From NCBI GenBank assembly GCA_001784175.1, contig MFPR01000017.1, positions 124,001 through 188,000 of the forward strand: a DNA stretch of 64,000 bases, read 5' to 3'. This document shows, one piece after another, positions 1 through 64,000 of this stretch. This DNA comes from Candidatus Lindowbacteria bacterium RIFCSPLOWO2_12_FULL_62_27 (lineage in GTDB: Bacteria > Lindowbacteria > 2-12-FULL-62-27). Each line of letters begins with the position of its first letter. The stretch's first letter is position 1. The position numbers and the translations under genes are program-made. The notes under the pieces were generated by a model. It had not been told where the DNA came from and made no database searches. It saw nothing but the letters and a program-made list of their open reading frames with translations.

Positions 1-166
1 GGCGACCCCGGACTGGCTGCCCAAAATTCGCCGCTTTGAACTCGTGCTGGACGAAAAGTACCGGATCATCAAGGAAAAAATCGAGGAGGCCAGGCACATG
101 GTCGCGCACGGCGACTACACCCACGCCGAATCGCTGGTCGAGGAAATCGAAAAAATGCTGCTCTAA
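1..166 (+). CDS. C-terminal fragment of an unidentified protein
   Basis: The window opens inside a gene. The frame beginning at base 2 runs 54 codons to a TAA at 164-166. The visible tail is rich in charged residues (ending in EEIEKMLL) and looks helical or coiled-coil. No domain is recognisable from so short a piece, so no function is assigned. Its stop overlaps the stop of the convergent gene on the minus strand: the four bases CTAA at 163-166 serve both stops, so there is no room for a dedicated terminator between them. Confidence 0.6.
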   Translation, partial: ATPDWLPKIRRFELVLDEKYRIIKEKIEEARHMVAHGDYTHAESLVEEIEKMLL

Positions 167-909
167 GGCTCCGCGGGCGGCTTGGCGCCTTCCGGAATCG
201 GCGCCGGTTCCTCCTCCGACAGGTTTCTCAGATCCCTTTTCACGTAATGTTTCGGCGGAAGAAATTCCTCTTCGCTGAATTTCACCCGCTCGATCTTCCG
301 GGCCTCGAGGACGTCCCGGCCGTAGGGATAATATTGAATGTCGTTCAGCGGCAGGCCGTGGACCTTGCGGAACAGCATCGAGAGCGGCTCGTAATCGTCC
401 GACGGCGCAAATGCCTGAAACGCGCGTTCGAGTCCCTCCATGGCCCGCATGAAATCGAATCCGGGCGTGATCTCCTGGGTCGTCGTGATCTCCCGGATGA
501 GCGCCGAGTCCTCATAAATGCGGTATCGCCGGGCCGCGAATCCCAGCACCGGCGCGGCCGTCTCGTCCTCTTCGATCAGGAAAATCCCTTCGGCGGGCTC
601 CGTCTCTGCCGGGATCGCCGGCGGAAATTCAATCATCGAATACGCCTGGGTCTTCGCGTCCAGAACGTAGATCGTGCGGGCGTTCAAGTCCGCGATGAGG
701 TCGTAGCCCGACACGTCGCCATTCACGGTCCGCAGTTTCCCCTTGTCGATCCACATCGCGTTCTTCTGCCGGCTCACCACCTCCGGGGTGTCGCCTTCCT
801 CGGAATACGACACGGCCTCGTAGGCCACACGGTAGCCGCCCCACGCGCCGCCGGCCTGCAGGAGGGCCGCCAGCGCCAACAAGATCCCGCACCTCCGAAT
901 GCTGTTCAC
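163..909 (-). CDS. Secreted protein of unknown function (DUF4412-like)
   Basis: 248 codons from a GTG at 909. The N-terminus (about residues 1-24, SIRRCGILLALAALLQAGGA) is a signal peptide, so the product is exported. The mature part has alternating strands with MWIDKGKLR and IYVLDAKTQAYSMIEF stretches, as in DUF4412-type proteins built of beta-strands; that assignment is tentative. A promoter-like TTGATT-N17-GACAAT ends seven bases before the GTG, so the mRNA may be leaderless. No Shine-Dalgarno is seen, which fits. The gene is divergent from the flippase at 961, and its -35 overlaps that gene's ribosome binding site. A much longer upstream extension of the frame is antisense to the flippase and was rejected. 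Confidence 0.7.
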   Translation of the reverse strand: MNSIRRCGILLALAALLQAGGAWGGYRVAYEAVSYSEEGDTPEVVSRQKNAMWIDKGKLRTVNGDVSGYDLIADLNARTIYVLDAKTQAYSMIEFPPAIPAETEPAEGIFLIEEDETAAPVLGFAARRYRIYEDSALIREITTTQEITPGFDFMRAMEGLERAFQAFAPSDDYEPLSMLFRKVHGLPLNDIQYYPYGRDVLEARKIERVKFSEEEFLPPKHYVKRDLRNLSEEEPAPIPEGAKPPAEP

Positions 910-916
910 AACTTGT

Positions 917-945
917 ATTGTCGGCGATCCGCATATAAAAATCAA
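917..945 (-). promoter_or_regulatory. Putative leaderless promoter of the 163-909 gene
   Basis: Reading the minus strand, TTGATT (945-940), a 17-base spacer and GACAAT (922-917) precede the GTG at 909 by seven bases. The predicted transcript would start at or within a few bases of the start codon. The -35 overlaps the AAGGAG of the divergent flippase gene. Confidence 0.45.
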
Positions 946-960
946 GGAGAGATGATCCGC

Positions 961-2367
961 ATGTTCGCGACGGTTGCAGCGCTGAATGCGATGTCCGGCG
1001 GCTTGGGCGCGGCCCTCCTCCTCGCGCTCGGCGCCATCCTGCCGCCCGAGGAATACGGCACGTTCGTCCTGATCCAGATGGCCGGCCAGGCCCTGTTCTG
1101 TTTCGGCGCCGACTGGAGCAACCATCTGCTGCAGCGGTACGGCCACGAGGAATTTCTGAAAACCGGCTCGCTCCAAAGCGCCATTCGCGGCCGGTACGGG
1201 ATTCTGGCCGTGTCGCTCCCGGCGGCGTCGCTCGTCTTGTGGCTGGCCCGCCCCTGGGTCCTGCCTAGGGAGGGCGCCGGTCCGGTGACGCTGGCCGCGC
1301 TCTATGCCGGCTCCCTCATCCTCATGGCGCACGTCCAGTATCTTCTGCAGGCCATCGACAAAATCACCGTCAGCGTGTGGCTGCCGGGCCTGTCGCGGAT
1401 CGTCGCCCTCGTCTGCCTCGGCGGCCTCTGGGCGTCGGGCCGCCTCAGCGGCTCGACGGCGCTCGCCATTCTGATCGCCGGCGGCGCGCTGGCGGCGCTC
1501 GCCGGATTTTGGCGCCTGCGGCCGGTCCTGGCGGTTCCGGCGTCGATGCGGTTTGAACGGAGCGTGCTCTGGAAGTATTCGATCCCGATCGCCGCGGTCA
1601 CGGGGCTGGGATTCGTTCAGAACTGGATCTCGATCCTGCTCGTCAACAAATTCTGTTCCGCGCGCGACACGGGCGTCTTTGCGCTGGCCCAGCAGATGGT
1701 TCTCTTTACGAGCATCGGCCTCGCCTCCACGACGCCGATCCTCATCAATCACTTCGTTGGCCGACTCGTCGACGGCTTCGACGCCGCGGCCTTCAGAAAT
1801 TTCTCGATGAATTACCTTCACCGAATGGTCTTCGCCTGGAACTTCCTCCTCATGGCCGTCCTCGGCGTCGCGCGCTCTCTCTTCGCCACGATCCTCGACA
1901 CCTACGCGCCCGGCGCCCGGGTCGTGGAGATCCTCCTGCCGGCCTTCGGGATCCTGGCGATTTCCACGTTCCTCATCCCGGTCATCCACGTCTACGGCCT
2001 CACCCAGCACATCATGTGGATGAGCTTCGTCTCCATCGCCGGCAACGTGACCGTCAGTTTCTGGCTCGCGCCCAAACTCGGCATGACGGGCCTCGCCTGG
2101 GGCATGGCCGCCGGCATTCTCCTCTCGTCCACGCTCTATGCCGCCATCGCCGTCCGCAAGATCGGCACCGGTCTCGCCGCGCTTCTCCGATCGCTCCTCG
2201 CCGCATGCCCCCTCGCCTTCGTGTGTCTCGCCTCCGCCGGCGCCGCCTCGCGCGTCTGGCCGTGGCTCGCGCTGGCCGTGGCCGCGGCGGGCCTGTACCT
2301 CCGCCTTGTCCCGCCCAGCCGCGCCGAACTCAACGACTGGGCCAATCGCTTCAGGCGTTCGTCATAG
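961..2367 (+). CDS. Polysaccharide-export flippase-like membrane protein (MATE/MVF superfamily)
   Basis: 468 residues with about 12-14 hydrophobic segments and few charged loops. The N-terminal glycine-rich helix and PEEYGTFVLIQM segment are typical of Wzx/RfbX-type flippases, which move lipid-linked glycans across the inner membrane. The ATG at 961 sits 11 bases after AAGGAG (944-949). An ATG at 952 is in frame but only 2 bases from the motif, so 961 is preferred. There are no glycosyltransferase genes next door, so the substrate is unknown. A general MOP-superfamily exporter is the alternative; family assignment rests on topology and local similarity. Confidence 0.75.
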   Translation: MFATVAALNAMSGGLGAALLLALGAILPPEEYGTFVLIQMAGQALFCFGADWSNHLLQRYGHEEFLKTGSLQSAIRGRYGILAVSLPAASLVLWLARPWVLPREGAGPVTLAALYAGSLILMAHVQYLLQAIDKITVSVWLPGLSRIVALVCLGGLWASGRLSGSTALAILIAGGALAALAGFWRLRPVLAVPASMRFERSVLWKYSIPIAAVTGLGFVQNWISILLVNKFCSARDTGVFALAQQMVLFTSIGLASTTPILINHFVGRLVDGFDAAAFRNFSMNYLHRMVFAWNFLLMAVLGVARSLFATILDTYAPGARVVEILLPAFGILAISTFLIPVIHVYGLTQHIMWMSFVSIAGNVTVSFWLAPKLGMTGLAWGMAAGILLSSTLYAAIAVRKIGTGLAALLRSLLAACPLAFVCLASAGAASRVWPWLALAVAAAGLYLRLVPPSRAELNDWANRFRRSS

Positions 2368-2380
2368 CAGCCGCGCCGCC

Positions 2381-2409
2381 TTGCATGGCGCCGCCGGATC
2401 AGATTGAAT
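2381..2409 (+). promoter_or_regulatory. Putative leaderless promoter of the TolB/CsgG-like gene
   Basis: TTGCAT (2381-2386), a 17-base spacer and TTGAAT (2404-2409) lie six bases before the ATG at 2416. No Shine-Dalgarno precedes that ATG, which favours initiation on a leaderless mRNA and also favours 2416 over the in-frame TTG at 2404. Confidence 0.4.
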
Positions 2410-2415
2410 GACCGC

Positions 2416-3708
2416 ATGACGGTGAGCGCGGTTGTGAAACGGTTGTGCGGCCTCGTAGCCGCTCTTGCGATGGCGGCGGCGCCGGCCGGCGCGGCCGGGT
2501 TTTCCGAGATCGTTCCCACGGTCGGCGTTCTCTATTTCGATAATGCCACCGGCGCCGACCACCTCTCTTGGCTCCCCAAGGGATTCGCCGAGTTGCTCAT
2601 CCGCGACCTTGCCCGGACCGGCCGCGTCGAGACCATTCCCCGCGAACAGGTCGAATCCGCGTGGTCGACCTACGCTGAGAGCAAGTCGACCGCGTTCGCC
2701 AACAAGATGCTGGCCCAGCGACTCGGCAAAATCCTCAAGGCCACCCACCTTCTGGCCGGCCGCTTCACCCGGCGGGACACCGACCTTGTGATCGAGATCA
2801 AACTCTACGACATTCAACACGCCCGGTTCTCCGGCTGGCGCCAGATCGAGGGGCCGTCCGACGGCGTCATGTACCTGCTCAAGCAGGTCGGGCTCAAAAC
2901 ATTCGAGATGCTGAAAATGGAGCTGGCCGACCGCGAGCTCATCGATTTCCTCCAGATCCCGTCCCACAACCTCAAGGCCCTCGCGTTTTATTCCCTCGGC
3001 CTCGACGCGCTGGACCGCGGAGACAAAAACCTCGCGCATTCGCATTTCCGCACGGCGGTCGACGCCGACCGGTTTTTCAAGCCCGCCGTCGAGGCGATTT
3101 CCGGCATGGCCTTTGTCCTCGCAGGCAAGGCCATTCTGCGGAGCGAATTTCACGAAACCACCGTCATCGGCGCGTCCGCCATCACCTCCGTCCATGACCT
3201 CATTGAACTTGCCCGCACCAACGCATTCGATTTCTCCATCGGCGATCCCGTCGCCACGCCCATTGAGGGCGACACCTACCTCGCCGACGTCAAGCTTCCG
3301 CTGGAAGTGACCGTGCGGCCGGATTACGTCAATCTGTGGCTTTATTCCATCCGCCGGATCGGCCGGGAATGGCCCGACACCATGTCCTCGACCCGGCAGA
3401 TCGAGTTCGCGCGGAAGGATCTCTTCGATCAGCCCGTGGTTCTGTCCCTGCCCGACCCGCTCGCCCGGCAGTGGCTGGACGCGTGGAAAACCCTGACCAT
3501 GCGCCTCGTGTTTCAGGGGCCGGAGGGCCAGGCGCTCTTTGAGACCCAGAAGGTTCCGGTCCTGCCGCTTTATATCGGCAACGCCGAAGGGCAATTCGCC
3601 GGCCAATCCTCGGTCCACTGGCGGCTGGCGACCTCCTTTGAGGTCGCGCGGGTACCCAAACACTTTTTTGAAGGCCCGATTCAGGTCAGCCTTGAAATCG
3701 ACCGATAG
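2416..3708 (+). CDS. Secreted TolB-like/CsgG-like protein of unknown function
   Basis: 430 residues. A signal peptide (about 1-25, ending AAPAGAAG) is followed by a domain with VGVLYFDNATG, LPKGFAELLIRDLA and GRVETIPREQVE. This pattern (short strand, catalytic-free helix, then the 'operator of outer-membrane assembly' type fold) is seen in periplasmic TolB N-terminal/CsgG/FlgO-like domains. A middle TPR-like stretch (KALAFYSLGLDALDRGDKNLAHSHF) suggests protein binding, and the C-terminal third is beta-rich. Probably periplasmic and part of an envelope or secretion assembly. It ends 83 bases before a second exported protein, separated by an AT-rich island. The role is inferred from fold only. 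Confidence 0.7.
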   Translation: MTVSAVVKRLCGLVAALAMAAAPAGAAGFSEIVPTVGVLYFDNATGADHLSWLPKGFAELLIRDLARTGRVETIPREQVESAWSTYAESKSTAFANKMLAQRLGKILKATHLLAGRFTRRDTDLVIEIKLYDIQHARFSGWRQIEGPSDGVMYLLKQVGLKTFEMLKMELADRELIDFLQIPSHNLKALAFYSLGLDALDRGDKNLAHSHFRTAVDADRFFKPAVEAISGMAFVLAGKAILRSEFHETTVIGASAITSVHDLIELARTNAFDFSIGDPVATPIEGDTYLADVKLPLEVTVRPDYVNLWLYSIRRIGREWPDTMSSTRQIEFARKDLFDQPVVLSLPDPLARQWLDAWKTLTMRLVFQGPEGQALFETQKVPVLPLYIGNAEGQFAGQSSVHWRLATSFEVARVPKHFFEGPIQVSLEIDR

Positions 3709-3748
3709 CTCTATATATATATATACAAATATTATATAGGCTGTTCCG
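3692..3748 (+). promoter_or_regulatory. AT-rich island with possible promoter before the 3792 gene
   Basis: In otherwise GC-rich DNA, bases 3711-3739 are almost pure A/T (an alternating TA run) and form a short inverted repeat (CTATATA...TATATAG). TTGAAA at 3692-3697 with TATATA at 3714-3719 (16-base spacer) is a plausible promoter for the downstream gene, giving a leader of about 65 bases. Confidence 0.35.
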
Positions 3749-3791
3749 GAGCCTCTGGGCAACCGGAAACTCGATCAGGAGGTGGTCGGTC

Positions 3792-4430
3792 ATGAGAGGG
3801 AAGATTTGGGTCATCGTCAGCGCACTCGCGGTCCTGCTGGGCGCCGTCCGGCCGGCGGCGGCGGATTTGTTCAAGGACGTTTTTTCCGGCAGCGGCAAGA
3901 AGAAGGCCGAGGAGAAGGCGCAGTCGATCGCGCGGAAATTCAAGTTCGTCCTTTACCTCACCACGGGCGATGTGCTGAAGGCCGTGGAGTACAAGGGCGG
4001 CGGGACGAGCGTGAAAAAGGGCACGATCCGGTTCATCAGCAATTTCGAGTCGGACATCGAGGTCAAAACCGGTTTCATCAAATACATCGACATGGACATG
4101 ATCGGCGAGCAGATCCTGGAGGAGGAATACGCGTCCTCCAAGTCCGACCGCGTCTATCTGCGGAACCAGGATTTCGTCACAGGCAAGGTCACGGGCTTTA
4201 CGGCCAAGGACGTTCTCGTTGCGACCACCTACGGCGATCTCAAGGTCTCCGCGATGCAGGTCAAATATGTCATATTCCGAAATCCGATGGCGGGACCCGA
4301 AGCGCCGGCGAAAAGTTCCGGCCTGTCCTCCCCCCGCGCCCCGGCGCGGCCCCAAGCGGCGCCGCCCGCGCCCGAGCCTGAGCCGGAAGCTTCCAAACCG
4401 GCGCCGGCCCCGGAAGAGGACGAAAAATAG
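3792..4430 (+). CDS. Exported protein with proline/alanine-rich tail
   Basis: 212 residues. AGGAGGTGG at 3777-3785 is a strong Shine-Dalgarno that fixes the ATG. A signal peptide (about 1-24, ending RPAAA) precedes a lysine-rich segment and a compact domain with repeated beta-strand motifs (LYLTTGDVLKAVEYK, GKVTGFTAKDVLVATTYGDL) that resembles Sm-like or OB-like small barrels. The last 50 residues are a P/A/E-rich low-complexity tail, probably disordered. It lies 32 bases before miaB and is probably co-transcribed with it. Function unknown. Confidence 0.7.
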   Translation: MRGKIWVIVSALAVLLGAVRPAAADLFKDVFSGSGKKKAEEKAQSIARKFKFVLYLTTGDVLKAVEYKGGGTSVKKGTIRFISNFESDIEVKTGFIKYIDMDMIGEQILEEEYASSKSDRVYLRNQDFVTGKVTGFTAKDVLVATTYGDLKVSAMQVKYVIFRNPMAGPEAPAKSSGLSSPRAPARPQAAPPAPEPEPEASKPAPAPEEDEK

Positions 4431-4462
4431 CCGGCGGGCCGCCGACCGCCGGAAATTCCGCC

Positions 4463-5791
4463 ATGCCCCGGGCCTGCATCCTGACCTACGGATGCCAGAT
4501 GAATGTCCACGATTCCGAAATCGTCGCGGGCCAGCTCGCGCGGCTCGGGTATGAGATGACGCCCGACCCGGCGGCGGCCGACGCGATCTTCGTCAACACC
4601 TGCACGGTCCGCGAGCACGCGAAGCTGCGCGGCCTCGCGCGTATCGCGTCTCTTTCGACCTTCAAACGCCGCCGGCCCGGCGTTTTCCTGGCCGCGATGG
4701 GATGCGTCGCCTCGGAGGAACGCGGCCGGCTCTTTGAACGCTTTCCGTTTCTCGATGCCGTCATTCCGACCGACCAGGTGACGGAGGTCGCGCGGTACGT
4801 ATCGGACGCGGCGGCGGATTTCGGCGGCCACATTTCCGCCGACACACCGAGGCTGCGGTTCTCCGGGTTCAAGGCCTACGTCACGATCATTACCGGATGC
4901 AACATGGATTGCACCTACTGCATCGTCCCGAAGACCCGCGGCCGGGAGCGGTCCCGGCCGATGGCGGACGTCCTGCGCGAGGTGGCGGCGCTCGTGGCGC
5001 AGGGATACCGCGAGATCGTTTTTCTCGGCCAGACCGTCAACGCCTACGGCGACGATCTGCCGGACCCGGCGGAAAACTTTACCGCGCTCCTGCGCGAAAC
5101 GGACCGTCTCTTCCCGAACGGCCGCGTCCGGTTTCTTTCGCCGCACCCCCAACAAATCACCGACGGCCTCATCTCGGCCTGGCCCGGCCTATCCAGCCTC
5201 TGCGGGCACATTCACCTGCCGGTGCAATCGGGTTCGGACCGGATCCTTCGGCGGATGAAACGCCTCTACACACGGGACGAATTTCTGCGCAAGATCGACG
5301 CGCTGCGCCGGAACGTCCCGGACATCGTGATCACGACGGACCTCATTGTGGGATTCCCGGGCGAAACGGAGGAGGATTTTCAGGAGACGCTGTCGCTATG
5401 CGAATCCGTGCGGTTTGATTCCGCATACATGTACATCTACAGCCCCCGGCAAAACACCGCGGCCACGCGCCTGAAGGACCCTGTGCCGTCCCGCGAGGCC
5501 GCGCTCGACCGGCACGGCCGGCTCGTGGAGCTCCAGACGCGGCACACGCATGACTCCTTCGACCGGCAGGTCGGCCGCACGGTCGAGGTCCTGATCGAGT
5601 CGGCCGCGAAAGAGGGCGGACTTTTGGGCAAGTCCCGCGCTACGCACGATGTCGTGATCGACGCGGAACCGGGGCCGGCCGGCGCGGCGCCGGCGCCGCG
5701 GATCGGCGATGTTGTGCGGATCGAGGTCGAGTCGGTGGTGGGAAAAACGCTGCGAGGCCGGGTAGTGGCGGAAGTTGCGGCAGGCGCATGA
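4463..5791 (+). CDS. miaB: tRNA-2-methylthio-N6-isopentenyladenosine synthase MiaB
   Basis: 442 residues, the usual MiaB length. MiaB adds a methylthio group to i6A37 in tRNAs using two Fe-S clusters and S-adenosylmethionine. The N-terminal UPF0004 domain shows its three cysteines in YGCQMN, NTCTVRE and MGCVAS. The radical-SAM domain carries CNMDCTYC near residue 147, and IHLPVQSGS and DLIVGFPGE are family signatures. A C-terminal TRAM domain (about 370-440) is present. The partner enzyme MiaA, which makes the isopentenyl substrate, is encoded at 11287, so both steps are in the window. The last four bases overlap the next ATG (ATGA). Confidence 0.95.
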   Translation: MPRACILTYGCQMNVHDSEIVAGQLARLGYEMTPDPAAADAIFVNTCTVREHAKLRGLARIASLSTFKRRRPGVFLAAMGCVASEERGRLFERFPFLDAVIPTDQVTEVARYVSDAAADFGGHISADTPRLRFSGFKAYVTIITGCNMDCTYCIVPKTRGRERSRPMADVLREVAALVAQGYREIVFLGQTVNAYGDDLPDPAENFTALLRETDRLFPNGRVRFLSPHPQQITDGLISAWPGLSSLCGHIHLPVQSGSDRILRRMKRLYTRDEFLRKIDALRRNVPDIVITTDLIVGFPGETEEDFQETLSLCESVRFDSAYMYIYSPRQNTAATRLKDPVPSREAALDRHGRLVELQTRHTHDSFDRQVGRTVEVLIESAAKEGGLLGKSRATHDVVIDAEPGPAGAAPAPRIGDVVRIEVESVVGKTLRGRVVAEVAAGA

Positions 5792-6078
5792 AACGGATCG
5801 CGTTTCTCGTCGCGCTTCTCATCCTGCTCTTTCTCGGCCTCGTGATCGCCAACCTCCTGTCGCCGGCGCGGATCGCAATCTTGAACGTCGAGCTCAAGCA
5901 GGACGTCTTCTACATGTTCCTCTTCGGTGTCGGCGCGGTCGGCCTCCTCGCCATCTATGACGTCTTTGCCGCGTTCGGTTCCTTCCGCCGCCAGCGTGAG
6001 CAGCAGAAGACGATCGAGCGGCTTGAAACGGAACTCCTGGAGTCCAAGCACAAACCGCCGCCTCCGGCGACGTACTGA
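5788..6078 (+). CDS. LapA-like small membrane protein
   Basis: 96 residues: two hydrophobic segments (about 3-24 and 42-60) and a charged helical C-terminus (RRQREQQKTIERLETELLESKHK). Length and layout match the LapA/DUF1049 family of inner-membrane proteins implicated in lipopolysaccharide-assembly control in Enterobacteria. The start overlaps the miaB stop by four bases, so translation is probably coupled. The family assignment rests on topology and is not certain. Confidence 0.65.
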   Translation: MKRIAFLVALLILLFLGLVIANLLSPARIAILNVELKQDVFYMFLFGVGAVGLLAIYDVFAAFGSFRRQREQQKTIERLETELLESKHKPPPPATY

Positions 6079-6080
6079 TC

Positions 6081-6869
6081 GTGCATCGGTTGCGAATTGT
6101 TCATTGCTGCATTGTTTCATTGTTCATTTATCAGTTCTTGTTTTCTGCGTTGCCGGCCGCCGCCGACTACGACCGCGCCCTCGAATCGTACTTGAAGGAG
6201 GATTACATCCAGGCCGCGCTGCGGTTTGACCGGTACGTCCGACAATCGCCCGGCGATCCCAAGGTCGCACTCGGACTCTATTACGCGGCGATCTGCCGCC
6301 TCCGGCTCGAGCAGCCCAAACCTGCGCTTGAGCGTCTCGAGTCCCTCCTCGCGGTCCTCCCCGAAGGCGCGCCGGACTCGACGGCGGACGCGCCGTCCGC
6401 CGCCATGGTCCGGCTGGCGATCGGCTCGGCCCACGCGATGCTCGGCAACGACACCACGGCACTCGCCTATTTCGAATCCTCATGGCTTAGTGCCGCCAAC
6501 GTGTTCGAACGCGAGGCCGCCAAGGAAAAAATCCGGGAACGGCGCGAACCGCGCTTGGCGACGCCCAAAGTGTCTCCGGCCGAATCGTTGCGCCCGCTCG
6601 CAGGTGTGGTCACACCTCCGGCCCGGCGCCCCTCCCGCGGCGCGTTCGTCGTCCAGGTCGCGTCGACGCCGGACCGCCCCCAGGCCGACTCGATCCGCGA
6701 CCTCGTCGCGCGCGACGGCTGGCCGGCCTACATCGAATCGGCGTCTCTCCGGGGCCAGACCTACCACCGGGTCCGCGTCGGTCCCTTCGCGGACGAATCC
6801 GACGCCCTCGACGCCAAGGGCCGCCTGCAGACGCAGTACGGGCTCGAAGCGTGGGTCACGCGGAAATAA
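6081..6869 (+). CDS. Exported TPR-SPOR protein
   Basis: 262 residues from GTG 6081; an in-frame TTG at 6090 is an alternative. The signal peptide (ending LFSALPAAA) is encoded by an octamer repeat shared with degQ (see repeat entry). Residues about 30-150 form tetratricopeptide-like helical pairs (YDRALESYLKEDYIQAALRF), and residues about 185-262 are a SPOR domain (FVVQVASTPDRPQADSIRD, YHRVRVGPF), which binds denuded peptidoglycan glycan strands. It is therefore likely a periplasmic protein acting at the septum or cell wall. It closes the miaB operon. Confidence 0.75.
   Translation: MHRLRIVHCCIVSLFIYQFLFSALPAAADYDRALESYLKEDYIQAALRFDRYVRQSPGDPKVALGLYYAAICRLRLEQPKPALERLESLLAVLPEGAPDSTADAPSAAMVRLAIGSAHAMLGNDTTALAYFESSWLSAANVFEREAAKEKIRERREPRLATPKVSPAESLRPLAGVVTPPARRPSRGAFVVQVASTPDRPQADSIRDLVARDGWPAYIESASLRGQTYHRVRVGPFADESDALDAKGRLQTQYGLEAWVTRK
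6090..6136 (+). repeat. Octamer (TTCATTG-type) repeat, copy A
   Basis: A 47-base stretch of imperfect GTTCATTG units that matches the stretch at 14387-14433 at about 37 of 47 positions. It encodes the hydrophobic core of the signal peptide of the TPR-SPOR protein. Confidence 0.7.
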
Positions 6870-6890
6870 TCTGAAGGGACACTGTCAGAT
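6869..6890. repeat. Short inverted repeat before mutS
   Basis: ATCTGA (6869-6874) and TCAGAT (6885-6890) form a 6-bp stem around AGGGACACTG, immediately after the TPR-SPOR stop. There is no T-run, so terminator function is doubtful. Confidence 0.3.
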
Positions 6891-6908
6891 CCAGCCGATC
6901 AAATCCTG

Positions 6909-6937
6909 TTGACATCTCACCGGCCGTAGCCTACCCT
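6909..6937 (+). promoter_or_regulatory. Leaderless-type promoter of mutS
   Basis: A perfect TTGACA (6909-6914), 17-base spacer and TACCCT (6932-6937) are followed by only ten bases before the mutS ATG. Transcription is predicted to begin about four bases before the start codon, leaving no room for a ribosome binding site, and none is present. Confidence 0.65.
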
Positions 6938-6947
6938 TGCCCCCGTC

Positions 6948-9533
6948 ATGGAGACTACGGGGGAAATACGGCTTCATAAATTAACGCCCCTCATCCGCCA
7001 GTACCAGTCGATCAAACGCGGCGTGGGCGACGCCATCCTCTTTTTCCGGCTCGGCGATTTCTACGAGATGTTTAACGAGGACGCCGTCGCCGCTTCCCAA
7101 CTCCTCGGACTTTATCTCACCAAAAAAAGCGCCGGGGCCGGAAACTCCGTGCCCCTCGCCGGCGTGCCCGTCCATTCGGCCGATTCCTACATCGCGCGGC
7201 TCGTCAAGGCCGGCCGCAAAGTCGCCATCTGCGAACAGGTCGACGCCGGCCGGGGCAAGGGACTCATGGACCGCGCTGTCATCCGGATCGTCACGCCCGG
7301 AACGCTCGTCGAGGAAAATCTCCTCGCGCCCAACCTCGACAACCGGCTTGCCGCCCTCGCATGGGCCGATGACCGCGTTGGGCTGGCGTGTGTCGACGTG
7401 TCCACCGGCGATTTCGAAGTCGGCGAGTGGCGCGCCGATTCCGACGCGCTGAAAAACGCCTTCGAGGCCCTCAGTCTCCGCGAACTCGTCCTGCCCGACG
7501 CCCCCGCGCCCGCCGGCGTCGAGGCGCTCGCGAACGCGGGCGTTCCGGCATGCCGCCGCCGCGCGGCCGGCCCCGACGAAGTCATCGAGACCCTGAACGC
7601 GCGGTTCGGGGCGGGCGTGGTAGAAGCCTCGGGCCTGCGGCGGCAGCCCGCGGCGATCCTCGCGGTTGGACTTGTTCTGCGTTATCTTGCGGAAACCAAA
7701 AGCGACCATCTCCCGTTGCGGTTTCCGAGAACTCTCTCGCGCGCTGGCGTCATGGACCTGGACGCGGCGACCGTTCGGAACCTCGAAATTCTCGCCGGTC
7801 TTTCCGGCGACGCGCAGGCGGGCCTCTGGCCGGTCATCGACCGCACCCGCACCGCGATGGGATCGCGGCTTCTCCGCCGCTGGCTCCTGGCGCCGCTCCG
7901 CGCGCCCGCCGGCATCCTCGCGCGGCAGGAGGTCGTGTCGGCGCTCGTCGATCAGCCCGACATTCTGGATCGCCTTCGCGAGGCGCTCGCCGGCATCGGC
8001 GACATGGAACGGATTCTCGCGCGGCTCGCCCGCCCGGCCACCGCTCGTGTCACGGACCTCCTCATGCTTCGAAGTTCCCTCGAATCCGCTCCATTAGCTG
8101 TGACGGAGCTGGGCCGTCTGCCGGAAACCGCTCAACAGATCCTGAGCCTCGACGATTTCCCCGACCCATCGCCCATCCGGCGCATCCTTGCGGACCGGCT
8201 GGCCGAAGCGCCCGGCGCGGTGCTGGGAGAGGGCAAGGTCATCAAGGCCGGCGTGCATCCGGAACTGGACGAGCTGCGCGACATCGTCGAAAACCAGAGA
8301 CTGCACCTCCTCAAATTCCAGGACACCGAACGCACCCGTTCCAACATTGCGTCCCTCAAGGTCAGCTACAACCGGATTTACGGCTATTACATCGAAATCT
8401 CCAAGTCGAACCTCGACTCGGTCCCGGCCGACTACATCCGAAAACAAACGCTCGTCAATGCCGAACGCTTCGTCACGCCCGACCTCAAGCGCTTCGAGGA
8501 AAAACTCCTCGCCGCCTCCGATCGCATCTCCCACATCGAACGCGAACTCTTCTCACAGCTCCTCTCCGACATCCTCCTGCAGGCCGAGCCGGTCCGAAAG
8601 GCGGCCGAGCTTCTGGCCCGCGCCGATGCGCTGGCGGCCCTCGCCGAAACCGCGCGCCGCGAGCGCTTCGTCCGGCCGCAACTCACGGAAGACGACGTGC
8701 TCGAGATTCACGAAGGCCGTCATCCGGTCGTCGAACGGTTCTGTCCGGACGGATTCGTCCCCAACGACACGCTCCTCACGCCTGACCGACGGCTCGCCAT
8801 CGTCACCGGCCCCAACATGGCCGGCAAATCCACCTTTATCCGCCAGACCGCCGTCCTCACGCTCCTCGCGCAGATCGGCTCCTTCGTCCCCGCCAAAGCC
8901 ATGCGATGGCGGCCCGTCGACCGCATCTTCACCCGCATCGGCGCTTCGGACGACCTCTCCCGCGGCCAGAGCACCTTCTTCGTTGAAATGTCCGAAACCG
9001 CCGCCATCCTCCGCCAGGCCACCCGCGACTCCCTCATCCTTCTCGACGAAATCGGGCGCGGCACCAGCACCTACGACGGCCTCTCCATCGCATGGGCCGT
9101 CGCCGAACACATCGCGACCTCGCTCCAGGCCAAGACCCTCTTCGCGACGCACTACCACGAACTCGCCGACATCGCCGGACAACAGGGCGTCCACACGCTT
9201 ACGGTTCTCGTCCGCGAATGGGAGGGCCGCGTGGTTTTCCTGCGCAAGGTAACCGACGGCGCCTCCGACCGCAGTTTCGGGATTGCCGTCGCGGACCTCG
9301 CGGGCCTGCCGCGGTCCGTCCTCGAGCGCGCGCGCGCGCTTCTCACGCAACTGGAGTCCGCCTCGCAGACCCGCCGGCCGGCCGCGCCGGGCCAGGAGGA
9401 TCTGTTCACCGCCCCGGCCGCGCCCGACCCGCATTCCGAATGGAAATCGCGGATCCGACAAATGCCGCTCGACCGCATGACCCCGATCGAAGTTGTGTCC
9501 GAGATCGCCCGGTGGCAGAAGGAAATCCAGTGA
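6948..9533 (+). CDS. mutS: DNA mismatch repair protein MutS
   Basis: 861 residues, a normal MutS length. MutS recognises base mismatches and recruits MutL. The mismatch-binding motif is visible as FFRLGDFYEMF (the Phe-X-Glu wedge is within GDFYEMF), followed by connector, lever and clamp domains. The ABC-type ATPase has Walker A GPNMAGKSTFIRQ, a signature region and Walker B LILLDEIGRGTSTYDG. The stop overlaps the mutL GTG by three bases (GTGA), so the two partners are coupled. The ATG follows a strong promoter at short distance. Confidence 0.97.
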   Translation: METTGEIRLHKLTPLIRQYQSIKRGVGDAILFFRLGDFYEMFNEDAVAASQLLGLYLTKKSAGAGNSVPLAGVPVHSADSYIARLVKAGRKVAICEQVDAGRGKGLMDRAVIRIVTPGTLVEENLLAPNLDNRLAALAWADDRVGLACVDVSTGDFEVGEWRADSDALKNAFEALSLRELVLPDAPAPAGVEALANAGVPACRRRAAGPDEVIETLNARFGAGVVEASGLRRQPAAILAVGLVLRYLAETKSDHLPLRFPRTLSRAGVMDLDAATVRNLEILAGLSGDAQAGLWPVIDRTRTAMGSRLLRRWLLAPLRAPAGILARQEVVSALVDQPDILDRLREALAGIGDMERILARLARPATARVTDLLMLRSSLESAPLAVTELGRLPETAQQILSLDDFPDPSPIRRILADRLAEAPGAVLGEGKVIKAGVHPELDELRDIVENQRLHLLKFQDTERTRSNIASLKVSYNRIYGYYIEISKSNLDSVPADYIRKQTLVNAERFVTPDLKRFEEKLLAASDRISHIERELFSQLLSDILLQAEPVRKAAELLARADALAALAETARRERFVRPQLTEDDVLEIHEGRHPVVERFCPDGFVPNDTLLTPDRRLAIVTGPNMAGKSTFIRQTAVLTLLAQIGSFVPAKAMRWRPVDRIFTRIGASDDLSRGQSTFFVEMSETAAILRQATRDSLILLDEIGRGTSTYDGLSIAWAVAEHIATSLQAKTLFATHYHELADIAGQQGVHTLTVLVREWEGRVVFLRKVTDGASDRSFGIAVADLAGLPRSVLERARALLTQLESASQTRRPAAPGQEDLFTAPAAPDPHSEWKSRIRQMPLDRMTPIEVVSEIARWQKEIQ

Positions 9534-11290
9534 GTACACGGCCCGGCATCGCGGTCCTTCCGCCCGAGGTTGTCAACCAGATCGCCGCGGGCGAAGTCGT
9601 CACCCGGCCGGCGGCGGTCGTCCGGGAACTGATGGACAACGCCATCGACGCCGGCGCGGACGAGATCGCGGTCGAAATCGAAAAGGGCGGAAAGAAAAAG
9701 ATCGCCGTCCGCGACAACGGCTGCGGCATGGACGCCGCCTCGCTCAAGCTTGCCGTCCTCCCCCACGCCACCAGCAAAATCCGATCGGTCGACGACCTCC
9801 AGACGATTCGGTCCCTCGGATTTCGCGGCGAGGCCCTTTCGAGCATCCACGCCGTCAGCCGTCTCGAAATTCTCTCGAGTGTTTCGCCCGACTGCGGCGG
9901 ATCGAGACTCCTGTCGGACGGCAAATCCGTCCGCGTCTCGCCGGCGGCCGCCCCGACCGGCACCGCGGTCAGCGTTCGGGATCTCTTCTGGAACGTCCCG
10001 GCCCGCCGGAAATTCCTGCGCTCGGATGCCTCGGAAACCCGCGCCGTCGGCGAAACCGTGATCGAAAAGGCGCTCGCCTTTCCCGACAGGTCCTTTCGCT
10101 ACGTCCGCGACGGCCAGGAGGTGTTCGTGCTGCCGGTCCGCGACACGCTCAGGGGCCGCCTCTCCGCGCTCTTCGGGCGCGATCTCAGTGACGCCTGCAT
10201 TCCGTTCGACCGCTCGACCACCTCCAGCCGCGCGTTCGGGCTGGCGTCGGATCCGAGCATCGTGAAATCCACGCGTGGATCGATCTATCTCTTCGTCAAC
10301 GGCCGCCGCGTTCAGGAACCGGCGCTTCAGCATGCGGTCCTCACCGTCTATCGAGAAATTCTCGACGAGGGTTTCCCGGCGGTCTTTCTGTTTCTTGAAA
10401 TCGATCCCCATCTCGTCGACGTCAACGTCCATCCCGCCAAGTCCGAAGTCCGGTTCGCCGACGCATCCATCGTCTGCCGGTTCGTGGCCGGCGCCGTGTC
10501 GGACGCGGTCCACCGGTTTTCTCAGAAAGCGCCGGTGGCGGCGGTCCGGGAGGAATCTCTCCAGGCGGCGCCGCCCAACTCCGACCTCGGCGTCGCCGAC
10601 CGGACAGAGATCGATCCCGCACAAGCGCTTTCCGACCCTCTCCCGCCCGAGCCCCTCTTCCAGACCGCCCAGCAGGGACGCTTTCGGATCCTCGGCCAGA
10701 TTTATCGGACTTTTTTGCTCGTTGAAGAAATACCGGCCGCTTCAGGCGGCCCTTCGGAGGAACCCGAACTCTGGGTCGTCGATCAGCACGTCGCCTCCGA
10801 ACGCGTGATCCTCTCGCGCATGACCGAACGAATCGAACAGCGCGGCCCCCTCTCCCAGTCGCTCCTCGTGCCGATCGTGCTGGAACTCGGCCTCAAGGAC
10901 TCGATCCTCTTCGAGCGCGTGGCCGCGTCCCTGCGGCGCATGGGATTTGAGACGGAACCGTTCGGCCCCCGCGGCGTCTGGATCGTCCGCGCCGTCCCGG
11001 TCATCCTGGGCCGGAGGGTCGCCGACCGGAAAATATTTCTGAAATTCGTCGAGGAACTCTCCTCCTTCGATTCCACCCGCCGCTCGGAGGAGGAACTCTT
11101 CCATGACGTCCTCGCGCATTTCGCCTGCCGGTCCGCCGTCAAGGCCGGCGATGCGCTGATGCCCGAGGAGCAGGCGCAGCTTTTGACGGACCTTCTGTCC
11201 GCCGAGCATTTCCGCATCTGCCCCCACGGCCGGCCTTCCATGATCAAAATCGCGCGGGACGAACTCGAAAAAAGATTCCTGAGAAAATAA
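9530..11290 (+). CDS. mutL: DNA mismatch repair protein MutL
   Basis: 586 residues from a GTG overlapping the mutS stop. MutL couples mismatch recognition to strand incision. The GHKL ATPase shows ELMDNAIDAGA (catalytic Glu and Asn), DNGCGM, ATSKI and GFRGEALSSI. In the C-terminal domain ACRSAVK and CPHGRP, two of the motifs of nuclease-active MutLs, are present, but the first nuclease motif is DQHVASERVILSR rather than the usual DQHA-XX-E-XXXX-E, with the last acidic residue replaced by Ser. Incision activity is thus plausible but not certain. No mutH is in the window. Confidence 0.95.
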   Translation: MSTRPGIAVLPPEVVNQIAAGEVVTRPAAVVRELMDNAIDAGADEIAVEIEKGGKKKIAVRDNGCGMDAASLKLAVLPHATSKIRSVDDLQTIRSLGFRGEALSSIHAVSRLEILSSVSPDCGGSRLLSDGKSVRVSPAAAPTGTAVSVRDLFWNVPARRKFLRSDASETRAVGETVIEKALAFPDRSFRYVRDGQEVFVLPVRDTLRGRLSALFGRDLSDACIPFDRSTTSSRAFGLASDPSIVKSTRGSIYLFVNGRRVQEPALQHAVLTVYREILDEGFPAVFLFLEIDPHLVDVNVHPAKSEVRFADASIVCRFVAGAVSDAVHRFSQKAPVAAVREESLQAAPPNSDLGVADRTEIDPAQALSDPLPPEPLFQTAQQGRFRILGQIYRTFLLVEEIPAASGGPSEEPELWVVDQHVASERVILSRMTERIEQRGPLSQSLLVPIVLELGLKDSILFERVAASLRRMGFETEPFGPRGVWIVRAVPVILGRRVADRKIFLKFVEELSSFDSTRRSEEELFHDVLAHFACRSAVKAGDALMPEEQAQLLTDLLSAEHFRICPHGRPSMIKIARDELEKRFLRK

Positions 11291-12231
11291 CCGCCCGCAC
11301 CGGGATCGTCCTCACCGGGCCCACCGGCGCCGGCAAAACCGATCGGTCGATCCGCCTCGCCGACCGCCTGCTCGCGCTTGGCCGGACCTGCGAGATCGTT
11401 TCGGCCGACGCCGTCAGCATCTACCGCGAACTCGAAATCGGCACGGCGAAACCGCCGCCAGATGTCCGCGCGCGCATCCGCCATCACCTGATCGACATCC
11501 GGTCCATCGCGCAAACCGCCGAGCCCGGCCCGGCCTACAGCGCGGGCGAGTTCGCCCGGGATTTCGCCGCGCTTTTGCCCGCGCTGTCCGACCCGCCCCT
11601 GGTCGTGGGTGGCACCGGCTTCTACATCGACGCCATCGTCCGGGGCTTGGCCGACCTTCCGGCCGCGCATCCCGAGATTCGCGACCGGCTGGCGGCGGAA
11701 GAAAGAGCGGCGCCGGGTGCGCTCCATCGACGTCTTGAACGCTTGGACGCCACAGCGGCGCAGCGCATCGGTCCGGCCAACATCCAGCGACTTATCCGCG
11801 CGGTCGAGGTTCGCGAACTGACGGGCGGACCCTTTTCGGCGGCCGCGCGCACACCCACGAGTTTTCGGCCGATCATCCTGGTGATCGCGCCCGACCGCAC
11901 GGACCTCCACCGGCGGATCGACGAGCGCTGCCGGTGGATGTTTGACCACGGCCTTCCGGAGGAGGTCGAGTCCCTGCTGAAACGCTTTCCGCCGAATCTG
12001 CCGGCCTTCTCGATCATCGGCTACACCGAAGCCTTCCGGCTCGTGCGCGGCCTCTGTTCCCGCGTGGAGGCCGTCGCCCAAACCGCCGCCCGCACGCGGC
12101 AGCTCGCCAAACGCCAGTTGACCTGGTGGCGTCATTTCAGGTATGAACAGGTGAGGTTCGTGCCGGCGGGGGTTTCGCCGGACGGCATTCTGGCCGTATG
12201 GAAGGAGAGTGACGCTTGCGGGGATTCCTGA
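11287..12231 (+). CDS. miaA: tRNA dimethylallyltransferase MiaA (non-canonical start)
   Basis: About 314 residues. It transfers dimethylallyl to A37 of tRNAs, the substrate of MiaB. The P-loop GPTGAGKT, SADAVSIYRELEIGTAKP and GGTGFYIDAIV are clear MiaA signatures. No ATG, GTG or TTG lies in frame ahead of the P-loop; the first is a TTG at 11575 that would delete it. The likely starts are ATA 11287, which overlaps the mutL TAA in an ATAA arrangement exactly like ATGA couplings, or ATT 11275. The C-terminal RQLAKRQLTWWRHF fits the family. It overlaps the next gene by 16 bases. Confidence 0.88.
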   Translation: MTARTGIVLTGPTGAGKTDRSIRLADRLLALGRTCEIVSADAVSIYRELEIGTAKPPPDVRARIRHHLIDIRSIAQTAEPGPAYSAGEFARDFAALLPALSDPPLVVGGTGFYIDAIVRGLADLPAAHPEIRDRLAAEERAAPGALHRRLERLDATAAQRIGPANIQRLIRAVEVRELTGGPFSAAARTPTSFRPIILVIAPDRTDLHRRIDERCRWMFDHGLPEEVESLLKRFPPNLPAFSIIGYTEAFRLVRGLCSRVEAVAQTAARTRQLAKRQLTWWRHFRYEQVRFVPAGVSPDGILAVWKESDACGDS

Positions 12232-12782
12232 TTCTGTTGACCCTGATCAGCATATTCTGTGTCGTGGTCTATGATTCGGTCGTCGCCGTTCCCGACGGAT
12301 ATGTCGGTGTGACCACCTGCCGGCTGCGGCGTTTCGGACCCATCGCCACGGCCCCGCGGACGCTGGACCCGGGCCTCCATCTTTCGCTTCCGCTCCTGAC
12401 TCGGCTCAGTCTCTACAACACGCGCATCCAGATGCTCGTCCTCCAGGTGCCGGTCGGGGAAGGAAAGATCGTGCAGATGACCGGACAGGTCCGGATCGAG
12501 CCGGACTCGGCGGTGATTCTCCACCAAAAGCGCGGCCCCAACTACCTTGCGGAGGTCCGGCCGTGGCTCACGGAGATTTTCAAGGGGAAAATCTCCGAAG
12601 CCCACGGGCGTCTCGGATCTCCGGAAATCCGGCAGGACATCCTCGACACGGTCGAACAGGCCCTCGCCGCCGACGGCATCGCCTTTGACCGGCCGCCCTT
12701 CCTGACCCTTCTTGAGCATCTCTCTCTCAACCTCGACCCGCCAACCGAAGAGGAGTCGGATACCGACGAAGACGCGGATTGA
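12216..12782 (+). CDS. SPFH/Band-7 membrane protein, HflC-like
   Basis: 188 residues. The TTG at 12216 is fixed by AAGGAG at 12203-12208 seven or eight bases upstream. An N-terminal anchor (about 1-22) is followed by VVAVPDGYVGVTTCRLRRFG, LDPGLHLSLPLLTRLSLYNTRIQML and a helical SPFH core, closely paralleling HflC. The family forms oligomeric membrane cages that restrain the FtsH protease. It is short compared with HflC (about 330), lacking most of the C-terminal coiled coil, and ends in an acidic tail. It sits between miaA and hflX, where Enterobacteria have hfq and then hflX-hflK-hflC, supporting an HflC-type role. Confidence 0.75.
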   Translation: MRGFLILLTLISIFCVVVYDSVVAVPDGYVGVTTCRLRRFGPIATAPRTLDPGLHLSLPLLTRLSLYNTRIQMLVLQVPVGEGKIVQMTGQVRIEPDSAVILHQKRGPNYLAEVRPWLTEIFKGKISEAHGRLGSPEIRQDILDTVEQALAADGIAFDRPPFLTLLEHLSLNLDPPTEEESDTDEDAD

Positions 12783-13899
12783 GGCCCTGCGGAACAGCCG
12801 GCAGGCGCCCAAGACTCTCATCGTCGCCTTGGCCCTGCGCGGAAAACCCGTCGACGCCGAACTCGTGGAGCTCACGGAACTCGCCCGGACCGCCGGCGCC
12901 GCCGTCGCGGATACGGTGGTGCAGAAGGCCGACCGGATCGACCCCGCGGTCTGGATCGGCCGCGGCAAATCGGAGGCGGTGGCCGAACGCGTCCGCTCGG
13001 AGCAATTTCAGCTCATCATCTTTAACGGCCTTCTGTCGCCCACCCAGCTCCGCAACCTCCAGGACATGGTCGGCAGTGATGTCAAGATTCTCGACCGCCC
13101 CGGACTTATCCTCGACATCTTCGCCATGCATGCCCGCAGCCGTGACGCAAAATTGCGGGTGGAACTCGCGCAGCTCCAGTATCTCCTCCCGCGGCTGGCC
13201 GGCCTTTGGCGCCATCTCGAACGGCAGCAGGGCGGCATCGGCACGCGGGGCCCGGGCGAAACCCAGATCGAGGTCGACCGCCGCATGGCGCGAAAACGCA
13301 TCGGCGCCCTGCAGGAACAGATCGGCCGACTCGGCCGCGCCCGGTCCGTGCAGCGGTCCGGCCGGGAGTCCCTCCCGCGCGTTGCGCTCGTCGGGTACAC
13401 CAACGCCGGCAAATCCACGCTTCTCAACGCGCTCACGCACGCCGACGTCTTCGCCGACGATCATCTCTTCTCGACGCTCGACACCAAAACCGCCGCCCTC
13501 GTCTTCCCCTCGGCGGACGGCCTCCAGGGTCCGCCCCCCCGGGTCCTGGTCAGCGATACGGTCGGATTCATCCGCAGCCTCCCGGACCATCTCTTTGACG
13601 CCTTTCTTTCGACGCTCGACGAAGTCCGCGAAGCGGATCTCCTCCTGCACGTGATCGACGCCTCGAACGCGGAATTTCGGACGCAGGCCGCGACCGTGTC
13701 CGATGTCCTCTCCAAGATTTCCGTCGACCGGCCGGTCCTCACCGTGTTCAACAAGGCCGACCGGCTGGATGCCCGGCCCGACCATCTGCTCCGCGAATAT
13801 CCGGACTCTTTGTTCATCTCCGCCAGAACCGGACTGGGCCTCGCGGGACTTAGGGAGACCGTCCGGCAGAAAACCGTTGCGCCGGCGGCGGCCCGGTGA
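12778..13899 (+). CDS. hflX: GTPase HflX (start probably ATT)
   Basis: About 373 residues. HflX is a ribosome-associated GTPase that rescues stalled ribosomes. N-terminal HflX domain with WIGRGK, then GGIGTRGPGETQIEVDRR, and a G domain with GYTNAGKST (G1), DTVGFIRSLP (G3) and NKAD (G4). The only standard start is TTG 12712, which would overlap the SPFH gene by 71 bases and has no ribosome binding site. ATT 12778 overlaps the upstream TGA (ATTGA) and gives the usual N-terminus; ATA 12760, four bases after AGGAG, is a third option. The last four bases overlap the accB GTG. Confidence 0.88.
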   Translation: MEALRNSRQAPKTLIVALALRGKPVDAELVELTELARTAGAAVADTVVQKADRIDPAVWIGRGKSEAVAERVRSEQFQLIIFNGLLSPTQLRNLQDMVGSDVKILDRPGLILDIFAMHARSRDAKLRVELAQLQYLLPRLAGLWRHLERQQGGIGTRGPGETQIEVDRRMARKRIGALQEQIGRLGRARSVQRSGRESLPRVALVGYTNAGKSTLLNALTHADVFADDHLFSTLDTKTAALVFPSADGLQGPPPRVLVSDTVGFIRSLPDHLFDAFLSTLDEVREADLLLHVIDASNAEFRTQAATVSDVLSKISVDRPVLTVFNKADRLDARPDHLLREYPDSLFISARTGLGLAGLRETVRQKTVAPAAAR

Positions 13900-14372
13900 G
13901 AAAAAAAATGGCGTCGCCGAAAAAATCACCGGCGGCGACGGGAGGCGGGATCGCAAAAGACATCCGCGACTTCATGCACCGGCACCGGCTGGACGAGCTC
14001 GTGATTGAAAAGGATCGGGAAAAAATCGAAGTCCGGCTCGGGCCGGCCGTTCCGCTTGCGCCGGCGCACCCGGCCGCCGAATCGCGCGCGCCGGCGCCGG
14101 CCGCGCTCGCCCCGACCCCTGCGCCTTCCACCAACCTCCAGATCCGCGCGCCCATGGCCGGAACCTTCTATCGCTCCTCGTCGCCGAACGCCGACCCCTA
14201 CGTCAAGGAGGGCGACGCGGTCACGCCGGCGACCACCGTCTGTGTGATCGAGGCGATGAAGGTCATGAACGAAATCAAGGCGGATGTCGCCGGCAAGGTC
14301 GTCAAAATTTGCGTCGAAAACGCCGCTCAGATCGAGTCCGGCGCCCTGCTCTTCGAACTTTCTCCGGCCTGA
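13896..14372 (+). CDS. accB: Biotin carboxyl carrier protein of acetyl-CoA carboxylase
   Basis: 158 residues from GTG 13896 (GTGA overlap with hflX) or ATG 13908. A helical N-terminus is followed by an alanine/proline hinge (about 50-80) and a biotinyl domain with EAMKVMN, where the lysine is the biotinylation site. It carries CO2 between biotin carboxylase and carboxyltransferase in fatty-acid synthesis. The accC gene that usually follows accB is absent here; a protease gene follows instead, so the partner must be encoded elsewhere. Confidence 0.92.
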   Translation: MRKKMASPKKSPAATGGGIAKDIRDFMHRHRLDELVIEKDREKIEVRLGPAVPLAPAHPAAESRAPAPAALAPTPAPSTNLQIRAPMAGTFYRSSSPNADPYVKEGDAVTPATTVCVIEAMKVMNEIKADVAGKVVKICVENAAQIESGALLFELSPA

Positions 14373-14386
14373 CGCGACCAAATCCG

Positions 14387-14433
14387 TTGAGAATTGCTCA
14401 TTGGTTCATTGGTTCATTGGTTTATTCTCAGTT
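14387..14433 (+). repeat. Octamer (TTCATTG-type) repeat, copy B
   Basis: GCTCATTG-GTTCATTG-GTTCATTG-GTTTATTC: four period-8 units, matching 6090-6136 at about 37 of 47 positions, including the flanking TTGMGAATTG and TCAGTT. It encodes the signal-peptide core of the downstream protease. Confidence 0.75.
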
Positions 14434-15769
14434 AATCCTTTGTGCCCTCTTCACCGCGCCGGCCTTCGCCGATCTCTCCGAATCCCGCCGAACCGCGATT
14501 GTCACGGCGGTCGAGGCGGTCCTGCCGGCGACCGTGACCATCGGCGCCGAAAAGGTCGCGGTTCAGCAGGTCAATCCCTTTCGCAGTCTCCATGACGATT
14601 TCTTCTCCGACTGGTTTTCCGATCCGTTCTTCGGCGGGTATCGCAGGGCCGTCCGCGTCAAGAGCCTGGGCAGCGGAATCCTCGTCGACCGCCGGGGTCT
14701 CATCCTCACCAACGACCACGTCGTCGCCGGCGCCGAGGAAATTCATGTGACGCTCTCCGACGGGCGCGCCTTTCAGGCCCGCGTGAAGGGACGCGGCCTG
14801 CCGCTGGATCTTGCGCTCCTCGAAATCATGCCGCCCAAGGGCCACCCGCCGGATGAGGAACTCGATCTTCCGTTTGTGACCCCCGGCGCCTCCGACGATC
14901 TGGCGCTTGGCGAGTGGGCCGTCGCCATCGGCGCGCCGTCCAACCTCGAAGCCAGCGTCACCGCCGGCATCATCAGCGCCGTCGGCCGGCGGCTGCCGGC
15001 CAAGCAGGACTACAAGTATCTCGGCATGATCCAGACCGACGCCGCCATCAATCCCGGAAATTCCGGCGGCCCCTTGGTCAACGCCGACGGCAAAGTCGTC
15101 GGCATCAACACCGTCATCATCTCCCAGAGCGGCGGGTCCGAGGGACTGGGCTTTGCCATCCCCGCCGAGCAGGCCCGCAAGGTCATCGGCGACATTACGG
15201 AGGCCGGGGAACTTCGGCCGGCATGGTTTGGCTGGGAACTGGCCGAGGATGAATCCGCGGGAAGGCTGGTAGTCCGGAAAGTCCACAGCCCCAGCGACGC
15301 CGCGTCGGCGGGCATTCGGCCCGGCGCCGCCCTCGTCGCGCTCAACGGCAAACCCACCCGATCGGCCGACGATTACGATCAGATGCTCCTCTCGATCCGC
15401 ATCGGCCAGGCCGTCGCGGCCCGCGTGCAGGAAAACAGCGCGGAACGCGTCGTCCGCCTGATCGGCCGCGCCATCCCCGAATCGCTCCTGCGAGTCGACC
15501 TCGGGCTCGTCGTTCAAAATGTCTCTTCCCGGTATCGCCGCCTCGGCGGCTCCGGCGTCCTCGTCGCCGAAGTCCGGCCGGACGGGATCATCGCGCGCCT
15601 CAAATCGGCGCCCATCCAGCCCGGCGACATCCTCGTGGCCGTCAACGAGGAGGCGGTCGATGCCGTCGAAGCCTACGACGCGGTTGTCAGGCGCCTCAAG
15701 AAAGGCGCCACCGTCGAAATCACCGTCCGCCGCCGCAACTTGCTTTTCAGTTTTTCGTTCTCGCTTTAG
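14387..15769 (+). CDS. Periplasmic serine protease of the DegP/HtrA family
   Basis: 460 residues from TTG 14387, the only standard start that gives a clean signal peptide (residues 1-28, ending TAPAFA). HtrA proteases degrade or refold damaged envelope proteins. The catalytic triad is His111 (TNDHVV), Asp141 (LDLALLE) and Ser226 (GNSGGPL), all intact. Two PDZ domains follow (about 275-365 and 375-460), which recognise substrates and control oligomerisation. An FDSDWF-like phenylalanine-rich segment near 70-83 corresponds to the LA loop. It ends the mutS operon. The signal peptide is encoded by an octamer repeat shared with the gene at 6081. Confidence 0.92.
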   Translation: MRIAHWFIGSLVYSQLILCALFTAPAFADLSESRRTAIVTAVEAVLPATVTIGAEKVAVQQVNPFRSLHDDFFSDWFSDPFFGGYRRAVRVKSLGSGILVDRRGLILTNDHVVAGAEEIHVTLSDGRAFQARVKGRGLPLDLALLEIMPPKGHPPDEELDLPFVTPGASDDLALGEWAVAIGAPSNLEASVTAGIISAVGRRLPAKQDYKYLGMIQTDAAINPGNSGGPLVNADGKVVGINTVIISQSGGSEGLGFAIPAEQARKVIGDITEAGELRPAWFGWELAEDESAGRLVVRKVHSPSDAASAGIRPGAALVALNGKPTRSADDYDQMLLSIRIGQAVAARVQENSAERVVRLIGRAIPESLLRVDLGLVVQNVSSRYRRLGGSGVLVAEVRPDGIIARLKSAPIQPGDILVAVNEEAVDAVEAYDAVVRRLKKGATVEITVRRRNLLFSFSFSL

Positions 15770-15772
15770 AAT
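15744..15772 (+). promoter_or_regulatory. Promoter of the 15807 secreted-protein gene
   Basis: TTTTCA (15744-15749), a 17-base spacer and TAGAAT (15767-15772, five of six consensus bases) lie at the 3' end of the protease gene. The leader would be about 28 bases and includes AAGGAGG. Confidence 0.5.
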
Positions 15773-15806
15773 GCGCGCAGACCAAAATTCAAGGAGGCAA
15801 TACCAC

Positions 15807-16391
15807 ATGAATAGGCACCTGATGACCCTGCTGACCCTGAGCCTGCTGACACACACAACGGCGTGGGCGACGGAAAAAGACGCCGAACAATTACTGCAGG
15901 AATACACAAAAATACTCGGAGATGAAATTCGGGCAGTGACCAGGGGCGCCAAAGTCATCATCGACCCCGACAAGGGAATCGATGGATTGCCTTTCGGGTC
16001 AACAACGGATTCGGCCTACGAGCTATTGGGATATCCAACGGGCGTCGTGAAATTGGGTGAGACCAAAGTGGCCTTGATCTATGGGAAGGCGCATTCCTTG
16101 ATATTCAGAAAGAATAAGCTCGTCGCGGCCTATGGCACACCCCTATTGCTGAATACATCCTTACCCGGGATGGGGAGCAATCCTGAAATATCCATGGTGA
16201 TCGCGCCTGGGATTGAGTTGGGCATGGAGAAAGAAACGGTGGAAAAATTGTTGAATAAAAAGATAGTCGAGTCACCCCTGGGTTTTGATTTCAATTACGA
16301 AACGGAAAATTCCGACGTCACCATAAAATTTGTAAAATCTCAGGGAAGAATCCAGGTATTTTCCTACAGCATTACAAATTATGGAAAATAA
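15807..16391 (+). CDS. Secreted protein of unknown function
   Basis: 194 residues. AAGGAGG at 15791-15797 fixes the ATG. A signal peptide (about 1-20, LLTLSLLTHTTAWA) is followed by a helical segment and a repeated layout of GIDGLPFGSTTDSAYELLGYP and GIELGMEKETVEKLLNKKI. These two halves look alike (a 'G.L.G...e.v...lG' unit), as in SmpA/BamE-like repeats used in envelope proteins. Base composition is visibly richer in A/T than the neighbouring operon, hinting at a different origin or weaker expression. Function unknown. Confidence 0.7.
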   Translation: MNRHLMTLLTLSLLTHTTAWATEKDAEQLLQEYTKILGDEIRAVTRGAKVIIDPDKGIDGLPFGSTTDSAYELLGYPTGVVKLGETKVALIYGKAHSLIFRKNKLVAAYGTPLLLNTSLPGMGSNPEISMVIAPGIELGMEKETVEKLLNKKIVESPLGFDFNYETENSDVTIKFVKSQGRIQVFSYSITNYGK

Positions 16392-16436
16392 AAAAAGAAA
16401 GAATTTGGGAAATGGGTCGGTAAACAGGGGAAAACA

Positions 16437-16546
16437 TATTCCACGAACGGACGCGAACGATCACGAACAGACACTAAAAAACATTCTTCCTATGTAAAAA
16501 TGTTCGAGTTCGTTCGTGTTCCAAGTTCGTGTTCGTTCGTGGAACA
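16437..16546. repeat. Imperfect inverted repeat between convergent genes
   Basis: The arms 16437-16458 and 16525-16546 pair at 19 of 22 positions (core TTCCACGAACG / CGTTCGTGGAA) around a 66-base interior that has further CGAACG-rich units. It sits between the ends of the genes at 15807-16391 and 16602-18347. It could act as a bidirectional terminator or be a dispersed repeat element. Confidence 0.55.
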
Positions 16547-16601
16547 TGTTGAATGGTTTCTCCGCTGCCTGCGAACGCATTCGAGAAACAGGTACGGTGC
16601 T

Positions 16602-18347
16602 TTACTGCGCCAGCAGCCGGACCGCCTGCGCGACCACCTCGAAGGGGAGCCATGAATCGGAGCCTTCCAGATTGATGAAGGTCCTCGGCGATTTCGCCAG
16701 GGCCGCCGCAAGCGGGTCCCACGAAAGCGGGCCCTGGGTGCCGGAGTCCTTGGTCGAATAGAACCACAGGCTGCCCGCGTCTCCGCTGCGGCCGGCCCAC
16801 TCCAGCACGACGCGCACGCATTCCTCCAGCTCGCCAAAATCGATTTTCGCATCCTTGTTCTTGTCGAAGGACGTCAGGAGGTCGTGGTTCCGGTTGAGCC
16901 ATTTCCGGATCTCTTCGGCCGCACGGTTGCGCTTCGCGGCCTCGTGTTTGAGTTGATCGCCCAACTCCGCAAGCCGCTGCGGATCGCTCATGAGTTTCCC
17001 CAGATAGTCCGGCAGGCGCAGGCCCGCGTTCCGGGTCAGCTCATGCAGCGGCGGAAGAACGCCGACCAGGCCCGACACGAAGTCGGACGTGCTGGTTTTT
17101 CCGTCTGCGCGCTTGCCGCCTTCCCACACCGTCACCGAATCGATCTTCAGGTTCGAGATTGCCTTCACCTGCTCCGCCACCAGTTGCGGGAGCTGCTCGG
17201 TGATCATGAGGAGCGCCGCCAGCTCCGGGCTGCCGCCGCTGGCGCGCACGACTTCCCGCAGGCCCGTGGCCTTCCGCGTCAGGATCGCCATCAGTCCCTC
17301 GGCTTCGCCCTCCATCACGGACCGGATCCCGTCGGCCTCGCCCTTCTTTGTCCGCCGCGTCTGTTCGGCCTGCGCCTCAGCCAGAATCTCGATGCGTTTC
17401 TTTTCGATCTCCGTCGGCACGATCACGTTCGCGACCTGCGTCGCCTCCTCGCGCTTCGCGCGCTGCCGTTCCGCCGACTCTTCTGCAACGTATGACTCCC
17501 TCAACGCGTCGGCGGCCTTCACCTTCTCGGCCGCCGTCCCCAGACGCTCCGACTCGGCCTCCTTCTCGCGGCGATTCGCGTTGGACTGCGCGATCGTGAT
17601 CGCCGCCAGGTTCTCGCCCTGCACGGCCGCCGCGTGCGCGCTGGCGACCTGGATCCGCTGTTCCTTATTGGCCGTCGCCTTGCCGATCTCACCGTCGCGT
17701 TCCTGCTGCGCGACCTTGATCTTCGCCTCGTTGATCGCGCGCGCGGCCGCCTCCTTGCCGAGGGCCTCGATGTAGCCCGATTCGTCCGTGATGTCCTGGA
17801 CGTTGACGTTGATGAGGCGCAACCCGACTTTCTTGAGTTCAACCTCCACGCCCTTGGATATGTTGTCAATCAGCCGGTCGCGGTCCGCGTTGATCGCCTC
17901 GATCGGCATCGTCGCGATCACCACGCGCATCTGGCCGAAAATGATGTCCTTCGCGACCTCCTGGATCGTTTTCATGTCCAGACCCAGCAGCCGCTCCGCT
18001 GCGTTCTCCATGATGCCGGGCTCGGTCGAGATGCCGATCGTGAAGGTCGACGGCGTGTTGACGCGGATGTTTTGCTGGGACAAGGCGCCCCGCAGGTTGA
18101 TGTCGATCGGAATCGGCGTCAGGTCCAGATACTGGTAGTCCTGAATCACCGGCCACACAAAAGACGCGCCGCCGTGATAACACTTGGCGTGCAGGCCCCC
18201 GACGCCTCCCCCGCTGATCTTCCCATACACCACCAATATCTTGTCCGACGGGCAGCGCTTGTAGCGCGACGCAAAACTGATGAGGGTGACAAACAACGCC
18301 AGGATCCCGCCGCCGATCAAAAATAAATACGCGACTGAAAATTGCAT
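16602..18347 (-). CDS. Flotillin-family SPFH protein with EF-hand and GYF_2-like tail
   Basis: 581 residues; ATG 18347 follows AAGGAGGA. An N-terminal membrane segment (about 5-25), an SPFH domain (about 25-210) and a long Ala/Glu-rich coiled coil (about 210-370) match flotillins, which scaffold lipid microdomains. The final 100 residues are not standard: a loop DKNKDAKIDFGE (about 495-506) fits the EF-hand calcium-binding consensus, and a segment with WFYSTKDSGTQGPLSWDPL (about 528-548) and SWLPF resembles GYF_2 domains that bind proline-rich peptides. It lies 11 bases downstream of an NfeD-like partner gene, the usual flotillin operon. Confidence 0.88.
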   Translation of the reverse strand: MQFSVAYLFLIGGGILALFVTLISFASRYKRCPSDKILVVYGKISGGGVGGLHAKCYHGGASFVWPVIQDYQYLDLTPIPIDINLRGALSQQNIRVNTPSTFTIGISTEPGIMENAAERLLGLDMKTIQEVAKDIIFGQMRVVIATMPIEAINADRDRLIDNISKGVEVELKKVGLRLINVNVQDITDESGYIEALGKEAAARAINEAKIKVAQQERDGEIGKATANKEQRIQVASAHAAAVQGENLAAITIAQSNANRREKEAESERLGTAAEKVKAADALRESYVAEESAERQRAKREEATQVANVIVPTEIEKKRIEILAEAQAEQTRRTKKGEADGIRSVMEGEAEGLMAILTRKATGLREVVRASGGSPELAALLMITEQLPQLVAEQVKAISNLKIDSVTVWEGGKRADGKTSTSDFVSGLVGVLPPLHELTRNAGLRLPDYLGKLMSDPQRLAELGDQLKHEAAKRNRAAEEIRKWLNRNHDLLTSFDKNKDAKIDFGELEECVRVVLEWAGRSGDAGSLWFYSTKDSGTQGPLSWDPLAAALAKSPRTFINLEGSDSWLPFEVVAQAVRLLAQ

Positions 18348-18358
18348 GAGGTTCCTCC

Positions 18359-18934
18359 TTAGCCGAGCGGCTCGACCAGCAGCGTCTGCGGGTCGACCAG
18401 GTCCACGACGCGGACCTTTGCTTGATTTTCAATTCGTTGGCCGGCGTTCGTGAACGCCTGCACCACCGTGAGCCGGCCCTGCACCAAAATCTCGATCTGG
18501 CCGGGGCCCGCGCGGTTGGCCGGGATCGGCAGATACACGCTGCCGACTTTGCCGACCGCGTTCCGGTAATTGAGCGTGCCGCTGTCGCGCAGGCGGTGAA
18601 GGGATCGCATCACGGAAAAAACGAAAAAGAGAAAAACGCTCCCGACCAGCGCCGCCAGAATCACCGTGCCGTACAGCGGCAGCTTGTTCTCGATGGCAAT
18701 CACGCCGGTCCATCCAAAGCCCACAAAAAACGCAACCACCGTCCGGACCGACAGGATGTGCAGCCCGCCCGGATGGTCCGTCGGGCCCTCCATGTCGACG
18801 TCGCCGACCGTGGCGTCATGGTCAAGACCGAAGAGCATGAGAATGAGTTGTGCGACGAGGATGAGCGTGGAAAGAATCCCGATCGCGTAGAAGATTTGCA
18901 GTTCCGTCGACATCGCGCCCCACCAAGTTGCCAT
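18359..18934 (-). CDS. NfeD-like membrane protein, flotillin partner
   Basis: 191 residues from ATG 18934 (ATG 18913 is an alternative). Three to four hydrophobic segments (about 12-35, 64-84 and 90-112) precede a small C-terminal beta domain with GKVGSVYLPIPANRAGPGQIEI and VRVVDLVDPQTLLVEPL, the OB-like fold of NfeD/YuaF proteins. Such proteins accompany flotillins in membrane microdomains, and the flotillin gene follows 11 bases later. Promoter elements are visible upstream at 18978-19006. Confidence 0.8.
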   Translation of the reverse strand: MATWWGAMSTELQIFYAIGILSTLILVAQLILMLFGLDHDATVGDVDMEGPTDHPGGLHILSVRTVVAFFVGFGWTGVIAIENKLPLYGTVILAALVGSVFLFFVFSVMRSLHRLRDSGTLNYRNAVGKVGSVYLPIPANRAGPGQIEILVQGRLTVVQAFTNAGQRIENQAKVRVVDLVDPQTLLVEPLG

Positions 18935-18977
18935 TCGTGACCCCCGATCAGATTGCGGTTCTCACCCCGCTCGACTC

Positions 18978-19006
18978 CTTATATCTATATCCCCCCGCCG
19001 CGTCAA
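18978..19006 (-). promoter_or_regulatory. Promoter of the nfeD-flotillin operon
   Basis: On the minus strand TTGACG (19006-19001), a 17-base spacer and TATAAG (18983-18978). The TGA of the upstream DUF4139 gene is inside the -35. Leader length is about 37 bases. Confidence 0.6.
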
Positions 19007-20448
19007 AACCCGACTTTCGCGCGGAATACCACCTTCTCCGTCGCGCCCGCTTTGACGCCGGCGACAAATTCGTAGACCTGCGCCGACCGCCGGACCGGCT
19101 CGTGCGAATTCTTGAGCAGCTTGACCTCAGCCGCCGGCGGAAACCGCTCCACCACGCGCACCTCGACATCCGTGTCTTTTCGATTGGTGAGCTCGATCTC
19201 GAACTCCGATTCGATGATCTGCGGATGTTCCCGCCGCAGAATTTGATGGTCCGTCTGGCGGCGCTCCGCCACCACGTCGAACGACCGCCCCAGCCGCAGC
19301 CGCACCGGCTCGTTTTTGGGCGTGTGGTCCACGTTGTCCTCCCCGATGAACACCCACTGGCCGTCCGCGTCCTCCTTGTTCACCCGCACGCGCCCGGCGG
19401 GAAGCGGCGCTCCGAGATGCGACGTGTCGTCGTTTTGAAATTCGAGCGTCACGGTCACGTCCTGTTTCTGAGGGTCGGGCTGCGGGCCGGACCACCCCGA
19501 CCAGAGATCGTGCGGAGGCCGCTCCACCGACAGGATCTTTTTCACGGGAATGTCGCCGGCCGTGGTCAACTCCAGTTGCTTCGATGCCTGGTCCTTCAGC
19601 GTCGTCCGGCGCTGGAATGTGTAGAGATGATATTCGGAAAAGGATTTCTGCGAGGCGGGCGCCCGCTGCTCCTTGAACTCCTCGTCGGCCGCCACACGGG
19701 CATACAAGGGAGCCGGCGCCGCCGGCGCCTCCGCCCGTTGAACGTCGCCCGCCAGAAGCTTGAGCGCGGCGTTCTCGAACGTCGCGCCGCTCTGGTTGTC
19801 GATCGTCACCCACGCCGTCAGAATGTTCAGCCGCGTCTCCGCAGGATTCAACACCGCCACATAATCGCAGTGCCACGACATCCCCGCCGTCAAATACGTC
19901 ACCGCCGCGTCCCGCGGTCCTTCCCGGTCCGACTGCAGCCGCAACGTGAGCGTCGGGCGCGTCCGCAGGTCCGACGGAACCTCCGGCAGGACCACCCGCC
20001 CGGGAAACCCCAGATGAATCTGGTGGTCGATCAGATAAATCGGCCCCTGGTTGTTCGCCAGTAGCCGCGCCTTGACGATCCGCTCCCGCGGCTCGTTCTG
20101 CACGGTCTCGGCAACGCGCAACTCAACCTCCCGACCGACGTACTTGTCCAGCAGGCTCGCCGGCGACAGGAGGTCATACTCGAAATTCTGCTCCAGCACG
20201 CGCGCCCCCTCCGCGCGAAACGACACCGACGTCGGGTCCATCGCGGCCGGCACGCCCTCCAGCTCCAGCGTCGATTCGCCCACCGGCAGCGCGATGGTGC
20301 GTACCTCGTGAACGAGACCTAAATTCTCATTGTAAACCGTGACCGTCACGTCCTTCCGGTCCCCGTCCGCGCTCCGAGCGGTCGTCTCCGACGCTGCTGA
20401 CTCGCCGAGGAGGGCGGAGAACAATAATGCAAGCAGGAGCGGCTTCAC
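19003..20448 (-). CDS. Secreted DUF4139-domain protein
   Basis: 481 residues from a GTG at 20448 that overlaps the SDR stop (GTGA). A signal peptide (about 1-20, LLLALLFSALLGESAAS) precedes DVTVTVYNENLGLVHE, and the rest is beta-sandwich-like with LTAGMSWHCDYVAVL and ILTAWVTIDNQSGATFENAALKLLAGDV, the conserved core of DUF4139. The family has no established activity and is usually exported or mucoidy-associated. It is the last gene of an operon with an SDR, a glutamine-amidotransferase-fold hydrolase and a glutamine-synthetase-like ligase; the functional link is unclear. Confidence 0.82.
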   Translation of the reverse strand: MKPLLLALLFSALLGESAASETTARSADGDRKDVTVTVYNENLGLVHEVRTIALPVGESTLELEGVPAAMDPTSVSFRAEGARVLEQNFEYDLLSPASLLDKYVGREVELRVAETVQNEPRERIVKARLLANNQGPIYLIDHQIHLGFPGRVVLPEVPSDLRTRPTLTLRLQSDREGPRDAAVTYLTAGMSWHCDYVAVLNPAETRLNILTAWVTIDNQSGATFENAALKLLAGDVQRAEAPAAPAPLYARVAADEEFKEQRAPASQKSFSEYHLYTFQRRTTLKDQASKQLELTTAGDIPVKKILSVERPPHDLWSGWSGPQPDPQKQDVTVTLEFQNDDTSHLGAPLPAGRVRVNKEDADGQWVFIGEDNVDHTPKNEPVRLRLGRSFDVVAERRQTDHQILRREHPQIIESEFEIELTNRKDTDVEVRVVERFPPAAEVKLLKNSHEPVRRSAQVYEFVAGVKAGATEKVVFRAKVGF

Positions 20449-21218
20449 AGCGGCGTCACATACGCGGCCGTGATGCCGCCGTCTACCATGAGCGCCGAGC
20501 CCGTGATGAACGACGAATCGTCTGACGCCAGAAACAGCGCGGCCCCGGCCACCTCCCGCGGCTCGCCGAACCGGCCCATCGGGATATGGATCAGGCGGCG
20601 CCGGCGTTTCTCCTCGGTATCGAGAATTTTCATCAGAAGCTCGGTGCGAAGCGGCCCCGGGCAGATGGCGTTCACTCGGATGTTCTCCTTGGCGTGGACC
20701 ACCGCCAGCTCCCGCGTCAGCGATACGACCCCGCCTTTGCTCGCCGTGTACGCGACCTGCGGCGTCGCCGCGCCCATCATCGCCACAAACGACGCGGTGT
20801 TGATGATCGACCCGCCCCCGGCCCGCCGCAGCGCCGGAATGCCGTGCTTGCAGCCGAGATAAACGCTCTTGAGGTTGATCGCCATCGTCCGGTCCCACAC
20901 CGCCTCCTCCGTCCCGATCGCGTCGTCGTCTCCGCTCAGAAGCACACCCGCGTTGTTGAAGAGGATGTTCAAGCGCCCGAAGGCCTCCTCGGCGCGCGCG
21001 ATCATTTTCGCGCAGTCTTCGGCCTTCGAAACGTCCGCGCGCACGAATATCGCCTCCCCGCCCTGCGCGCGGATCTCCGAAACGGTTTGCTCCCCATCGG
21101 ATTCATTCAGGTCCACGGCCACGACCTTTGCGCCCTCGGCCGCAAAGACCAGTGCCGACGCCCGGCCGATCCCGCTCGCGGCCCCCGTGATCAGGGCCGA
21201 CTTGCCGTTGAGTCTCAT
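20445..21218 (-). CDS. Short-chain dehydrogenase/reductase
   Basis: 257 residues from ATG 21218. Classical SDR: cofactor motif TGAASGIGRA (about 11-20), acidic residue VAVDLNESDG at the end of strand 2 indicating NAD preference, NNAG, catalytic Ser in INTASFV, YTASKGG (Tyr-X3-Lys) and PGPLRT. It oxidises or reduces an unidentified alcohol/carbonyl. The start overlaps the stop of the hydrolase gene (ATGA), and its stop overlaps the DUF4139 start. In this operon it may process an aldehyde or alcohol from amine breakdown. Confidence 0.9.
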   Translation of the reverse strand: MRLNGKSALITGAASGIGRASALVFAAEGAKVVAVDLNESDGEQTVSEIRAQGGEAIFVRADVSKAEDCAKMIARAEEAFGRLNILFNNAGVLLSGDDDAIGTEEAVWDRTMAINLKSVYLGCKHGIPALRRAGGGSIINTASFVAMMGAATPQVAYTASKGGVVSLTRELAVVHAKENIRVNAICPGPLRTELLMKILDTEEKRRRRLIHIPMGRFGEPREVAGAALFLASDDSSFITGSALMVDGGITAAYVTPL

Positions 21219-21943
21219 GAGGAATGCCCCCTCCTCCCGGCGGACGCCGCCACGAACGAGTCGAACAATCGCTGCTGAATCGGGTCCTCCGCCGCCGTCA
21301 GCTCCGGATGCCACTGCACGCCGATCAGCCACGGATGATCCGCTGACGGCATCTCAACGGCTTCGATGGCGCCGTCCGGCGCGAAGGCCGAAACGCTTAG
21401 TCCCTCCGCCGCGCGCCGGATGCCCTGATGGTGCCACGACGCGACTTCTATTTTTTCCTGCCCGACAATCTCCGCCAGTCGCGTCCCCGCCCGCACACGG
21501 ATTTCATGCGGGATCGGCCGGCGCGGCGGCGCGCGGTGCGCGACCGCCTCGCCCAGCTCGTCCGGCAAATGCTCGATGAGCGTGCCGCCCAGCGCCACGT
21601 TCACCACCTGCGCGCCGCGGCAAATTCCAAAAATCGGCATTCGGATGGACACCGCGCTCCGCACAAGCGCCAGTTCCGTTTCGTCACGTTCCGCGTCGAC
21701 CATGTAGTTCTCCTCGTGGGCGTCGCCCCCGTACCGCGCCGGCTCGATGTCCCCGCCGCCGCTCAACATGAGCCCGTCGAGCCGCGCGACCAGCTCGTCC
21801 ACGCGCGTCTCACCGTGCGGCAGAAGCGCCGCCATGCCGCCGGCCCGGCGGACCGCTTCGACATAGCCGGCGTACAGCGCGTATTTGTTGTCCGCGTCCC
21901 GCCCGTACGTTGTGATGCCGATGAGGGGGCGCGCCGTCGTCAA
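21215..21943 (-). CDS. Peptidase C26 / gamma-glutamyl-GABA hydrolase family protein
   Basis: 242 residues from TTG 21943, nine bases after the ligase gene. A class-I glutamine-amidotransferase fold with LMLSGGGDIEP, nucleophile Cys in FGICRGAQ and His/Glu in GVQWHPEL. The family includes PuuD, which releases GABA or related products from gamma-glutamyl intermediates. Its neighbour is a glutamine-synthetase-type ligase that could make such intermediates. Substrate not determined; no ribosome binding site is apparent ahead of the TTG. Confidence 0.85.
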   Translation of the reverse strand: MTTARPLIGITTYGRDADNKYALYAGYVEAVRRAGGMAALLPHGETRVDELVARLDGLMLSGGGDIEPARYGGDAHEENYMVDAERDETELALVRSAVSIRMPIFGICRGAQVVNVALGGTLIEHLPDELGEAVAHRAPPRRPIPHEIRVRAGTRLAEIVGQEKIEVASWHHQGIRRAAEGLSVSAFAPDGAIEAVEMPSADHPWLIGVQWHPELTAAEDPIQQRLFDSFVAASAGRRGHSS

Positions 21944-21951
21944 CGGAAAGT

Positions 21952-23334
21952 TCAGATCCGCTCAAAGTATCGCTTCCGCTCCCAGTCGGTCACCGCCCGA
22001 TCGTAGGCGTCCTGTTCCGTGCGGAAGAAATGAAGGTAATGCTCCACGACGTCGGCGCCGAACGCTTTTCGCGCGAACTGGCTCGCCTCGAAAAGGTCCG
22101 TGGCCTCTCGCAGACTTTTCGGTACATGCGGGATTTTCGTCGCGCCGTACGCGTCCCCCTCAAACATCGCCGGCGGCTCCGTCCGGCGCGCGATCCCGTC
22201 CAGACCCGATGCCAGCGCCGCGGCGTACGTCAGATAGGGATTGCAGTCGGCGCCGGGAATGCGGCATTCGATCCGCAGGCTGTCTCCGTCCCGGCCGACC
22301 ACTCGAAACCCCGCCGTCCGGTTGTCGTAACTCCACGCCAGCCGCGTCGGCGCCCACGAGGCCGCCTGATAGCGCTTGTAGGCATTGACGGTCGAAGCGT
22401 AAAACACCATCATCTCCGGCGCGTGCGCCATCCAGCCGCCCAGAAACCACCGGAACGCGTCCGATCCCTGCACCGGCCCGAGGCTCCGATGGCCGACGAA
22501 CGCGTTCCTGCGGCCCTTCCACAAACTCAAATGTACATGGCAACTCGACCCGGCCTGGGCCGACGACCATTTCGACATGAACGTCACACTGATCCCCTGC
22601 GATTCGGCCACTTCCTTCAAACACTGCTTGAACACAACATGCCGGTCGGCCATCGTCAGAATGTCGGCGTATCGGATGTTCAACTCGTGCTGCCCCAGCC
22701 CCCACTCGCCTTTGGAGTTTTCGACCGGAATCCCCGACCGCCGCAGATGCCGCCGCGCCGCGCCATTGAACGATTCCTCCCGCGTGCCCTGCAGCACGTG
22801 GTAGTCCTCCAGATACCAGCCGGCCGGCTCAAGCGTTGCGTAGCCTTTTGCGGCAGCGTCGCGGTAGGAATTTTGAAAGAGATAATATTCGAGTTCGGAA
22901 GCAGCCATGGCCGTGTATCCCATCGACGCCGCACGCGCGACCTGCCGCTTGAGCATCGACCGCGGCGCGACCGCGACCGGCGCGTGACGCCGATCGTCCT
23001 CCACGTCGCAAATCACAAACGCCGTCCGGTCCTGCCAGCTCGCCCGTCGCAGGGTCGACAGGTCGGGCACGAGATGAACGTCGCCGTACCCCTTTGACCA
23101 GTTCGCAAACCGGTACCCGGGCACCGGATCCATTTCCATGTCGACCGTCAAGAGATAATCGCAGGCGTGCGTCCCGCCGCGAGCGCCCTCGGAAAGGAAA
23201 AAATCCGCATCCAGTCGCTTGCCCATGAACCGGCCGTACAGATCGGTAAACGCCAGCACGACGGTATCGACCGCGCCCTTCCGCGTCAGCGCCTTCAGGT
23301 CATTCAGGCTCAACACTCCCTCAGTCTTCGTCAC
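21952..23334 (-). CDS. Glutamine-synthetase-family ligase (gamma-glutamylpolyamine synthetase-like)
   Basis: 460 residues from GTG 23334, preceded by GGGAGCGAGG. The beta-grasp N-domain (DLYGRFMGKRLDADFFL) and catalytic domain with ASELEYYLF, GLGQHELNIRYAD, GSSCHVHLS and NAYKRYQA are those of the GlnA3/PuuA subfamily, which joins glutamate to amines rather than ammonia. With the PuuD-like hydrolase and the SDR it forms a plausible amine-catabolism unit, though the oxidase PuuB and dehydrogenase PuuC are missing locally. The exact amine is unknown. Divergent from the cyclase gene. Confidence 0.88.
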   Translation of the reverse strand: MTKTEGVLSLNDLKALTRKGAVDTVVLAFTDLYGRFMGKRLDADFFLSEGARGGTHACDYLLTVDMEMDPVPGYRFANWSKGYGDVHLVPDLSTLRRASWQDRTAFVICDVEDDRRHAPVAVAPRSMLKRQVARAASMGYTAMAASELEYYLFQNSYRDAAAKGYATLEPAGWYLEDYHVLQGTREESFNGAARRHLRRSGIPVENSKGEWGLGQHELNIRYADILTMADRHVVFKQCLKEVAESQGISVTFMSKWSSAQAGSSCHVHLSLWKGRRNAFVGHRSLGPVQGSDAFRWFLGGWMAHAPEMMVFYASTVNAYKRYQAASWAPTRLAWSYDNRTAGFRVVGRDGDSLRIECRIPGADCNPYLTYAAALASGLDGIARRTEPPAMFEGDAYGATKIPHVPKSLREATDLFEASQFARKAFGADVVEHYLHFFRTEQDAYDRAVTDWERKRYFERI

Positions 23335-23397
23335 GAGGCCCTCGCTCCCTGCCACGCATGCCCAAAACGTTATCATCCCGACAGCCCCATGAACAGC

Positions 23398-23427
23398 TTG
23401 TCCGCGTCTCTCCGGATATGGCACAGT
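23398..23427 (+). promoter_or_regulatory. Possible leaderless promoter of the cyclase gene
   Basis: TTGTCC (23398-23403), an 18-base spacer and CACAGT (23422-23427) end seven bases before the ATG at 23435. The -10 is weak, but the spacing repeats the pattern seen at mutS, cca and ppx. Confidence 0.3.
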
Positions 23428-23434
23428 CGCGGTC

Positions 23435-25894
23435 ATGGATAATCAGCAGATCCGGAAGCTGTCCGCCATCATGTTCACGGACATTGTCGGCTACAGCAAA
23501 ATGATGGGCGCCGACGAGCGGGGAACGCTCGAATTCCTCGGAATCCATAATCAGATGGTCAAGGAGGAAGTGGCGGACAAGCACGGCAAGATCATCAAGA
23601 CCATCGGCGACGCCTTCCTGGTTGATTTCGATTCCGCCGTCAATGCCGTCCGCGCGGCCGTGGCGATCCAGAACCGGATGACCGAATACAACCGCGACAG
23701 GAAGGACACCGAGAAAAGGTATCTGCGCATCGGCATCCATCTCGGGGATGTCGTCATCTCGGAGAACGACATCTTCGGCGACGGCGTCAACATCGCCTCG
23801 CGCATACAGCCCATCGCCGAGCCGGGCGGCATCTGCATTTCGCACGATGTCTATAATCAGATCAAAAACAAAATCGACGTCAGAGTCATCAATCTGGGAC
23901 CGCAGGAATTGAAGAACATCGCGGAGAAGATGGACATCTACGCGATCGTCCTGGGCGAAATGGAGGGCCGGGCCGCCGGCCCCGGAAGACGGCGGACGCC
24001 GAGACGGGTGGCGCTGTTCGCCGGCTTGGCGGTTCTCGCGGCGATGACGGCGGCGGTCCTCGTCAAAGGCGGCCTTCATCCTTTTTCGTCCGGTTCCTCT
24101 GAAGATCAGGACTGGCAGCTCTGGTATTCGGACGATTTTGACGATCAGTCCAAGTTCGAACAGAACTGGCGGGACATTCGGCTCGACCAATACATCAAAG
24201 ACGGATATCTCAACAGCGCAGTCCCCCTCAATCTCAAGGCCACCCTTCCGATTCAGCCCGTCCGGATAAGAATGCGGTGCAGACCCGAATCGGATGCGCG
24301 CGATCGTGGCGTGAGCACCCAAATTGCTTTTGATATCGAGTACGGACCCGGCCCGTGGTTCTTTTTTCGGGGGTTATTCTACTGGATCTGGATCGGAAAT
24401 GACCATGTTTTCAACAAGATGGGATACTCCGGTATCGCCCGAAAGACTGAACATGAATTCAAGGCACCGTTCAAGGCTGATGCGAAGCCATACGAGATCG
24501 ATTTTACGTTTGATAACGACCTCATGGCCATGACCACGCTGAATGGCGTGCGGCGGGAGACGCTCATTCGCGACATCACGACGCAGGACACGGAGATGAC
24601 CTTTGTCGTCGTGGGTCAGGGTGTCTTGATCGATCGGTTGGAGATTTATGTCCGAAAATCATCCGAAAACATGGATCTCGTTCAGGCCGCAGACAAATAC
24701 AGGCTTGATGGGAAATACTCCCTGGCCATCAACCTGTATGACGACCTGATTCGAATGTCCAAAAACGATCTCGCGCGATGCCGGTATCTGTATAAGAAGG
24801 CGCTTGCCTGCGCGTCGCTGGGCGACACGCCGGCCGAGATGGCGGCCTATCAAACGATCATCGACGACTACCCGGACAACGTCTACACCGGTTATGCGCG
24901 ATTCGATCTGGGTGTGAAGTATTATCAGCTCAAGAAGGGCCGCGAGGCCGTGGATGTCCTCAGGGAACTTGCCAACAAGCAGCCCGATCATCCCGAAGCG
25001 TCCAAGGCGCATGTTTACGTTGTGAGCGGCATGTTCCATGTGCTCGGAGATACGCCCGGGGCTGAACGCTATGCGAGGCAAGTCATCGAGCGCATGAATC
25101 CGACGGACCCGAAGTGGTCCGAGTTGGTAGACTTCCTCGTGACCCAGATCATGTTGACGGACACGAACCCTGAGACCGTCAATCGGGCCCTTGCCTTCGT
25201 GGATGAGCGGGCGGAAAAAGGCGGGTTTCAGTCAGAGTATCTCAGCTTGGAAAGTTTGCGCATGACCATTTATGTAAGAGCGAATCAGATCGGCCGCTTT
25301 TTTGATGACGCGGAAGCGATCCTTCGCAAACCGGACAAGCCGTACCTTCATTCCCGGATAGTTTATGCCGTAATGAATTACGAGCAGAAGTTCGGATTTG
25401 ACGACCGGGCCTCGAAACTCGTTCGTCTCATGAAAGAGAACAAGATCGCGTCGGACGAGGCTCTTTATCTGTATGCGATCAAGGCCGTTCGGGACGGAGA
25501 CACGCCATCGGCGGTCGAGTACTTCAAGCAGTACCGGCAAAAAGTGCAGATGGGAACCTGGGCCGAATCCGCCAAGGCGTTTCTGGACACATACTCCGCG
25601 CCCGCGCCGCAGGGTTCCTACGTCCGCTGGACGGTCGGCGAGTCGACGGCTGTCGTGACGTATGAGATTGGACCCAAATCCGTGATCCAATCCAAGGATC
25701 GGATGATCCTGCACCTCGGCGTGAACGGCTGGCAGCAGGTCCGCGATTATAAAATGGAACGGAAAGACAACAGATGGTCGTACGGCGTGCCGCTGGACAA
25801 CAGCCTTCAAACATTGAACTTCGTCTTCTACGACGGCAAGGGCAAATGGGACAATAACAGCGGGTTGAATTGGGATGTGACGCTGAAAAGATAA
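23435..25894 (+). CDS. Transmembrane class III nucleotidyl cyclase with lectin-like, TPR and starch-binding-like domains
   Basis: 819 residues. Residues 8-175 are a class III adenylate/guanylate cyclase domain: metal-binding Asp16 (FTDIVGYS) and Asp59 (IGDAFLV), and Asn119/Arg123 in GDGVNIASR, all intact. One membrane helix (about 191-210) follows, so the remaining 600 residues should be outside the membrane. Residues about 228-415 (LWYSDDFDDQSKFEQNW, then beta-strands) resemble concanavalin-A-like/LamG folds; about 420-700 are TPR-like helices; the last 100 (ILHLGVNGWQQV, NFVFYDGKGKWDNNSG) resemble CBM25/53 starch-binding modules. Inference: a carbohydrate-sensing second-messenger synthase. 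The order of domains is unusual. Confidence 0.88.
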   Translation: MDNQQIRKLSAIMFTDIVGYSKMMGADERGTLEFLGIHNQMVKEEVADKHGKIIKTIGDAFLVDFDSAVNAVRAAVAIQNRMTEYNRDRKDTEKRYLRIGIHLGDVVISENDIFGDGVNIASRIQPIAEPGGICISHDVYNQIKNKIDVRVINLGPQELKNIAEKMDIYAIVLGEMEGRAAGPGRRRTPRRVALFAGLAVLAAMTAAVLVKGGLHPFSSGSSEDQDWQLWYSDDFDDQSKFEQNWRDIRLDQYIKDGYLNSAVPLNLKATLPIQPVRIRMRCRPESDARDRGVSTQIAFDIEYGPGPWFFFRGLFYWIWIGNDHVFNKMGYSGIARKTEHEFKAPFKADAKPYEIDFTFDNDLMAMTTLNGVRRETLIRDITTQDTEMTFVVVGQGVLIDRLEIYVRKSSENMDLVQAADKYRLDGKYSLAINLYDDLIRMSKNDLARCRYLYKKALACASLGDTPAEMAAYQTIIDDYPDNVYTGYARFDLGVKYYQLKKGREAVDVLRELANKQPDHPEASKAHVYVVSGMFHVLGDTPGAERYARQVIERMNPTDPKWSELVDFLVTQIMLTDTNPETVNRALAFVDERAEKGGFQSEYLSLESLRMTIYVRANQIGRFFDDAEAILRKPDKPYLHSRIVYAVMNYEQKFGFDDRASKLVRLMKENKIASDEALYLYAIKAVRDGDTPSAVEYFKQYRQKVQMGTWAESAKAFLDTYSAPAPQGSYVRWTVGESTAVVTYEIGPKSVIQSKDRMILHLGVNGWQQVRDYKMERKDNRWSYGVPLDNSLQTLNFVFYDGKGKWDNNSGLNWDVTLKR

Positions 25895-25921
25895 CCCAAG
25901 GTCGGTGACGAGTGACTACTC

Positions 25922-27937
25922 TTACTTCCCCCTCATCCCCCGCACCGCGTCCAGATTGGCCCGCGCGTCCGCGTGGTCCGGCTTGAGGCGGATCGCCTCC
26001 GAATAATGCCGGGCTGCCTCCTTCAGACGGCCATCGCGCGCGAAGACATTGCCCAGATTGTAATGCGCCGTCGCGTATTCCGAATCCAGCCGCAGCGCTT
26101 CCTGATACTGCGCGATCGCCTCGGCCGTCCGGTCCAGCCCCGCCAGCGCCATCCCCAGATTGTTGTGATGGGTCGGCGACCCCGGCTGAAGCTCGACGGC
26201 CGTGGCCAGATACCGCGCCGCCTCATCGTAGCGGCCATTTCTCATCAGCGCCGTCCCCAGCTCCGACAGCGCCGCCGGATGGCCTGAATCGGTTTCGAGC
26301 GCCCGGCGCAAGCGCGCAATCGCCTCGTCCAGACGGCCTTCGCGCTTGTAAAGTCTCGCCAGGTTTACGTTGGCCTCCAGACGCCCTGGATCGATCTCCA
26401 GCACGGCGGCATACTGCGCCTCGGCATTCCGGCCGTCACCGGCTTTCAGATACGCGTTGCCCAGCATCTCAATCAGTCCGACGTTCCCCGGATCTTTTTC
26501 GAGTTCCTTCCGGAGAAACTCGATCGCGCGGTCGGTCCGACCCTGTCGGATCAGCGCGATGGACAGGTTCTTCGCCGCATCGGGATAATACGCCGGCGCG
26601 ATCCGCCGCGCCGCGCTGTAATGCTCGACCGCCTCGTCGTGCCGGCCCCGGTTCAGCATCAGGTTGGCCAGATTGTGATGCGCGAGATGATTGTCCGCCG
26701 TCACGCAAATCGCGCGTTCATAGAGCGCGAAGCTGTCGTGCCAGAAGCCCATCTGCGACCGCGTGGCGGTCACAAGACCGGCGATCGACACGCACGCGCA
26801 CACCCAGAGAGCCGGCCGGATCCTGCGGAACACCGCGCCGAGTTCTGCGAGCGCCCACACGATCATGAGGGACAGCCCGATCTGCGGCACGTACATGTAC
26901 CGGTCGGCCATCGCCTGCCGGCCCACCTGCACAAGGCCGATGACGGGGATCAGCGTGATCACGTACCAGAGCCAACCCGTCACGAGGTACCGGCGCCCGC
27001 GGAAAACGAAGACCAGCGCCGAAATGAGGATCAGCATGAAAGCGCAGCCCGTGACTTTCCAAACTGGCGGCGGCGCGGCGGCCAGCGGATAAAAAAACGC
27101 CAGATCCACAGGATACAGCATCATCCATACGTATTTCACGTAACTCACAACCATGTTTGACAGGCGCACCGAAAGCGGAAACGTTTCAGATGTCATGATC
27201 GACCGCCCCCCGTGCTGGGCGAGGACGGTCAAGAGGGAGGAAAGGCCGGACAAAACCAGCAATGGAATTTTTTCAAGGATCACCCGTCTCAGGGATCGCC
27301 CGCGCATGCCGAGCGGCCAGTAATCGAGCAGAAGCAGCACGAGCGGCACCGTGACCAGCATCGGTTTCGCCATCAAGCCCACGGCGAAAAGGGCGGCCAC
27401 GCCCGCGTATCGCGCGGCGTTTGGCCGGTCGACATATCGGGCGTAGGCCCACAGCGTCAACAGCCAGAAGAACGTGCTCAGGACGTTCTTGCGTTCCGCC
27501 ACCCATGCCACCGATTCGAGCGCCAGCGGATGAACCGCGAATACGGCCGCGACAAACGCGCTCGGCCGGACCGCGCCGGTCAGCCGTCGAAGCACGAGAA
27601 ACACGAGAAGCGCGTTTGCCGCGTGAATCCACAGGCTCGTCAGATGGTGCCGGCCCGCGTCCATCCCGTACATCTCCACGTCTGCAAGATGCGACAGCCA
27701 CGTCACCGGATGCCAGTTGCTCGCCTTGTACGTCGTGAAGGCCCACGCGATGGTTTCCCGCTCCAGCCCCCGCTGAACCTGCGGGTTGGTCCTCACGTAG
27801 CTGTCATCGTCGATGTCCAGAAACTCGAATCCGCGAATCGGCCAAAAAACGCCAACCGTCAGGACCAGGAGAAGGACACAGATCATCCAAGTTCGGCGCA
27901 TGTATGGAAATAAACAAAAAATCCCCCGCGTGTCCAT
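25922..27937 (-). CDS. TMTC-like GT-C glycosyltransferase with C-terminal TPRs
   Basis: 671 residues; ATG 27937 or 27901. About ten hydrophobic segments carry FLDIDDDSYV (the acidic motif of GT-C enzymes), NWHPVTWLSHL, GRHHLTSLWIHAANALLVFL and AVHPLALESVAWVAERKN, the signature of bacterial relatives of eukaryotic TMTC O-mannosyltransferases. From about residue 410 at least six TPRs follow. The family is thought to transfer a sugar from a lipid carrier to periplasmic proteins; the acceptor here is unknown. It is convergent with the cyclase gene, 27 bases apart, and divergent from cca. Confidence 0.85.
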   Translation of the reverse strand: MDTRGIFCLFPYMRRTWMICVLLLVLTVGVFWPIRGFEFLDIDDDSYVRTNPQVQRGLERETIAWAFTTYKASNWHPVTWLSHLADVEMYGMDAGRHHLTSLWIHAANALLVFLVLRRLTGAVRPSAFVAAVFAVHPLALESVAWVAERKNVLSTFFWLLTLWAYARYVDRPNAARYAGVAALFAVGLMAKPMLVTVPLVLLLLDYWPLGMRGRSLRRVILEKIPLLVLSGLSSLLTVLAQHGGRSIMTSETFPLSVRLSNMVVSYVKYVWMMLYPVDLAFFYPLAAAPPPVWKVTGCAFMLILISALVFVFRGRRYLVTGWLWYVITLIPVIGLVQVGRQAMADRYMYVPQIGLSLMIVWALAELGAVFRRIRPALWVCACVSIAGLVTATRSQMGFWHDSFALYERAICVTADNHLAHHNLANLMLNRGRHDEAVEHYSAARRIAPAYYPDAAKNLSIALIRQGRTDRAIEFLRKELEKDPGNVGLIEMLGNAYLKAGDGRNAEAQYAAVLEIDPGRLEANVNLARLYKREGRLDEAIARLRRALETDSGHPAALSELGTALMRNGRYDEAARYLATAVELQPGSPTHHNNLGMALAGLDRTAEAIAQYQEALRLDSEYATAHYNLGNVFARDGRLKEAARHYSEAIRLKPDHADARANLDAVRGMRGK

Positions 27938-27959
27938 GTGCCCCGCATCGAGGCACAGG

Positions 27960-27989
27960 TTGACAAGTCTTTCGCCGCCGTCTTAGGCT
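27960..27989 (+). promoter_or_regulatory. Leaderless-type promoter of cca
   Basis: TTGACA (27960-27965), an 18-base spacer and TAGGCT (27984-27989) end nine bases before the cca ATG. The predicted transcription start is within about three bases of the start codon, and no ribosome binding site is present. Confidence 0.65.
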
Positions 27990-27998
27990 CTCTTAGAT

Positions 27999-29399
27999 AT
28001 GGAAGCGAACAAACTGCTGGACTGTCTGAAACCGCTTTTGCCTCCCGGAAGTTTTCTCGCGGGGGGCGCCGTGCGTGACATGCTGCTGGGCGTCGAACCG
28101 AGGGACGTCGATGTCCTTGTCCCGGCCGATCCGATGGTCCTCGGCCGTACGATCGCGGAGCGCCTCGACGGGTTCTTCGTCCCGCTGGACGAATCGCGGC
28201 GGATCGCCCGCGTGGTCCTTCGCGGCGGCGACGACGTGGATCTTCTGCCCATCCCCTCGGGCGGCGTTCCCGAAAGCCTCGCGGAACGGGACTTCACCAT
28301 GAACGCGATCGCGCAGTCGCTCGACACAGGCGCGCTCGTGGATCCCTTCAATGGCCGGGAGGATTTGAAGAACAAAACGATCCGGCACGTCGCCGAAAAG
28401 AACCTGGAGGACGACCCGCTCCGGATCCTCCGCGCATGGCGGTTTCACGCCACCCTCGGATTTTCCATCGATCCGGCGCTTCTTGCGGCCATTCGACAAA
28501 AACACAACCGCATCTGGTCCGTCGCCCCGGAACGGATTGCCGAGGAGTGGTTTATCATCCTCGCCGCGCCCGCCGCCGGGCGAGCCGTCCGCGCCATGGC
28601 CGACGCCGGCACGCTGACCGCGCTCCTGCCGGAACTCCTGCCGATGCGTGGGTGTACCCAGAACGAGTTCCACCACCTCGACGTGTTCGATCACTCCCTC
28701 GCGGCAATCGATGTGGTCGATGACATCGCCGGCCGGCCGGAGCGGCAGTTCCCGCCGGAGGCGGCGCCGGTGGTCGCCGAGTACCTTGCGCGGACCCTCG
28801 TGGGCCGCCGGCCGCGCGTGGCGTACCTTCGATTCGCGGCCCTCCTCCACGACATCGAAAAACCGTCGGCCCGGTCGGTCGACCCGGACGGCCGGGTGCA
28901 TTTCTACGGACACGAAAAAACGGGAAGGGCGTCCGCCTCCGCGATCTGCGGGAAACTTCGACTCGCCAGGGACGAAAGCGATCTCGTCGCCCGGCTGGTC
29001 GCGCAGCACATGATCTTCGGGCCGGAACTCTTCGACGCGACGGCCGACCGCGACCGGTTTTTTTATAGAATCTTCCGCGACTTCGGAGGCGACGACGGCA
29101 TCGGCCTTCTGATCCTCTCCCTCGCCGACCGCATGGCCAGCCTGGGCCCGGCGGTGACGGGCGACTTCAACGAGAGCCACCGCCGGCTGGTCGTCGACGG
29201 CGTCGTCCGATACATTCAGGAAAAGGAGCGGGTGGTGCCGCCCAAGCTGCTGTCAGGCAATGACGTCATGACCGCCCTGAACCTTCCCCCCGGCCCGGCC
29301 GTCGGCGTGATCCTCGAACGCGTCCGGGAACTCCAGGCCGAAGGCAAAATCCGCAGCCGCGACGACGCCCTCCGCGCCCTGCCCTCGCTCCGCCCGTGA
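27999..29399 (+). CDS. tRNA nucleotidyltransferase / poly(A) polymerase family protein
   Basis: 466 residues. A class II nucleotidyltransferase head domain with LAGGAVRDMLLG and RDVDVLV (catalytic Asps), RDFTMNAIAQ, and DDPLRILRAWRFHA of the neck region, as in CCA-adding enzymes and poly(A) polymerases. A C-terminal HD domain (LRFAALLHDIEKP, YGHEKTG) is also present, giving a bacterial class II CCA enzyme with HD. It probably repairs or adds the tRNA 3' CCA; sequence alone cannot exclude a poly(A) polymerase role. Its stop overlaps the putA ATG (TGATG). Confidence 0.88.
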   Translation: MEANKLLDCLKPLLPPGSFLAGGAVRDMLLGVEPRDVDVLVPADPMVLGRTIAERLDGFFVPLDESRRIARVVLRGGDDVDLLPIPSGGVPESLAERDFTMNAIAQSLDTGALVDPFNGREDLKNKTIRHVAEKNLEDDPLRILRAWRFHATLGFSIDPALLAAIRQKHNRIWSVAPERIAEEWFIILAAPAAGRAVRAMADAGTLTALLPELLPMRGCTQNEFHHLDVFDHSLAAIDVVDDIAGRPERQFPPEAAPVVAEYLARTLVGRRPRVAYLRFAALLHDIEKPSARSVDPDGRVHFYGHEKTGRASASAICGKLRLARDESDLVARLVAQHMIFGPELFDATADRDRFFYRIFRDFGGDDGIGLLILSLADRMASLGPAVTGDFNESHRRLVVDGVVRYIQEKERVVPPKLLSGNDVMTALNLPPGPAVGVILERVRELQAEGKIRSRDDALRALPSLRP

Positions 29400-32326
29400 T
29401 GCGCACCTTCGAGCCGGCGATTGCCGGCCGCGCCCGCGGCCTGCTCGAGGCCGTTGACCGCCGGGAACGGGAACTGTCGGTCGGTGAAACGCTCGAGGAC
29501 CGGATCTTGGACTGGAGCATGGCCGATCCCGACCGCAAGACCCGAATCCTGCGGTTCATCGACGTATTCCCCGCCCTCAAGACCGACGCCGAGATCGTGG
29601 ACCATCTCAAACAGTACTTTCCTCATTCGGACCAGCGTCTCCCTCTCACGCTTCGGGCCGGCCTCCGCGTCACCGGGGGGCTCTTGACCGGCCGGCTGGT
29701 GGCGGGCACGGCCCGGATGGTCATGAAAAACATGGCCTCGCGATTCATCGGCGGAGAAACAGAAGCGGAGGCGGCGGAGTCGATCCGGCGGCTCCGCGCG
29801 CAGAAACTCGAATACACCCTCGACTTCCTCGGCGAAGCCACCTTGTCCGAACCGGAGGCCGACCTCAATCTGGAATCGATCCTTTCGATGCTCGCGTACC
29901 TGTCCCGCGATGGCGCGCGCGCGCACTTCTCCGTCAAATGCTCATCCCTCACCTCCTTTCTCGATCCCGTCGACCCGGACGAGGTGGCCCGGCGGCTCGC
30001 CCCCAGACTTCGCGCACTCTTTCGGCAGGCGGCGGAAAAAAACGCGTTCCTTCATTTTGACGCCGAACACTACGAAACCTGCGATCTCGTCCTCGACCTC
30101 GTACTGAAACTTCTCGACGAGCCCGACGGCTGCGCCCTGCCGGACGCCGGCATCGTGATCCAGTCGTATCTTCACGACGCGGCTGCTCGCGTCGATCGTG
30201 TCCTCGACTGGTGCCGCCGTCACCGGCGATCCATGACGGTCCGGCTGGTCAAAGGGGCGTACTGGGATTCCGAAGTCATCCGCGCCCGGCGGCTGGGACA
30301 TGCCGAGCCTGTCTATCTGAACAAATGGGAAACCGACGCCGCGTTCGAACGGATCCTTCTCACGCTCCTCGATGCTCACGCGGTCGTCCGCACGGCCGTC
30401 GCGAGCCACAATCTCCGAAGCATCGCCGCCGCGCAGGCGCTCGCGGAAGAACTCAAAGCGCCGCCCGGACAGCTCGAATTCCAGTTCCTCCACGGCATGG
30501 CCCGCGCCACACGGTCGGTCCTCGTCGATCAGGGTCACACCGTCCGCGTCTACATGCCCTACGGCCGCTTGATTCCGGGTATGGCGTATCTCGTCCGCCG
30601 GCTCCTGGAGAACAGCTCAAACGTGTCCTTCCTCCGGCGCCGCCGAATCGGCGATCAGCCGGCGGAGGAACTGCTGAACCCTCCTCGTGTGAGCCCGCCC
30701 GCCGAACCGGAGAGGGTCGACCGCCCGCCGGATTCCGCCGGCGATACATTTCATAATGTCCCCTTGATCGAATTTTTCAGGAAGGGTGTTCGCGAGGCCA
30801 TGCACGAAGCGCTCCAACACAGGTTGATGGCCAACCCCGAGCGGATCGGACCGATCATCGATGGTCAGCCGGTCGGCGGGAAAACGGAAATCCTCTCACT
30901 CAATCCCTCCCACCCCGATCGCGTGGTCGCCGAAACCGATCTCGCCGACGCACAGATGGCCAAAGACGCCGTCTGCGCCGCCCGTCGGGCATGGCCGAAG
31001 TGGCGGAACACAAGCGCCGCCGGCCGCGCCAGAATTCTGCGTGCGGCGGCCAGCCTGATGACGGCGAAACGCCACGAGCTTGCGGCCCTGGAAGTTTGCG
31101 AGGCGGGGAAACCCTGGGAAGAGGCACAGGCAGACGTCGCCGAGGCCATCGATTATCTGCGTTACTACGCGACCGAAGCCGAGCGTCTCGAAGCGGGCCG
31201 GCGATACCAGCCACACGTGCCCGGAGAACTCAACCTCGGAATGTTCCGCCCGCGCGGGGTCGCCGCCGTCATCAGTCCTTGGAATTTCCCGCTGGCCATC
31301 CCCGCCGGCCAGACCGCCGCGGCCCTGGCGGCCGGCAACTGCGTCGTCTTCAAACCGGCCGAGCAGACGCCGCTGGTCGCGCACCATCTCGCGCGGATTT
31401 ATTTCGAAGCCGGTCTGCCCGCGGGCGTCCTCCAGTTTCTGCCGGGCATCGGCGAGTGGGTCGGCCCGGCCCTCGTCGAACATCCGGACGTCGATGTGAT
31501 CGCATTCACCGGCTCGAGAGCCATCGGCGAGGAGATTATCAAACGCGCAGCCGCCGCGGGCCCGGCGCCGTCAGGCGCAAAAAAAGTGATCGCAGAAATG
31601 GGCGGGAAAAATGCAGTGATCGTCGATTCCGGCGCCGATGTTGACCTTGCCGTCCAGGAATGCGTCCGGTCAGCCTTCGACTACGCTGGCCAGAAATGCT
31701 CCGCGGCCGGCCGGCTCATCCTGCTCAAGGATATTTATGAGGCCTTCTTGAAGCGCTTCGCCGCCGCCGTCCAAAGCCATCCGCTCGGCTACGCCGAAAT
31801 ACCTTCGACGCGCATCTCGCCGCTCATCGACGCCGCCGCGCTCACTCGCGTGAATGAGCGAATCGACCTCGCCGTCCGCGAAGGCCGCTGGGTCCTGCCG
31901 CCCGACCCCGGGCGTATTCCAAAAGAAGGTTACTTCGTCCCCCCCGCCATCGTCTCCCTCACGTCCGTGAGCGCGCGAACGGCCCAGGAGGAAATCTTCG
32001 GCCCTCTCCTCGCCGTCCTCGAAGCCCGCTCGATCGACGAGGCCATCGAGATCGCCAACAGCGTGCCCTACGCGCTCACCGGCGGGATTTTCTCCCGCCA
32101 CCCCGGCCACATCGAACGCGTGCGCCGCCATCTCGACGTCGGCAACCTCTACATCAACCGCGCCATCACGGGCGCGGTCGTCGGCCGGCAGCCGTTCGGA
32201 GGACACCGCGCGTCGGGCGTGGGCTCCAAGGCCGGCGGCCCCGACTACCTCGCGCAGTTCTGCGTTCCGGTCACCATCTCCGAAAATCTCACGCGTCACG
32301 GGTTCTCGCCGGACGTCTCGCGCTAG
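29399..32326 (+). CDS. putA: Bifunctional proline dehydrogenase / glutamate-semialdehyde dehydrogenase
   Basis: 975 residues from ATG 29399 (GTG 29396 also possible). The N-terminal half is a FAD-dependent PRODH barrel (about 110-430) with VRLVKGAYWDSEV, YLNKWETDAAF and RVYMPYGRLIPGMAYLVRRLLEN; the C-terminal half (about 480-965) is an aldehyde dehydrogenase with PWNFPLAIPAGQTAAALAAG, EMGGKNAVIVDSGAD and the catalytic Cys in GQKCSAAGR. It oxidises proline to glutamate. No DNA-binding or C-terminal extension domain is present, as expected for the shorter, membrane-associated PutA type. Confidence 0.92.
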   Translation: MRTFEPAIAGRARGLLEAVDRRERELSVGETLEDRILDWSMADPDRKTRILRFIDVFPALKTDAEIVDHLKQYFPHSDQRLPLTLRAGLRVTGGLLTGRLVAGTARMVMKNMASRFIGGETEAEAAESIRRLRAQKLEYTLDFLGEATLSEPEADLNLESILSMLAYLSRDGARAHFSVKCSSLTSFLDPVDPDEVARRLAPRLRALFRQAAEKNAFLHFDAEHYETCDLVLDLVLKLLDEPDGCALPDAGIVIQSYLHDAAARVDRVLDWCRRHRRSMTVRLVKGAYWDSEVIRARRLGHAEPVYLNKWETDAAFERILLTLLDAHAVVRTAVASHNLRSIAAAQALAEELKAPPGQLEFQFLHGMARATRSVLVDQGHTVRVYMPYGRLIPGMAYLVRRLLENSSNVSFLRRRRIGDQPAEELLNPPRVSPPAEPERVDRPPDSAGDTFHNVPLIEFFRKGVREAMHEALQHRLMANPERIGPIIDGQPVGGKTEILSLNPSHPDRVVAETDLADAQMAKDAVCAARRAWPKWRNTSAAGRARILRAAASLMTAKRHELAALEVCEAGKPWEEAQADVAEAIDYLRYYATEAERLEAGRRYQPHVPGELNLGMFRPRGVAAVISPWNFPLAIPAGQTAAALAAGNCVVFKPAEQTPLVAHHLARIYFEAGLPAGVLQFLPGIGEWVGPALVEHPDVDVIAFTGSRAIGEEIIKRAAAAGPAPSGAKKVIAEMGGKNAVIVDSGADVDLAVQECVRSAFDYAGQKCSAAGRLILLKDIYEAFLKRFAAAVQSHPLGYAEIPSTRISPLIDAAALTRVNERIDLAVREGRWVLPPDPGRIPKEGYFVPPAIVSLTSVSARTAQEEIFGPLLAVLEARSIDEAIEIANSVPYALTGGIFSRHPGHIERVRRHLDVGNLYINRAITGAVVGRQPFGGHRASGVGSKAGGPDYLAQFCVPVTISENLTRHGFSPDVSR

Positions 32327-32334
32327 CCGCCGCG

Positions 32335-32641
32335 TCACCACCGCGGGCGAAAGCCCCCGCTCATCTTCGCCGCCACCGCCGTCGCCAGCATGTAGGCCAC
32401 GACCGCCACCAGCACGTTAAAGATACCCCCGGCTGGACTCGTGCACCACCAAACCGATCGAGGCCCAGTACAGCAGATCTTCCACCCCGGCCAGCAGAGT
32501 CGCGGATTTCACGCGGCCCCACACGACCATCACCGTCTGCACTTCCGTCAGCAGACTCGATGTAAACCGGACGACAAAAATCAGCGGAACGGCAAACCAG
32601 CTCGACAGAGCGGTCGTCAACGCCGTCTCCAGGTCCATCAT
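32335..32641 (-). pseudogene. Small membrane protein gene with a frameshift (DUF5698/UPF0316-like)
   Basis: ATG 32641 follows GGGAGGTGAG. The frame gives FVVRFTSSLLTEVQTVMVV and WASIGLVVHESS, then stops at a run of five C on the plus strand (32426-32430, G on the minus strand). Adding one G there restores a frame ending NVLVAVVAYMLATAVAAKM before a TGA at 32335. The joined product, about 100 residues with three membrane segments, resembles DUF5698/UPF0316 proteins. Either a real frameshift, a sequencing indel in the homopolymer or programmed slippage. Family assignment is tentative. Confidence 0.45.
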
Positions 32642-32790
32642 GATACTCACCTCCCACACTCACACCGCTGGATATTCAAGCACGCCTCGGGTTCCCATCT
32701 CAGGGGGTGTCGTGTTCCTATGCCCGATTGTCCCGCTCCCCGGCCCCCCGAATCAAGACACCCCGCCGAAAAGATTTTATCCCCCACCGC

Positions 32791-32815
32791 CTCTAAGGTA
32801 CCCAACTCCTTAGAG
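32791..32815. repeat. Perfect 8-bp inverted repeat upstream of moxR
   Basis: CTCTAAGG (32791-32798) and CCTTAGAG (32808-32815) with a nine-base loop. It lies 80 bases before the moxR ATG and just ahead of its putative -35, so an operator role is possible. The remaining 32660-32790 stretch shows no gene. Confidence 0.45.
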
Positions 32816-32853
32816 CCGTTAAGTCCCTAACCCGTTGTTCCGCCGGAAACAAA

Positions 32854-32882
32854 TTGACGCGGCCGGGGTTTTGAGGTCAAAT
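32854..32882 (+). promoter_or_regulatory. Putative promoter of the moxR operon
   Basis: TTGACG (32854-32859), a 17-base spacer and TCAAAT (32877-32882, four consensus bases). The ATG is 13 bases further, giving a very short leader. Confidence 0.5.
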
Positions 32883-32895
32883 CATTTAACCGGCC

Positions 32896-33846
32896 ATGAC
32901 CTTGGATGCGATTTCAACGTTTGAGCAAAATGTGAATGCTGTGCTTCTCGGAAAACGCGAGATTGTCCGGCGGGCCCTGATCGTTCTCATCTGCCGCGGC
33001 CATATGCTTCTGGAGGATGTCCCCGGCACGGGCAAGACTGTTTTTGCAAAGGCCATCGCGCGTTCCCTTGAGGCCGAGTACAAGCGGATCCAATTCACGC
33101 CCGATTTGCTCCCCTCGGACGTGACCGGCTCCAGCATCTTCAATCAAAAAACAAACGCCTTCGAATTCATGGCCGGCCCGCTTTTTACCCATGTCCTCCT
33201 CGCGGATGAGATCAATCGCGCCACGCCCCGAACACAGGCGGCGCTCCTTGAGGCGATGGAGGAACGGCAGGTCACGGTGGACGGAACCACCTACCGCCTC
33301 CCGGACTCGTTTTTCGTCATCGCAACCCAGAATCCCATCGAACAGCAGGGCACCTTTCCCCTGCCGGAGGCGCAACTCGACCGGTTTCTCATGAAGATGT
33401 CCATCGGCTATCCTCCCGTCGAGAGTGAACTTTCCGTGATCGACATCCGCGCCGACAGCCACCCCGTGGACTCCGTCCGGCCCGTCATGAATCTGGAATC
33501 CCTCCAGAGCCTGCGGACGCACGTGGAAAATGTGTTTGTCCATTCCTCGATCAAGATGTACATCCTCTCCATCGTCCGCATGACCCGCGCGCATTCCGAC
33601 CTCGTGCTGGGCGTGTCGCCCCGCGGCGCCCTTGCCCTCCGCCGGTGCGCCCAGGGCCTGGCCCTCGTCGAGGGCCGCGACTACGTGACGCCGGACGACG
33701 TGAAGCGGCTCACGGTGGACGTGCTGTCGCACCGCATCATGATCAAACCGCAGGTTCGGGTCGGCGGAAAATCCGAGCAGCAGATCATCCTGGAGATACT
33801 GAACTCGGTCCAGGTACCCGTCGAGTACGCGCCGCAGGCGCCGTAG
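32896..33846 (+). CDS. MoxR-family AAA+ ATPase
   Basis: 316 residues. Walker A EDVPGTGKT, Walker B LLADEIN, sensor ATQNPIEQQGTFPLPEAQLDRF are MoxR hallmarks. MoxR ATPases act as chaperones for assembly or activation of other proteins, often with DUF58 and VWA partners. The next gene, 6 bases on, encodes DUF58, then DUF4129 and T2SF proteins. The product is cytosolic and probably acts on the membrane components that follow. Confidence 0.92.
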   Translation: MTLDAISTFEQNVNAVLLGKREIVRRALIVLICRGHMLLEDVPGTGKTVFAKAIARSLEAEYKRIQFTPDLLPSDVTGSSIFNQKTNAFEFMAGPLFTHVLLADEINRATPRTQAALLEAMEERQVTVDGTTYRLPDSFFVIATQNPIEQQGTFPLPEAQLDRFLMKMSIGYPPVESELSVIDIRADSHPVDSVRPVMNLESLQSLRTHVENVFVHSSIKMYILSIVRMTRAHSDLVLGVSPRGALALRRCAQGLALVEGRDYVTPDDVKRLTVDVLSHRIMIKPQVRVGGKSEQQIILEILNSVQVPVEYAPQAP

Positions 33847-33852
33847 CGCCGA

Positions 33853-35142
33853 TTGGATCCGTCCGGAATCGAAACGTTTGAGCTGAAACGCCGCGGCGTG
33901 GCCCGCGCCCATGTCTCAGTCGCCGGATTCTTTTTTCTGATCGGCCTCCTCAAAGGCGCCGGCGCGGTGATCGCGCTGAGCCTCTTCATCCTCATCCTGC
34001 CCCTCCTGTTCGGTCTCGTTCATCGCCGGGCGCTTTCGGCCCTGTCCATCCGGAGGCGTATGGTCGCCGGGCAATATGAAGGCCGCCCCGTGGCGGTCGA
34101 ACTCCTGGTTCAGAATCGGTCGCCGATCCCGTTCTTCATGCCCGAAATCGAAGATCCCTTCATGGCCGACCCGATGCCGGCCAAGCGCGCGTTTCTCTCC
34201 GGATGGCTGCACGCCTGGGGGAACATGACCGCCCGGTATACGGCGCTGGCCAAAGGTCCCAGGGGAGAGTACACGGTCGGCCCCTCGATCCTCTCCCTGA
34301 TCGATCCGCTGGGATTGAGCCGGACGGCCGGCGTCGTCGAGAACACGGATCTTTTGACCGTCTATCCGACCGTCTTCCCCATCCGGCAGATGCCCTTCGA
34401 GGCTGCCCGGGCGCGTTTCAGCCTGCACCTCAAAAGCACGACCAAGGCATCCCAGGGCCAGGATTTTTACGGCGTCCGGGAATACCGCCGGGGCGATTCG
34501 ATGCGCCATATCCACTGGCGGTCTTCCGCGCGGCATCTGCGGCTCATCGTCAAGGAATTCGAAATGCCGGCCTCGAAGAACGTCTACCTGTTCATCGATC
34601 TCTTTGAACGCACCGCCCGCGGAATGGGCCACCGGTCCGCCACCGATTATTCGATTCGCATCGCCGCCGCCATCGTCACGTACGCGATCCAGTCCAGCCA
34701 CTGCGTCGGACTCTATGGTCACGGCCAGACCGCGATCCGTATGCCGCCGGCCGGCGGGGTGCCCCAGCTTCAGCGCATCATGCGAATGCTCGTCGCCGCC
34801 CGGCAGGTCGGCCAGACGCCCTTCGACCAGTTGCTCCTCGAACATCTCGCGGATATCCCCATCGACTCGGTGGTCGTTCTCATTTTCCCCACCTCCCAGG
34901 TGGATATCGGCCGATACGCTCACGCGATTTCCGTCCTGAAAGCCCGCGGGGTCTCGCCGGTGGCGGTCCTCATCGACGATCGGTCGTTCTACCGGGTCCG
35001 GGGCGAGGTCAAGGATTACGGTCAGGAACGTTCGGTCGATGATGTGATGTCCGGCATGGTCTCGATCGGGCTGACGGTCTACGCCGTCAACGAAACCTCG
35101 GATCTCGAAGAAGTCTTCCGAAGGCCGCTCTATGCCTGCTGA
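33853..35142 (+). CDS. DUF58 membrane protein
   Basis: 429 residues from TTG 33853. Two N-terminal hydrophobic segments (about 20-60), then a beta-rich region and the DUF58 core GQDFYGVREYRRGDSMRHIHW (about 200-220), followed by a VWA-like fold (KNVYLFIDLFERTARG). DUF58 proteins regularly follow moxR, and the ATPase probably remodels them. It overlaps the next gene by 11 bases. Function beyond the MoxR pairing is not known. Confidence 0.85.
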   Translation: MDPSGIETFELKRRGVARAHVSVAGFFFLIGLLKGAGAVIALSLFILILPLLFGLVHRRALSALSIRRRMVAGQYEGRPVAVELLVQNRSPIPFFMPEIEDPFMADPMPAKRAFLSGWLHAWGNMTARYTALAKGPRGEYTVGPSILSLIDPLGLSRTAGVVENTDLLTVYPTVFPIRQMPFEAARARFSLHLKSTTKASQGQDFYGVREYRRGDSMRHIHWRSSARHLRLIVKEFEMPASKNVYLFIDLFERTARGMGHRSATDYSIRIAAAIVTYAIQSSHCVGLYGHGQTAIRMPPAGGVPQLQRIMRMLVAARQVGQTPFDQLLLEHLADIPIDSVVVLIFPTSQVDIGRYAHAISVLKARGVSPVAVLIDDRSFYRVRGEVKDYGQERSVDDVMSGMVSIGLTVYAVNETSDLEEVFRRPLYAC

Positions 35143-36268
35143 CTCCGGAACCGGCCCCTGGGACGCGGTTCACAGGCTCTTTGTACTCAGCTTCGCGGCT
35201 TCCTGTTTCGTCGGATGGCTTGGCGCGAGCGCGGCGACCCCGACGGCGGTCCTTCTCATGACCGGCGTGTATCTGCTCATTATCCGTATCGGCCTGTACT
35301 CCAGCGCTGTCCGGTCGGCGGCAGCGTCCAACAAAAACGTCTGGCTCGGTTTCGTGGCCGCCGCCCTCCTCGCGCTGGTCGGCGGGCTGAGCGGAAAAAT
35401 TTCGGCGATCTGGCTGCTCACCGGAATCGCCGGCGCGCTGTCGGCCATGATCGCCTCCTTCTGGTTCTCCAAACCGACCGGCCTCTCCATTTTTTTCGGC
35501 GCGCACCTCGCCCTCTTTCTGGCCGGCGTGCTCAAGACCGGCGCGCTGGACCCACTCCCGGCGACATGGTTCGCCTTCAGTTGGATCGGCGCCTGCCACT
35601 TCACTCGAACGCACGCCGCTTTCTCCGAATCCGGCGCGCACCGCCGCCCGCCGCTGTCGACCATGCTCAAAAATGTGGCGGTCCTCGCCGCGCTGGTCTT
35701 CGCCCTTTACATCCCGTGGTCCCTGCTTGTGAGCATGAAGGCGCCGGCCGCGGGCGTTCAAGCGCCGGCCGGCCCCATTCTTTCCCCGGGATCAGGCGCG
35801 GCCGGCGTGGACATGGAGCGCGTGATCAAGCTGCTGACGATGACCGCCGTCCTGCTCCTGGCCTTGCTCGTGTGCCTCATGATCTATTTGAAAAAATCCA
35901 GAAAAGAAAAGTCCCTCCTGCGCGTCCGGGATGCCGGTTCGCGCATCGACATCGAAACCGCCGAGGGCGGGCGGCCCCCCGATCCGGAGCGGTATCGCGA
36001 CACGGGTCTCAGTGGGAAAATCATCGAAGAGTATGCCCGGCTATTGACCCTCTGGAAAAAAACCGGCTACAGCCGCGAGCCGAGCGAAACGCCGTTGGAA
36101 TTCGCCCGCCGGGTCGGCGGCCTCTTCCCGCAACTCTCGACGCCTTTTCAAACCGTCACGGCCATCTATCACCAGGCGCGTTATGGAGGCGATTCCCCAG
36201 CCCCCGCCGACTACGACCGTTTCGCGGGCCACCTCCACGAAATCCAGCGCCTGCCGCCGTTTCGATAA
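35132..36268 (+). CDS. Membrane protein with C-terminal DUF4129 domain
   Basis: 378 residues. Six to seven N-terminal hydrophobic segments (about 10-200), a further helix near 230-255, then a soluble tail with IIEEYARLLTLWKKTGYSREP and ETPLEFARRVGGLFPQLS, the DUF4129 motif found at the end of TgpA-type transglutaminase-like membrane proteins. The transglutaminase domain that normally lies between the membrane part and DUF4129 is absent; only about 30 residues separate them. It follows DUF58 with an overlap, in the usual moxR order. Confidence 0.78.
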   Translation: MPADSGTGPWDAVHRLFVLSFAASCFVGWLGASAATPTAVLLMTGVYLLIIRIGLYSSAVRSAAASNKNVWLGFVAAALLALVGGLSGKISAIWLLTGIAGALSAMIASFWFSKPTGLSIFFGAHLALFLAGVLKTGALDPLPATWFAFSWIGACHFTRTHAAFSESGAHRRPPLSTMLKNVAVLAALVFALYIPWSLLVSMKAPAAGVQAPAGPILSPGSGAAGVDMERVIKLLTMTAVLLLALLVCLMIYLKKSRKEKSLLRVRDAGSRIDIETAEGGRPPDPERYRDTGLSGKIIEEYARLLTLWKKTGYSREPSETPLEFARRVGGLFPQLSTPFQTVTAIYHQARYGGDSPAPADYDRFAGHLHEIQRLPPFR

Positions 36269-36274
36269 GCACCC

Positions 36275-37228
36275 ATGAACGCCTCTAAAAAGGCCAGATT
36301 CTATGCCCAGCTTGCAGACGCCTTCTCCGCCGGCCTGTCGGCCACCGCAGCCTTGGATCTTGTCGGCGGGAATCCAAATTTTTCGTTGATCTGCCGCCGT
36401 GTCCGGGAGGCCGTGGGCCGTGGCGAAAGCTTGGCTGTGGCGTTCCGGCGTGAACCCGAAATATCGGTGTTTGATGTTGAATTGATCGCGGTGGGAGAAA
36501 AAAGCGGCACGGTTGATCGGCAGTTCAGAGCCTTGGAGGAGCGGTATGAGAATGTCTGGCGGATGACCCTTTCGATCGCATCCCACCTGGCCGGCCCGCC
36601 GCTCTGGTATCTTCTGGTATTGGGACTTGCGGTGATGCTGGCAATCCCGGCCAAAGGCATCGGCCTTGCTATTCATCTCCTCATGGATTTGGGACTGGCG
36701 GCCTTGGTTCTTGGCGGGTTCGTCCTGCCCTTTGTGTATTTTCCGTATGGCTCCCGTCCCACGCTGCAGAAAAGCTTCTTGAGGCTTCCCTTCCCATACG
36801 GCGCATACGTCCGCATGAAAATCTTTTATCCGTTCGTGAACGCCCTCCGGCATCTTTTTCGCGCCGGACTGACCATCGGTCAGGCGCTCGAAGTCGCCGC
36901 GGCCAGCACCGATGCCGAAGCGGTGAAATCGGACCTCAAGCCGGTGGTTGCGCAACTTGTGAACGGATGGAGCGTCGAGCGGAGCCTCGTCCTGTCGGAT
37001 CTTCTGCCGGAGGACATTCAGGACGCCATCCGGATCGGCCATTCCGTCGGAAAACTCGAAGAGACCTTGGCGCGGATCGAGGAACAATATGTCTTTCGGA
37101 TGAAGGAAATATTGAGGCAGGTTCCCTTCTGGGTGAGCGCCATCGCCCTGATTCTGATCATGGCCATCATTGTCTACTACATCTTCGTGATGCTCGCGCC
37201 TGTCCTGACCTTCTATCAAGGAATCTGA
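36275..37228 (+). CDS. Stand-alone type II secretion F (T2SF) domain protein
   Basis: 317 residues with the two tandem T2SF units of GspF/PilC: QLADAFSAGLSATAALDLVG with a first membrane segment pair (about 100-155), then ALRHLFRAGLTIGQALEVAA and IRIGHSVGKLEETLARIEEQY and two more segments near the C-terminus. GspF/PilC is the inner-membrane platform that couples an assembly ATPase to pseudopilus growth. No GspE, prepilin or secretin gene is in the window. It lies 6 bases after the DUF4129 gene, apparently in the moxR operon. Confidence 0.82.
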   Translation: MNASKKARFYAQLADAFSAGLSATAALDLVGGNPNFSLICRRVREAVGRGESLAVAFRREPEISVFDVELIAVGEKSGTVDRQFRALEERYENVWRMTLSIASHLAGPPLWYLLVLGLAVMLAIPAKGIGLAIHLLMDLGLAALVLGGFVLPFVYFPYGSRPTLQKSFLRLPFPYGAYVRMKIFYPFVNALRHLFRAGLTIGQALEVAAASTDAEAVKSDLKPVVAQLVNGWSVERSLVLSDLLPEDIQDAIRIGHSVGKLEETLARIEEQYVFRMKEILRQVPFWVSAIALILIMAIIVYYIFVMLAPVLTFYQGI

Positions 37229-37243
37229 GCCTCGGTCCGGCGA

Positions 37244-37474
37244 TCAGACTTCCCGGATGTTCAACAGGACGATCGTGCGCCGCTGATACTCAAAGTCGAC
37301 GATCTCGCCCGCCTCAGTCTCGATCTCCCACCCCTCGTCGTGCGGCGTGCCTGAGACTTCGGCGGCGCGCAGTTTATAAATCCAGGCGTCAACCCGTTTT
37401 TGGGCCGCACCCTCCAGACGCAGGAATGCCCGGCGAAACTCGGGCGACATGAGAACGTCGTACAGGATGGCCAT
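37244..37474 (-). CDS. Probable RelE/ParE-like toxin
   Basis: 76 residues, immediately downstream (3-base gap) of a Phd/YefM-like antitoxin gene. MAILYDVLMSPEFRRAFLRL, a helical hairpin and a short strand ending EYQRRTIVLLNIREV fit the compact RelE/ParE fold (mRNA interferase or gyrase poison), but the family's catalytic residues are not clear. The assignment leans on the operon position, size and fold pattern. Confidence 0.6.
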   Translation of the reverse strand: MAILYDVLMSPEFRRAFLRLEGAAQKRVDAWIYKLRAAEVSGTPHDEGWEIETEAGEIVDFEYQRRTIVLLNIREV

Positions 37475-37477
37475 GAC

Positions 37478-37762
37478 TCACCGGCCGGCCGCCCATCCCA
37501 GCTCCTTGCGAAACTGATCGTACGGGATTCCCTTCCCGGCCGCGATCTGCCGCTTGGCCCGTCGGATGGCCCGGAGCCGCCGTGGATCGCGGTTCAGCCT
37601 GTGGGACGCCTGCATCGATCGAAACTCCTCCTCCGAGAGAAGGACGGCGTTGTTGCCGCTGGCGTGCCGGATATAAAACCGCCGCCCGTTTGCCGTCTCC
37701 CTCACCATCTTCATGAATTGAACCCGCGCCGCCGACGCGGAAAGAACGTTCGGATTGAACAC
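37478..37762 (-). CDS. Phd/YefM-like antitoxin
   Basis: 94 residues. GTG 37762 is fixed by GGAGGG six bases upstream. LSASAARVQFMKMVRETANG and FYIRHASGNNAVLLSEEEF match the Phd/YefM DNA-binding fold that autoregulates toxin operons. A basic C-terminal tail (RRLRAIRRAKRQIAAGKG) would wrap around the toxin. The promoter with TATACT -10 (37799-37828) lies upstream. It is an adjacent but separate module from the HicBA pair that precedes it. Confidence 0.75.
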   Translation of the reverse strand: MFNPNVLSASAARVQFMKMVRETANGRRFYIRHASGNNAVLLSEEEFRSMQASHRLNRDPRRLRAIRRAKRQIAAGKGIPYDQFRKELGWAAGR

Positions 37763-37798
37763 CGGAAGCCCTCCGTTCGCGATTTGTACTGCTTTCCA

Positions 37799-37828
37799 AG
37801 TATATGCCTGGATAGGGATGCAAGTCAA
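37799..37828 (-). promoter_or_regulatory. Promoter of the Phd/RelE-like pair
   Basis: On the minus strand TTGACT (37828-37823), an 18-base spacer and TATACT (37804-37799). The leader is about 30 bases. Strong match to consensus. Confidence 0.6.
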
Positions 37829-37899
37829 GGATGCGTAGAGCGGGCACTTGCGTTCTGAACTCGGGGCGGCGCCCGGATAACAAGCCTCCAAGCAGACGA

Positions 37900-38088
37900 T
37901 CAAAACGGTTTGCCAAGGCCGGCCTGCTTGCAGATTTCATTGGCCGTGACACGGTCCAATGTACGGTGACGTTTGACCGGAATCGTCCTGATTCCGTTTG
38001 TATAGATGGTGTGATTGCCGCCTTCGCGAAGAAAATAAAAGCCATGCCTTTCAAGATAACGTATCAGGTCGATGCGCTTGACGGACAT
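37900..38088 (-). CDS. hicA: HicA mRNA interferase toxin
   Basis: 62 residues with RYLERHGFYFLREGGNHTIYTN: the double-stranded-RNA-binding-like HicA fold with catalytic His in the GGNH motif, and IPVKRHRTLDRVTANEICKQAGL as the second half. HicA cleaves mRNA and is neutralised by HicB. Here it follows hicB with a 6-base gap, an antitoxin-first order. Confidence 0.85.
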   Translation of the reverse strand: MSVKRIDLIRYLERHGFYFLREGGNHTIYTNGIRTIPVKRHRTLDRVTANEICKQAGLGKPF

Positions 38089-38094
38089 TCGGGG

Positions 38095-38310
38095 TCACAT
38101 GGCAACGGCCAGTTGCTCCAGCAACGCGCCTCCAAGGGGAATACGCTTCCTTTGTTTCCTGTAAGCCTTGACCATTTCCTTCAGGGCGTCCTTCAGCATA
38201 TCCCGGCAATCTTCCAGCGTCCGCCCCTCCGTAACGACTTCGGGCCATTCAACAATCTGCCCCATGTATCCGGAAGGGATTTTCGTATATTTGGCCGTGT
38301 AATGGGTCAT
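38095..38310 (-). CDS. hicB: HicB antitoxin
   Basis: 71 residues with YTAKYTKIPSGYMGQIVEWPEVVTEGRTLEDC, the HicB partial RNase-H fold, followed by a helix. No C-terminal DNA-binding domain is evident in so short a protein, so the pair may be regulated differently from HicB proteins with a fused repressor domain. Promoter elements at 38338-38366. Confidence 0.82.
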   Translation of the reverse strand: MTHYTAKYTKIPSGYMGQIVEWPEVVTEGRTLEDCRDMLKDALKEMVKAYRKQRKRIPLGGALLEQLAVAM

Positions 38311-38337
38311 TTCCTGTTTTTCCTCGCTTTCATTTCA

Positions 38338-38366
38338 AAGGTACCAATTAGTCTGCAACGAATCAA
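38338..38366 (-). promoter_or_regulatory. Promoter of hicBA
   Basis: On the minus strand TTGATT (38366-38361), 17-base spacer, TACCTT (38343-38338). The leader to ATG 38310 is about 21 bases and contains GAGGAAA-rich sequence. Confidence 0.5.
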
Positions 38367-38391
38367 TCTTTTCCCGCGCCGTTTCCCCCGG

Positions 38392-39576
38392 TCAGCGTCC
38401 GAACGTCAGTTTCTTCATCTCAAACTCCGCTGCCTGCACCAGCGGATCCCGCTTGTCGCCGCCCGCCAGTTCCTCAAAAATCACACGCGCTTCATCCGCC
38501 CGGTCCAGCTTGTTCAGGAGTTCGCCCATGCGGTAGCGGTACTGCGCCGGCCGCTGCGCGTCCGGATGGCGGGCCAGATAGTCCCGGAACAGCTCGTAGG
38601 ACTCCCGGGTGTTTCCGTTGTTCTCCAGGAGCAGGCCGAATTCCATCACCGATTCATGTGGATCGACAGGACGGAATGCCGATCGGAGGATGTGCCCGCT
38701 CAGGCGGCCTTTGACGTCCTCCTCCGGAATGCAGGGCAGGATGCCATCGATCATCCGCTCGGCCGCCTCCGTCCGTCCGGCTCTCAGGCTCATCACGGCG
38801 TACCAGTATTTTAAATTCGGATTGTCGGGGCTTTGGTCGAGAACTTCCTTGATGGCCGTCATCCCCACCCGGGGGTCCACGTCGTCCGGCAGATTCTGCG
38901 CTTCATCGATCGCCGCGTGGGCTTTGACCTTCGAAAACGCCCGCTTGAAGTCGCCTCCGAATTTGAGGTAGGTCGTGACGACAAACCCGGCCAGAAATCC
39001 GCCGATGTGCGCGAAAAACGCCACGCTGCTCATGTCGTGCTTCGATGCGCTGTCCCACTGGAGGATGAACCAGTATCCCAGCACCAGCCACGCGGGGAGG
39101 GAAAACTGAAGGCGCGGAAAGATGATCAGGCAGTGCCTGATTTTGATCGTCGGATAGATCACAAAAAATGCGCCCATGACGCCCGAGATCGCTCCCGATG
39201 CGCCGATGAGAGGCTGGTCGATGTCGTAGGGTTTCAGGCTCAGCCAGTGCATGAGGACGGCCGCGACGCCGAAAAAAATGTAATACGCCACAAATCCAAC
39301 GGGACTCAGCGCGCGCTCGACCCCCGGCCCATAGATCCACAAAAACAGCATGTTGCCGATTAGATGCATGAGTCCCCCGTGCAAAAACATGCTGGTCAGC
39401 ATCCGCAAAATCCCGAATTCGAAGGCGCTGAAGCCCCAGTTCTGATAAAACATCTGCAGTTCCTCGGGCTTCAGCGTATCCACAAGAAAATAGATGGCGA
39501 CGTTGATCCCGATCAGCGCGAATGTGGCGTATGGTTTCTCATCCAGTTCCAGGTCGCTCCGAAAGGGGATGATCAT
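38392..39576 (-). CDS. Rhomboid-family intramembrane serine protease with C-terminal TPR-like region
   Basis: 394 residues; ATG 39576 overlaps the upstream stop (ATGA). Six hydrophobic segments in residues about 15-215. Rhomboid signatures are HGGLMHLIGNMLFLW, the catalytic Ser in LIGASGAISGVMG and the His in AHIGGFLAG. From about residue 245 to the end a helical region with TPR-like repeats (LKYWYAVMSLRAGRTEAAERM, ESYELFRDYLARHPDAQRP) would lie in the cytoplasm or bind partners. It cleaves membrane-protein substrates; these are unknown. Its operon partner has a GYF_2 domain and a zinc finger. Confidence 0.88.
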   Translation of the reverse strand: MIIPFRSDLELDEKPYATFALIGINVAIYFLVDTLKPEELQMFYQNWGFSAFEFGILRMLTSMFLHGGLMHLIGNMLFLWIYGPGVERALSPVGFVAYYIFFGVAAVLMHWLSLKPYDIDQPLIGASGAISGVMGAFFVIYPTIKIRHCLIIFPRLQFSLPAWLVLGYWFILQWDSASKHDMSSVAFFAHIGGFLAGFVVTTYLKFGGDFKRAFSKVKAHAAIDEAQNLPDDVDPRVGMTAIKEVLDQSPDNPNLKYWYAVMSLRAGRTEAAERMIDGILPCIPEEDVKGRLSGHILRSAFRPVDPHESVMEFGLLLENNGNTRESYELFRDYLARHPDAQRPAQYRYRMGELLNKLDRADEARVIFEELAGGDKRDPLVQAAEFEMKKLTFGR

Positions 39577-40763
39577 GACCTCAGCCGCTCCTCGGCCTTC
39601 CGGATCCAGATCGATTTGCCGCCCTGCTGAATCGCCTCTTTCCAGAGGTCCTTCGCCTCCGCCGGCTTGCCGGATTTGTCGAGGCACTCCCCATACCGGT
39701 ACAAGAGTTCGGCATTGTTGAACGATCGTTTCTGCCCCTCGCCGAACAATACGGCAAACCGGGGATCCAGATCCTCGACATCCTGCGTCAGTTGCGCGAA
39801 CATCTTGGACCATTTGTTGTCCTTGGGAATCAGTTTTTCTTTCAGGTCGGAAAATATTGTGCGTGCCTCGAAGGTGTCGTCGCGGTGGAGATACAGAAGG
39901 CAGGCTCGATAAAAATTGTAATCATCCTCCCGGTTGAGTTCTTTCGCCTCTTTGGAGAATTCCGCCATGATTCTGTCCATGGTTTCATAGTCTTCCTTCT
40001 GAAGGACCGCGCGGATCTGCATCGCGATGCACTGGCCGCGAACGTCGTCGTCCACCGTCTTGTCCGCCACCACATGACCGGCCGCGTCGAATTGGAGCTG
40101 GTACCAGCGGTTGGATCGCCGTGTCTCCTCCCGTTCCAAAAACCGGTCGGCCATCCGCTGGGCCCGCCAGCTCTGAACCAGATACATCTCGGTCTCCACC
40201 CGCTGGACGCCCTTGGTCTTGACTTCCTTCATCGCCCCCGTCATCGCGGACAGAAACAAAAAGGCGATCAGCATCAGGCAGACGCCGAATACCGGGCGTT
40301 CCCGGAAAACCAGAATGACCTGTTCCATGAATCCGCTCGTGCCCTTTTCGACCCGGCCCTCGGCGAACTTCACGCACTCGGCGCAATAAAACCCTCCGGC
40401 TCGATAGCGGACACACTGCGCGCACAAAAACTTGGTGCACCGGTGGCAATGCCCTACCGCGTATGTGTCCGGGTGGGCCGGGCAAAAACACAGGGGGGCG
40501 GATTTGGGGGACTGGGAAATGCAGGCGTCCTCCGGGATCAGCTCGGCCGGCGGCGGGTCCTGAATTTGAGATGGAGAAGATCGATTCAGAAATTCCGAGA
40601 TGGGAACCCAGCGCTCCTCTGTGGCCAGCCAGATATGGTCACCCTCGACCAGTTGCTGGTCATTCCAATATTGCTGGATCTCGGCGGCTGCGTAAGGACC
40701 AAACGTCTGATCGCCTCGACCCACGTAAAAGCGCTCGGGCTCGGACTCCGACGATGCGTCCAT
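39573..40763 (-). CDS. GYF_2 and B-box-like zinc finger protein with membrane anchor and TPR-like tail
   Basis: 396 residues. An N-terminal GYF_2 domain (about 11-60: FYVGRGDQTFGPYAAAEI, RWVPISEF), then CPAHPDTYAVGHCHRCTKF-LCAQCVRYRAGGFYCAEC (about 93-130), which has the Cys/His spacing of a B-box-like zinc finger, one membrane segment (about 158-176) and a long helical C-terminus. It is co-transcribed with the rhomboid protease. The likely role is adaptor or substrate recognition; no activity is assigned. The start is 8 bases from a TATAAG, suggesting a leaderless transcript. Confidence 0.75.
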   Translation of the reverse strand: MDASSESEPERFYVGRGDQTFGPYAAAEIQQYWNDQQLVEGDHIWLATEERWVPISEFLNRSSPSQIQDPPPAELIPEDACISQSPKSAPLCFCPAHPDTYAVGHCHRCTKFLCAQCVRYRAGGFYCAECVKFAEGRVEKGTSGFMEQVILVFRERPVFGVCLMLIAFLFLSAMTGAMKEVKTKGVQRVETEMYLVQSWRAQRMADRFLEREETRRSNRWYQLQFDAAGHVVADKTVDDDVRGQCIAMQIRAVLQKEDYETMDRIMAEFSKEAKELNREDDYNFYRACLLYLHRDDTFEARTIFSDLKEKLIPKDNKWSKMFAQLTQDVEDLDPRFAVLFGEGQKRSFNNAELLYRYGECLDKSGKPAEAKDLWKEAIQQGGKSIWIRKAEERLRS

Positions 40764-40771
40764 TCGCGCCC

Positions 40772-40800
40772 CTTATACATTACCGCGATGAATATTAGAA
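40772..40800 (-). promoter_or_regulatory. Putative leaderless promoter of the GYF_2/B-box gene
   Basis: On the minus strand TTCTAA (40800-40795), 17-base spacer, TATAAG (40777-40772); the ATG is eight bases on. It faces the promoter of ppx. Confidence 0.4.
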
Positions 40801-40810
40801 GCCTGAATCC

Positions 40811-40839
40811 TTGCCCGACCGCGCGGCCAAAGATAGCTT
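40811..40839 (+). promoter_or_regulatory. Leaderless-type promoter of ppx
   Basis: TTGCCC (40811-40816), 17-base spacer, TAGCTT (40834-40839), and the ATG at 40848 after eight bases. No Shine-Dalgarno. This supports 40848 rather than the upstream in-frame ATG 40788. Confidence 0.6.
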
Positions 40840-40847
40840 GTGCGGCC

Positions 40848-41819
40848 ATGACACGAGAATTGCCGCCCGGCGTGGCGGCGATCGACCTTGGGACTAACAC
40901 GTTCCGCCTTGTTTCGCGCGGGGTGCAGGTGGTGGAGTATCCGCGGATCGGGCTTGGCGTGGACCGCACCGGCCGGATCGCGCCCGCGTCGGCCCGGCGC
41001 GGGATGGCGGCGCTCGCCGCGTTCGCCCGGCTTGTCCGCGCCCGCCGCCTGCGCGTCGTCGGCGTGGTTGGCACGAGCGCGCTGCGCGAGGCGGCCAACG
41101 GCCCGGCGTTTTGCTCAGCCGTCGAACGCCGCTTCGGCTGGCGCGTCGAGATCATTTCGGGCGAGGAAGAGGCGGCGCTCACCTTTGAAGGCGCCACCGC
41201 CACGCTGGACCTGCCCAAAAACCGGCGCGTCCTCATCTCCGATGTCGGCGGCGGGAGTACCGAACTTATCTGGGGAGAACCCCCCACCTCGATCATCCCC
41301 CACAAGGGGGGAGGAAGGAAACAGTATGCGTCCCTGAAACTCGGCTCCGTTCGCATGACCGAACGGTTCGGCACGGCCGGTCAGGTATCGACGGCCAGAC
41401 TTCGGGCGCTGCGCGAGGGCGTCCGCCGCGTCCTCCGGTCGAGCGGCGTGCCTTGGATGAAGGCCGGCTCAGTCGTCGGCGTCGGCGGGACCGCCACGAC
41501 CCTCGCCGCCATCCTGTATGGCGTCGATCCCTACGATGAGAAGCAGGTCCACGGCGCCCGCGTGCCGGCCGAGTCCCTCGATAAAATGGTCGAGGTGCTC
41601 GCCCGGATGACGCCGCGCGAGCGCCAGTTTTTGCCGAGCCTGCCGAAAGGCCGCGCCGACATCATCGTCGCGGGCGCCGCCATCCAGACCGAGATCGTCC
41701 GGCTGGCCGGCGCGTCCGAGATGATCGCATCCGATGCCGGCCTCCTCACCGGCCTCATCCTCCGGCGCGGCTCGCGCGGCCGACAGAAATCTCTTGCGCG
41801 GCGCGCCCAAAAAGTGTAG
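40848..41819 (+). CDS. Exopolyphosphatase / pppGpp phosphohydrolase family protein
   Basis: 323 residues from ATG 40848. Ppx/GppA fold of the sugar-kinase superfamily: AIDLGTNTFRLV, GVVGTSALREAANG, EIISGEEEAALTFEG, DVGGGSTELIWG and GVGGTATTLAA. The family hydrolyses polyphosphate or pppGpp. Residues near 145-158 (PPTSIIPHKGGGRK) are encoded by a palindromic repeat element present also at 44555-44594 (see repeats) and inserted in frame between the DVGGGSTEL strand and LKLGSVRMTE. A functional insertion is implied by the intact motifs around it. Confidence 0.88.
   Translation: MTRELPPGVAAIDLGTNTFRLVSRGVQVVEYPRIGLGVDRTGRIAPASARRGMAALAAFARLVRARRLRVVGVVGTSALREAANGPAFCSAVERRFGWRVEIISGEEEAALTFEGATATLDLPKNRRVLISDVGGGSTELIWGEPPTSIIPHKGGGRKQYASLKLGSVRMTERFGTAGQVSTARLRALREGVRRVLRSSGVPWMKAGSVVGVGGTATTLAAILYGVDPYDEKQVHGARVPAESLDKMVEVLARMTPRERQFLPSLPKGRADIIVAGAAIQTEIVRLAGASEMIASDAGLLTGLILRRGSRGRQKSLARRAQKV
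41279..41319 (+). repeat. Palindromic repeat element inside ppx
   Basis: Sequence with a CCCCCA...TCCCCCACAAGGGGGGA palindrome and an AGGAAGG tail. It is closely similar to 44555-44594. Here it is in frame and encodes about 13 residues absent from typical Ppx proteins. Confidence 0.65.
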
Positions 41820-41822
41820 GGT
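41794..41822 (+). promoter_or_regulatory. Leaderless-type promoter of alaC
   Basis: TTGCGC (41794-41799), 17-base spacer, TAGGGT (41817-41822), then seven bases to ATG 41830. The first three bases of the -10 are the ppx stop codon. Confidence 0.55.
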
Positions 41823-41829
41823 CTTGGCC

Positions 41830-43116
41830 ATGCGGGGGAAAATCAAGATCGAATGGGCGCGCCGGATGGACCGGTTGCCGCCCTATCTCTTTGCGACCAT
41901 CAACGAGCTTCGCCACAAGATGCGCCAGGCCAACCGCGACGTCATTGACCTCGCCATGGGTAACCCCGACCGGCCGACGCCGCCGCACATCGTGAAAAAG
42001 ATGATCGAGGCCGTGTCCGACGGACGCAATCACCGCTACTCGGTCTCCAAAGGCATCTTCAATCTCCGTCGCGACGTGGCGATCTATTACAAGAACCGCT
42101 ACGGCGTTGAACTCAATCCCAATTCCGAAGTCGTCGCCTGCATCGGGTCCAAGGAGGGTATTTCCCACATGGCCCTCGCCATGCTCGGACCTGGCGACAC
42201 CGCCCTCGTGCCGTCGCCCTTTTTCCCCATCCACGTCTATACCGCCATCATCGCGGGCGCCAACGTCATCACGGTGCCCATGAACGACCCCCGCGCGCCT
42301 CACGCGGCCCATGAGAAGGGCGACGGATCGTTTCACGTCGACGGGTTCCTCGGGCGGCTGTCCATGGCGATGAAACAGCTCCACCCGACGCCGAAGATGC
42401 TCTATCTCAATTTCCCGCACAATCCGACCGCCTACGTGGTCGAGCCCGACTTCTACACCGAGGTCGTCAAGCTCGCCCGGAAGAACGGCATCTGCATCAT
42501 TCAGGACTTCGCCTACAAAGACATCGTGTTTGACGGCTATCGAAGCCCCAGCATCCTGGCGGTACCCGGCGCCAAGGACATCGCGGTCGAGTTCTTCACA
42601 CTCTCCAAGAGCTACAACATGGCCGGCTGGCGCATGGGCTTCTGCGTCGGAAACGAGAAAATGTGCTCGGCCTTGGCCAAAATCAAGGGATATTACGACT
42701 ACGGCCACTTCCAAGCCGTCCAGATCGCGGCCATCGTCGCGCTGCGTTCGCCCCAGGAGATCGTATCCGAGATCGCCAAAATATACGAACGGCGCCGCAA
42801 TGTCCTCATTGATGGCCTCAACCGCATCGGCTGGCCCTGCAGTCCGCCGAAGGCATCCATGTTTGCCTGGGTGCCCATGCCTCGCCAGTACCGCAAAATG
42901 GGATCGATGAAGTTCTCGCTCATGTTACTTGAAAAATCCGAAGTCGCAGTATCCCCCGGCAAGGGCTTCGGGGACGACGGTGAGGGCTTTCTGCGCATCG
43001 CACTTGTGGAAAACGAGCAGCGAATACGCCAGGCAGTTCGCCAGATTGACCACGTCCTGAACCTCCGGCCAAAGCCGGAGCCAGTCAAAAAATCGACTCG
43101 GTCGGCGAGTTCCTGA
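41830..43116 (+). CDS. alaC: Aminotransferase of the AlaC (glutamate-pyruvate) family
   Basis: 428 residues. A PLP-dependent class I/II aminotransferase with MDRLPPYLFATINEL, DLAMGNPDRPTPPHIVKKM, GSKEGISHMALAMLGPGD and the PLP-binding Lys in FFTLSKSYNMAGWRMGF, which match AlaC closely. It exchanges amino groups between glutamate and pyruvate; other LL-DAP aminotransferase-like specificities are possible. Its ATG follows a promoter embedded in the ppx stop, with no ribosome binding site. The C-terminus has a proline/lysine tail. Confidence 0.88.
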   Translation: MRGKIKIEWARRMDRLPPYLFATINELRHKMRQANRDVIDLAMGNPDRPTPPHIVKKMIEAVSDGRNHRYSVSKGIFNLRRDVAIYYKNRYGVELNPNSEVVACIGSKEGISHMALAMLGPGDTALVPSPFFPIHVYTAIIAGANVITVPMNDPRAPHAAHEKGDGSFHVDGFLGRLSMAMKQLHPTPKMLYLNFPHNPTAYVVEPDFYTEVVKLARKNGICIIQDFAYKDIVFDGYRSPSILAVPGAKDIAVEFFTLSKSYNMAGWRMGFCVGNEKMCSALAKIKGYYDYGHFQAVQIAAIVALRSPQEIVSEIAKIYERRRNVLIDGLNRIGWPCSPPKASMFAWVPMPRQYRKMGSMKFSLMLLEKSEVAVSPGKGFGDDGEGFLRIALVENEQRIRQAVRQIDHVLNLRPKPEPVKKSTRSASS

Positions 43117-43199
43117 CATAAAGTGACGCACTACAGCCCGGATAAATGATTAAAGTGGGCTTCAAGTAATATCCATGCGCCTCAAGCGAGGAAACGTAA

Positions 43200-43655
43200 A
43201 TGTCGGAAGAAGCTAAGGCTACAGAGGGACTGAAGTCGATCAGCGAGGTAGCGCAGGAAACCAGTATCCCCGAGTCGACGCTCAGGTATTATGACTCTGA
43301 ATTTAGTGATTCCCTCGATATCAAGCGGGACCCGGCCAATCGGCGCATGTTCGACCAGAACGACATCCGGCAGATCATGTACATCCGCAGGCTTCTCAAA
43401 AAGGACAAGCTGACGGTCAAACAAGTCAAGGACAGGCTGGCTGTGGAAAAGGATCTGCTGATGGGCCCGGTCAGACAAATGGAGGACTCTGCGATGAGCG
43501 CACTGACCGACCGGCTGGACCGGATCGAGCGCCAGCAGGAGCTTCTGGTGAAGGCCGTCGAGGCCACCTTGAATGAGGTAAGACACAGTCAGCGGCTTCT
43601 GGATCTTAATTTGACCCGCCTCTCATTGATCATCGGACAGCCAGAGCAGAAGTAG
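43200..43655 (+). CDS. MerR-family transcriptional regulator
   Basis: 151 residues; GAGGAA is found 6-8 bases ahead of ATG 43200. The N-terminal winged helix has SISEVAQETSIPESTLRYYD and NRRMFDQNDIRQIMYIRRLL, diagnostic of MerR. A long helix for dimerisation follows, with no cysteine-rich metal site, so the effector is unknown. It borders the gene-poor 43.7-45 kb region and may be the last functional gene before it. Confidence 0.88.
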   Translation: MSEEAKATEGLKSISEVAQETSIPESTLRYYDSEFSDSLDIKRDPANRRMFDQNDIRQIMYIRRLLKKDKLTVKQVKDRLAVEKDLLMGPVRQMEDSAMSALTDRLDRIERQQELLVKAVEATLNEVRHSQRLLDLNLTRLSLIIGQPEQK

Positions 43656-44554
43656 GCAAGTGCCGTCGCAGTATTTTACGGCGGATCCCTCTATCCGTAC
43701 CACATATCCTGATGGCTGATAATATCCTGTAAGGTTTAATTGACGAATTAGCAGGCTATTTTGATGTGCTACCGCCATCCTGACTTGAGTGTTGGGTGTC
43801 CTTGTCCACGTACTCGTGCATGGAGGCTGGATCGTTGTCTGGTTTTTTCTCTCGCCTGGCATAGCTTTAATACCCGCCGCACGAGGTTTATAGATTTTTT
43901 TCGTCGCAGTAATGCTTGGATGCCAATCTTGCAGTTTTTTTTCCGTGCATGTAGCTAACTGCCGGCTTTTGGCGGTCATCCGAGGGGGGCAACGAGCATC
44001 TCGTTAAAGCTGCAAGTAGCAATTGTGCCCGGTTGCGGCAATAAATAGAGTGGTTTCATGACTCGTTGACGTCTCGCAATCATGTGCGGCTACTTTAGAT
44101 CTGCTTGAAGATATTTGTGCGCCTCTGATTGCCAATCTGCTTGAGGATGGGGCTAGAGACAGCGCTAATGTCCCTCTATTTGTCATGAATCGTTTCGCCG
44201 GCCTTCCCTGTGTACCAGCGGTGCTGTGTATGGAATATCAGGGATGTTTGTAAATACGCGTTTCGTTAGGGTGAGGCCCCTGCGGGACTGCGGCGGGCGT
44301 CAGTACACCCACCGATGTTGCGAATTGATGGGTTGCTGGGTGATGTTTTACATCGGCCGCCAAAAATTTTTTCGTTTTGCAGGATGCGGGATTTACCGGC
44401 GGATGGGTGGCTGTGGCTTTAGCGGGGTGGTTCATGTGCGTGGAGGCGGGTCGGGAAATATTTTTCCTGTCGCTTGAAGTAGAGGCGTGCAGATGGCGGG
44501 TACACGTAGGCCAGTTGGCCAGGGCGGGGTGCAGATGGTGAAAACCAGTCAAAG

Positions 44555-44594
44555 ACCCCCCATCCCGGCCTTCCCCCACAAGGGGGGAAGGAGG
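44555..44594. repeat. Palindromic repeat element, intergenic copy
   Basis: CCTTCCCCC (44569-44577) pairs with GGGGGAAGG (44583-44591) across a five-base loop. The flanks (CCCCCCATCCCGG before, AGG after) match the copy in ppx. Resembles the REP-like palindromes dispersed in many high-GC genomes. Confidence 0.65.
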
Positions 44595-44993
44595 AGTACT
44601 TCTGAAGACATGTGAAAGGCAGATGCTTAGCGGTTACTTGAGGCACTCCATTTCGCTCGAGGGTGAGCGGGCGCGGGTAGGGTCTGATTCCGTGTTTGGT
44701 GGAGGACGTGTATTTCGTTTCGAGTGGTTGCTTGAACAGGGCGCAGACGATCTCTCTTCCGATCGGATCGGCCATCCGCTTTGACTGGGAGGCCTTCAGC
44801 AATCGGGCCTGAGCGCGGTTTTGAGTTAATGTCGGCAAAATTTTTTCCACCCGGTCGGCTTAAAAAGAGATTCCGGCGGCGTTTTGGCCTCGCGGGCGCG
44901 CTCTCAGTGTATGAACGTTTTCAATGAGCTGTGACCAGTCCTGTTCGTCGGTTCCTGTTGTTGATGTTCGTTGTGACTTGCAGTTGAAGACCC

Positions 44994-45015
44994 GGGCCGG
45001 GATTGCCCCCGGCCC
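44994..45015 (-). terminator. GC-rich hairpin after the small secreted gene
   Basis: GGGCCGGG / CCCGGCCC perfect 8-bp stem with a six-base loop, located 8 bases downstream of the stop at 45023 when read on the minus strand. It lacks a clear U-tract, so terminator function is uncertain. Confidence 0.4.
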
Positions 45016-45022
45016 ACCAACC

Positions 45023-45298
45023 TTAGATCCGGGCGCGGCTGGCCTTGTCAAAAGGCATGCCGTGGGTCTTCTTGTGTCCCAGGAGCGCTTGTTTCAGAAT
45101 CTGAGTAAGCGACTTGCTCATGACCAACACCGGTTTCTGGCTGATCGATACGAACAACTGTATCGGCACGGCGAGCAAATTGATGGTCGTCTGCGTCGTC
45201 TGAAGCTTTGTCTTCTTTGCGTTAATGCTCGCATCAGCCGGAGTGGTAGTGGCTAGAGCAAACAGGATCATCGTCACCAAAAGCAGGGCTCGTGTCAT
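45023..45298 (-). CDS. Small secreted protein of unknown function
   Basis: 91 residues. GGAGGAG precedes ATG 45298 by six bases. A signal peptide (about 1-24, LLLVTMILFALATTTPADA) is followed by a basic, Thr/Lys-rich mature part of about 65 residues (INAKKTKLQTTQTTIN, KSLTQILKQALLGHKKTHG). No family is recognised. A good promoter (TTGGAT-N18-TATACT, 45384-45413) and a hairpin in the leader suggest a genuinely expressed and possibly regulated gene. Confidence 0.6.
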   Translation of the reverse strand: MTRALLLVTMILFALATTTPADASINAKKTKLQTTQTTINLLAVPIQLFVSISQKPVLVMSKSLTQILKQALLGHKKTHGMPFDKASRARI

Positions 45299-45327
45299 TG
45301 CCATCTCCTCCACGAATGGCTGTCATT

Positions 45328-45346
45328 CGAACTGCAACGCAGTTCG
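45328..45346 (-). promoter_or_regulatory. Perfect hairpin in the leader of the small secreted gene
   Basis: CGAACTGC and GCAGTTCG form an 8-bp stem with a three-base loop, about 30 bases upstream of the ATG and about 30 bases after the predicted transcription start. Possible RNA regulatory structure or operator. Confidence 0.45.
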
Positions 45347-45383
45347 GTCCCTCCCTGCCTGTTCTCTTGGCTTGTTTGTCCAC

Positions 45384-45413
45384 AGTATACCGGGGGAATG
45401 TATGAAAATCCAA
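45384..45413 (-). promoter_or_regulatory. Promoter of the small secreted gene
   Basis: On the minus strand TTGGAT (45413-45408), 18-base spacer, TATACT (45389-45384, five of six consensus bases). Confidence 0.55.
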
Positions 45414-45464
45414 TTTTTGTAATAAATTTGTGTAATTTTTTTTGCGCTGAGGGTATGCCGGGTC

Positions 45465-47603
45465 TTATTTCCGCCGCTGATCTGCCGTTTTCCTGATCCG
45501 CGCAATCGATTCGGTCGCGCGCCGGGTGTCGGGGTGGGCCGGGCCGAGGAGTTTGGTGAGGACGGTGGCGGCGCCGGCGTACATGGGTTCGGCTTTCTCG
45601 TTCAGGCCCTGGTGTTCATAGAATCGGCCGAGATGATTCAGGGTGTCGGCGACCTCCCGGTGGCTCGAGCCGAGGGTTTTTGCCTTGATGGCGAGCGCGC
45701 GAATAAAGAAGTCTTCCGCTTCCTTCAAGCGGCCGAGCGTTTCGCAGAGAAGGCCGAGCTTGTCCATGACCTCCGCCACTTTCGGATCGTTCATGCCAAA
45801 TTTCGCGATCCGCATCGACAGCGACCGGCGATACAGTGCTTCGGCCCGGTCGACCCGGCCGTCCCGGAAGGAAATCGTCGCGAGATTGTAGCTCAGTTGG
45901 GAGAACACTTCCGAGCGGTCCTCGAAGGGGTCCTGCAGGTAGATGTCCATGGTACGTTCCAAGAGGGGCAAGGCCTCCGCAAACCGGCCGTTTTCGGCGT
46001 AGAACGTGCCCAGGCTGTACAGACAGACGGAGGTCCGGGGATGGTTTGGCCCCAGCGATTTTTCAAAGATGGACAGCGCCCGCTTGAGCAGGGACTCCAC
46101 GCCGGTTTTCCGGCCCATTCCCATCCGGAAATCCGCGAGCATGTGGAGGCTTTCCCCGACGTCCGGATGGTCCGGTCCCAGCGTTTTCTCCCGGTAGGCC
46201 GCCAGGCGCGTGACGAGCGGCTCGGCCTTTGTGTCCTCGAGATTGGTCATGTAGTTGCGCGTCAGGGCGGTCAGGCTTTCCACCACCGCCGGGTGTTCCG
46301 GGCCGAACAGTTTCTCGCGGATGTCAAGGGATTGCTTGAAGTACTTTTCGGCCTTGCGCGTGTCGAGGAGCTGCTCGTGGAATAAACCCAACCGGTATCG
46401 CGCGCCCGCGACCTCCGCGTGGGTTTTGCCCAGCACGTCCTCGCGCATCTTCAGGGCCGACAGGAACAGGGTTTCGGCCTCGTCCATGCGCCGCATGAAC
46501 TGGTAGAGTCCGGCCAGTCCCTCGACTGCGGCGGCCACCGCCGGGCTCCGCTTGCCGGTCAACTTTTCCCGCATGGCGATCGCCGATTTGTACAGCCGCT
46601 CGGACTCCGACAGGTCGTTGCTGCGGTACAGGTCCGCAAGATGCATCAGGCTCTCCGCGACTTTCAGATGGTCCGGCCCGTAAGTTTCCCGGCGGATCGC
46701 GAGCGCTTGGGAGAGTCGGCGGTAGGCGGAGGCGTATCTTTCGCGCGAAATATCGGCGCTGCCGAGCAAGTCCAGCGCGTCGGCCGATTGCGGTTCCGCG
46801 GCCGGCGTCAGGGCGGGCGCCGCGGCGGCGGCCGGCGTTATTTTGCGCGGGCGCGGCCCGACCGCCGGAATATCGAAGACGAGCCATGTGTCGGTCGGCG
46901 CCTCCAGAGCCGCGGCCATCGGGGCATGGGCCTTGGCGATGAACTGAATCCCGGAGTGGGCGTTGCCTGGCGGGTAGGTCGAATCCTCGAACACGGCGGT
47001 CCGGTCGAACCAGACGCCGGTGTCGAAGGTGGCGGTGATCCGGTGCCGGCCGCCGATCCCGTGGCGGATGGAGATTTTCCGGATGGCGTGGACCGGGTTG
47101 GCGGGCAGCCACGCGTTGCCGAGCATTTCGATCCAGCCCGTGTCCATCCGATAAAAAATCATCTCGTTCGTCCCGTCCCCGTGCCGGAGCAGCCGCAGGA
47201 CGTATCCGTTGCGGGCGCCCCGATACGAGTTGGACTTGGCGCCGTACGGCAGCGGAGGGAAGGCGAGTCCGCCTCCGTCGGCGAGGGCGTAGCTGATGAA
47301 AAGCGAATTGGACATCTCAAACCCGCAGCCGAGCAGATTCATCTCGATGACGCGCTCGTCGATGTCCACAACGCTTGGGGGCAGCCAGCACTCGATCCCG
47401 TTCGGCGGTGAATTGGGCATCGCGGAGTAGGTCAGAACGAGGCTGCCGTTGCGGAAGGTATGGGCCGAAAACCGCGTGTCGAACAGGTCGCGATTCGAGG
47501 TTACGGGCGTGTCAAACGTCTCACGCAAAAGCGGCGCCGCCGAACATTCGATGGCCAGGAGCGCCGCACATACGACAACCGCGCCGCGTGTCATGCGTGT
47601 CAT
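45465..47603 (-). CDS. Secreted kinesin-light-chain-type TPR protein
   Basis: 712 residues from ATG 47603 or 47594. A signal peptide (about 1-22) precedes a beta-rich N-terminal region (about 25-245) resembling a concanavalin-A-like lectin fold (LLRETFDTPVTSNRDLFDTRFS). Then come about ten 42-residue TPRs of the TPR_10/TPR_12 type, with GPDHLKVAESLMHLADLYRS, GPEHPAVVESL and GPNHPRTSVCLYSLGTFYAE repeats. These repeats bind partner proteins; in bacteria the partners are unknown. The lectin-like plus TPR plan parallels the extracellular half of the cyclase at 23435. Confidence 0.82.
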   Translation of the reverse strand: MTRMTRGAVVVCAALLAIECSAAPLLRETFDTPVTSNRDLFDTRFSAHTFRNGSLVLTYSAMPNSPPNGIECWLPPSVVDIDERVIEMNLLGCGFEMSNSLFISYALADGGGLAFPPLPYGAKSNSYRGARNGYVLRLLRHGDGTNEMIFYRMDTGWIEMLGNAWLPANPVHAIRKISIRHGIGGRHRITATFDTGVWFDRTAVFEDSTYPPGNAHSGIQFIAKAHAPMAAALEAPTDTWLVFDIPAVGPRPRKITPAAAAAPALTPAAEPQSADALDLLGSADISRERYASAYRRLSQALAIRRETYGPDHLKVAESLMHLADLYRSNDLSESERLYKSAIAMREKLTGKRSPAVAAAVEGLAGLYQFMRRMDEAETLFLSALKMREDVLGKTHAEVAGARYRLGLFHEQLLDTRKAEKYFKQSLDIREKLFGPEHPAVVESLTALTRNYMTNLEDTKAEPLVTRLAAYREKTLGPDHPDVGESLHMLADFRMGMGRKTGVESLLKRALSIFEKSLGPNHPRTSVCLYSLGTFYAENGRFAEALPLLERTMDIYLQDPFEDRSEVFSQLSYNLATISFRDGRVDRAEALYRRSLSMRIAKFGMNDPKVAEVMDKLGLLCETLGRLKEAEDFFIRALAIKAKTLGSSHREVADTLNHLGRFYEHQGLNEKAEPMYAGAATVLTKLLGPAHPDTRRATESIARIRKTADQRRK

Positions 47604-47640
47604 GCCTGCATGGTATCACCGGTCCGCGCAAAAATCCTCC

Positions 47641-47669
47641 TTGACACTGCGCCGCAAGCCGGGCATCAT
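47641..47669 (+). promoter_or_regulatory. Promoter of the 47711 gene
   Basis: TTGACA (47641-47646), 17-base spacer, CATCAT (47664-47669). It gives a leader of about 35 bases with GGAGAGGGGAG before the ATG. Confidence 0.5.
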
Positions 47670-47710
47670 GCAGCAAGGGGCCGAGGCCAACCGGAGAGGG
47701 GAGCGTGGCG

Positions 47711-48304
47711 ATGAGCGTTCCAAGGACATTCATGACAATTCTGGCGTGTGCGGGCATGGCGTGCGCAGGTCTGCCGGCGGCGCTGGCGGAGGAAGACGGC
47801 GCATCGGGCGAGTGTCAGCCGGCGGTGGGGCGCGGCGCGAAAGGCAAGAGCGCGGGGCGCGGCGGCGCGGAGCGGGCCGGGCCTGACGTGCGCGTCGAGG
47901 GGCGCGAGGTGAGTCCGGACATGGACCGGACGTTTGAGATGTATCGGGACATGGATCGTGTGTTCGACCGCGTTCGATCGCGCAAGGCGCGGTCCGGCCG
48001 CAAGGTCCGGAAAGAGGACGGGCGGCGCGAGGAGCGGCGGGCGCGCGCGGGGGACGAGGAACGCGCCCGGCCCGGGCGCACGCGCCCCGAGGAGAAACAA
48101 CTGGACGGACTGATTCGTGCCGACGTGGGCCGCGCGACCGGGTTTTCATCGGCGTCCGGGCCGTCGGATCTTGCGGATGAGCAGTTCTCGTCTTCGATCG
48201 GCAAATCGGGAGACGAGGCGCATGCCTTTGTCCGCCGGGCCGCCCAGTGGGGCGTGCCATTTCTGCCGGCGGATCTCGCGAAAAAGCTGGGTTACACGCC
48301 TTAA
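47711..48304 (+). CDS. Secreted highly charged protein of unknown function
   Basis: 197 residues. ATG 47711 is seven bases after GGAGAGGGGAG; the in-frame GTG 47705 is too close to it. A signal peptide (about 1-24, TILACAGMACAGLPAALA) is followed by an Arg/Glu/Gly-rich region (about 30-135) that is probably disordered, and a short C-terminal domain (AFVRRAAQWGVPFLPADLA). No family recognised. Confidence 0.55.
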   Translation: MSVPRTFMTILACAGMACAGLPAALAEEDGASGECQPAVGRGAKGKSAGRGGAERAGPDVRVEGREVSPDMDRTFEMYRDMDRVFDRVRSRKARSGRKVRKEDGRREERRARAGDEERARPGRTRPEEKQLDGLIRADVGRATGFSSASGPSDLADEQFSSSIGKSGDEAHAFVRRAAQWGVPFLPADLAKKLGYTP

Positions 48305-48340
48305 CCGGTACACCAATTTCGGACGGGGAGAAACGCCGGA

Positions 48341-48787
48341 ATGAGAGACTTCAAGCCTGTCTTCAAAGACATCGAGAAAGGTTTGTCGCGCCAGAAGTGG
48401 TTTGACGAAAACTGGCGGATTTACAACCGCGGTGTTTACATGCAGGTGTACAAGGAAAACTGGTTCAACGACAACCAGGGCGGGATCCATTTCGAAACCT
48501 ATGTCGAAAAATATGAGCTGGAGGAGAAGATCGTCCCGATCCATATGCACGTCGAGGACGATTTTCCGGAGAGCGCGGCGTTCATTCCGCGTTTTGTCGA
48601 GCGCGCTCGCGGAATCATCGAGGGCTGGAAAGGCTACAAGGTCTACGGGACCGGGTATCTCGTCTGCCAGCGCAAACTTCCGCTGGACCCCGGCGCGCTG
48701 GCGGGCCGGCTGCTGGAGGAGTTCGGCCGGCTGCAGAGTTTGGCTCCGGTGATCGATCAGACGATTCAGGACGTTCTGCAGGGATGA
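48341..48787 (+). CDS. Conserved-looking hypothetical protein
   Basis: 148 residues of ordinary composition: WFDENWRIYNRGVYMQVYKENWFNDN, an alpha/beta core and a final helix. Cytosolic (no signal or membrane segment). It overlaps the next gene by four bases (ATGA), so it is translationally coupled to the ferredoxin-like gene and probably cooperates with it. No family recognised. Confidence 0.65.
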   Translation: MRDFKPVFKDIEKGLSRQKWFDENWRIYNRGVYMQVYKENWFNDNQGGIHFETYVEKYELEEKIVPIHMHVEDDFPESAAFIPRFVERARGIIEGWKGYKVYGTGYLVCQRKLPLDPGALAGRLLEEFGRLQSLAPVIDQTIQDVLQG

Positions 48788-49194
48788 GCCAAACGGAGGT
48801 GTGGATGTGCTACGGGTGCTGTTGCGGCGTTGCGGCCGTCGACGTGCGGCATAGGCCGCGCCGCGAGCCCCTCGACCGCATCCGGACCGCGATGGAGGTC
48901 CGGCTTCGCGAGGGGGGTTTGGGTGACGTCAGAATCCAGAAAACCGGCTGTCTGGGTCCGTGTTCGAAGGGCAACATGGTGGTGGTCCATCGGCCGGGCG
49001 TGGAAGCGCATGTATTTCAGGGCGTGAACAACCAGCGGGTGGGCGTCGATGTGGCGGATTTCGCGATGGATATGGAGCGCCGGGGCTGGGGGTCCGAAGT
49101 TCCGGCGTCGCTCGACCCTCACGTGTACGGCACGGTCGCAGCAGACGAAGTCCCGCCGCCGCCGTCTCCGGAACCTTACAAGGACCGGCATTAA
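48784..49194 (+). CDS. Thioredoxin-like [2Fe-2S] ferredoxin
   Basis: 136 residues. A CYGCCCG cluster (about 9-15) and KTGCLGPCSKGNMVVVH (about 53-69) give the cysteine pattern of thioredoxin-fold [2Fe-2S] ferredoxins, the fold of NuoE. The N-terminal motif has extra cysteines, so exact ligands are uncertain. It lies 130 bases upstream of nuoA, whose operon lacks NuoE/F/G, so a role as electron donor to complex I is an attractive inference but has no direct support. The C-terminal proline-rich tail is probably disordered. Confidence 0.75.
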   Translation: MSQTEVWMCYGCCCGVAAVDVRHRPRREPLDRIRTAMEVRLREGGLGDVRIQKTGCLGPCSKGNMVVVHRPGVEAHVFQGVNNQRVGVDVADFAMDMERRGWGSEVPASLDPHVYGTVAADEVPPPPSPEPYKDRH

Positions 49195-49209
49195 GGAAAC
49201 AACTTAACA

Positions 49210-49259
49210 ACTTACGGTCTGGCCCCAACATTCGACTTACGGTCTGGCCCCAACATTCG
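49210..49259 (+). repeat. Perfect 25-bp tandem repeat upstream of nuoA
   Basis: Two identical 25-base units, 49210-49234 and 49235-49259, each ACTTACGGTCTGGCCCCAAC plus ATTCG, abut without spacer just before the nuoA promoter. Possible operator or slippage-derived duplication. Confidence 0.8.
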
Positions 49260-49261
49260 GT

Positions 49262-49291
49262 TTGACTCCTGAGCTTGACCGGTGTTATTCT
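49262..49291 (+). promoter_or_regulatory. Promoter of the nuo operon
   Basis: TTGACT (49262-49267), 18-base spacer, TATTCT (49286-49291), directly after the 25-bp tandem repeats. The leader to ATG 49325 is about 28 bases. Confidence 0.5.
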
Positions 49292-49324
49292 CATCCCAAT
49301 ACGCGAACAACAAACTTTGAACTC

Positions 49325-49705
49325 ATGGGGGCGCTTGACGTGACGGAACAATACGCCATTGTGGCGGTGTTTATCCTGATAGGGACGCTGATGGTCCTTG
49401 TGCCGCTGGTTCTCGGCCGGCTGGTGCGGCCGCACCATCCGTACGCGCAGAAGAATATGCCGTACGAGTGCGGGAAGGACCCGATGGGGGAGGCGCACAG
49501 CATGTTTGACATCCGGCTGTACGTGCTGATGCTGGCGTTTCTGATTTTCGACGTGGAGTTTGTGACGATCGTCCCGCCGATGCTGGTGCTGGGCAAGCTG
49601 GGACTGGTGGCGCTCTTGGAGGTGTTCGCCTTTGTCGGCGTTCTCCTTCTCGGTCTTGTATATCTGTGGCGGCACGGGCATCTGGAGTGGGTCAAAAACA
49701 TATGA
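49325..49705 (+). CDS. nuoA: NADH-quinone oxidoreductase subunit A
   Basis: 126 residues, three membrane segments. The conserved PYECGKDPMGEAHSMFDIRLY with FLIFDVEFV is diagnostic of NuoA/ND3, part of the quinone-binding membrane module of complex I. It opens the operon nuoABCDHIJKLMN. An upstream frame extension overlaps the promoter and was rejected. Confidence 0.93.
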   Translation: MGALDVTEQYAIVAVFILIGTLMVLVPLVLGRLVRPHHPYAQKNMPYECGKDPMGEAHSMFDIRLYVLMLAFLIFDVEFVTIVPPMLVLGKLGLVALLEVFAFVGVLLLGLVYLWRHGHLEWVKNI

Positions 49706-49740
49706 GATTTTGGATTTTAGATTTTGGATTTTGGATTGGA
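49706..49740 (+). repeat. ATTTTGG-type tandem repeat between nuoA and nuoB
   Basis: Imperfect repeats of about 7-8 bases (GATTTTG/GATTTTA units) fill the short nuoA-nuoB gap. The GGAG that serves as ribosome binding site for nuoB is at its end. Confidence 0.65.
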
Positions 49741-49750
49741 GAAAACATAT

Positions 49751-50407
49751 ATGGGGGTCCTTGAGTATAAATTCGAAGAGAACATCATACTGACCAAGGT
49801 TGACTGGTTGCTCAACTGGGCGCGCAAGTCGAGTCTCTGGCCGATGACGTTTGGCCTCGCGTGTTGCGCCATCGAGATGATGGCCACCGGCGCGAGCCGC
49901 TTTGACCTCGACCGGTTCGGCGCCGGCGCGTTTCGCGCGACGCCCCGCCAGTCCGACCTCATGATCGTCGCCGGCACCGTCACGCTCAAGATGGCGCCTT
50001 GCGTGCGGCGGCTCTACGACCAGATGCCGGAACCGCGCTACGTCATCGCGATGGGCGCCTGCACCATCGGCGGCGGGCCTTATGCGCTGCACGGGTACCA
50101 CGTGCTGAAAGGCGTGGACCTCATCGTGCCCGTGGACGTCTACGTTCCAGGCTGCCCGCCCCGGCCCGAGGCGCTGATCGACGGCCTGCGAAAGCTTCAG
50201 GAGAAAGTCCAGAAGCAGGGCCTCCTGGCGCGGCCCGCGAAACCCGCCGCAAATGCCGGAGACCATGTCCTCGAGTACAGCCGGATGGACGGCGTGCGCC
50301 GGAAATGGGAGGAGACACAGAAGCACGGGGGTCTCACCCCGCAGGACGAGGAGGCGGCGGTCGAGGAACAGAAGAAGAAGGATAAAGAGGCCGTCGCCAA
50401 AGTTTAA
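49751..50407 (+). CDS. nuoB: NADH-quinone oxidoreductase subunit B
   Basis: 218 residues from ATG 49751; an upstream in-frame TTG at 49724 lies in repeats. Ligands of the tetranuclear N2 cluster are in [19 protein letters not shown] and [12 protein letters not shown]. NuoB passes electrons to quinone. The C-terminal 60 residues are a charged extension ([16 protein letters not shown]) beyond the core length. Confidence 0.95.
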
Positions 50408-50411
50408 CGAT

Positions 50412-50945
50412 ATGCCTTCCGTACTCTCCGCCTCCGGCCAGACGGCCGCCGATCAGACGAAAGCCAGGTATGGAGACGCGGTCCTGGAAATCCAGAAGTG
50501 CGCGACCGACGTAATTCTGAAAGTCGCGCCGGGCGCATGGGCGGAAGTCCATGCGTTCCTGAAAGGCCAGGGCTTTGACCTCCTGGTTTCGATTTGCGCG
50601 GTGGACTGGCCGAAGGAAAACAAGATGTGGGTCGTTTCGCATCTCTACGACCCGGAGGGCAGGCGGCGGATTTCGGTGAAGACGGAGTCGCCCCGGGACG
50701 CGGCCCGCGTGGACAGCCTGACGCCACTTTGGGCGGCGGCCAACTGGCATGAGCGCGAATGTTTTGATCTTTCGGGTGTCGTCTTCACGGGACACCCGGA
50801 CCTCCGGCGGATTCTCTGCCCGGAGGATTGGGAGGGACACGCGCTCAGGAAGGATTACAAGGCCCCGGATTTTTATCACGGCATCGCGAACAACGTGAAC
50901 CTGATCGATCTCGACCACCGCCCGCCCATTCCGGAGATCGTGTGA
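50412..50945 (+). CDS. nuoC: NADH-quinone oxidoreductase subunit C
   Basis: 177 residues with the NuoC/30-kDa core (WPKENKMWVVSHLYDP, ANWHERECFDLSGVVFTGHPDLRRILCPEDWEG is the signature region). Separate from nuoD, unlike fused NuoCD. Its stop overlaps the nuoD ATG (TGATG). Confidence 0.95.
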   Translation: MPSVLSASGQTAADQTKARYGDAVLEIQKCATDVILKVAPGAWAEVHAFLKGQGFDLLVSICAVDWPKENKMWVVSHLYDPEGRRRISVKTESPRDAARVDSLTPLWAAANWHERECFDLSGVVFTGHPDLRRILCPEDWEGHALRKDYKAPDFYHGIANNVNLIDLDHRPPIPEIV

Positions 50946-52078
50946 TGGTTGCTGTTGAGAAGGACGTCCGCACCGACGAGCTGGTCATCAACATGGGCCC
51001 GCAGCATCCGTCGACCCATGGCGTTCTCAGGGTCGTGCTCAAGACCGACGGCGAGATGTGTCTGGACGCGCAGCCCGACATCGGGTATCTGCACCGGTGC
51101 GCTGAAAAAATCGCCGAAAATCTTCCCTACGGCCAGTTCGTTCCCTACACCGACCGGATGGACTACGTGTCCGGCATGGGCTGCAACATGGGCTACTGCA
51201 TGGCGGTGGAGCAGGTGGCGGGCATCCAGGTCCCGGAGCGGGGCGAGTGGCTGCGGGTCATCGTCACCGAACTCAACCGGATCGCGTCGCATCTTCTGGC
51301 GTTCGGCACCTACGGCCTGGACACAGGCGCGATCACGCCGTTTCTGTACGGATTCCGCGAGCGCGAGCTGGTGCTGGACCTGCTCGAGATGCTGTGCGGC
51401 GCGCGGTTGACGTACAGTTACATCCGGATCGGCGGCGTGGACGGGGACGTGCCGCCGGAGTTCATGGACAAATTGAAGGAGTTTCTGGATATCTTTCCGA
51501 AAAAAATCAGGGAATATAATAAATTGTTGACGTATAACCATATTTTCATGAAACGCACCGTTGGTGTCGGCGTGTTGCCGGCCGACGTCGCCATCGCCTA
51601 CGGCGTGACCGGCCCGTGCCTTCGCGGGTCAGGCGTGCGGCAGGACGTGCGGCGGGACGAGCCGTATTCGGTTTATCCGAAGCTCGAGTTCGACGTCCCG
51701 GTCGGCACCGACGAGCACGGGCCGATCGGCGACGCGTGGAACCGGTATTACATCCGGATCCGGGAGCTGGAGGAGAGCGCGAAGATTCTGAGGCAATGTG
51801 TGAAGATGATCTCGCCCGGGCCTGTCCTCGCGGAGAAGGTCGGCCGGGTGAAACCGCCGGCCGGGGCCGAGGCCTACACGCGGTCGGAAAACGCGCGCGG
51901 GGAACTCGGCTTTTACATCGTGAGCGACGGCACGATGACGCCGGCGCGGGTGAAGGTCCGCGCGCCGAGTTTTTCGAACATCAGCGTCTTGCCGGCGATC
52001 GTGCGGGGCCAGATGTTGGCGGACGTGGTGGCGATCATCGGAAGCTTGGACATCGTGCTTGGGGAGATTGATCGATGA
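50945..52078 (+). CDS. nuoD: NADH-quinone oxidoreductase subunit D
   Basis: 377 residues. The 49-kDa subunit core has MGPQHPSTHGVLRVVLK near the N-terminus, RCAEKIAENLPYGQFVPYTDRMDYV and GKVKPPAGA-type loops, matching NuoD. It forms the quinone pocket with NuoB. The start overlaps nuoC (TGATG) and its stop overlaps nuoH (ATGA). Confidence 0.95.
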   Translation: MVAVEKDVRTDELVINMGPQHPSTHGVLRVVLKTDGEMCLDAQPDIGYLHRCAEKIAENLPYGQFVPYTDRMDYVSGMGCNMGYCMAVEQVAGIQVPERGEWLRVIVTELNRIASHLLAFGTYGLDTGAITPFLYGFRERELVLDLLEMLCGARLTYSYIRIGGVDGDVPPEFMDKLKEFLDIFPKKIREYNKLLTYNHIFMKRTVGVGVLPADVAIAYGVTGPCLRGSGVRQDVRRDEPYSVYPKLEFDVPVGTDEHGPIGDAWNRYYIRIRELEESAKILRQCVKMISPGPVLAEKVGRVKPPAGAEAYTRSENARGELGFYIVSDGTMTPARVKVRAPSFSNISVLPAIVRGQMLADVVAIIGSLDIVLGEIDR

Positions 52079-53118
52079 GCGAGCTGGCCGCGGTTCTGCC
52101 GGGTGTGTTGGAGAAGGCCGGCTGGTCCGTGCCCGGCGGGCTGGTGCCGGTCCTGGCCATGTTCATCTGCGCGTCCATCGTGGCCGCCGCGATGGGCCTT
52201 TCGGCGGCGGTCCTCGTGTGGGCGGAACGCAAGCTGGCCGGGCATTTCCAGTGCCGGCTGGGTCCGGTGTACGTGGGCGGGAAATTCGGCTGGCTGCAGT
52301 CGATCGCCGACGGGATCAAGCTCTTGCTCAAGGAGGACATCATCCCGGCCGACGCGGACCGGCCGCTCTTTCGGCTGGCGCCGTACTTGGTGGTGCTGGG
52401 CGTGTTTCTGGCGTTCATCGCGTTCCCGGTCTCGGAGAAGTTGATGGTGGCGGACCTGAACATCGGAATATTTTTCATCCTGGCGGTGTTGACGCTCGAA
52501 GTCTTCGGCGTGATCCTGGCGGGCTGGGCGTCGAACAACAAGTGGGCGCTTTTGGGCGCGATGCGGGCCGCTGCGCAGATGGTCTCCTACGAAATCCCGA
52601 TGGGACTGGCGATTTTGCCGGTGGTGGTCGAAGCGCAGAGCCTGTCGCTGAAATCGATCGTGGCGGCGCAGTCGGGCGGGATGTTGCGCTGGTACGTGTT
52701 TCAGCCGCCGTTTTTCATGGGCGTGAGTTTCCTGATTTTTTTCCTTGCAGGGTTGGCGAGCCTGAAGCGCGCGCCGTTTGATCTGCCGGAGGCCGAGTCG
52801 GAGTTGACGGCGGGGTTTCACACCGAATATTCAGGCATGCGATTTTCGTTCTTTTTCATGGCCGAGTACGCCGGGATGATTCTGGTGTCGGGCCTGGCGG
52901 CGGCGCTGTATCTGGGCGGCTGGCACGGAATTTTGCCGGGCCAGTCGGGTGCGATGTGGTTCCTCCTGAAAACGGCCTTTCTCGTGTTCGTCATGATCTG
53001 GCTGCGCTGGACGCTGCCGCGCCTGCGGATCGACCAGGTCGTCTACGTGGGCTGGAAGGTTCTCACGCCGTTTGTTCTCGCGTGCGTCCTCGGCCAGGCG
53101 CTGATGGCGTACAAATAA
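52075..53118 (+). CDS. nuoH: NADH-quinone oxidoreductase subunit H
   Basis: 347 residues, eight hydrophobic segments. WAERKLAGHFQCRLGPVYVG and GIKLLLKEDIIP correspond to the conserved loop contacting the quinone tunnel in NuoH/ND1, with DLPEAESELTAGFHTEYSGM as the second signature. Links the peripheral arm to the proton-pumping arm. Confidence 0.94.
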   Translation: MSELAAVLPGVLEKAGWSVPGGLVPVLAMFICASIVAAAMGLSAAVLVWAERKLAGHFQCRLGPVYVGGKFGWLQSIADGIKLLLKEDIIPADADRPLFRLAPYLVVLGVFLAFIAFPVSEKLMVADLNIGIFFILAVLTLEVFGVILAGWASNNKWALLGAMRAAAQMVSYEIPMGLAILPVVVEAQSLSLKSIVAAQSGGMLRWYVFQPPFFMGVSFLIFFLAGLASLKRAPFDLPEAESELTAGFHTEYSGMRFSFFFMAEYAGMILVSGLAAALYLGGWHGILPGQSGAMWFLLKTAFLVFVMIWLRWTLPRLRIDQVVYVGWKVLTPFVLACVLGQALMAYK

Positions 53119-53134
53119 ATATGGAGAAGCGGCG

Positions 53135-53593
53135 ATGACGGCGGTCAGGACATATTTTTCCGACGTGTTCATGGGTCTGTGGACGGCGCTGGTCGGGATG
53201 TCGATCACGCTGAGGTATCTTTTTTCCAAGCCGGTGACGGAGATGTATCCGGACGTGAAGCCCCGGACGCCGACGCGGTACCGCGGGATACACGTGTTCG
53301 AGGAGGAGAAGTGCATCGGCTGTTACGTCTGCGCGAAGGCCTGTCCGGTCGACTGCATCGAGATCGGGGTGGTGCGGAAGGGCAAGGAGATCAAGATCAC
53401 GAAATTCGACATCGATTATCAGAAATGCATGTTCTGCGATCTCTGCTGTGAACCCTGCCCGGCCCACTGCATTCACATGGGTCCCGAATTCGAAAAGGCG
53501 TCGTTCACGCGCAAGGGCACGATCCTCCAGTTCGCGACCCCGAAGACATTGACGGAGGAAGAGAAGAAGGTCGAGAAGGTGGCCCGGAAATAG
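53135..53593 (+). CDS. nuoI: NADH-quinone oxidoreductase subunit I
   Basis: 152 residues, ribosome binding site GGAGAA. Two [4Fe-4S] motifs, CIGCYVCAKACPVDC and CMFCDLCCEPCPAHC, match NuoI clusters N6a and N6b. The N-terminal helix (about 8-30) anchors it to the membrane. It passes electrons to NuoB. Confidence 0.95.
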   Translation: MTAVRTYFSDVFMGLWTALVGMSITLRYLFSKPVTEMYPDVKPRTPTRYRGIHVFEEEKCIGCYVCAKACPVDCIEIGVVRKGKEIKITKFDIDYQKCMFCDLCCEPCPAHCIHMGPEFEKASFTRKGTILQFATPKTLTEEEKKVEKVARK

Positions 53594-53594
53594 A

Positions 53595-54104
53595 ATGAGC
53601 GCTGAGAAGGTTGCGTTTTTCATATTGTCCGGCCTGACGCTCGGCGGCGGGCTGGCGATCCTGTTTTCCGTGCGGCTCATGCGCGCGGTCGTGTATCTGC
53701 TCGTGTCGCTCTTCGGCGTGGCCGGCTTGTACATCCTGCTGAACGCGGAGTTTCTGGCGGCGCTGCAGGTGTTGATCTACATCGGCGGAATCACCATCCT
53801 CATGGTGTTCGGCCTGATGCTCACCGGGCCGGGCCAGTTCGTGAACCCGGCCGAGAGCCGTTTGAAGGCCGTCGCCGCGGGCGTGTCGAGCCTGACGACC
53901 GCGATCGTGCTGCTCTTGATCGTCAAGAAGACGAAGTGGCCTGCGGGGACGCAGGCGCTTGCCGGTGACACCACGGCCGAGATCGGCCGGCTTCTTCTGA
54001 CCGACCACGTCTTCGCCTTCGAGATCGCCTCCGTGCTGCTTTTGGTGGTCCTGGTCGGCGTCGCGCTCTTTGTGCGTCTGGCCAGGGACGGCGGCAAACC
54101 ATGA
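53595..54104 (+). CDS. nuoJ: NADH-quinone oxidoreductase subunit J
   Basis: 169 residues with five membrane segments; VRLMRAVVYLLVSLFGVAGLY and ALQVLIYIGGITILMVFGLML are NuoJ/ND6 signatures. Overlaps nuoK (ATGA). Confidence 0.92.
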   Translation: MSAEKVAFFILSGLTLGGGLAILFSVRLMRAVVYLLVSLFGVAGLYILLNAEFLAALQVLIYIGGITILMVFGLMLTGPGQFVNPAESRLKAVAAGVSSLTTAIVLLLIVKKTKWPAGTQALAGDTTAEIGRLLLTDHVFAFEIASVLLLVVLVGVALFVRLARDGGKP

Positions 54105-54403
54105 TCACGCTTCAGGAGTATCTCTCGGTGGGCGCGCTGCTCTTTACGGTGGGGCTTCTGATTGTCCTGTTCCGGCAGAACGCGATTTCGATTCTGATGG
54201 GGATTGAACTCATGCTGAACGCGGCCAACATCAACTTCGTCGCGTTCTCAAACGCGCTCGGCGGGTTGACCGGCCAGGTGCTTGCGATTTTCGTGGTCGT
54301 GGCGGCGGCGGCGGAAGCGGCGGTGGCGATCGCGATCATCGTGCTTCTGTATCAAAACCTGGGCACCGTCGACGTCGAAAAGGCGAGGAACCTGAATGGC
54401 TGA
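54101..54403 (+). CDS. nuoK: NADH-quinone oxidoreductase subunit K
   Basis: 100 residues with three membrane segments. GIELMLNAANINFVAF holds the buried glutamate of NuoK/ND4L, needed for proton translocation. The next ATG lies inside its last eight bases. Confidence 0.94.
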   Translation: MITLQEYLSVGALLFTVGLLIVLFRQNAISILMGIELMLNAANINFVAFSNALGGLTGQVLAIFVVVAAAAEAAVAIAIIVLLYQNLGTVDVEKARNLNG

Positions 54404-56273
54404 GCTGTACGGGCCGTTGGGCCTGTCGTGCCTTTTGCACGGGATATTCTTTCCATATTTTATCGCCTTCGGCGTCATCATCCTGTTTTTGCGCCGCTGG
54501 GAGAAGGCGGCGATGGCCGTGTCGATCCTGGCGTCGTCGACGGTTCTCGCGTCCACCCTGATGCTTTTTGCGCGCCACCAGGGTCTGGCCGCCGGCCATG
54601 AGGGGGTTCTGCCGGCGGCGACCTACACACTGAGCTGGCTGTCCACGGACTCGGCGGCGTTTCAGTTCGGGTACATTCTGGATCCGCTGTCGGTGTTGAT
54701 GCTGATCGTCGTCGAAGTGGTGAGTTTTCTGGTGCAGGTTTATTCGATCGGCTACATGCACGGCGACCCGGGCCGCGCGCGGTTTTACGCGTATCTGTCG
54801 CTGTTCTCCGGCTCGATGACGGGCCTGGTCGTGTCGCCGAATCTTCTGCAGACCTACATTTTCTGGGAGCTGGTGGGGCTGTGTTCGTACTTGTTGATCG
54901 GTTTCTGGTGGCACAAGCCGGAGGCGGCGGCCGCCGCGAAGAAGGCCTTCGTGATGACGCGGTTCGGGGATTTGGGGCTGTTCATCGGGCTGCTCATGCT
55001 GCTCCACGCGAAGGGCAACGCGGCGTTCACCGATTTCGGAACGCTGGGACTGCCGGCCGGTCTCGCCACGTGCATTTCGCTCCTGATTTTTTGCGGCGTG
55101 ATCGGCAAAAGTTCGCAGTTCCCCCTGCACGTGTGGCTGCCGGACGCGATGGAGGGGCCGACGCCGGTGTCGGCCCTGATCCACGCGGCGACGATGGTGG
55201 TCGCCGGCGTGTATCTTCTGTCGCGCTCGGCGCCGCTGTTTCTGGCGTCCGAAACGGCGATGCTCGTGGTGCTCTCCTTCGGCGTCGTCACCGCCTTTGT
55301 GGCCGCGACCATGGCGTGCGTCCAGCGGGACATCAAGAAAGTGTGGGCCTACTCGACCGTGTCGCAGCTCGGATACATGGTGCTGGCCTTCGGCGCAGGC
55401 AGTTCGCAGGCGAGCATGTTTCATCTGTTCACGCACGCTTTTTACAAGGCGCTGCTTTTTCTGGGCGCCGGCAGTTTCATCCATCACGCCGGCTCCAACG
55501 ATCTCTTCGAGATCGCGCGCAAGGGCGGGCGCGGCATGCGGATCACGTTCTGGACGACGGTGATCGGCGCGCTGGCGCTGGCGGGCCTGCCGCCGTTTTC
55601 TGGATTTTTCAGCAAGGACGCGATCCTGGTGGCGGTGAAGGAGAATTGCCATCCGCTGTGGTACATCAGCGTGATGTTTGTCGGGTTTCTGACCGCGTAT
55701 TATTCGTTCCGGGTCGTGTTCATCCTTTTTCGAAAACAGGAGGCTGGTCCCGGAGTCGCGCACGGGCACGGCGGCCACGACTCGCCGTTGGTCATGACCG
55801 GCCCCTTGATGGTGCTTGCGCTGGCGACGATCTGCGTGGGCGCCTGGGAGGGGGGCTTCGGCCATTATCTGTCAGGCGCGCCGCATGGCGCTCTGCATTG
55901 GGACGTCGCGATCCCGGCGACGTTTCTTGCGCTGCTTGGCATAGTTCTGGCCGGCGCGTCGTTCGGCTCAGGCGGGCGGGAGGAGGGCGTATTGGACCGG
56001 CTGCCGGTCATGGAGATACCGCGGCGGAAATACTATCTGGATGATTTCTATTACTGGGTCACGCAGAAAATCGTGCTCGGATTTTCCTTCCTCTGCGCCT
56101 ACGTCGACCGGCACTTCGTGGACGGCGCGGTGAACGGCGTGGCCGACACCGTGCGCTGGATGGGCAGCCAGTGGTCGAAGATGCAGACCGGTCAGGTGCA
56201 GCAGTACCTGAACGTGTTGATCCTGATTTTTTCCATATTGGGCTTCGGCGTGTATCTGACGGTGAAATTCTGA
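54396..56273 (+). CDS. nuoL: NADH-quinone oxidoreductase subunit L
   Basis: 625 residues, antiporter-like (about 14-16 membrane segments). MHGDPGRARFYAYLSLFSGSM, WELVGLCSYLLIGFWW, SSQFPLHVWLPDAMEGPTPV and STVSQLGYMVLAFG are NuoL/ND5 motifs. It has the C-terminal lateral helix region. Overlaps nuoK by eight bases and shares TGATG with nuoM. Confidence 0.95.
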   Translation: MAELYGPLGLSCLLHGIFFPYFIAFGVIILFLRRWEKAAMAVSILASSTVLASTLMLFARHQGLAAGHEGVLPAATYTLSWLSTDSAAFQFGYILDPLSVLMLIVVEVVSFLVQVYSIGYMHGDPGRARFYAYLSLFSGSMTGLVVSPNLLQTYIFWELVGLCSYLLIGFWWHKPEAAAAAKKAFVMTRFGDLGLFIGLLMLLHAKGNAAFTDFGTLGLPAGLATCISLLIFCGVIGKSSQFPLHVWLPDAMEGPTPVSALIHAATMVVAGVYLLSRSAPLFLASETAMLVVLSFGVVTAFVAATMACVQRDIKKVWAYSTVSQLGYMVLAFGAGSSQASMFHLFTHAFYKALLFLGAGSFIHHAGSNDLFEIARKGGRGMRITFWTTVIGALALAGLPPFSGFFSKDAILVAVKENCHPLWYISVMFVGFLTAYYSFRVVFILFRKQEAGPGVAHGHGGHDSPLVMTGPLMVLALATICVGAWEGGFGHYLSGAPHGALHWDVAIPATFLALLGIVLAGASFGSGGREEGVLDRLPVMEIPRRKYYLDDFYYWVTQKIVLGFSFLCAYVDRHFVDGAVNGVADTVRWMGSQWSKMQTGQVQQYLNVLILIFSILGFGVYLTVKF

Positions 56274-57754
56274 TGGAGCACGGATTCGGCATTCTGACGT
56301 CGATGTGGGTGACGCCGATGATCGGCGTCCTCATTTTGATTTTCCTGCCATCGCGGTACGAGACCGGCGTGCGCCTGGTGTCGCTGCTCGCGGCCGCGAT
56401 CACGCTTGTGTCGTCGATTTACCTGTACATTCAATTTGACCCGCGCGGCGGATTTCAGTTCGAGGAGAACATGCTCTGGATCGACTATTTCGGCGTCCGC
56501 TATCACCACGGGGCCGATGGCCTGTCAGTGCCGTTGCTCCTCCTGACGTCGATCGTCATTTTCTGCGGGATTCTGTCATCGTGGGACGGGATCAAGCACC
56601 GGGTAAAGGAATTTCACATTCTCATGCTGCTGCTCGTGTCCGGCGTGTTCGGCGTATTCATCTCTCTGGACGCCGTGTTCTTTTTCATTTTCTACGAGAT
56701 CGCCGTTCTGCCGATGTATCTGCTGATCATTGTGTGGGGCTCCACGCGCAAGGAGTATTCCGGGATGAAACTGACGCTGTATCTTCTGTTCGGGTCGGTC
56801 TTCGTGCTCATCGGTCTGATCGCGGTCTACGTCCACACGGGCATGAAGACGACGGACCTGCTCGAGTTCAAGGCGCTTCTTGCGGCGAACCCGCCTTCGG
56901 ACCTTTTTGTGCGCACGATTTTTCCTATGATGTTCCTGGGATTCGGGATGCTGGCCGCGATCTGGCCCTTCCACACGTGGTCCCCGGACGGCCACGTCGC
57001 CGCGCCGACGGCGGCGTCGATGCTGCATGCCGGGGTCCTCATGAAACTCGGCGCGTTCGGCATCCTGCGTGTCGCCGTGTATCTTTTGCCGGAGGGTCTT
57101 CGATACTGGGCCGACATGATCGTGGCGCTGTCGCTGGTGAACATCATCTACGGCGCGTTCGTGGCGATGCACCAGACGGACCTCAAGTTCGTGATCGGAT
57201 ACTCGTCGGTGTCCCACATGGGGATCGTGATGTTCGGGATCGGGATGCTGAACTACGAAGGATTCGCCGGCGCGGCCTTCCAGATGTTCGCGCACGGCGT
57301 GATGACCGCGCTCTTTTTTGCCTGCGTCGGCGCGATCTACGACCGCGCGCACACGCGGCAGATTCACGCTTTCGGCGGGATCTACCGGCGGATGCCGATC
57401 GTCTGCGGCGCCTTTCTGTGCGGGGGCCTGGCGGGTCTGGGCCTGCCGGGCTTTGCGGGATTCGTCGCGGAGTTTCTGGTGTTCTGGGGCGCGTTCAAGG
57501 CGCATCCGGTGATCGCGTCGATCGCGGTGGTGGGCTTGGTGTTGACGGCGTTTTACGTGTTGCGCGTATTTCAGCGCGCGTTTTTCGGCGAGCCGAATCC
57601 GAAATGGGATGGTCTGACGGACTCGTCGGCGATTCAAAACACCGCCTACGCGATCCTGATCGGCACGATGCTGGTCTTCGGAATCTGGCCGCGCCTGTTT
57701 TTGGACATCGCGCAGGCTGACCTGAACCTGCTTCTTTCCGAGGTGCTCCGCTGA
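56273..57754 (+). CDS. nuoM: NADH-quinone oxidoreductase subunit M
   Basis: 493 residues. HHGADGLSVPLLLLTS, FFIFYEIAVLPMYLLIIVWG, WSPDGHVAAPTAASMLHAGV and SSVSHMGIVMFG are NuoM/ND4 signatures of the proton-pumping antiporter-like subunits. Starts at ATG 56273. Confidence 0.95.
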   Translation: MEHGFGILTSMWVTPMIGVLILIFLPSRYETGVRLVSLLAAAITLVSSIYLYIQFDPRGGFQFEENMLWIDYFGVRYHHGADGLSVPLLLLTSIVIFCGILSSWDGIKHRVKEFHILMLLLVSGVFGVFISLDAVFFFIFYEIAVLPMYLLIIVWGSTRKEYSGMKLTLYLLFGSVFVLIGLIAVYVHTGMKTTDLLEFKALLAANPPSDLFVRTIFPMMFLGFGMLAAIWPFHTWSPDGHVAAPTAASMLHAGVLMKLGAFGILRVAVYLLPEGLRYWADMIVALSLVNIIYGAFVAMHQTDLKFVIGYSSVSHMGIVMFGIGMLNYEGFAGAAFQMFAHGVMTALFFACVGAIYDRAHTRQIHAFGGIYRRMPIVCGAFLCGGLAGLGLPGFAGFVAEFLVFWGAFKAHPVIASIAVVGLVLTAFYVLRVFQRAFFGEPNPKWDGLTDSSAIQNTAYAILIGTMLVFGIWPRLFLDIAQADLNLLLSEVLR

Positions 57755-57768
57755 TCTCGTGGTCGCGC

Positions 57769-59211
57769 GTGATCGACGTCGCGCCGGAGGCGTACGTTCT
57801 GGGCCTGGCGGTCTTCTGGCTGATCGTGTCGGTGGTGCGGCCCGGCCGGGATTGCACGTGGCTGGCGATCGTTCTGGGTCTGGTCGGGATCTGGATCACG
57901 TGGGAGTCGTCGTTTCGATTCGGCGTCATGTCGCCGCAGATCCGTTTCTATCAGGCGTATCGCGTGGACCTCTTCTCGCAGGGATTCAAGCTGCTTCTCA
58001 TGATCGGCTACGTCCTCATTCTGAACCTCCACAAGAGCGACCGGTCGCTCGTGAAGCGCTCGCAGGCCGAGTATCAGTTTCTGCTGGCGGCCGCGCTTTT
58101 CGGGATGATGATGCTGACGAGCGTCTACGACCTGTTGGTGTTGTATCTGGCGATGGAGACGACGTCGTACAGTTTGTACGTGCTGTGCGTTCTGCGGCGG
58201 CGGGTGACTGAATCGACGGAGGCGGGCCTGAAATATGTGCTGATCGGCGCGGTGTCCTCGGCCGTCATGCTGTTCGGCATCAGTTATCTCTACGGCCTGA
58301 CCGGCACGACCTCCATCCCCGGCGTCATGTCGAGGTCGGCGGACCTGGTGAACACGCCGGGCTTTGTCCTCGGGATGTTTCTTCTGTTCTCCGGTCTCTT
58401 TTTCAAACTCGCGGCCTTTCCGTTCCATTTCTGGGCCCCGGACGTGTACGAAGGGACCAGCAACCAGGTGGCGGCGTACTTGGGGACGGTGTCGAAAGTC
58501 GCCGCGACCGCGTTCATTTTGCGCGTGGTGTCGATGATGCCGAAGGCCGCCGAGGTGATGAACGTCGCGCTGTACGTGGTGGCGATTGCGTCGATGACCT
58601 ACGGCAATTTCGTCGCGATCCGTCAGACGGACATGAAGCGGATGCTGGCCTATTCGGGCATCGGCCACATCGGCTACCTCATGGTCGGGGTCCTGGCGGC
58701 GATCAACATGGGCGAGTCCGGCTACACCGCGACGATCTACTACACGGGCATGTACATGATCATGAACTTCGCCGCGTTCATGGTGGTCCACGCCTGCGTC
58801 GACGAGTCGGGCCGCGCCCTCATCCGGAACTTCAACGACCTGTACCGCCGCTCGCCGCTTCTGTGCGCGACGCTGGTGGTCTCGATGTTCACGCTGGGCG
58901 GCATTCCGCCGATGGCGGGATTTTTCGGCAAGCTCTATCTCTTCATGACCGCTTTTAAGGGCGGATTCGTGTGGCTGGTGGTGGTGGGGCTCTTGAACAG
59001 TTTCGTTTCCCTTTATTATTATCTGCGCGTCTGCAAGGCCGCGTTCATGGATCCGCCGGCGGCGCCGATGCCGGAGATCCGGCTGGAGCCGCGCCGGGCG
59101 GCGCTGTGCATCATTCTGATCGCCTACATGGTCCTGTTCGGTTTCTTCTCCAACGCGGTCGACAACTACGCCGCGCTGGCCCGCTCTCTCTTGGGACCCA
59201 TCGGCGTTTAA
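57769..59211 (+). CDS. nuoN: NADH-quinone oxidoreductase subunit N
   Basis: 480 residues from GTG 57769. YLAMETTSYSLYVLCVLRR, FHFWAPDVYEGTSNQVAAYL and YSGIGHIGYLMVGV are NuoN/ND2 signatures. It completes the 11-gene core of complex I. No nuoE, F or G follows. Confidence 0.95.
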   Translation: MIDVAPEAYVLGLAVFWLIVSVVRPGRDCTWLAIVLGLVGIWITWESSFRFGVMSPQIRFYQAYRVDLFSQGFKLLLMIGYVLILNLHKSDRSLVKRSQAEYQFLLAAALFGMMMLTSVYDLLVLYLAMETTSYSLYVLCVLRRRVTESTEAGLKYVLIGAVSSAVMLFGISYLYGLTGTTSIPGVMSRSADLVNTPGFVLGMFLLFSGLFFKLAAFPFHFWAPDVYEGTSNQVAAYLGTVSKVAATAFILRVVSMMPKAAEVMNVALYVVAIASMTYGNFVAIRQTDMKRMLAYSGIGHIGYLMVGVLAAINMGESGYTATIYYTGMYMIMNFAAFMVVHACVDESGRALIRNFNDLYRRSPLLCATLVVSMFTLGGIPPMAGFFGKLYLFMTAFKGGFVWLVVVGLLNSFVSLYYYLRVCKAAFMDPPAAPMPEIRLEPRRAALCIILIAYMVLFGFFSNAVDNYAALARSLLGPIGV

Positions 59212-59224
59212 TTTTCCTTTGTGG

Positions 59225-59244
59225 CGCCCGCCGCTCGGCGGGCG
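59225..59244 (+). terminator. GC hairpin after nuoN
   Basis: CGCCCGCCG and CGGCGGGCG pair perfectly across two bases, 14 bases after the nuoN stop. No U-tract follows, so termination would be weak or Rho-assisted. Confidence 0.45.
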
Positions 59245-59271
59245 ATCAAGTGCGATTCGGGGGGACGTCGC

Positions 59272-60009
59272 ATGGACTGGATAACGGATCCGCAGGCTTG
59301 GATCGGCCTGGTCACACTCACGGCGCTCGAAGTGGTCCTCGGCATCGACAACATCATTTTCATCTCGATTTTGTCGTCGAAACTGCCGGAACACCGGCAA
59401 CCGCGCGCGCGAAAGGTGGGCCTGGCGATGGCGATGCTGACGCGGATCGGGCTTTTGCTGTCGCTGACGTGGATGTCGCGCCTGACGGCGCCGCTGTTCG
59501 GCGTGTTCGGCCATCCTTTCTCGGGGCGGGACATGATTTTGATTCTGGGCGGGATTTTCCTGCTGGCGAAAAGCACGCATGAGATTCATCAGAAGCTGGA
59601 GGGCGAGGAGGGCGTGGCGTCGGCGCGGGTGGCACCGGCGTTTTGGGCCGTGATTGTCCAGATCATGCTTCTGGACATCGTGTTTTCGCTCGACTCGGTG
59701 ATCACGGCCGTCGGGATGATCAATCAGATCCCGATCATGGTCGCGGCGATTGTGATCTCCGTCGGATTCATGATGTTTTTCGCGGACCCGATCAACGTGT
59801 TCGTGAACCGGCATCCGACGGTGAAGATGCTCGCGCTGAGTTTTCTGCTCATGATCGGGCTTCTCTTGGTCGCTGACGGGTTCGGGCATCACATTCCGAA
59901 GGGCTACGTGTATTTTGCGATGGCGTTTTCGGTCTTCGTCGAAATGCTGAACCTCCGGCTGAGAAGGGCCGTGTCGCCGGTGAAACTCCGCGACGCTTAC
60001 ACGCCCTAG
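59272..60009 (+). CDS. TerC-family integral membrane protein
   Basis: 245 residues from ATG 59272. Seven membrane segments; ALEVVLGIDNIIFISILSSK and LLDIVFSLDSVITAVGM are the paired acidic motifs of TerC, and FADPINVFVNRHPTVKMLALSFL follows. The family is linked to metal (manganese) efflux during protein secretion and to tellurite resistance; the substrate here is unproven. Confidence 0.9.
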   Translation: MDWITDPQAWIGLVTLTALEVVLGIDNIIFISILSSKLPEHRQPRARKVGLAMAMLTRIGLLLSLTWMSRLTAPLFGVFGHPFSGRDMILILGGIFLLAKSTHEIHQKLEGEEGVASARVAPAFWAVIVQIMLLDIVFSLDSVITAVGMINQIPIMVAAIVISVGFMMFFADPINVFVNRHPTVKMLALSFLLMIGLLLVADGFGHHIPKGYVYFAMAFSVFVEMLNLRLRRAVSPVKLRDAYTP

Positions 60010-60021
60010 CACCGCCGCCTG

Positions 60022-61155
60022 ATGCCGACCGTGTCCTGGCGCGCGTCGCCGCTCCTTGTGGTTGCGGGATTCGCGCTGTCGGGGGTTCTGACGGGGGCGC
60101 TTTTGCAGACGGACGTGATCGCGTATGAGCGGACCTTCGGGCTGAACCACGCGCAGGTATCGTTCTGGCTGAGTTTTTTTTCGCTGCTCACGGCCATCGG
60201 CGGCACCGCCGCTTCCTGCGTGTCCGACCGGTTGGGCGCGGGCCGGATTTATCGCGGAAGCCTGCTCCTGTCGGGGCTGGGACTTCTCGCGTTTTCCCGG
60301 GGCACCGAGCCTTGGATACTCGCCGGCGTTGTCACCGGGGGCCTCGGAATGGGCGGGCTGGTGGTGGGAAATATTCTTGTATCTCAAGGCGAGAGCGCCG
60401 CGCCGAACCGGGCGCTGAACCGGCTGCACGCGGCGCACAGTCTCGCGCGCCTGGCGGGCGTTCTTCTGTCGATGGCGGTTCTGGCCATGTCCTGGCAGAC
60501 GAGCTATGCGGTGCTGGGCGCCGTTTTTTGTTGCCTTGCGGCGCTGTACTGCGCTCCGGGGTTCCAGACGGCGGCGCCCGTTTCGCCCAACAGTCCGGCC
60601 GGCGGCGGTATTTCGAAATTGCCGCTCTCGTCGATCGCTCTTGGATTTTTCGTGTACATGACGGCCGAAATGATTTTGATCACGTGGCTTCCGGCCTACC
60701 TCGAACGCGACCGGCAGTGGGGGAGCCTCGCGTCCAAGTCTGCTTATGGCGTGTTTCTCGCGGGCATGATTGCCGGCCGCATGATGTGCGCGGGCCGCTG
60801 GCCGGAAGAGCTGACGTCGTCGTCGTGTGCGGTGCTGGCGGCGGCGCACGCGGCGGCCATCGCCCTGTTTATTTTTTTGCCGAACCCGGCGGCGGCCCAC
60901 GTTGCGCTGGCGGTGGCGGGTTTCTGTGAAGGCCCCGGCTGGCCGTCGCTGTATGCCTACGCGATCCGCCGATCGAGAGGCGCGGAGGGTAAGGTCACCG
61001 GCGTGATTTATGTCGCCGTCTGTTCGGGCATCCTCGTGTCGACCGCCGGGAGCGGCGTTCTGGCGCAACGCGCGGGGTTGGAGAGTGTCTTCTACGTCGT
61101 CGGCGTTGCCCACGCGGCGTTCAGCCTCATTTTTCTGAATCTGCTCAGGCGGTGA
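60022..61155 (+). CDS. Major facilitator superfamily transporter
   Basis: 377 residues with about 11-12 hydrophobic segments and glycine-rich motifs (SLLTAIGGTAASCVSDRLGAGR as the A-like loop). Fold typical of MFS. No substrate can be inferred. It overlaps the next gene by four bases (GTGA), so the two may act together. Confidence 0.82.
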   Translation: MPTVSWRASPLLVVAGFALSGVLTGALLQTDVIAYERTFGLNHAQVSFWLSFFSLLTAIGGTAASCVSDRLGAGRIYRGSLLLSGLGLLAFSRGTEPWILAGVVTGGLGMGGLVVGNILVSQGESAAPNRALNRLHAAHSLARLAGVLLSMAVLAMSWQTSYAVLGAVFCCLAALYCAPGFQTAAPVSPNSPAGGGISKLPLSSIALGFFVYMTAEMILITWLPAYLERDRQWGSLASKSAYGVFLAGMIAGRMMCAGRWPEELTSSSCAVLAAAHAAAIALFIFLPNPAAAHVALAVAGFCEGPGWPSLYAYAIRRSRGAEGKVTGVIYVAVCSGILVSTAGSGVLAQRAGLESVFYVVGVAHAAFSLIFLNLLRR

Positions 61156-62726
61156 GCGGCGTGGTTGGTGACCGTGTGGTGATCACGCGGTGGTTCATCC
61201 GCTGTCTGGGTCTCGTCCATCTGTTCAATTTCGGCTCGCTGGCCGAGCAGGTCCGGCGCTGTCTCGGGAGTGACGGGCTTTCGCCGGTAAATGATTACAT
61301 ACAGGGCCTGTGGGGCAACACGAGCCTGACCTATTTCGAGCGGATCGTGGAGTGTCCGAGCCTGTTCTTGTGGTTTCCGGGCGACGCCGCGCTGATCGGA
61401 TGCGCCTGGGCCGGTGTGGTCCTTGCGCTCATGACGATTGCGGGACTCTTCAGCCGATGGTGTTTCATCCTCATGTTCATTCTGTATGGCAGCGTCATGG
61501 AAGTCGGCGGTGTACTGTACAGTTTCCAGTGGGACCTGCTCATTCTGGAGACGACGTTCCTTGCGATCCTCCCGCCATCGAGCGGCGTGCTGTTTCGGAA
61601 GTGGACGCGCGGCGCGGACGCGCTGGTGACGTGGCTGATGCTGTGGCTCGTGTTCCGGCTCTACATCGAGTCCGGCGTGGCCAAGCTTTTCTGGGGCCCG
61701 GACACGTGGGCGACGCTCGACGCGATGCGGCGCTACTACGAAACGGCGCCGATCCCGACCTGGATCGGCTGGCATGCGCATGCGCTGCCGGCCGGATGGC
61801 ACCAGTTCGAGACGGGCGCGACGCTGGTGGTGGAGCTGCTGTTTCCGGCGCTGATCTTCGCGGGCGCGTGGCCCCGGCGGATCGGGTTTGTGGTTTTCAC
61901 CGGATTTCAGATCGGGATTATCCTGACCGCCAATTACGGGATTTTCAATTACAATTCGATCTGCCTCCACCTTTTCCTGCTCGACGATCACGATCTTGCC
62001 GCGATCGCCCGGCGGCTGCCGGTCATGCGCCGGCGCTTCGCCGAGTGGACGCCCGGCCCGCCGGCACGGCCGCGCGGGTGGATGGCTCCGATCGCGGCGG
62101 TGGTGATCGCGTGCACGATCATCGAGTTTCTGATGCTGGCGGGCGGCCGGGCGATTCACGAGACCGAGGTGGCGAAGATCGAGCGCTACGTTCGCGCGAC
62201 GCACATCGCGAGCAAATACCATCTCTTCGGGCCGATCGACCCGACGCGATACGAAATGGTTTTCGAAGGAAGTCCCGATCACCAGACCTGGTTTGAGTAC
62301 GAATTCCCGTACAAGGCCGGGAGCCTGCGCCGGCCGCCTCCGTTTGTGGCGCCGCACCATCCGCGCGTGGATTTCCGGATGTGGTTCGAGCGATATCCGC
62401 TCCGGTGGAACAACCTGACGATCCCGTATCCGGACGCGTCGGCGGCGCCCGCCGCGCTGCCGTCCTATGTCAACAAGCTCGCCGTCCAGTTGCTGGAATC
62501 GCCGCACCTGGCGCTGCGGCATTTTGTATCCGACCCGCTGAAGGGCGCGAAGCCGGTCGAGGTACGAATCACATTTTACCATTACCGTATGACGCGCCGA
62601 GGTTCGCCGCCGGCGGCGGGCGGCCAGTACTGGGAGCGGGAGAAGGTCGGAACGCTCTACGTCGATCCCAAGCTCGGCCGGGACGGTCGGTCCGGTGCCG
62701 TGCCGCAGCGCACGACGGGGCCGTAA
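61152..62726 (+). CDS. Lipase maturation factor (LMF1)-family membrane protein
   Basis: 524 residues from GTG 61152. Several membrane segments followed by a soluble C-terminal part with RPPPFVAPHHPRVDFRMWFERY, the conserved LMF motif, and FNYNSICLHLFLLDDHD. Animal LMF1 folds lipoprotein lipase in the ER; bacterial homologues are of unknown role, perhaps acting on disulfide folding of exported proteins. Next to a DCC-family gene, a common pairing. Confidence 0.88.
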   Translation: MSGVVGDRVVITRWFIRCLGLVHLFNFGSLAEQVRRCLGSDGLSPVNDYIQGLWGNTSLTYFERIVECPSLFLWFPGDAALIGCAWAGVVLALMTIAGLFSRWCFILMFILYGSVMEVGGVLYSFQWDLLILETTFLAILPPSSGVLFRKWTRGADALVTWLMLWLVFRLYIESGVAKLFWGPDTWATLDAMRRYYETAPIPTWIGWHAHALPAGWHQFETGATLVVELLFPALIFAGAWPRRIGFVVFTGFQIGIILTANYGIFNYNSICLHLFLLDDHDLAAIARRLPVMRRRFAEWTPGPPARPRGWMAPIAAVVIACTIIEFLMLAGGRAIHETEVAKIERYVRATHIASKYHLFGPIDPTRYEMVFEGSPDHQTWFEYEFPYKAGSLRRPPPFVAPHHPRVDFRMWFERYPLRWNNLTIPYPDASAAPAALPSYVNKLAVQLLESPHLALRHFVSDPLKGAKPVEVRITFYHYRMTRRGSPPAAGGQYWEREKVGTLYVDPKLGRDGRSGAVPQRTTGP

Positions 62727-62767
62727 GTCAAAAAGTCAAGACCGGCACTTTTCTCCTTCGGACGATC

Positions 62768-63637
62768 TCAGCGGCTGCTGTAGCGGCGTTCCAGCTCGTA
62801 AAACCGGTCGAGGTCCACCATGGCGTGGAAATCGGACCATGGAAGAAGCATGTCCAAATGATCGCGCGTGGTGCCCTTCTCGCGCAGGAGCCGGAAGACG
62901 TCGGAATAGGCGCGGGCCGCCGCGTAGAGGGCGCTCAGCGGATGGACGACGAGATCGAATCCGATCTCGTGGAGTTCCTCGGGCGTCTGGAGCGGCGTTT
63001 TGCCTTTCTCGAGCATGTTGGCGACTTTGACGCCCGGGACCTCCCGGCCGATCGTTCTCATCTCGTCGACCGAGTGCGGCGCCTCGATGAAGGTCGCGTC
63101 CGCGCCCATCTCGTGCGCGCGCTGCGCCCGCCGGATGGCCTCGTCGAGGCCGAGCGGCTCGCGGGCGTCGGTGCGGGCGACGATGAAGAAATCGCCGGTC
63201 GCGCGGCCGTCGATGGCCGCCTGCAGTTTCGATTCGAATTCCTCCGGCGGGATGACTTCCTTGCCGGCCATGTGCCCGCATTTTTTGGGCCAGACCTGGT
63301 CTTCGAGAAACATGCCCGCAACCCCGGCTTGCTGGAGGCCGCGGACGGTGTGAATCACGTTCAGCGCGTTGCCGTATCCGGTATCGGCGTCGACGATGAG
63401 CGGCGTCGACGGTTCGGCTGCGCAGACCCGCCGCGCGACGTCGATCATTTCTGTGGCGGTGAGGAGCCCGAAATCGGGCGAGGCGAGGCGCGTGGCCGAC
63501 ATGCTGTATCCGGACGTGAAGATGACCTCAAATCCGGCGCGGACGGCGATCCGGGCGGTGAGGGGATCGAACACGCCGGGCATGAGAAGCGGCTGCCCGG
63601 TCTGGAGTCTCTGCCGGATTCGCTCCGCGAGCGTCAT
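62768..63637 (-). CDS. Isocitrate lyase / PEP mutase superfamily enzyme (2-methylisocitrate-lyase-like)
   Basis: 289 residues. LLMPGVFDPLTARIA, IVDADTGYGNALNV (metal-binding Asp) and KKCGHMAGKEVI (the catalytic KKCGH motif of (methyl)isocitrate lyases) place it with PrpB-like lyases and PEP mutase relatives. It cleaves or rearranges a 2-hydroxy-tricarboxylate; other members are oxaloacetate decarboxylases. Convergent with the LMF gene. Confidence 0.88.
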   Translation of the reverse strand: MTLAERIRQRLQTGQPLLMPGVFDPLTARIAVRAGFEVIFTSGYSMSATRLASPDFGLLTATEMIDVARRVCAAEPSTPLIVDADTGYGNALNVIHTVRGLQQAGVAGMFLEDQVWPKKCGHMAGKEVIPPEEFESKLQAAIDGRATGDFFIVARTDAREPLGLDEAIRRAQRAHEMGADATFIEAPHSVDEMRTIGREVPGVKVANMLEKGKTPLQTPEELHEIGFDLVVHPLSALYAAARAYSDVFRLLREKGTTRDHLDMLLPWSDFHAMVDLDRFYELERRYSSR

Positions 63638-63643
63638 GCGGAA

Positions 63644-63672
63644 ACGCTCGCTTAGAATGGGGGGAATGTCAA
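63644..63672 (-). promoter_or_regulatory. Putative leaderless promoter of the isocitrate-lyase-family gene
   Basis: On the minus strand a perfect TTGACA (63672-63667), 17-base spacer and GAGCGT (63649-63644), six bases before the ATG at 63637. The -10 is degenerate but keeps A at position 2 and T at position 6. Confidence 0.45.
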
Positions 63673-63696
63673 ACCCATGTTAAACTGCCGGCGCCG

Positions 63697-64000
63697 ATGG
63701 AGAGACGAACTTATTCGCGCACTGTGATTTTCGACGGCGACTGCGGGTTTTGCCGGCGGTCGATCCGGATCGGCCGGGCGCTCGACTGGTTCGGCCGGAT
63801 CTGGTGGCGGGCGAGACTCGAGCCCGGGGTTCGGGAGGAATTTCCGCAGCTCAGCGACGAGGAAACCCGGAACCGGATGGTGTCGATCCTGCCGGACGGG
63901 CGGACCTTCGGTGGCTTTTACGCCGTTCGCGACATCCTGGTCCGCCTGCCGCTCACCGCGTTGCCGGCGCTCCTCCTGTACATCCCCGGCGTATCGATCG
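63697..64000 (+). CDS. DCC (DUF393)-family thiol-disulfide oxidoreductase-like protein, partial
   Basis: 101 codons visible, running off the window. VIFDGDCGFCRRSIRI contains the family's DxxC active-site-like motif (DCGFC). The family is thioredoxin-fold like and often neighbours LMF or HTTM-domain proteins, as here. A possible -10 (TAAACT, 63681-63686) lies ten bases before ATG 63697. Confidence 0.8.
   Translation, partial: MERRTYSRTVIFDGDCGFCRRSIRIGRALDWFGRIWWRARLEPGVREEFPQLSDEETRNRMVSILPDGRTFGGFYAVRDILVRLPLTALPALLLYIPGVSI

Follow-up and report, generated by a model that had tools for sequence, protein, structure and literature searches.

Start-adjacent housekeeping promoters point to widespread leaderless mRNAs in Candidatus Lindowiibacteriota

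We analysed a 64,000-nt stretch of DNA (the window; G000:C17:124001-188000) from the genome of Candidatus Lindowbacteria bacterium RIFCSPLOWO2_12_FULL_62_27 (G000; 4.39 Mb in 44 contigs). The initial annotation had described nine promoters in the window set only 6–10 nt before start codons, and the hexamers, spacers (17 or 18 bp) and distances of all nine are found in the sequence as written. Four of them fit TTG-17/18-TANNNT, and the other five fit looser patterns only. The four sites and their genes are as follows.

6909–6937, + strand: mutS promoter; TTGACA (6909–6914), 17 bp, TACCCT (6932–6937), 10 nt to ATG 6948
6948–9533, + strand: mutS, with Pfam MutS domains I–V
27960–27989, + strand: cca promoter; TTGACA, 18 bp, TAGGCT, 9 nt to ATG 27999
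27999–29399, + strand: cca-type tRNA nucleotidyltransferase/polyA polymerase (PF01743, PF12627, HD)
40811–40839, + strand: ppx promoter; TTGCCC, 17 bp, TAGCTT, 8 nt to ATG 40848
40848–41819, + strand: Ppx/GppA phosphatase (PF02541)
41794–41822, + strand: alaC promoter; TTGCGC, 17 bp, TAGGGT, 7 nt to ATG 41830
41830–43116, + strand: class I/II aminotransferase, alaC-like (PF00155)

The mutS start at ATG 6948 has no Shine–Dalgarno (SD) sequence, and an in-frame stop codon lies 18 nt upstream. The genes that had been named as SD-bearing (15807, 18347, 45298 and 37762) do carry GGAGG-type SDs. An Rfam search of the window returned no match. The five sites that fit looser patterns are weaker candidates.

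63644–63672, − strand: promoter of a PEP-mutase/ICL-type lyase gene (PF13714), with a weak −10; TTGACA (63672–63667), 17 bp, GAGCGT (63649–63644), 6 nt to ATG 63637
2381–2409, + strand: weak candidate before a TolB-like gene; TTGCAT, 17 bp, TTGAAT, 6 nt to ATG 2416
917–945, − strand: weak candidate before the 909 gene; TTGATT, 17 bp, GACAAT, 7 nt to GTG 909
40772–40800, − strand: weak candidate before a GYF_2 gene (PF14237); TTCTAA, 17 bp, TATAAG, 8 nt to ATG 40763
23398–23427, + strand: weak candidate before an adenylate/guanylate cyclase gene (PF00211); TTGTCC, 18 bp, CACAGT, 7 nt to ATG 23435

Pfam agrees with the gene identities proposed for mutS, cca, ppx, the aminotransferase, the lyase, the GYF_2 gene and the cyclase; Pfam searches with the TolB-like gene and with the 909 gene gave no match. 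The 909 candidate lies within an intergenic region (910–951) common to a divergent gene at 952 that has an SD-like AAGGAG. The GYF_2 candidate has no TTG and stands back to back with the ppx promoter, and the CACAGT of the cyclase is the weakest −10 among the nine. Where TTG is present at 17/18 bp, TANNNT at 6–10 nt is ~91–93% likely to be real, whereas the figure for looser −10s is only ~56–66%. This leaves the TolB-like, 909, lyase and cyclase candidates as possible promoters that are individually uncertain, with conservation helping the lyase.

Three other features of the window were observed. A long co-directional gene run with overlapping starts (54101–61155) resembles a respiratory complex I (nuo) operon. 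Similar short direct repeats, ATTG(G/C)TTCATTG, lie immediately upstream of two genes (6075–6120 and 14370–14417), and a short tandem repeat, GGATTTTGGATTTT (49706–49751), abuts the gene at 49751, with an SD-like GGAG at the repeat end.

The genome had been taken as PVC-like. Its MutS is instead closest to that of Candidatus Lindowbacteria nzgw232 (67% identical), the remaining relatives reaching at most 45% and coming from mixed phyla, so placement among Planctomycetes, Verrucomicrobia and Chlamydiae is unsupported by this single marker and was dropped. Named Lindowbacteria are assigned in NCBI (by a sister record) to Candidatus Lindowiibacteriota, a separate candidate phylum. Two further members of the family were present among our comparison genomes, G001 and G002, the latter from a related genus.

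To see how general the −10 position is, we sampled 1.26 Mb of the 4.39 Mb (29% of the genome), in stretches, with 1,053 genes. Starts were chosen by a self-trained dicodon gene caller from coding score and start-codon type, and because no upstream information was used the test is not circular. Genes that were divergent, or on the same strand as their neighbour with a gap of >40 nt, were classed as first in a transcription unit and the others as operon-internal. Of the 470 first genes, 73 had TANNNT 6–10 nt before the start, where the average of the other 5-nt blocks is 25.3 (~3-fold; binomial p ~7e-16); for the 579 operon-internal genes the count was 24, with 7.3 expected. The box is most frequent at a distance of exactly 6 nt; given the normal interval between a −10 and the transcription start, the A of the ATG would then be position +1. 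In an earlier subset, 60/351 genes carried the box, compared with a mean of 16.1 and a maximum of 25 over 200 dinucleotide shuffles. Divergent genes in the first 864 kb had it in 42/156 cases (shuffle mean 8.5, maximum 17), and those among them with an unambiguous start gave a stronger signal (12/24). No peak was seen at 4,748 in-frame internal ATGs. The same pipeline found no signal in 250 kb of Escherichia coli K-12 (6/142 versus 13.4 expected), and in 250 kb of the Deinococcus deserti plasmid it found the box at 19/140 first genes versus 4.5, with TTG at 17 bp in 0/19. The initial annotation had named a genome-wide lack of −10 box enrichment 6–10 nt before starts as an outcome that would refute it; over the 29% sampled, the box is enriched and the claim survives. 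The pattern proposed for that scan fared less well: TANNNT is enriched, but nAnnnT without a −35 requirement gave no enrichment beyond its TANNNT subset and was dropped as a test pattern.

The −10 boxes are paired with −35 elements. TTG lies exactly 17 bp before the −10 in 45 of the 97 candidates from both gene classes and at a spacing of 18 in 8, with counts of 0–4 at spacings 12–16 and 19–23, which marks these as true sigma-70 promoters. With background subtracted, roughly three quarters of true sites have a −35. The 45 sites share the consensus TTGAC(A)-17-TANNNT, in which TTG, TA and T were preselected and AC was not. An SD of at least 5 nt precedes 1% of the 97 candidates versus 25% of other genes, and ATG is the start codon in 94% versus 75%. 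The 3′ end of the 16S rRNA retains the anti-SD GGATCACCTCCTTTCT, so the SD is otherwise usable in this genome. Predicted leaders at the 53 strong sites are 0–4 nt long, and 27/53 are 0 nt. The −10 peak, the −35 at 17 bp, the absence of SDs and the ATG preference together support the original suggestion that leaderless mRNAs would be widespread here.

The arrangement is also conserved. Orthologues in G002 keep the −10 box at 7/10 leaderless genes versus 7/133 others (p = 1.7e-6); in G001 it is kept in 0/2, a sample too small for a conservation test of its own. The positional signal is present independently in each of these genomes. In nzgw232, mutS has the same architecture (TTGACA-17-TACGCT-10-ATG), and alaC reads TTGCGC-17-TAGCGT-8-ATG (L204) and TTGCGC-17-TAGGGT-8-ATG (L205) in two other genera, so that across three genera the −35, spacer length and −10 are constant while the spacer sequence varies. 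The G002 orthologue of the lyase retains TTGACA and has an A/T-rich −10 (ATAAAA) 7 nt before its ATG. In the G001 orthologue of cca, the −35 is lost and TATGCT stands 11 nt before the aligned ATG; a box at 11 nt, there and in some other orthologues, would give a leader of ~5 nt and counts against the leaderless reading.

Two candidates outside the window have features of their own. The spacer upstream of G000:C4:136323-136875 (−), a leaderless candidate, holds the palindrome ACACTGTCATATAACAGTGT, which in G002 reads ACACTGTCATATTACAGTGT, with the proteins only 50% identical; it looks like the operator of an autoregulated MerR-like or similar regulator. G000:C4:39105-39351 (+) encodes a short protein that by eye resembles a Phd/YefM-type antitoxin, and its leaderless promoter is near-identical in G002. 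Leaderless antitoxins are known in Mycobacterium tuberculosis.

Promoter position, −35/−10 pairing, SD absence, ATG preference and conservation were all observed directly, and from them we infer the transcription start and the translation mode: with a probability of about 0.9, a large minority of Lindowiibacteriota transcription units are leaderless and read from start-adjacent housekeeping promoters. Ordinary housekeeping sigma-factor promoters, with a TTGAC-like −35, a 17-bp spacer and a TANNNT −10, would set transcription to begin on the A of the start codon or no more than ~4 nt before it. An mRNA begun there would have neither a 5′ leader nor an SD, and its 5′-terminal AUG would be recognised directly, probably by 70S ribosomes, by analogy with Deinococcus and Actinobacteria. 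Such genes would coexist with ordinary SD-led genes, and transcripts with a leader might also arise from a promoter farther upstream.

The start-adjacent promoters might instead be secondary, with the bulk of the mRNA coming from upstream leadered promoters. Read-through of this kind is expected at the 13/53 strong sites that lie within apparent operons, but the other 40/53 precede first genes, and the −35 comes close to the consensus (TTGAC), which makes this unlikely. We consider it very unlikely that the promoters are normal and the starts misassigned, translation then beginning at an in-frame codon farther downstream that has an SD and gives an ordinary short leader. Start calling is error-prone in GC-rich genomes, and our caller did shift some starts (2470 instead of 2416). 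However, downstream in-frame starts preceded by an SD are not in excess (15% of strong candidates versus 11% of other genes), the 6-nt peak and the ATG preference belong to the called codon, divergent genes with unambiguous starts give the stronger signal, and the N-termini of MutS and the alaC product are conserved as far as the called start. Least probable of all, and refuted for the set, though it may hold for individual weak sites, is that TANNNT arises by chance or as a by-product of A+T-rich DNA before starts: reversed (TNNNAT) and reverse-complement patterns are also slightly raised there, but dinucleotide shuffles never match the observed count, and neither TTG at exactly 17 bp nor conservation between genera could come from base composition alone.

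For leaderless transcription from start-adjacent promoters, the excess over background amounts to ~65/1,053 genes (6%), a minimum estimate, since wrongly called starts and imperfect −10s escape the count, and to ~20–21% of divergent genes; the fraction is imprecise because many caller starts are uncertain. In a survey of leaderless genes by TANNNT position in 953 bacterial genomes (Zheng 2011, PMC3160421), the share was 13% in Acidobacteria, 16% in delta-Proteobacteria and 39% in Deinococcus-Thermus; our genome falls in the range of the first two and under the third. GeneMarkS-2 predicts leaderless transcription for 21.6% of bacterial species (PMC9581028). As in our candidates, TANNNT in Deinococcus-Thermus stands ~6–7 bp before the ORF, without an SD and alongside SD-led genes (PMC3160421, PMC12340547). 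The TANNNT analysis repeated for that phylum found most genes with a −10 motif to lack a −35 (Zhong 2025, PMC12340547), and the reported leaderless share is higher there (30–46%). Our genome thus departs from the −10-only Deinococcus type, in which the −35 is usually absent, since about half of its candidates have TTG at 17 bp. M. tuberculosis likewise has TANNNT −10s near start codons without SDs, but no conserved −35 (PMC3898074). The closest architectural match is Streptomyces coelicolor, where ~21% of genes are leaderless, a TANNNT −10 is joined by a −35 (NTGACC) and AUG is preferred (PMC4895711). That organism belongs to an unrelated phylum and has a less conserved −35, and its leaderless mRNAs are proven by transcription start site mapping, whereas ours are predicted. 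Because Streptomyces leaderless promoters have a −35, the combination is not unprecedented, and we dropped the complete −35 as a categorical novelty.

As an independent count, we compared TTGA-N19/20-TANNNT-N6-10-ATG with the same pattern at N16–20 across 145 bacterial genomes. By z, the source genome ranked first (153 vs 30), G002 second (104 vs 22) and G001 third (124 vs 42), the panel median ratio being 1.12; by ratio instead of z, the small-count G062 came first (16 vs 2) and the source genome second. The index requires a −35, so Deinococcus-like genomes are underrated by it. The next-highest excesses were in G041 (123 vs 60) and G127 (144 vs 78), from other families and possibly further leaderless-rich lineages.

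On balance we favour the view that Lindowiibacteriota are among the more heavily leaderless phyla, with a complete −35/−10 at roughly three quarters of true leaderless genes; in keeping both elements, these genes would have start codons adapted to sigma-70 promoters of full strength, in contrast to the −10-only promoters of Deinococcus and mycobacteria. The evidence supports a known mechanism in a new setting: a literature search for leaderless mRNAs in Lindowbacteria found no earlier report. Leaderless translation would thereby extend to a candidate phylum known from metagenomes alone, and its use can be measured in a metagenome-assembled genome without RNA. Start-codon annotation in such genomes would be wrong where tools rely on the SD alone. 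An intact −35 in the leaderless class would also uncouple leaderless genes from weak, −10-only promoters, two ideas that are usually tied.

Follow-up and report, generated by a model that had tools for sequence, protein, structure and literature searches.

We describe an 819-residue protein of Candidatus Lindowbacteria bacterium RIFCSPLOWO2_12_FULL_62_27 that may, on a reading we hold tentatively, be a single-pass membrane adenylyl cyclase whose outer part ends in a carbohydrate-binding module (CBM) and acts as an alpha-glucan receptor in this organism. Sensing of alpha-glucan is the leading reading of the protein; we are moderately confident that the protein is an adenylyl cyclase with a receptor part outside the membrane, and less so that its ligand is alpha-glucan.

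The gene and its source genome

The gene occupies positions 23435-25894 (+) of the window, i.e. the whole stretch of 64,000 nucleotides that was analysed, where an open frame scan gave 819 codons without interruption, beginning with ATG. GC content by codon position is 56/37/73%, a coding-type codon bias that fits a GC-rich genome, and the gene is real and intact. From the domain scan and a colinear relative in a sister genus, the encoded protein comprises a cyclase domain, a transmembrane (TM) helix, a beta-rich region (possibly concanavalin-A-like), tetratricopeptide repeats (TPRs) and a CBM25/53-like module, in this order. The source genome is a draft assembly of 4.39 Mb, divided among 44 contigs. 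As only two other genomes of its family were among those searched, and the classification of the next closest ones agrees with its own at the level of domain alone, the lineage is poorly sampled. Within the window, no structured RNA matched an Rfam family, and promoter and terminator scans stayed near chance level. Viral contigs searched for relatives contained none, and peptide patterns run against contigs of species genomes returned a short TPR match and nothing more.

Cyclase domain and membrane topology

The N-terminal class III nucleotidyl cyclase domain (residues 7-172; 23453-23950, +) matches PF00211 at residues 11-171 (E 3.2e-17, 63.2 bits against a cut-off of 21.9), and the solved structures nearest to it are PDB 3mr7 (E 6e-33) and Ma1120 of Mycobacterium avium (4wp9, E 1.4e-16). 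The two metal-binding aspartates (D16 and D59) and the asparagine-arginine pair that acts on the transition state (N119 and R123) are present, which bears out all four residues on which an initial annotation of this DNA had called an intact class III cyclase. The lysine and aspartate that specify the substrate are present as well, K55 at the position of K101 and D112 at that of D157 in Ma1120, where the two residues specify ATP (PMC4215837). Judged from these residues, the protein is most likely an adenylyl cyclase, with cAMP as the predicted product; as usual for its class, it is predicted to be active as a homodimer. The nearest catalytic domains elsewhere belong, as read from sequence, to cyclase-(TM)-TolB-like-TPR, cyclase-TM-TPR, cyclase-kinase and cyclase-CHAT-like proteins; the domain order found here is unlike the common cyclase-TM-TPR order, as the initial annotation had remarked. 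A locus with another class III cyclase domain, C-terminal to a long HEAT-like region, lies just before the window and extends into its first bases (C17:121965-124160, L003); this locus has a paralogue on contig C33 (L004), which is followed by a Ser/Thr-kinase-like protein, and the open frames of the two span 983 and 1009 codons, about 730 residues of each being covered.

The cyclase domain is followed, after the motif GRRRTPRR, by a single membrane helix (residues about 192-210; 24008-24064, +), in agreement with the one helix annotated at the outset. Mean hydropathy exceeds 1.5 in this segment alone (scan starts 190-198, peak 2.54 at 192), and lysines and arginines are distributed asymmetrically around it, with six in the 16 residues on the N-terminal side and none in the 16 on the C-terminal side. 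With one hydrophobic helix and a positive-inside flank, the cyclase is most likely cytoplasmic and the rest of the protein extracytoplasmic, i.e. the topology is predicted to be single-pass type II (N-in, C-out). CHASE, HAMP or other receptor domains gave no Pfam match in the protein.

The region beyond the membrane helix

Residues 227-407 (24113-24655, +) form a beta-rich region with a possible concanavalin-A-like fold. A Pfam scan of this region, even at E 10, found no family in the protein or in its relative from the sister genus, and a two-sequence profile searched against solved structures returned chance-level matches and nothing better. The AlphaFold2 model, built on an alignment of two sequences, is mostly beta but of low confidence (mean pLDDT 54.5, pTM 0.59). 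Its structural matches, none of them strong (best Foldseek E 7.7e-3; best Z 6.9, a value in the range that can reflect a common arrangement alone), are mostly L-type lectins, galectins, beta-sandwiches of GH16 and GH32, and a phage Dit CBM. The concanavalin-A-like region proposed by the initial annotation has weak structural matches of lectin and glucanase type, the Pfam scan produced no match to LamG or a similar family, and the fold is predicted with low confidence; a lectin-like, concanavalin-A-like identity is plausible for the modelled region.

Helical repeats of TPR type follow (residues 411-704; 24665-25546, +). In the Pfam scan, TPR models (TPR_14, TPR_6, TPR_16, TPR_19) match within residues 426-525 and again near 657-704, and TPR_14 passes its curated cut-off (27 bits against 23.5), so that the TPR region annotated after the concanavalin-A-like one holds. 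The relative from the sister genus has TPRs at the same place, and the segment resembles periplasmic repeats of the YbgF/CpoB/BamD type.

The C-terminal module (residues 728-819; 25616-25891, +) is the best-supported new element of the protein. CBM53 matches residues 757-796 with E 1.5e-4 in the whole-protein scan and, when the isolated module is searched, with E 8.5e-6 and 26.4 bits; as this score is 1.2 bits under the Pfam curated cut-off of 27.6, we name the module CBM25/53-like rather than file it as a member. The module of the relative matches CBM53 independently (E 2e-4). Against solved structures, the top match of the isolated module is 2c3v, the CBM25 of a Bacillus halodurans amylase (BhCBM25), at an insignificant E of 0.41; a profile of five such modules reaches 2c3v with E 3.7e-5, a gain that comes partly from the other members and is not independent proof. 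The AlphaFold2 model of the module has a pLDDT of 77, with a good core (blocks of 82-92), and its best Foldseek matches are the CBM21 of PTG (E 1.3e-4), CBM56, the Rhizopus starch-binding domain and the glycogen-binding domain of AMPK; BhCBM56 aligns with Z 10.0 over 86 residues at 3.2 A. As modelled, the module is a beta-sandwich of the starch-binding-domain type. Fibronectin-type cytokine-receptor domains score only slightly below the starch-binding domains against the same model, so the fold alone is no proof of sugar binding. With the CBM53 match and the starch- and glycogen-binding fold matches, the CBM25/53 features first noted in the module are upheld; the last ~100 residues and the membrane helix, which had been singled out beforehand as decisive, proved to be a predicted carbohydrate-binding beta-sandwich and to be present, respectively.

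The contact residues are more telling than the fold. The maltotetraose site of 2C3V consists of W34, W74, H26, D81 and N76 (PMC4625611); a CBM25 on its own has a low affinity for starch (Kd about 30 uM in the case of BhCBM25; PMC3398936). In our alignments four of these five contacts are kept, H26, W34, W74 and N76 corresponding to H760, W766, W805 and N807, with N812 in the place of D81. The H..W..WDNN signature recurs in modules of unrelated bacteria; one of these modules belongs to a protein that matches GH57 significantly, and two others have the motifs of the GH57 protein, with no GH57 match in the stretch scanned.

Occurrence of the architecture and genomic context

A relative in another genus of the family (L012, 729 residues) carries the cyclase, the helix, a beta-type region that opens with the same W-L--DDF motif, the TPRs and the terminal module. 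Identity to it is 28% along the whole length and 40% within the first 240 residues, and because the domain order recurs in this independent genome it is no artefact of assembly or gene fusion. In the module of this relative, H760 is replaced by K, W805 by I and N807 by K, while W766 and N812 remain; with three of the four shared contact residues lost there, glucan binding is no conserved property of the architecture, and the sister module has either a changed ligand or another role. In the third family genome, which is 81% complete, no protein of cyclase-TM-beta-TPR-CBM order is present. Outside the family, neither a search of about 290 genomes with the full profile nor one of 386 with an ectodomain profile brought up a colinear protein, and the latter search also found the ectodomain on no kinase or other output; the absence of the full architecture from these roughly 390 genomes is to be read with sampling and divergence in mind. 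A weak match to the ectodomain in the source genome (C24, E 0.17) was discarded, as it lies on the wrong strand of a gene that looks like a beta-propeller. The open-access literature yielded no paper on a cyclase joined to carbohydrate-binding modules, and records elsewhere are possible. The protein is a new combination of known domains, so far confined to one family.

The source genome holds 14 GH13 and 7 GH57 matches, which makes alpha-glucans relevant to the organism. Within the same 4.4 Mb there are 30 cyclic-nucleotide-monophosphate (cNMP)-binding and 13 class III cyclase-domain matches, and the former mean that a cAMP signal would have readers. The immediate neighbours of the cyclase gene encode a glutamine synthetase, a TMTC-like TPR protein, an enzyme of the CCA/polyA-polymerase (tRNA nucleotidyltransferase) family and PutA, and the neighbours of the sister gene differ from these; with such metabolic and TPR neighbours, and different ones in the sister, there is no operon evidence for glucan use. 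No polysaccharide gene cluster surrounds the gene, and the flippase and TMTC-like protein to which the initial annotation had drawn attention do not make this segment a functional cluster.

Several other loci were noted in passing. In the window, the TMTC-like protein (25922-27937, minus strand) combines a membrane part of PMT_2 type with a long tail of TPRs, and its gene is convergent with that of the cyclase; a flotillin-like Band_7 protein (16602-18934, minus strand) adjoins a small membrane protein that looks NfeD-like, the latter without a Pfam match. Elsewhere in the genome, contig C6 carries at about 121755-135419 (L117, L118) an open frame of 8313 codons with GH13, GH57 and CBM53-like matches, a putative very large secreted amylolytic protein, and contig C20 (L010, 328-1842) an apparently secreted amidohydrolase_2 that carries at its N-terminus a CBM53 scoring above the cut-off, an unusual combination. 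A thioredoxin/AhpC-TSA protein (G001, L069, 661-1719) bears an AMPK-type glycogen-binding domain at its N-terminus. Both relatives within the family have numbers of cNMP-binding and cyclase matches similar to those of the source genome, a rich cyclic-nucleotide network.

Discussion

In the arrangement that we favour, the N-terminal class III domain would make cAMP in the cytoplasm as a homodimer and would be joined to the membrane helix by a short, flexible linker rich in Gly, Arg and Pro (about 20 residues, no HAMP), and the outer part, composed of the beta-rich domain, the TPR solenoid and the CBM25/53-type module, would be the receptor. The terminal module would bind alpha-glucan (starch, glycogen or maltodextrin) in this organism, and binding would alter the dimerisation or the spacing of the membrane helices and thereby change cyclase output. 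The linker would pass proximity, not rigid rotation, to the cyclase dimer, and the cAMP made would be read by part of the genome's complement of roughly 30 cyclic-nucleotide-binding domains. The stronger version, in which this is the first bacterial class III adenylyl cyclase to turn outside alpha-glucan into a cAMP signal through its own starch-binding-type module and the beta-rich domain is a second carbohydrate site, we regard as unlikely.

The outer part might instead serve to recognise a protein or a component of the envelope, engaged through the TPRs and the beta-rich domain, with the CBM-like module as a structural cap or with a drifted ligand. This is possible, if doubtful: TPRs are typically protein-interaction repeats, those found here resemble periplasmic ones, and in the sister protein the architecture persisted while most of the shared glucan contacts were lost, but in the protein described here these contacts are near intact and closely resemble those of CBMs in unrelated secreted enzymes, a state that would be surprising unless sugar binding had been under selection. 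The initial interpretation is in part supported: polysaccharide sensing may hold for the 819-residue protein, which keeps four of the contacts, but is not to be assumed for the whole architecture.

It is rather improbable that the module is an anchor and no sensor, holding the cyclase at a layer of polysaccharide, glucan-rich or otherwise, beyond the membrane while the beta-rich domain, the state of the membrane or the like sets activity. CBMs in enzymes commonly serve proximity, and weak binding by a single CBM25 would suit avidity and anchoring; against this, the module stands at the far end of a receptor-like single-pass protein with a cytoplasmic enzyme, a layout of the RsgI type. Far less probable still is a cyclase that makes cGMP, cCMP or cUMP, for example in a Pycsar-like defence. 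PADLOC models of PycC do match the catalytic domain (E 8.4e-8), but the match is limited to that domain and far weaker than those to ordinary bacterial class III cyclases, and K55/D112 is a pair of the ATP type. Neither a Pycsar effector in general nor an adjacent membrane or NADase effector was found among the neighbouring genes, which encode metabolic and TPR proteins, and Pycsar defence was rejected.

For most single-helix, TPR-tailed bacterial class III cyclases the ligand is not known. A member in which conserved contact residues hint at the class of ligand makes ligand control in this large group directly testable with inexpensive soluble glucans and, if alpha-glucan sensing is true, places a second-messenger route beside the small number of systems known to let bacteria sense polysaccharides directly.

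Akin to the cyclase-TM-TPR proteins (with or without a TolB/FlgO-like part), the protein has an N-terminal catalytic domain, a single helix and C-terminal TPRs; it differs from them in the beta-rich domain between helix and TPRs and in the CBM25/53-type module after the TPRs, found in this family only. The module is like BhCBM25 (2c3v) in fold type and in the residues equivalent to H26, W34, W74 and N76; unlike the CBM25 and CBM53 modules of amylases and starch synthases, it is joined to a signalling enzyme, has N in the place of D81 and occurs as a single copy. Coupling of a starch- or glycogen-binding beta-sandwich to signalling is known from the CBM48 of AMPK beta and the CBM21 of PTG, which are among the best structural matches of the module, although these are eukaryotic, cytosolic and part of regulatory subunits. 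The RsgI-type anti-sigma factors of Clostridium thermocellum (PMC12203970, PMC4711584), to which no sequence relation is known, work alike, in that a cytoplasmic output is connected through one TM helix to an extracellular carbohydrate-binding sensor; their output is the release of a sigma factor by proteolysis, as against cAMP synthesis here, and the likeness drawn is one of layout.
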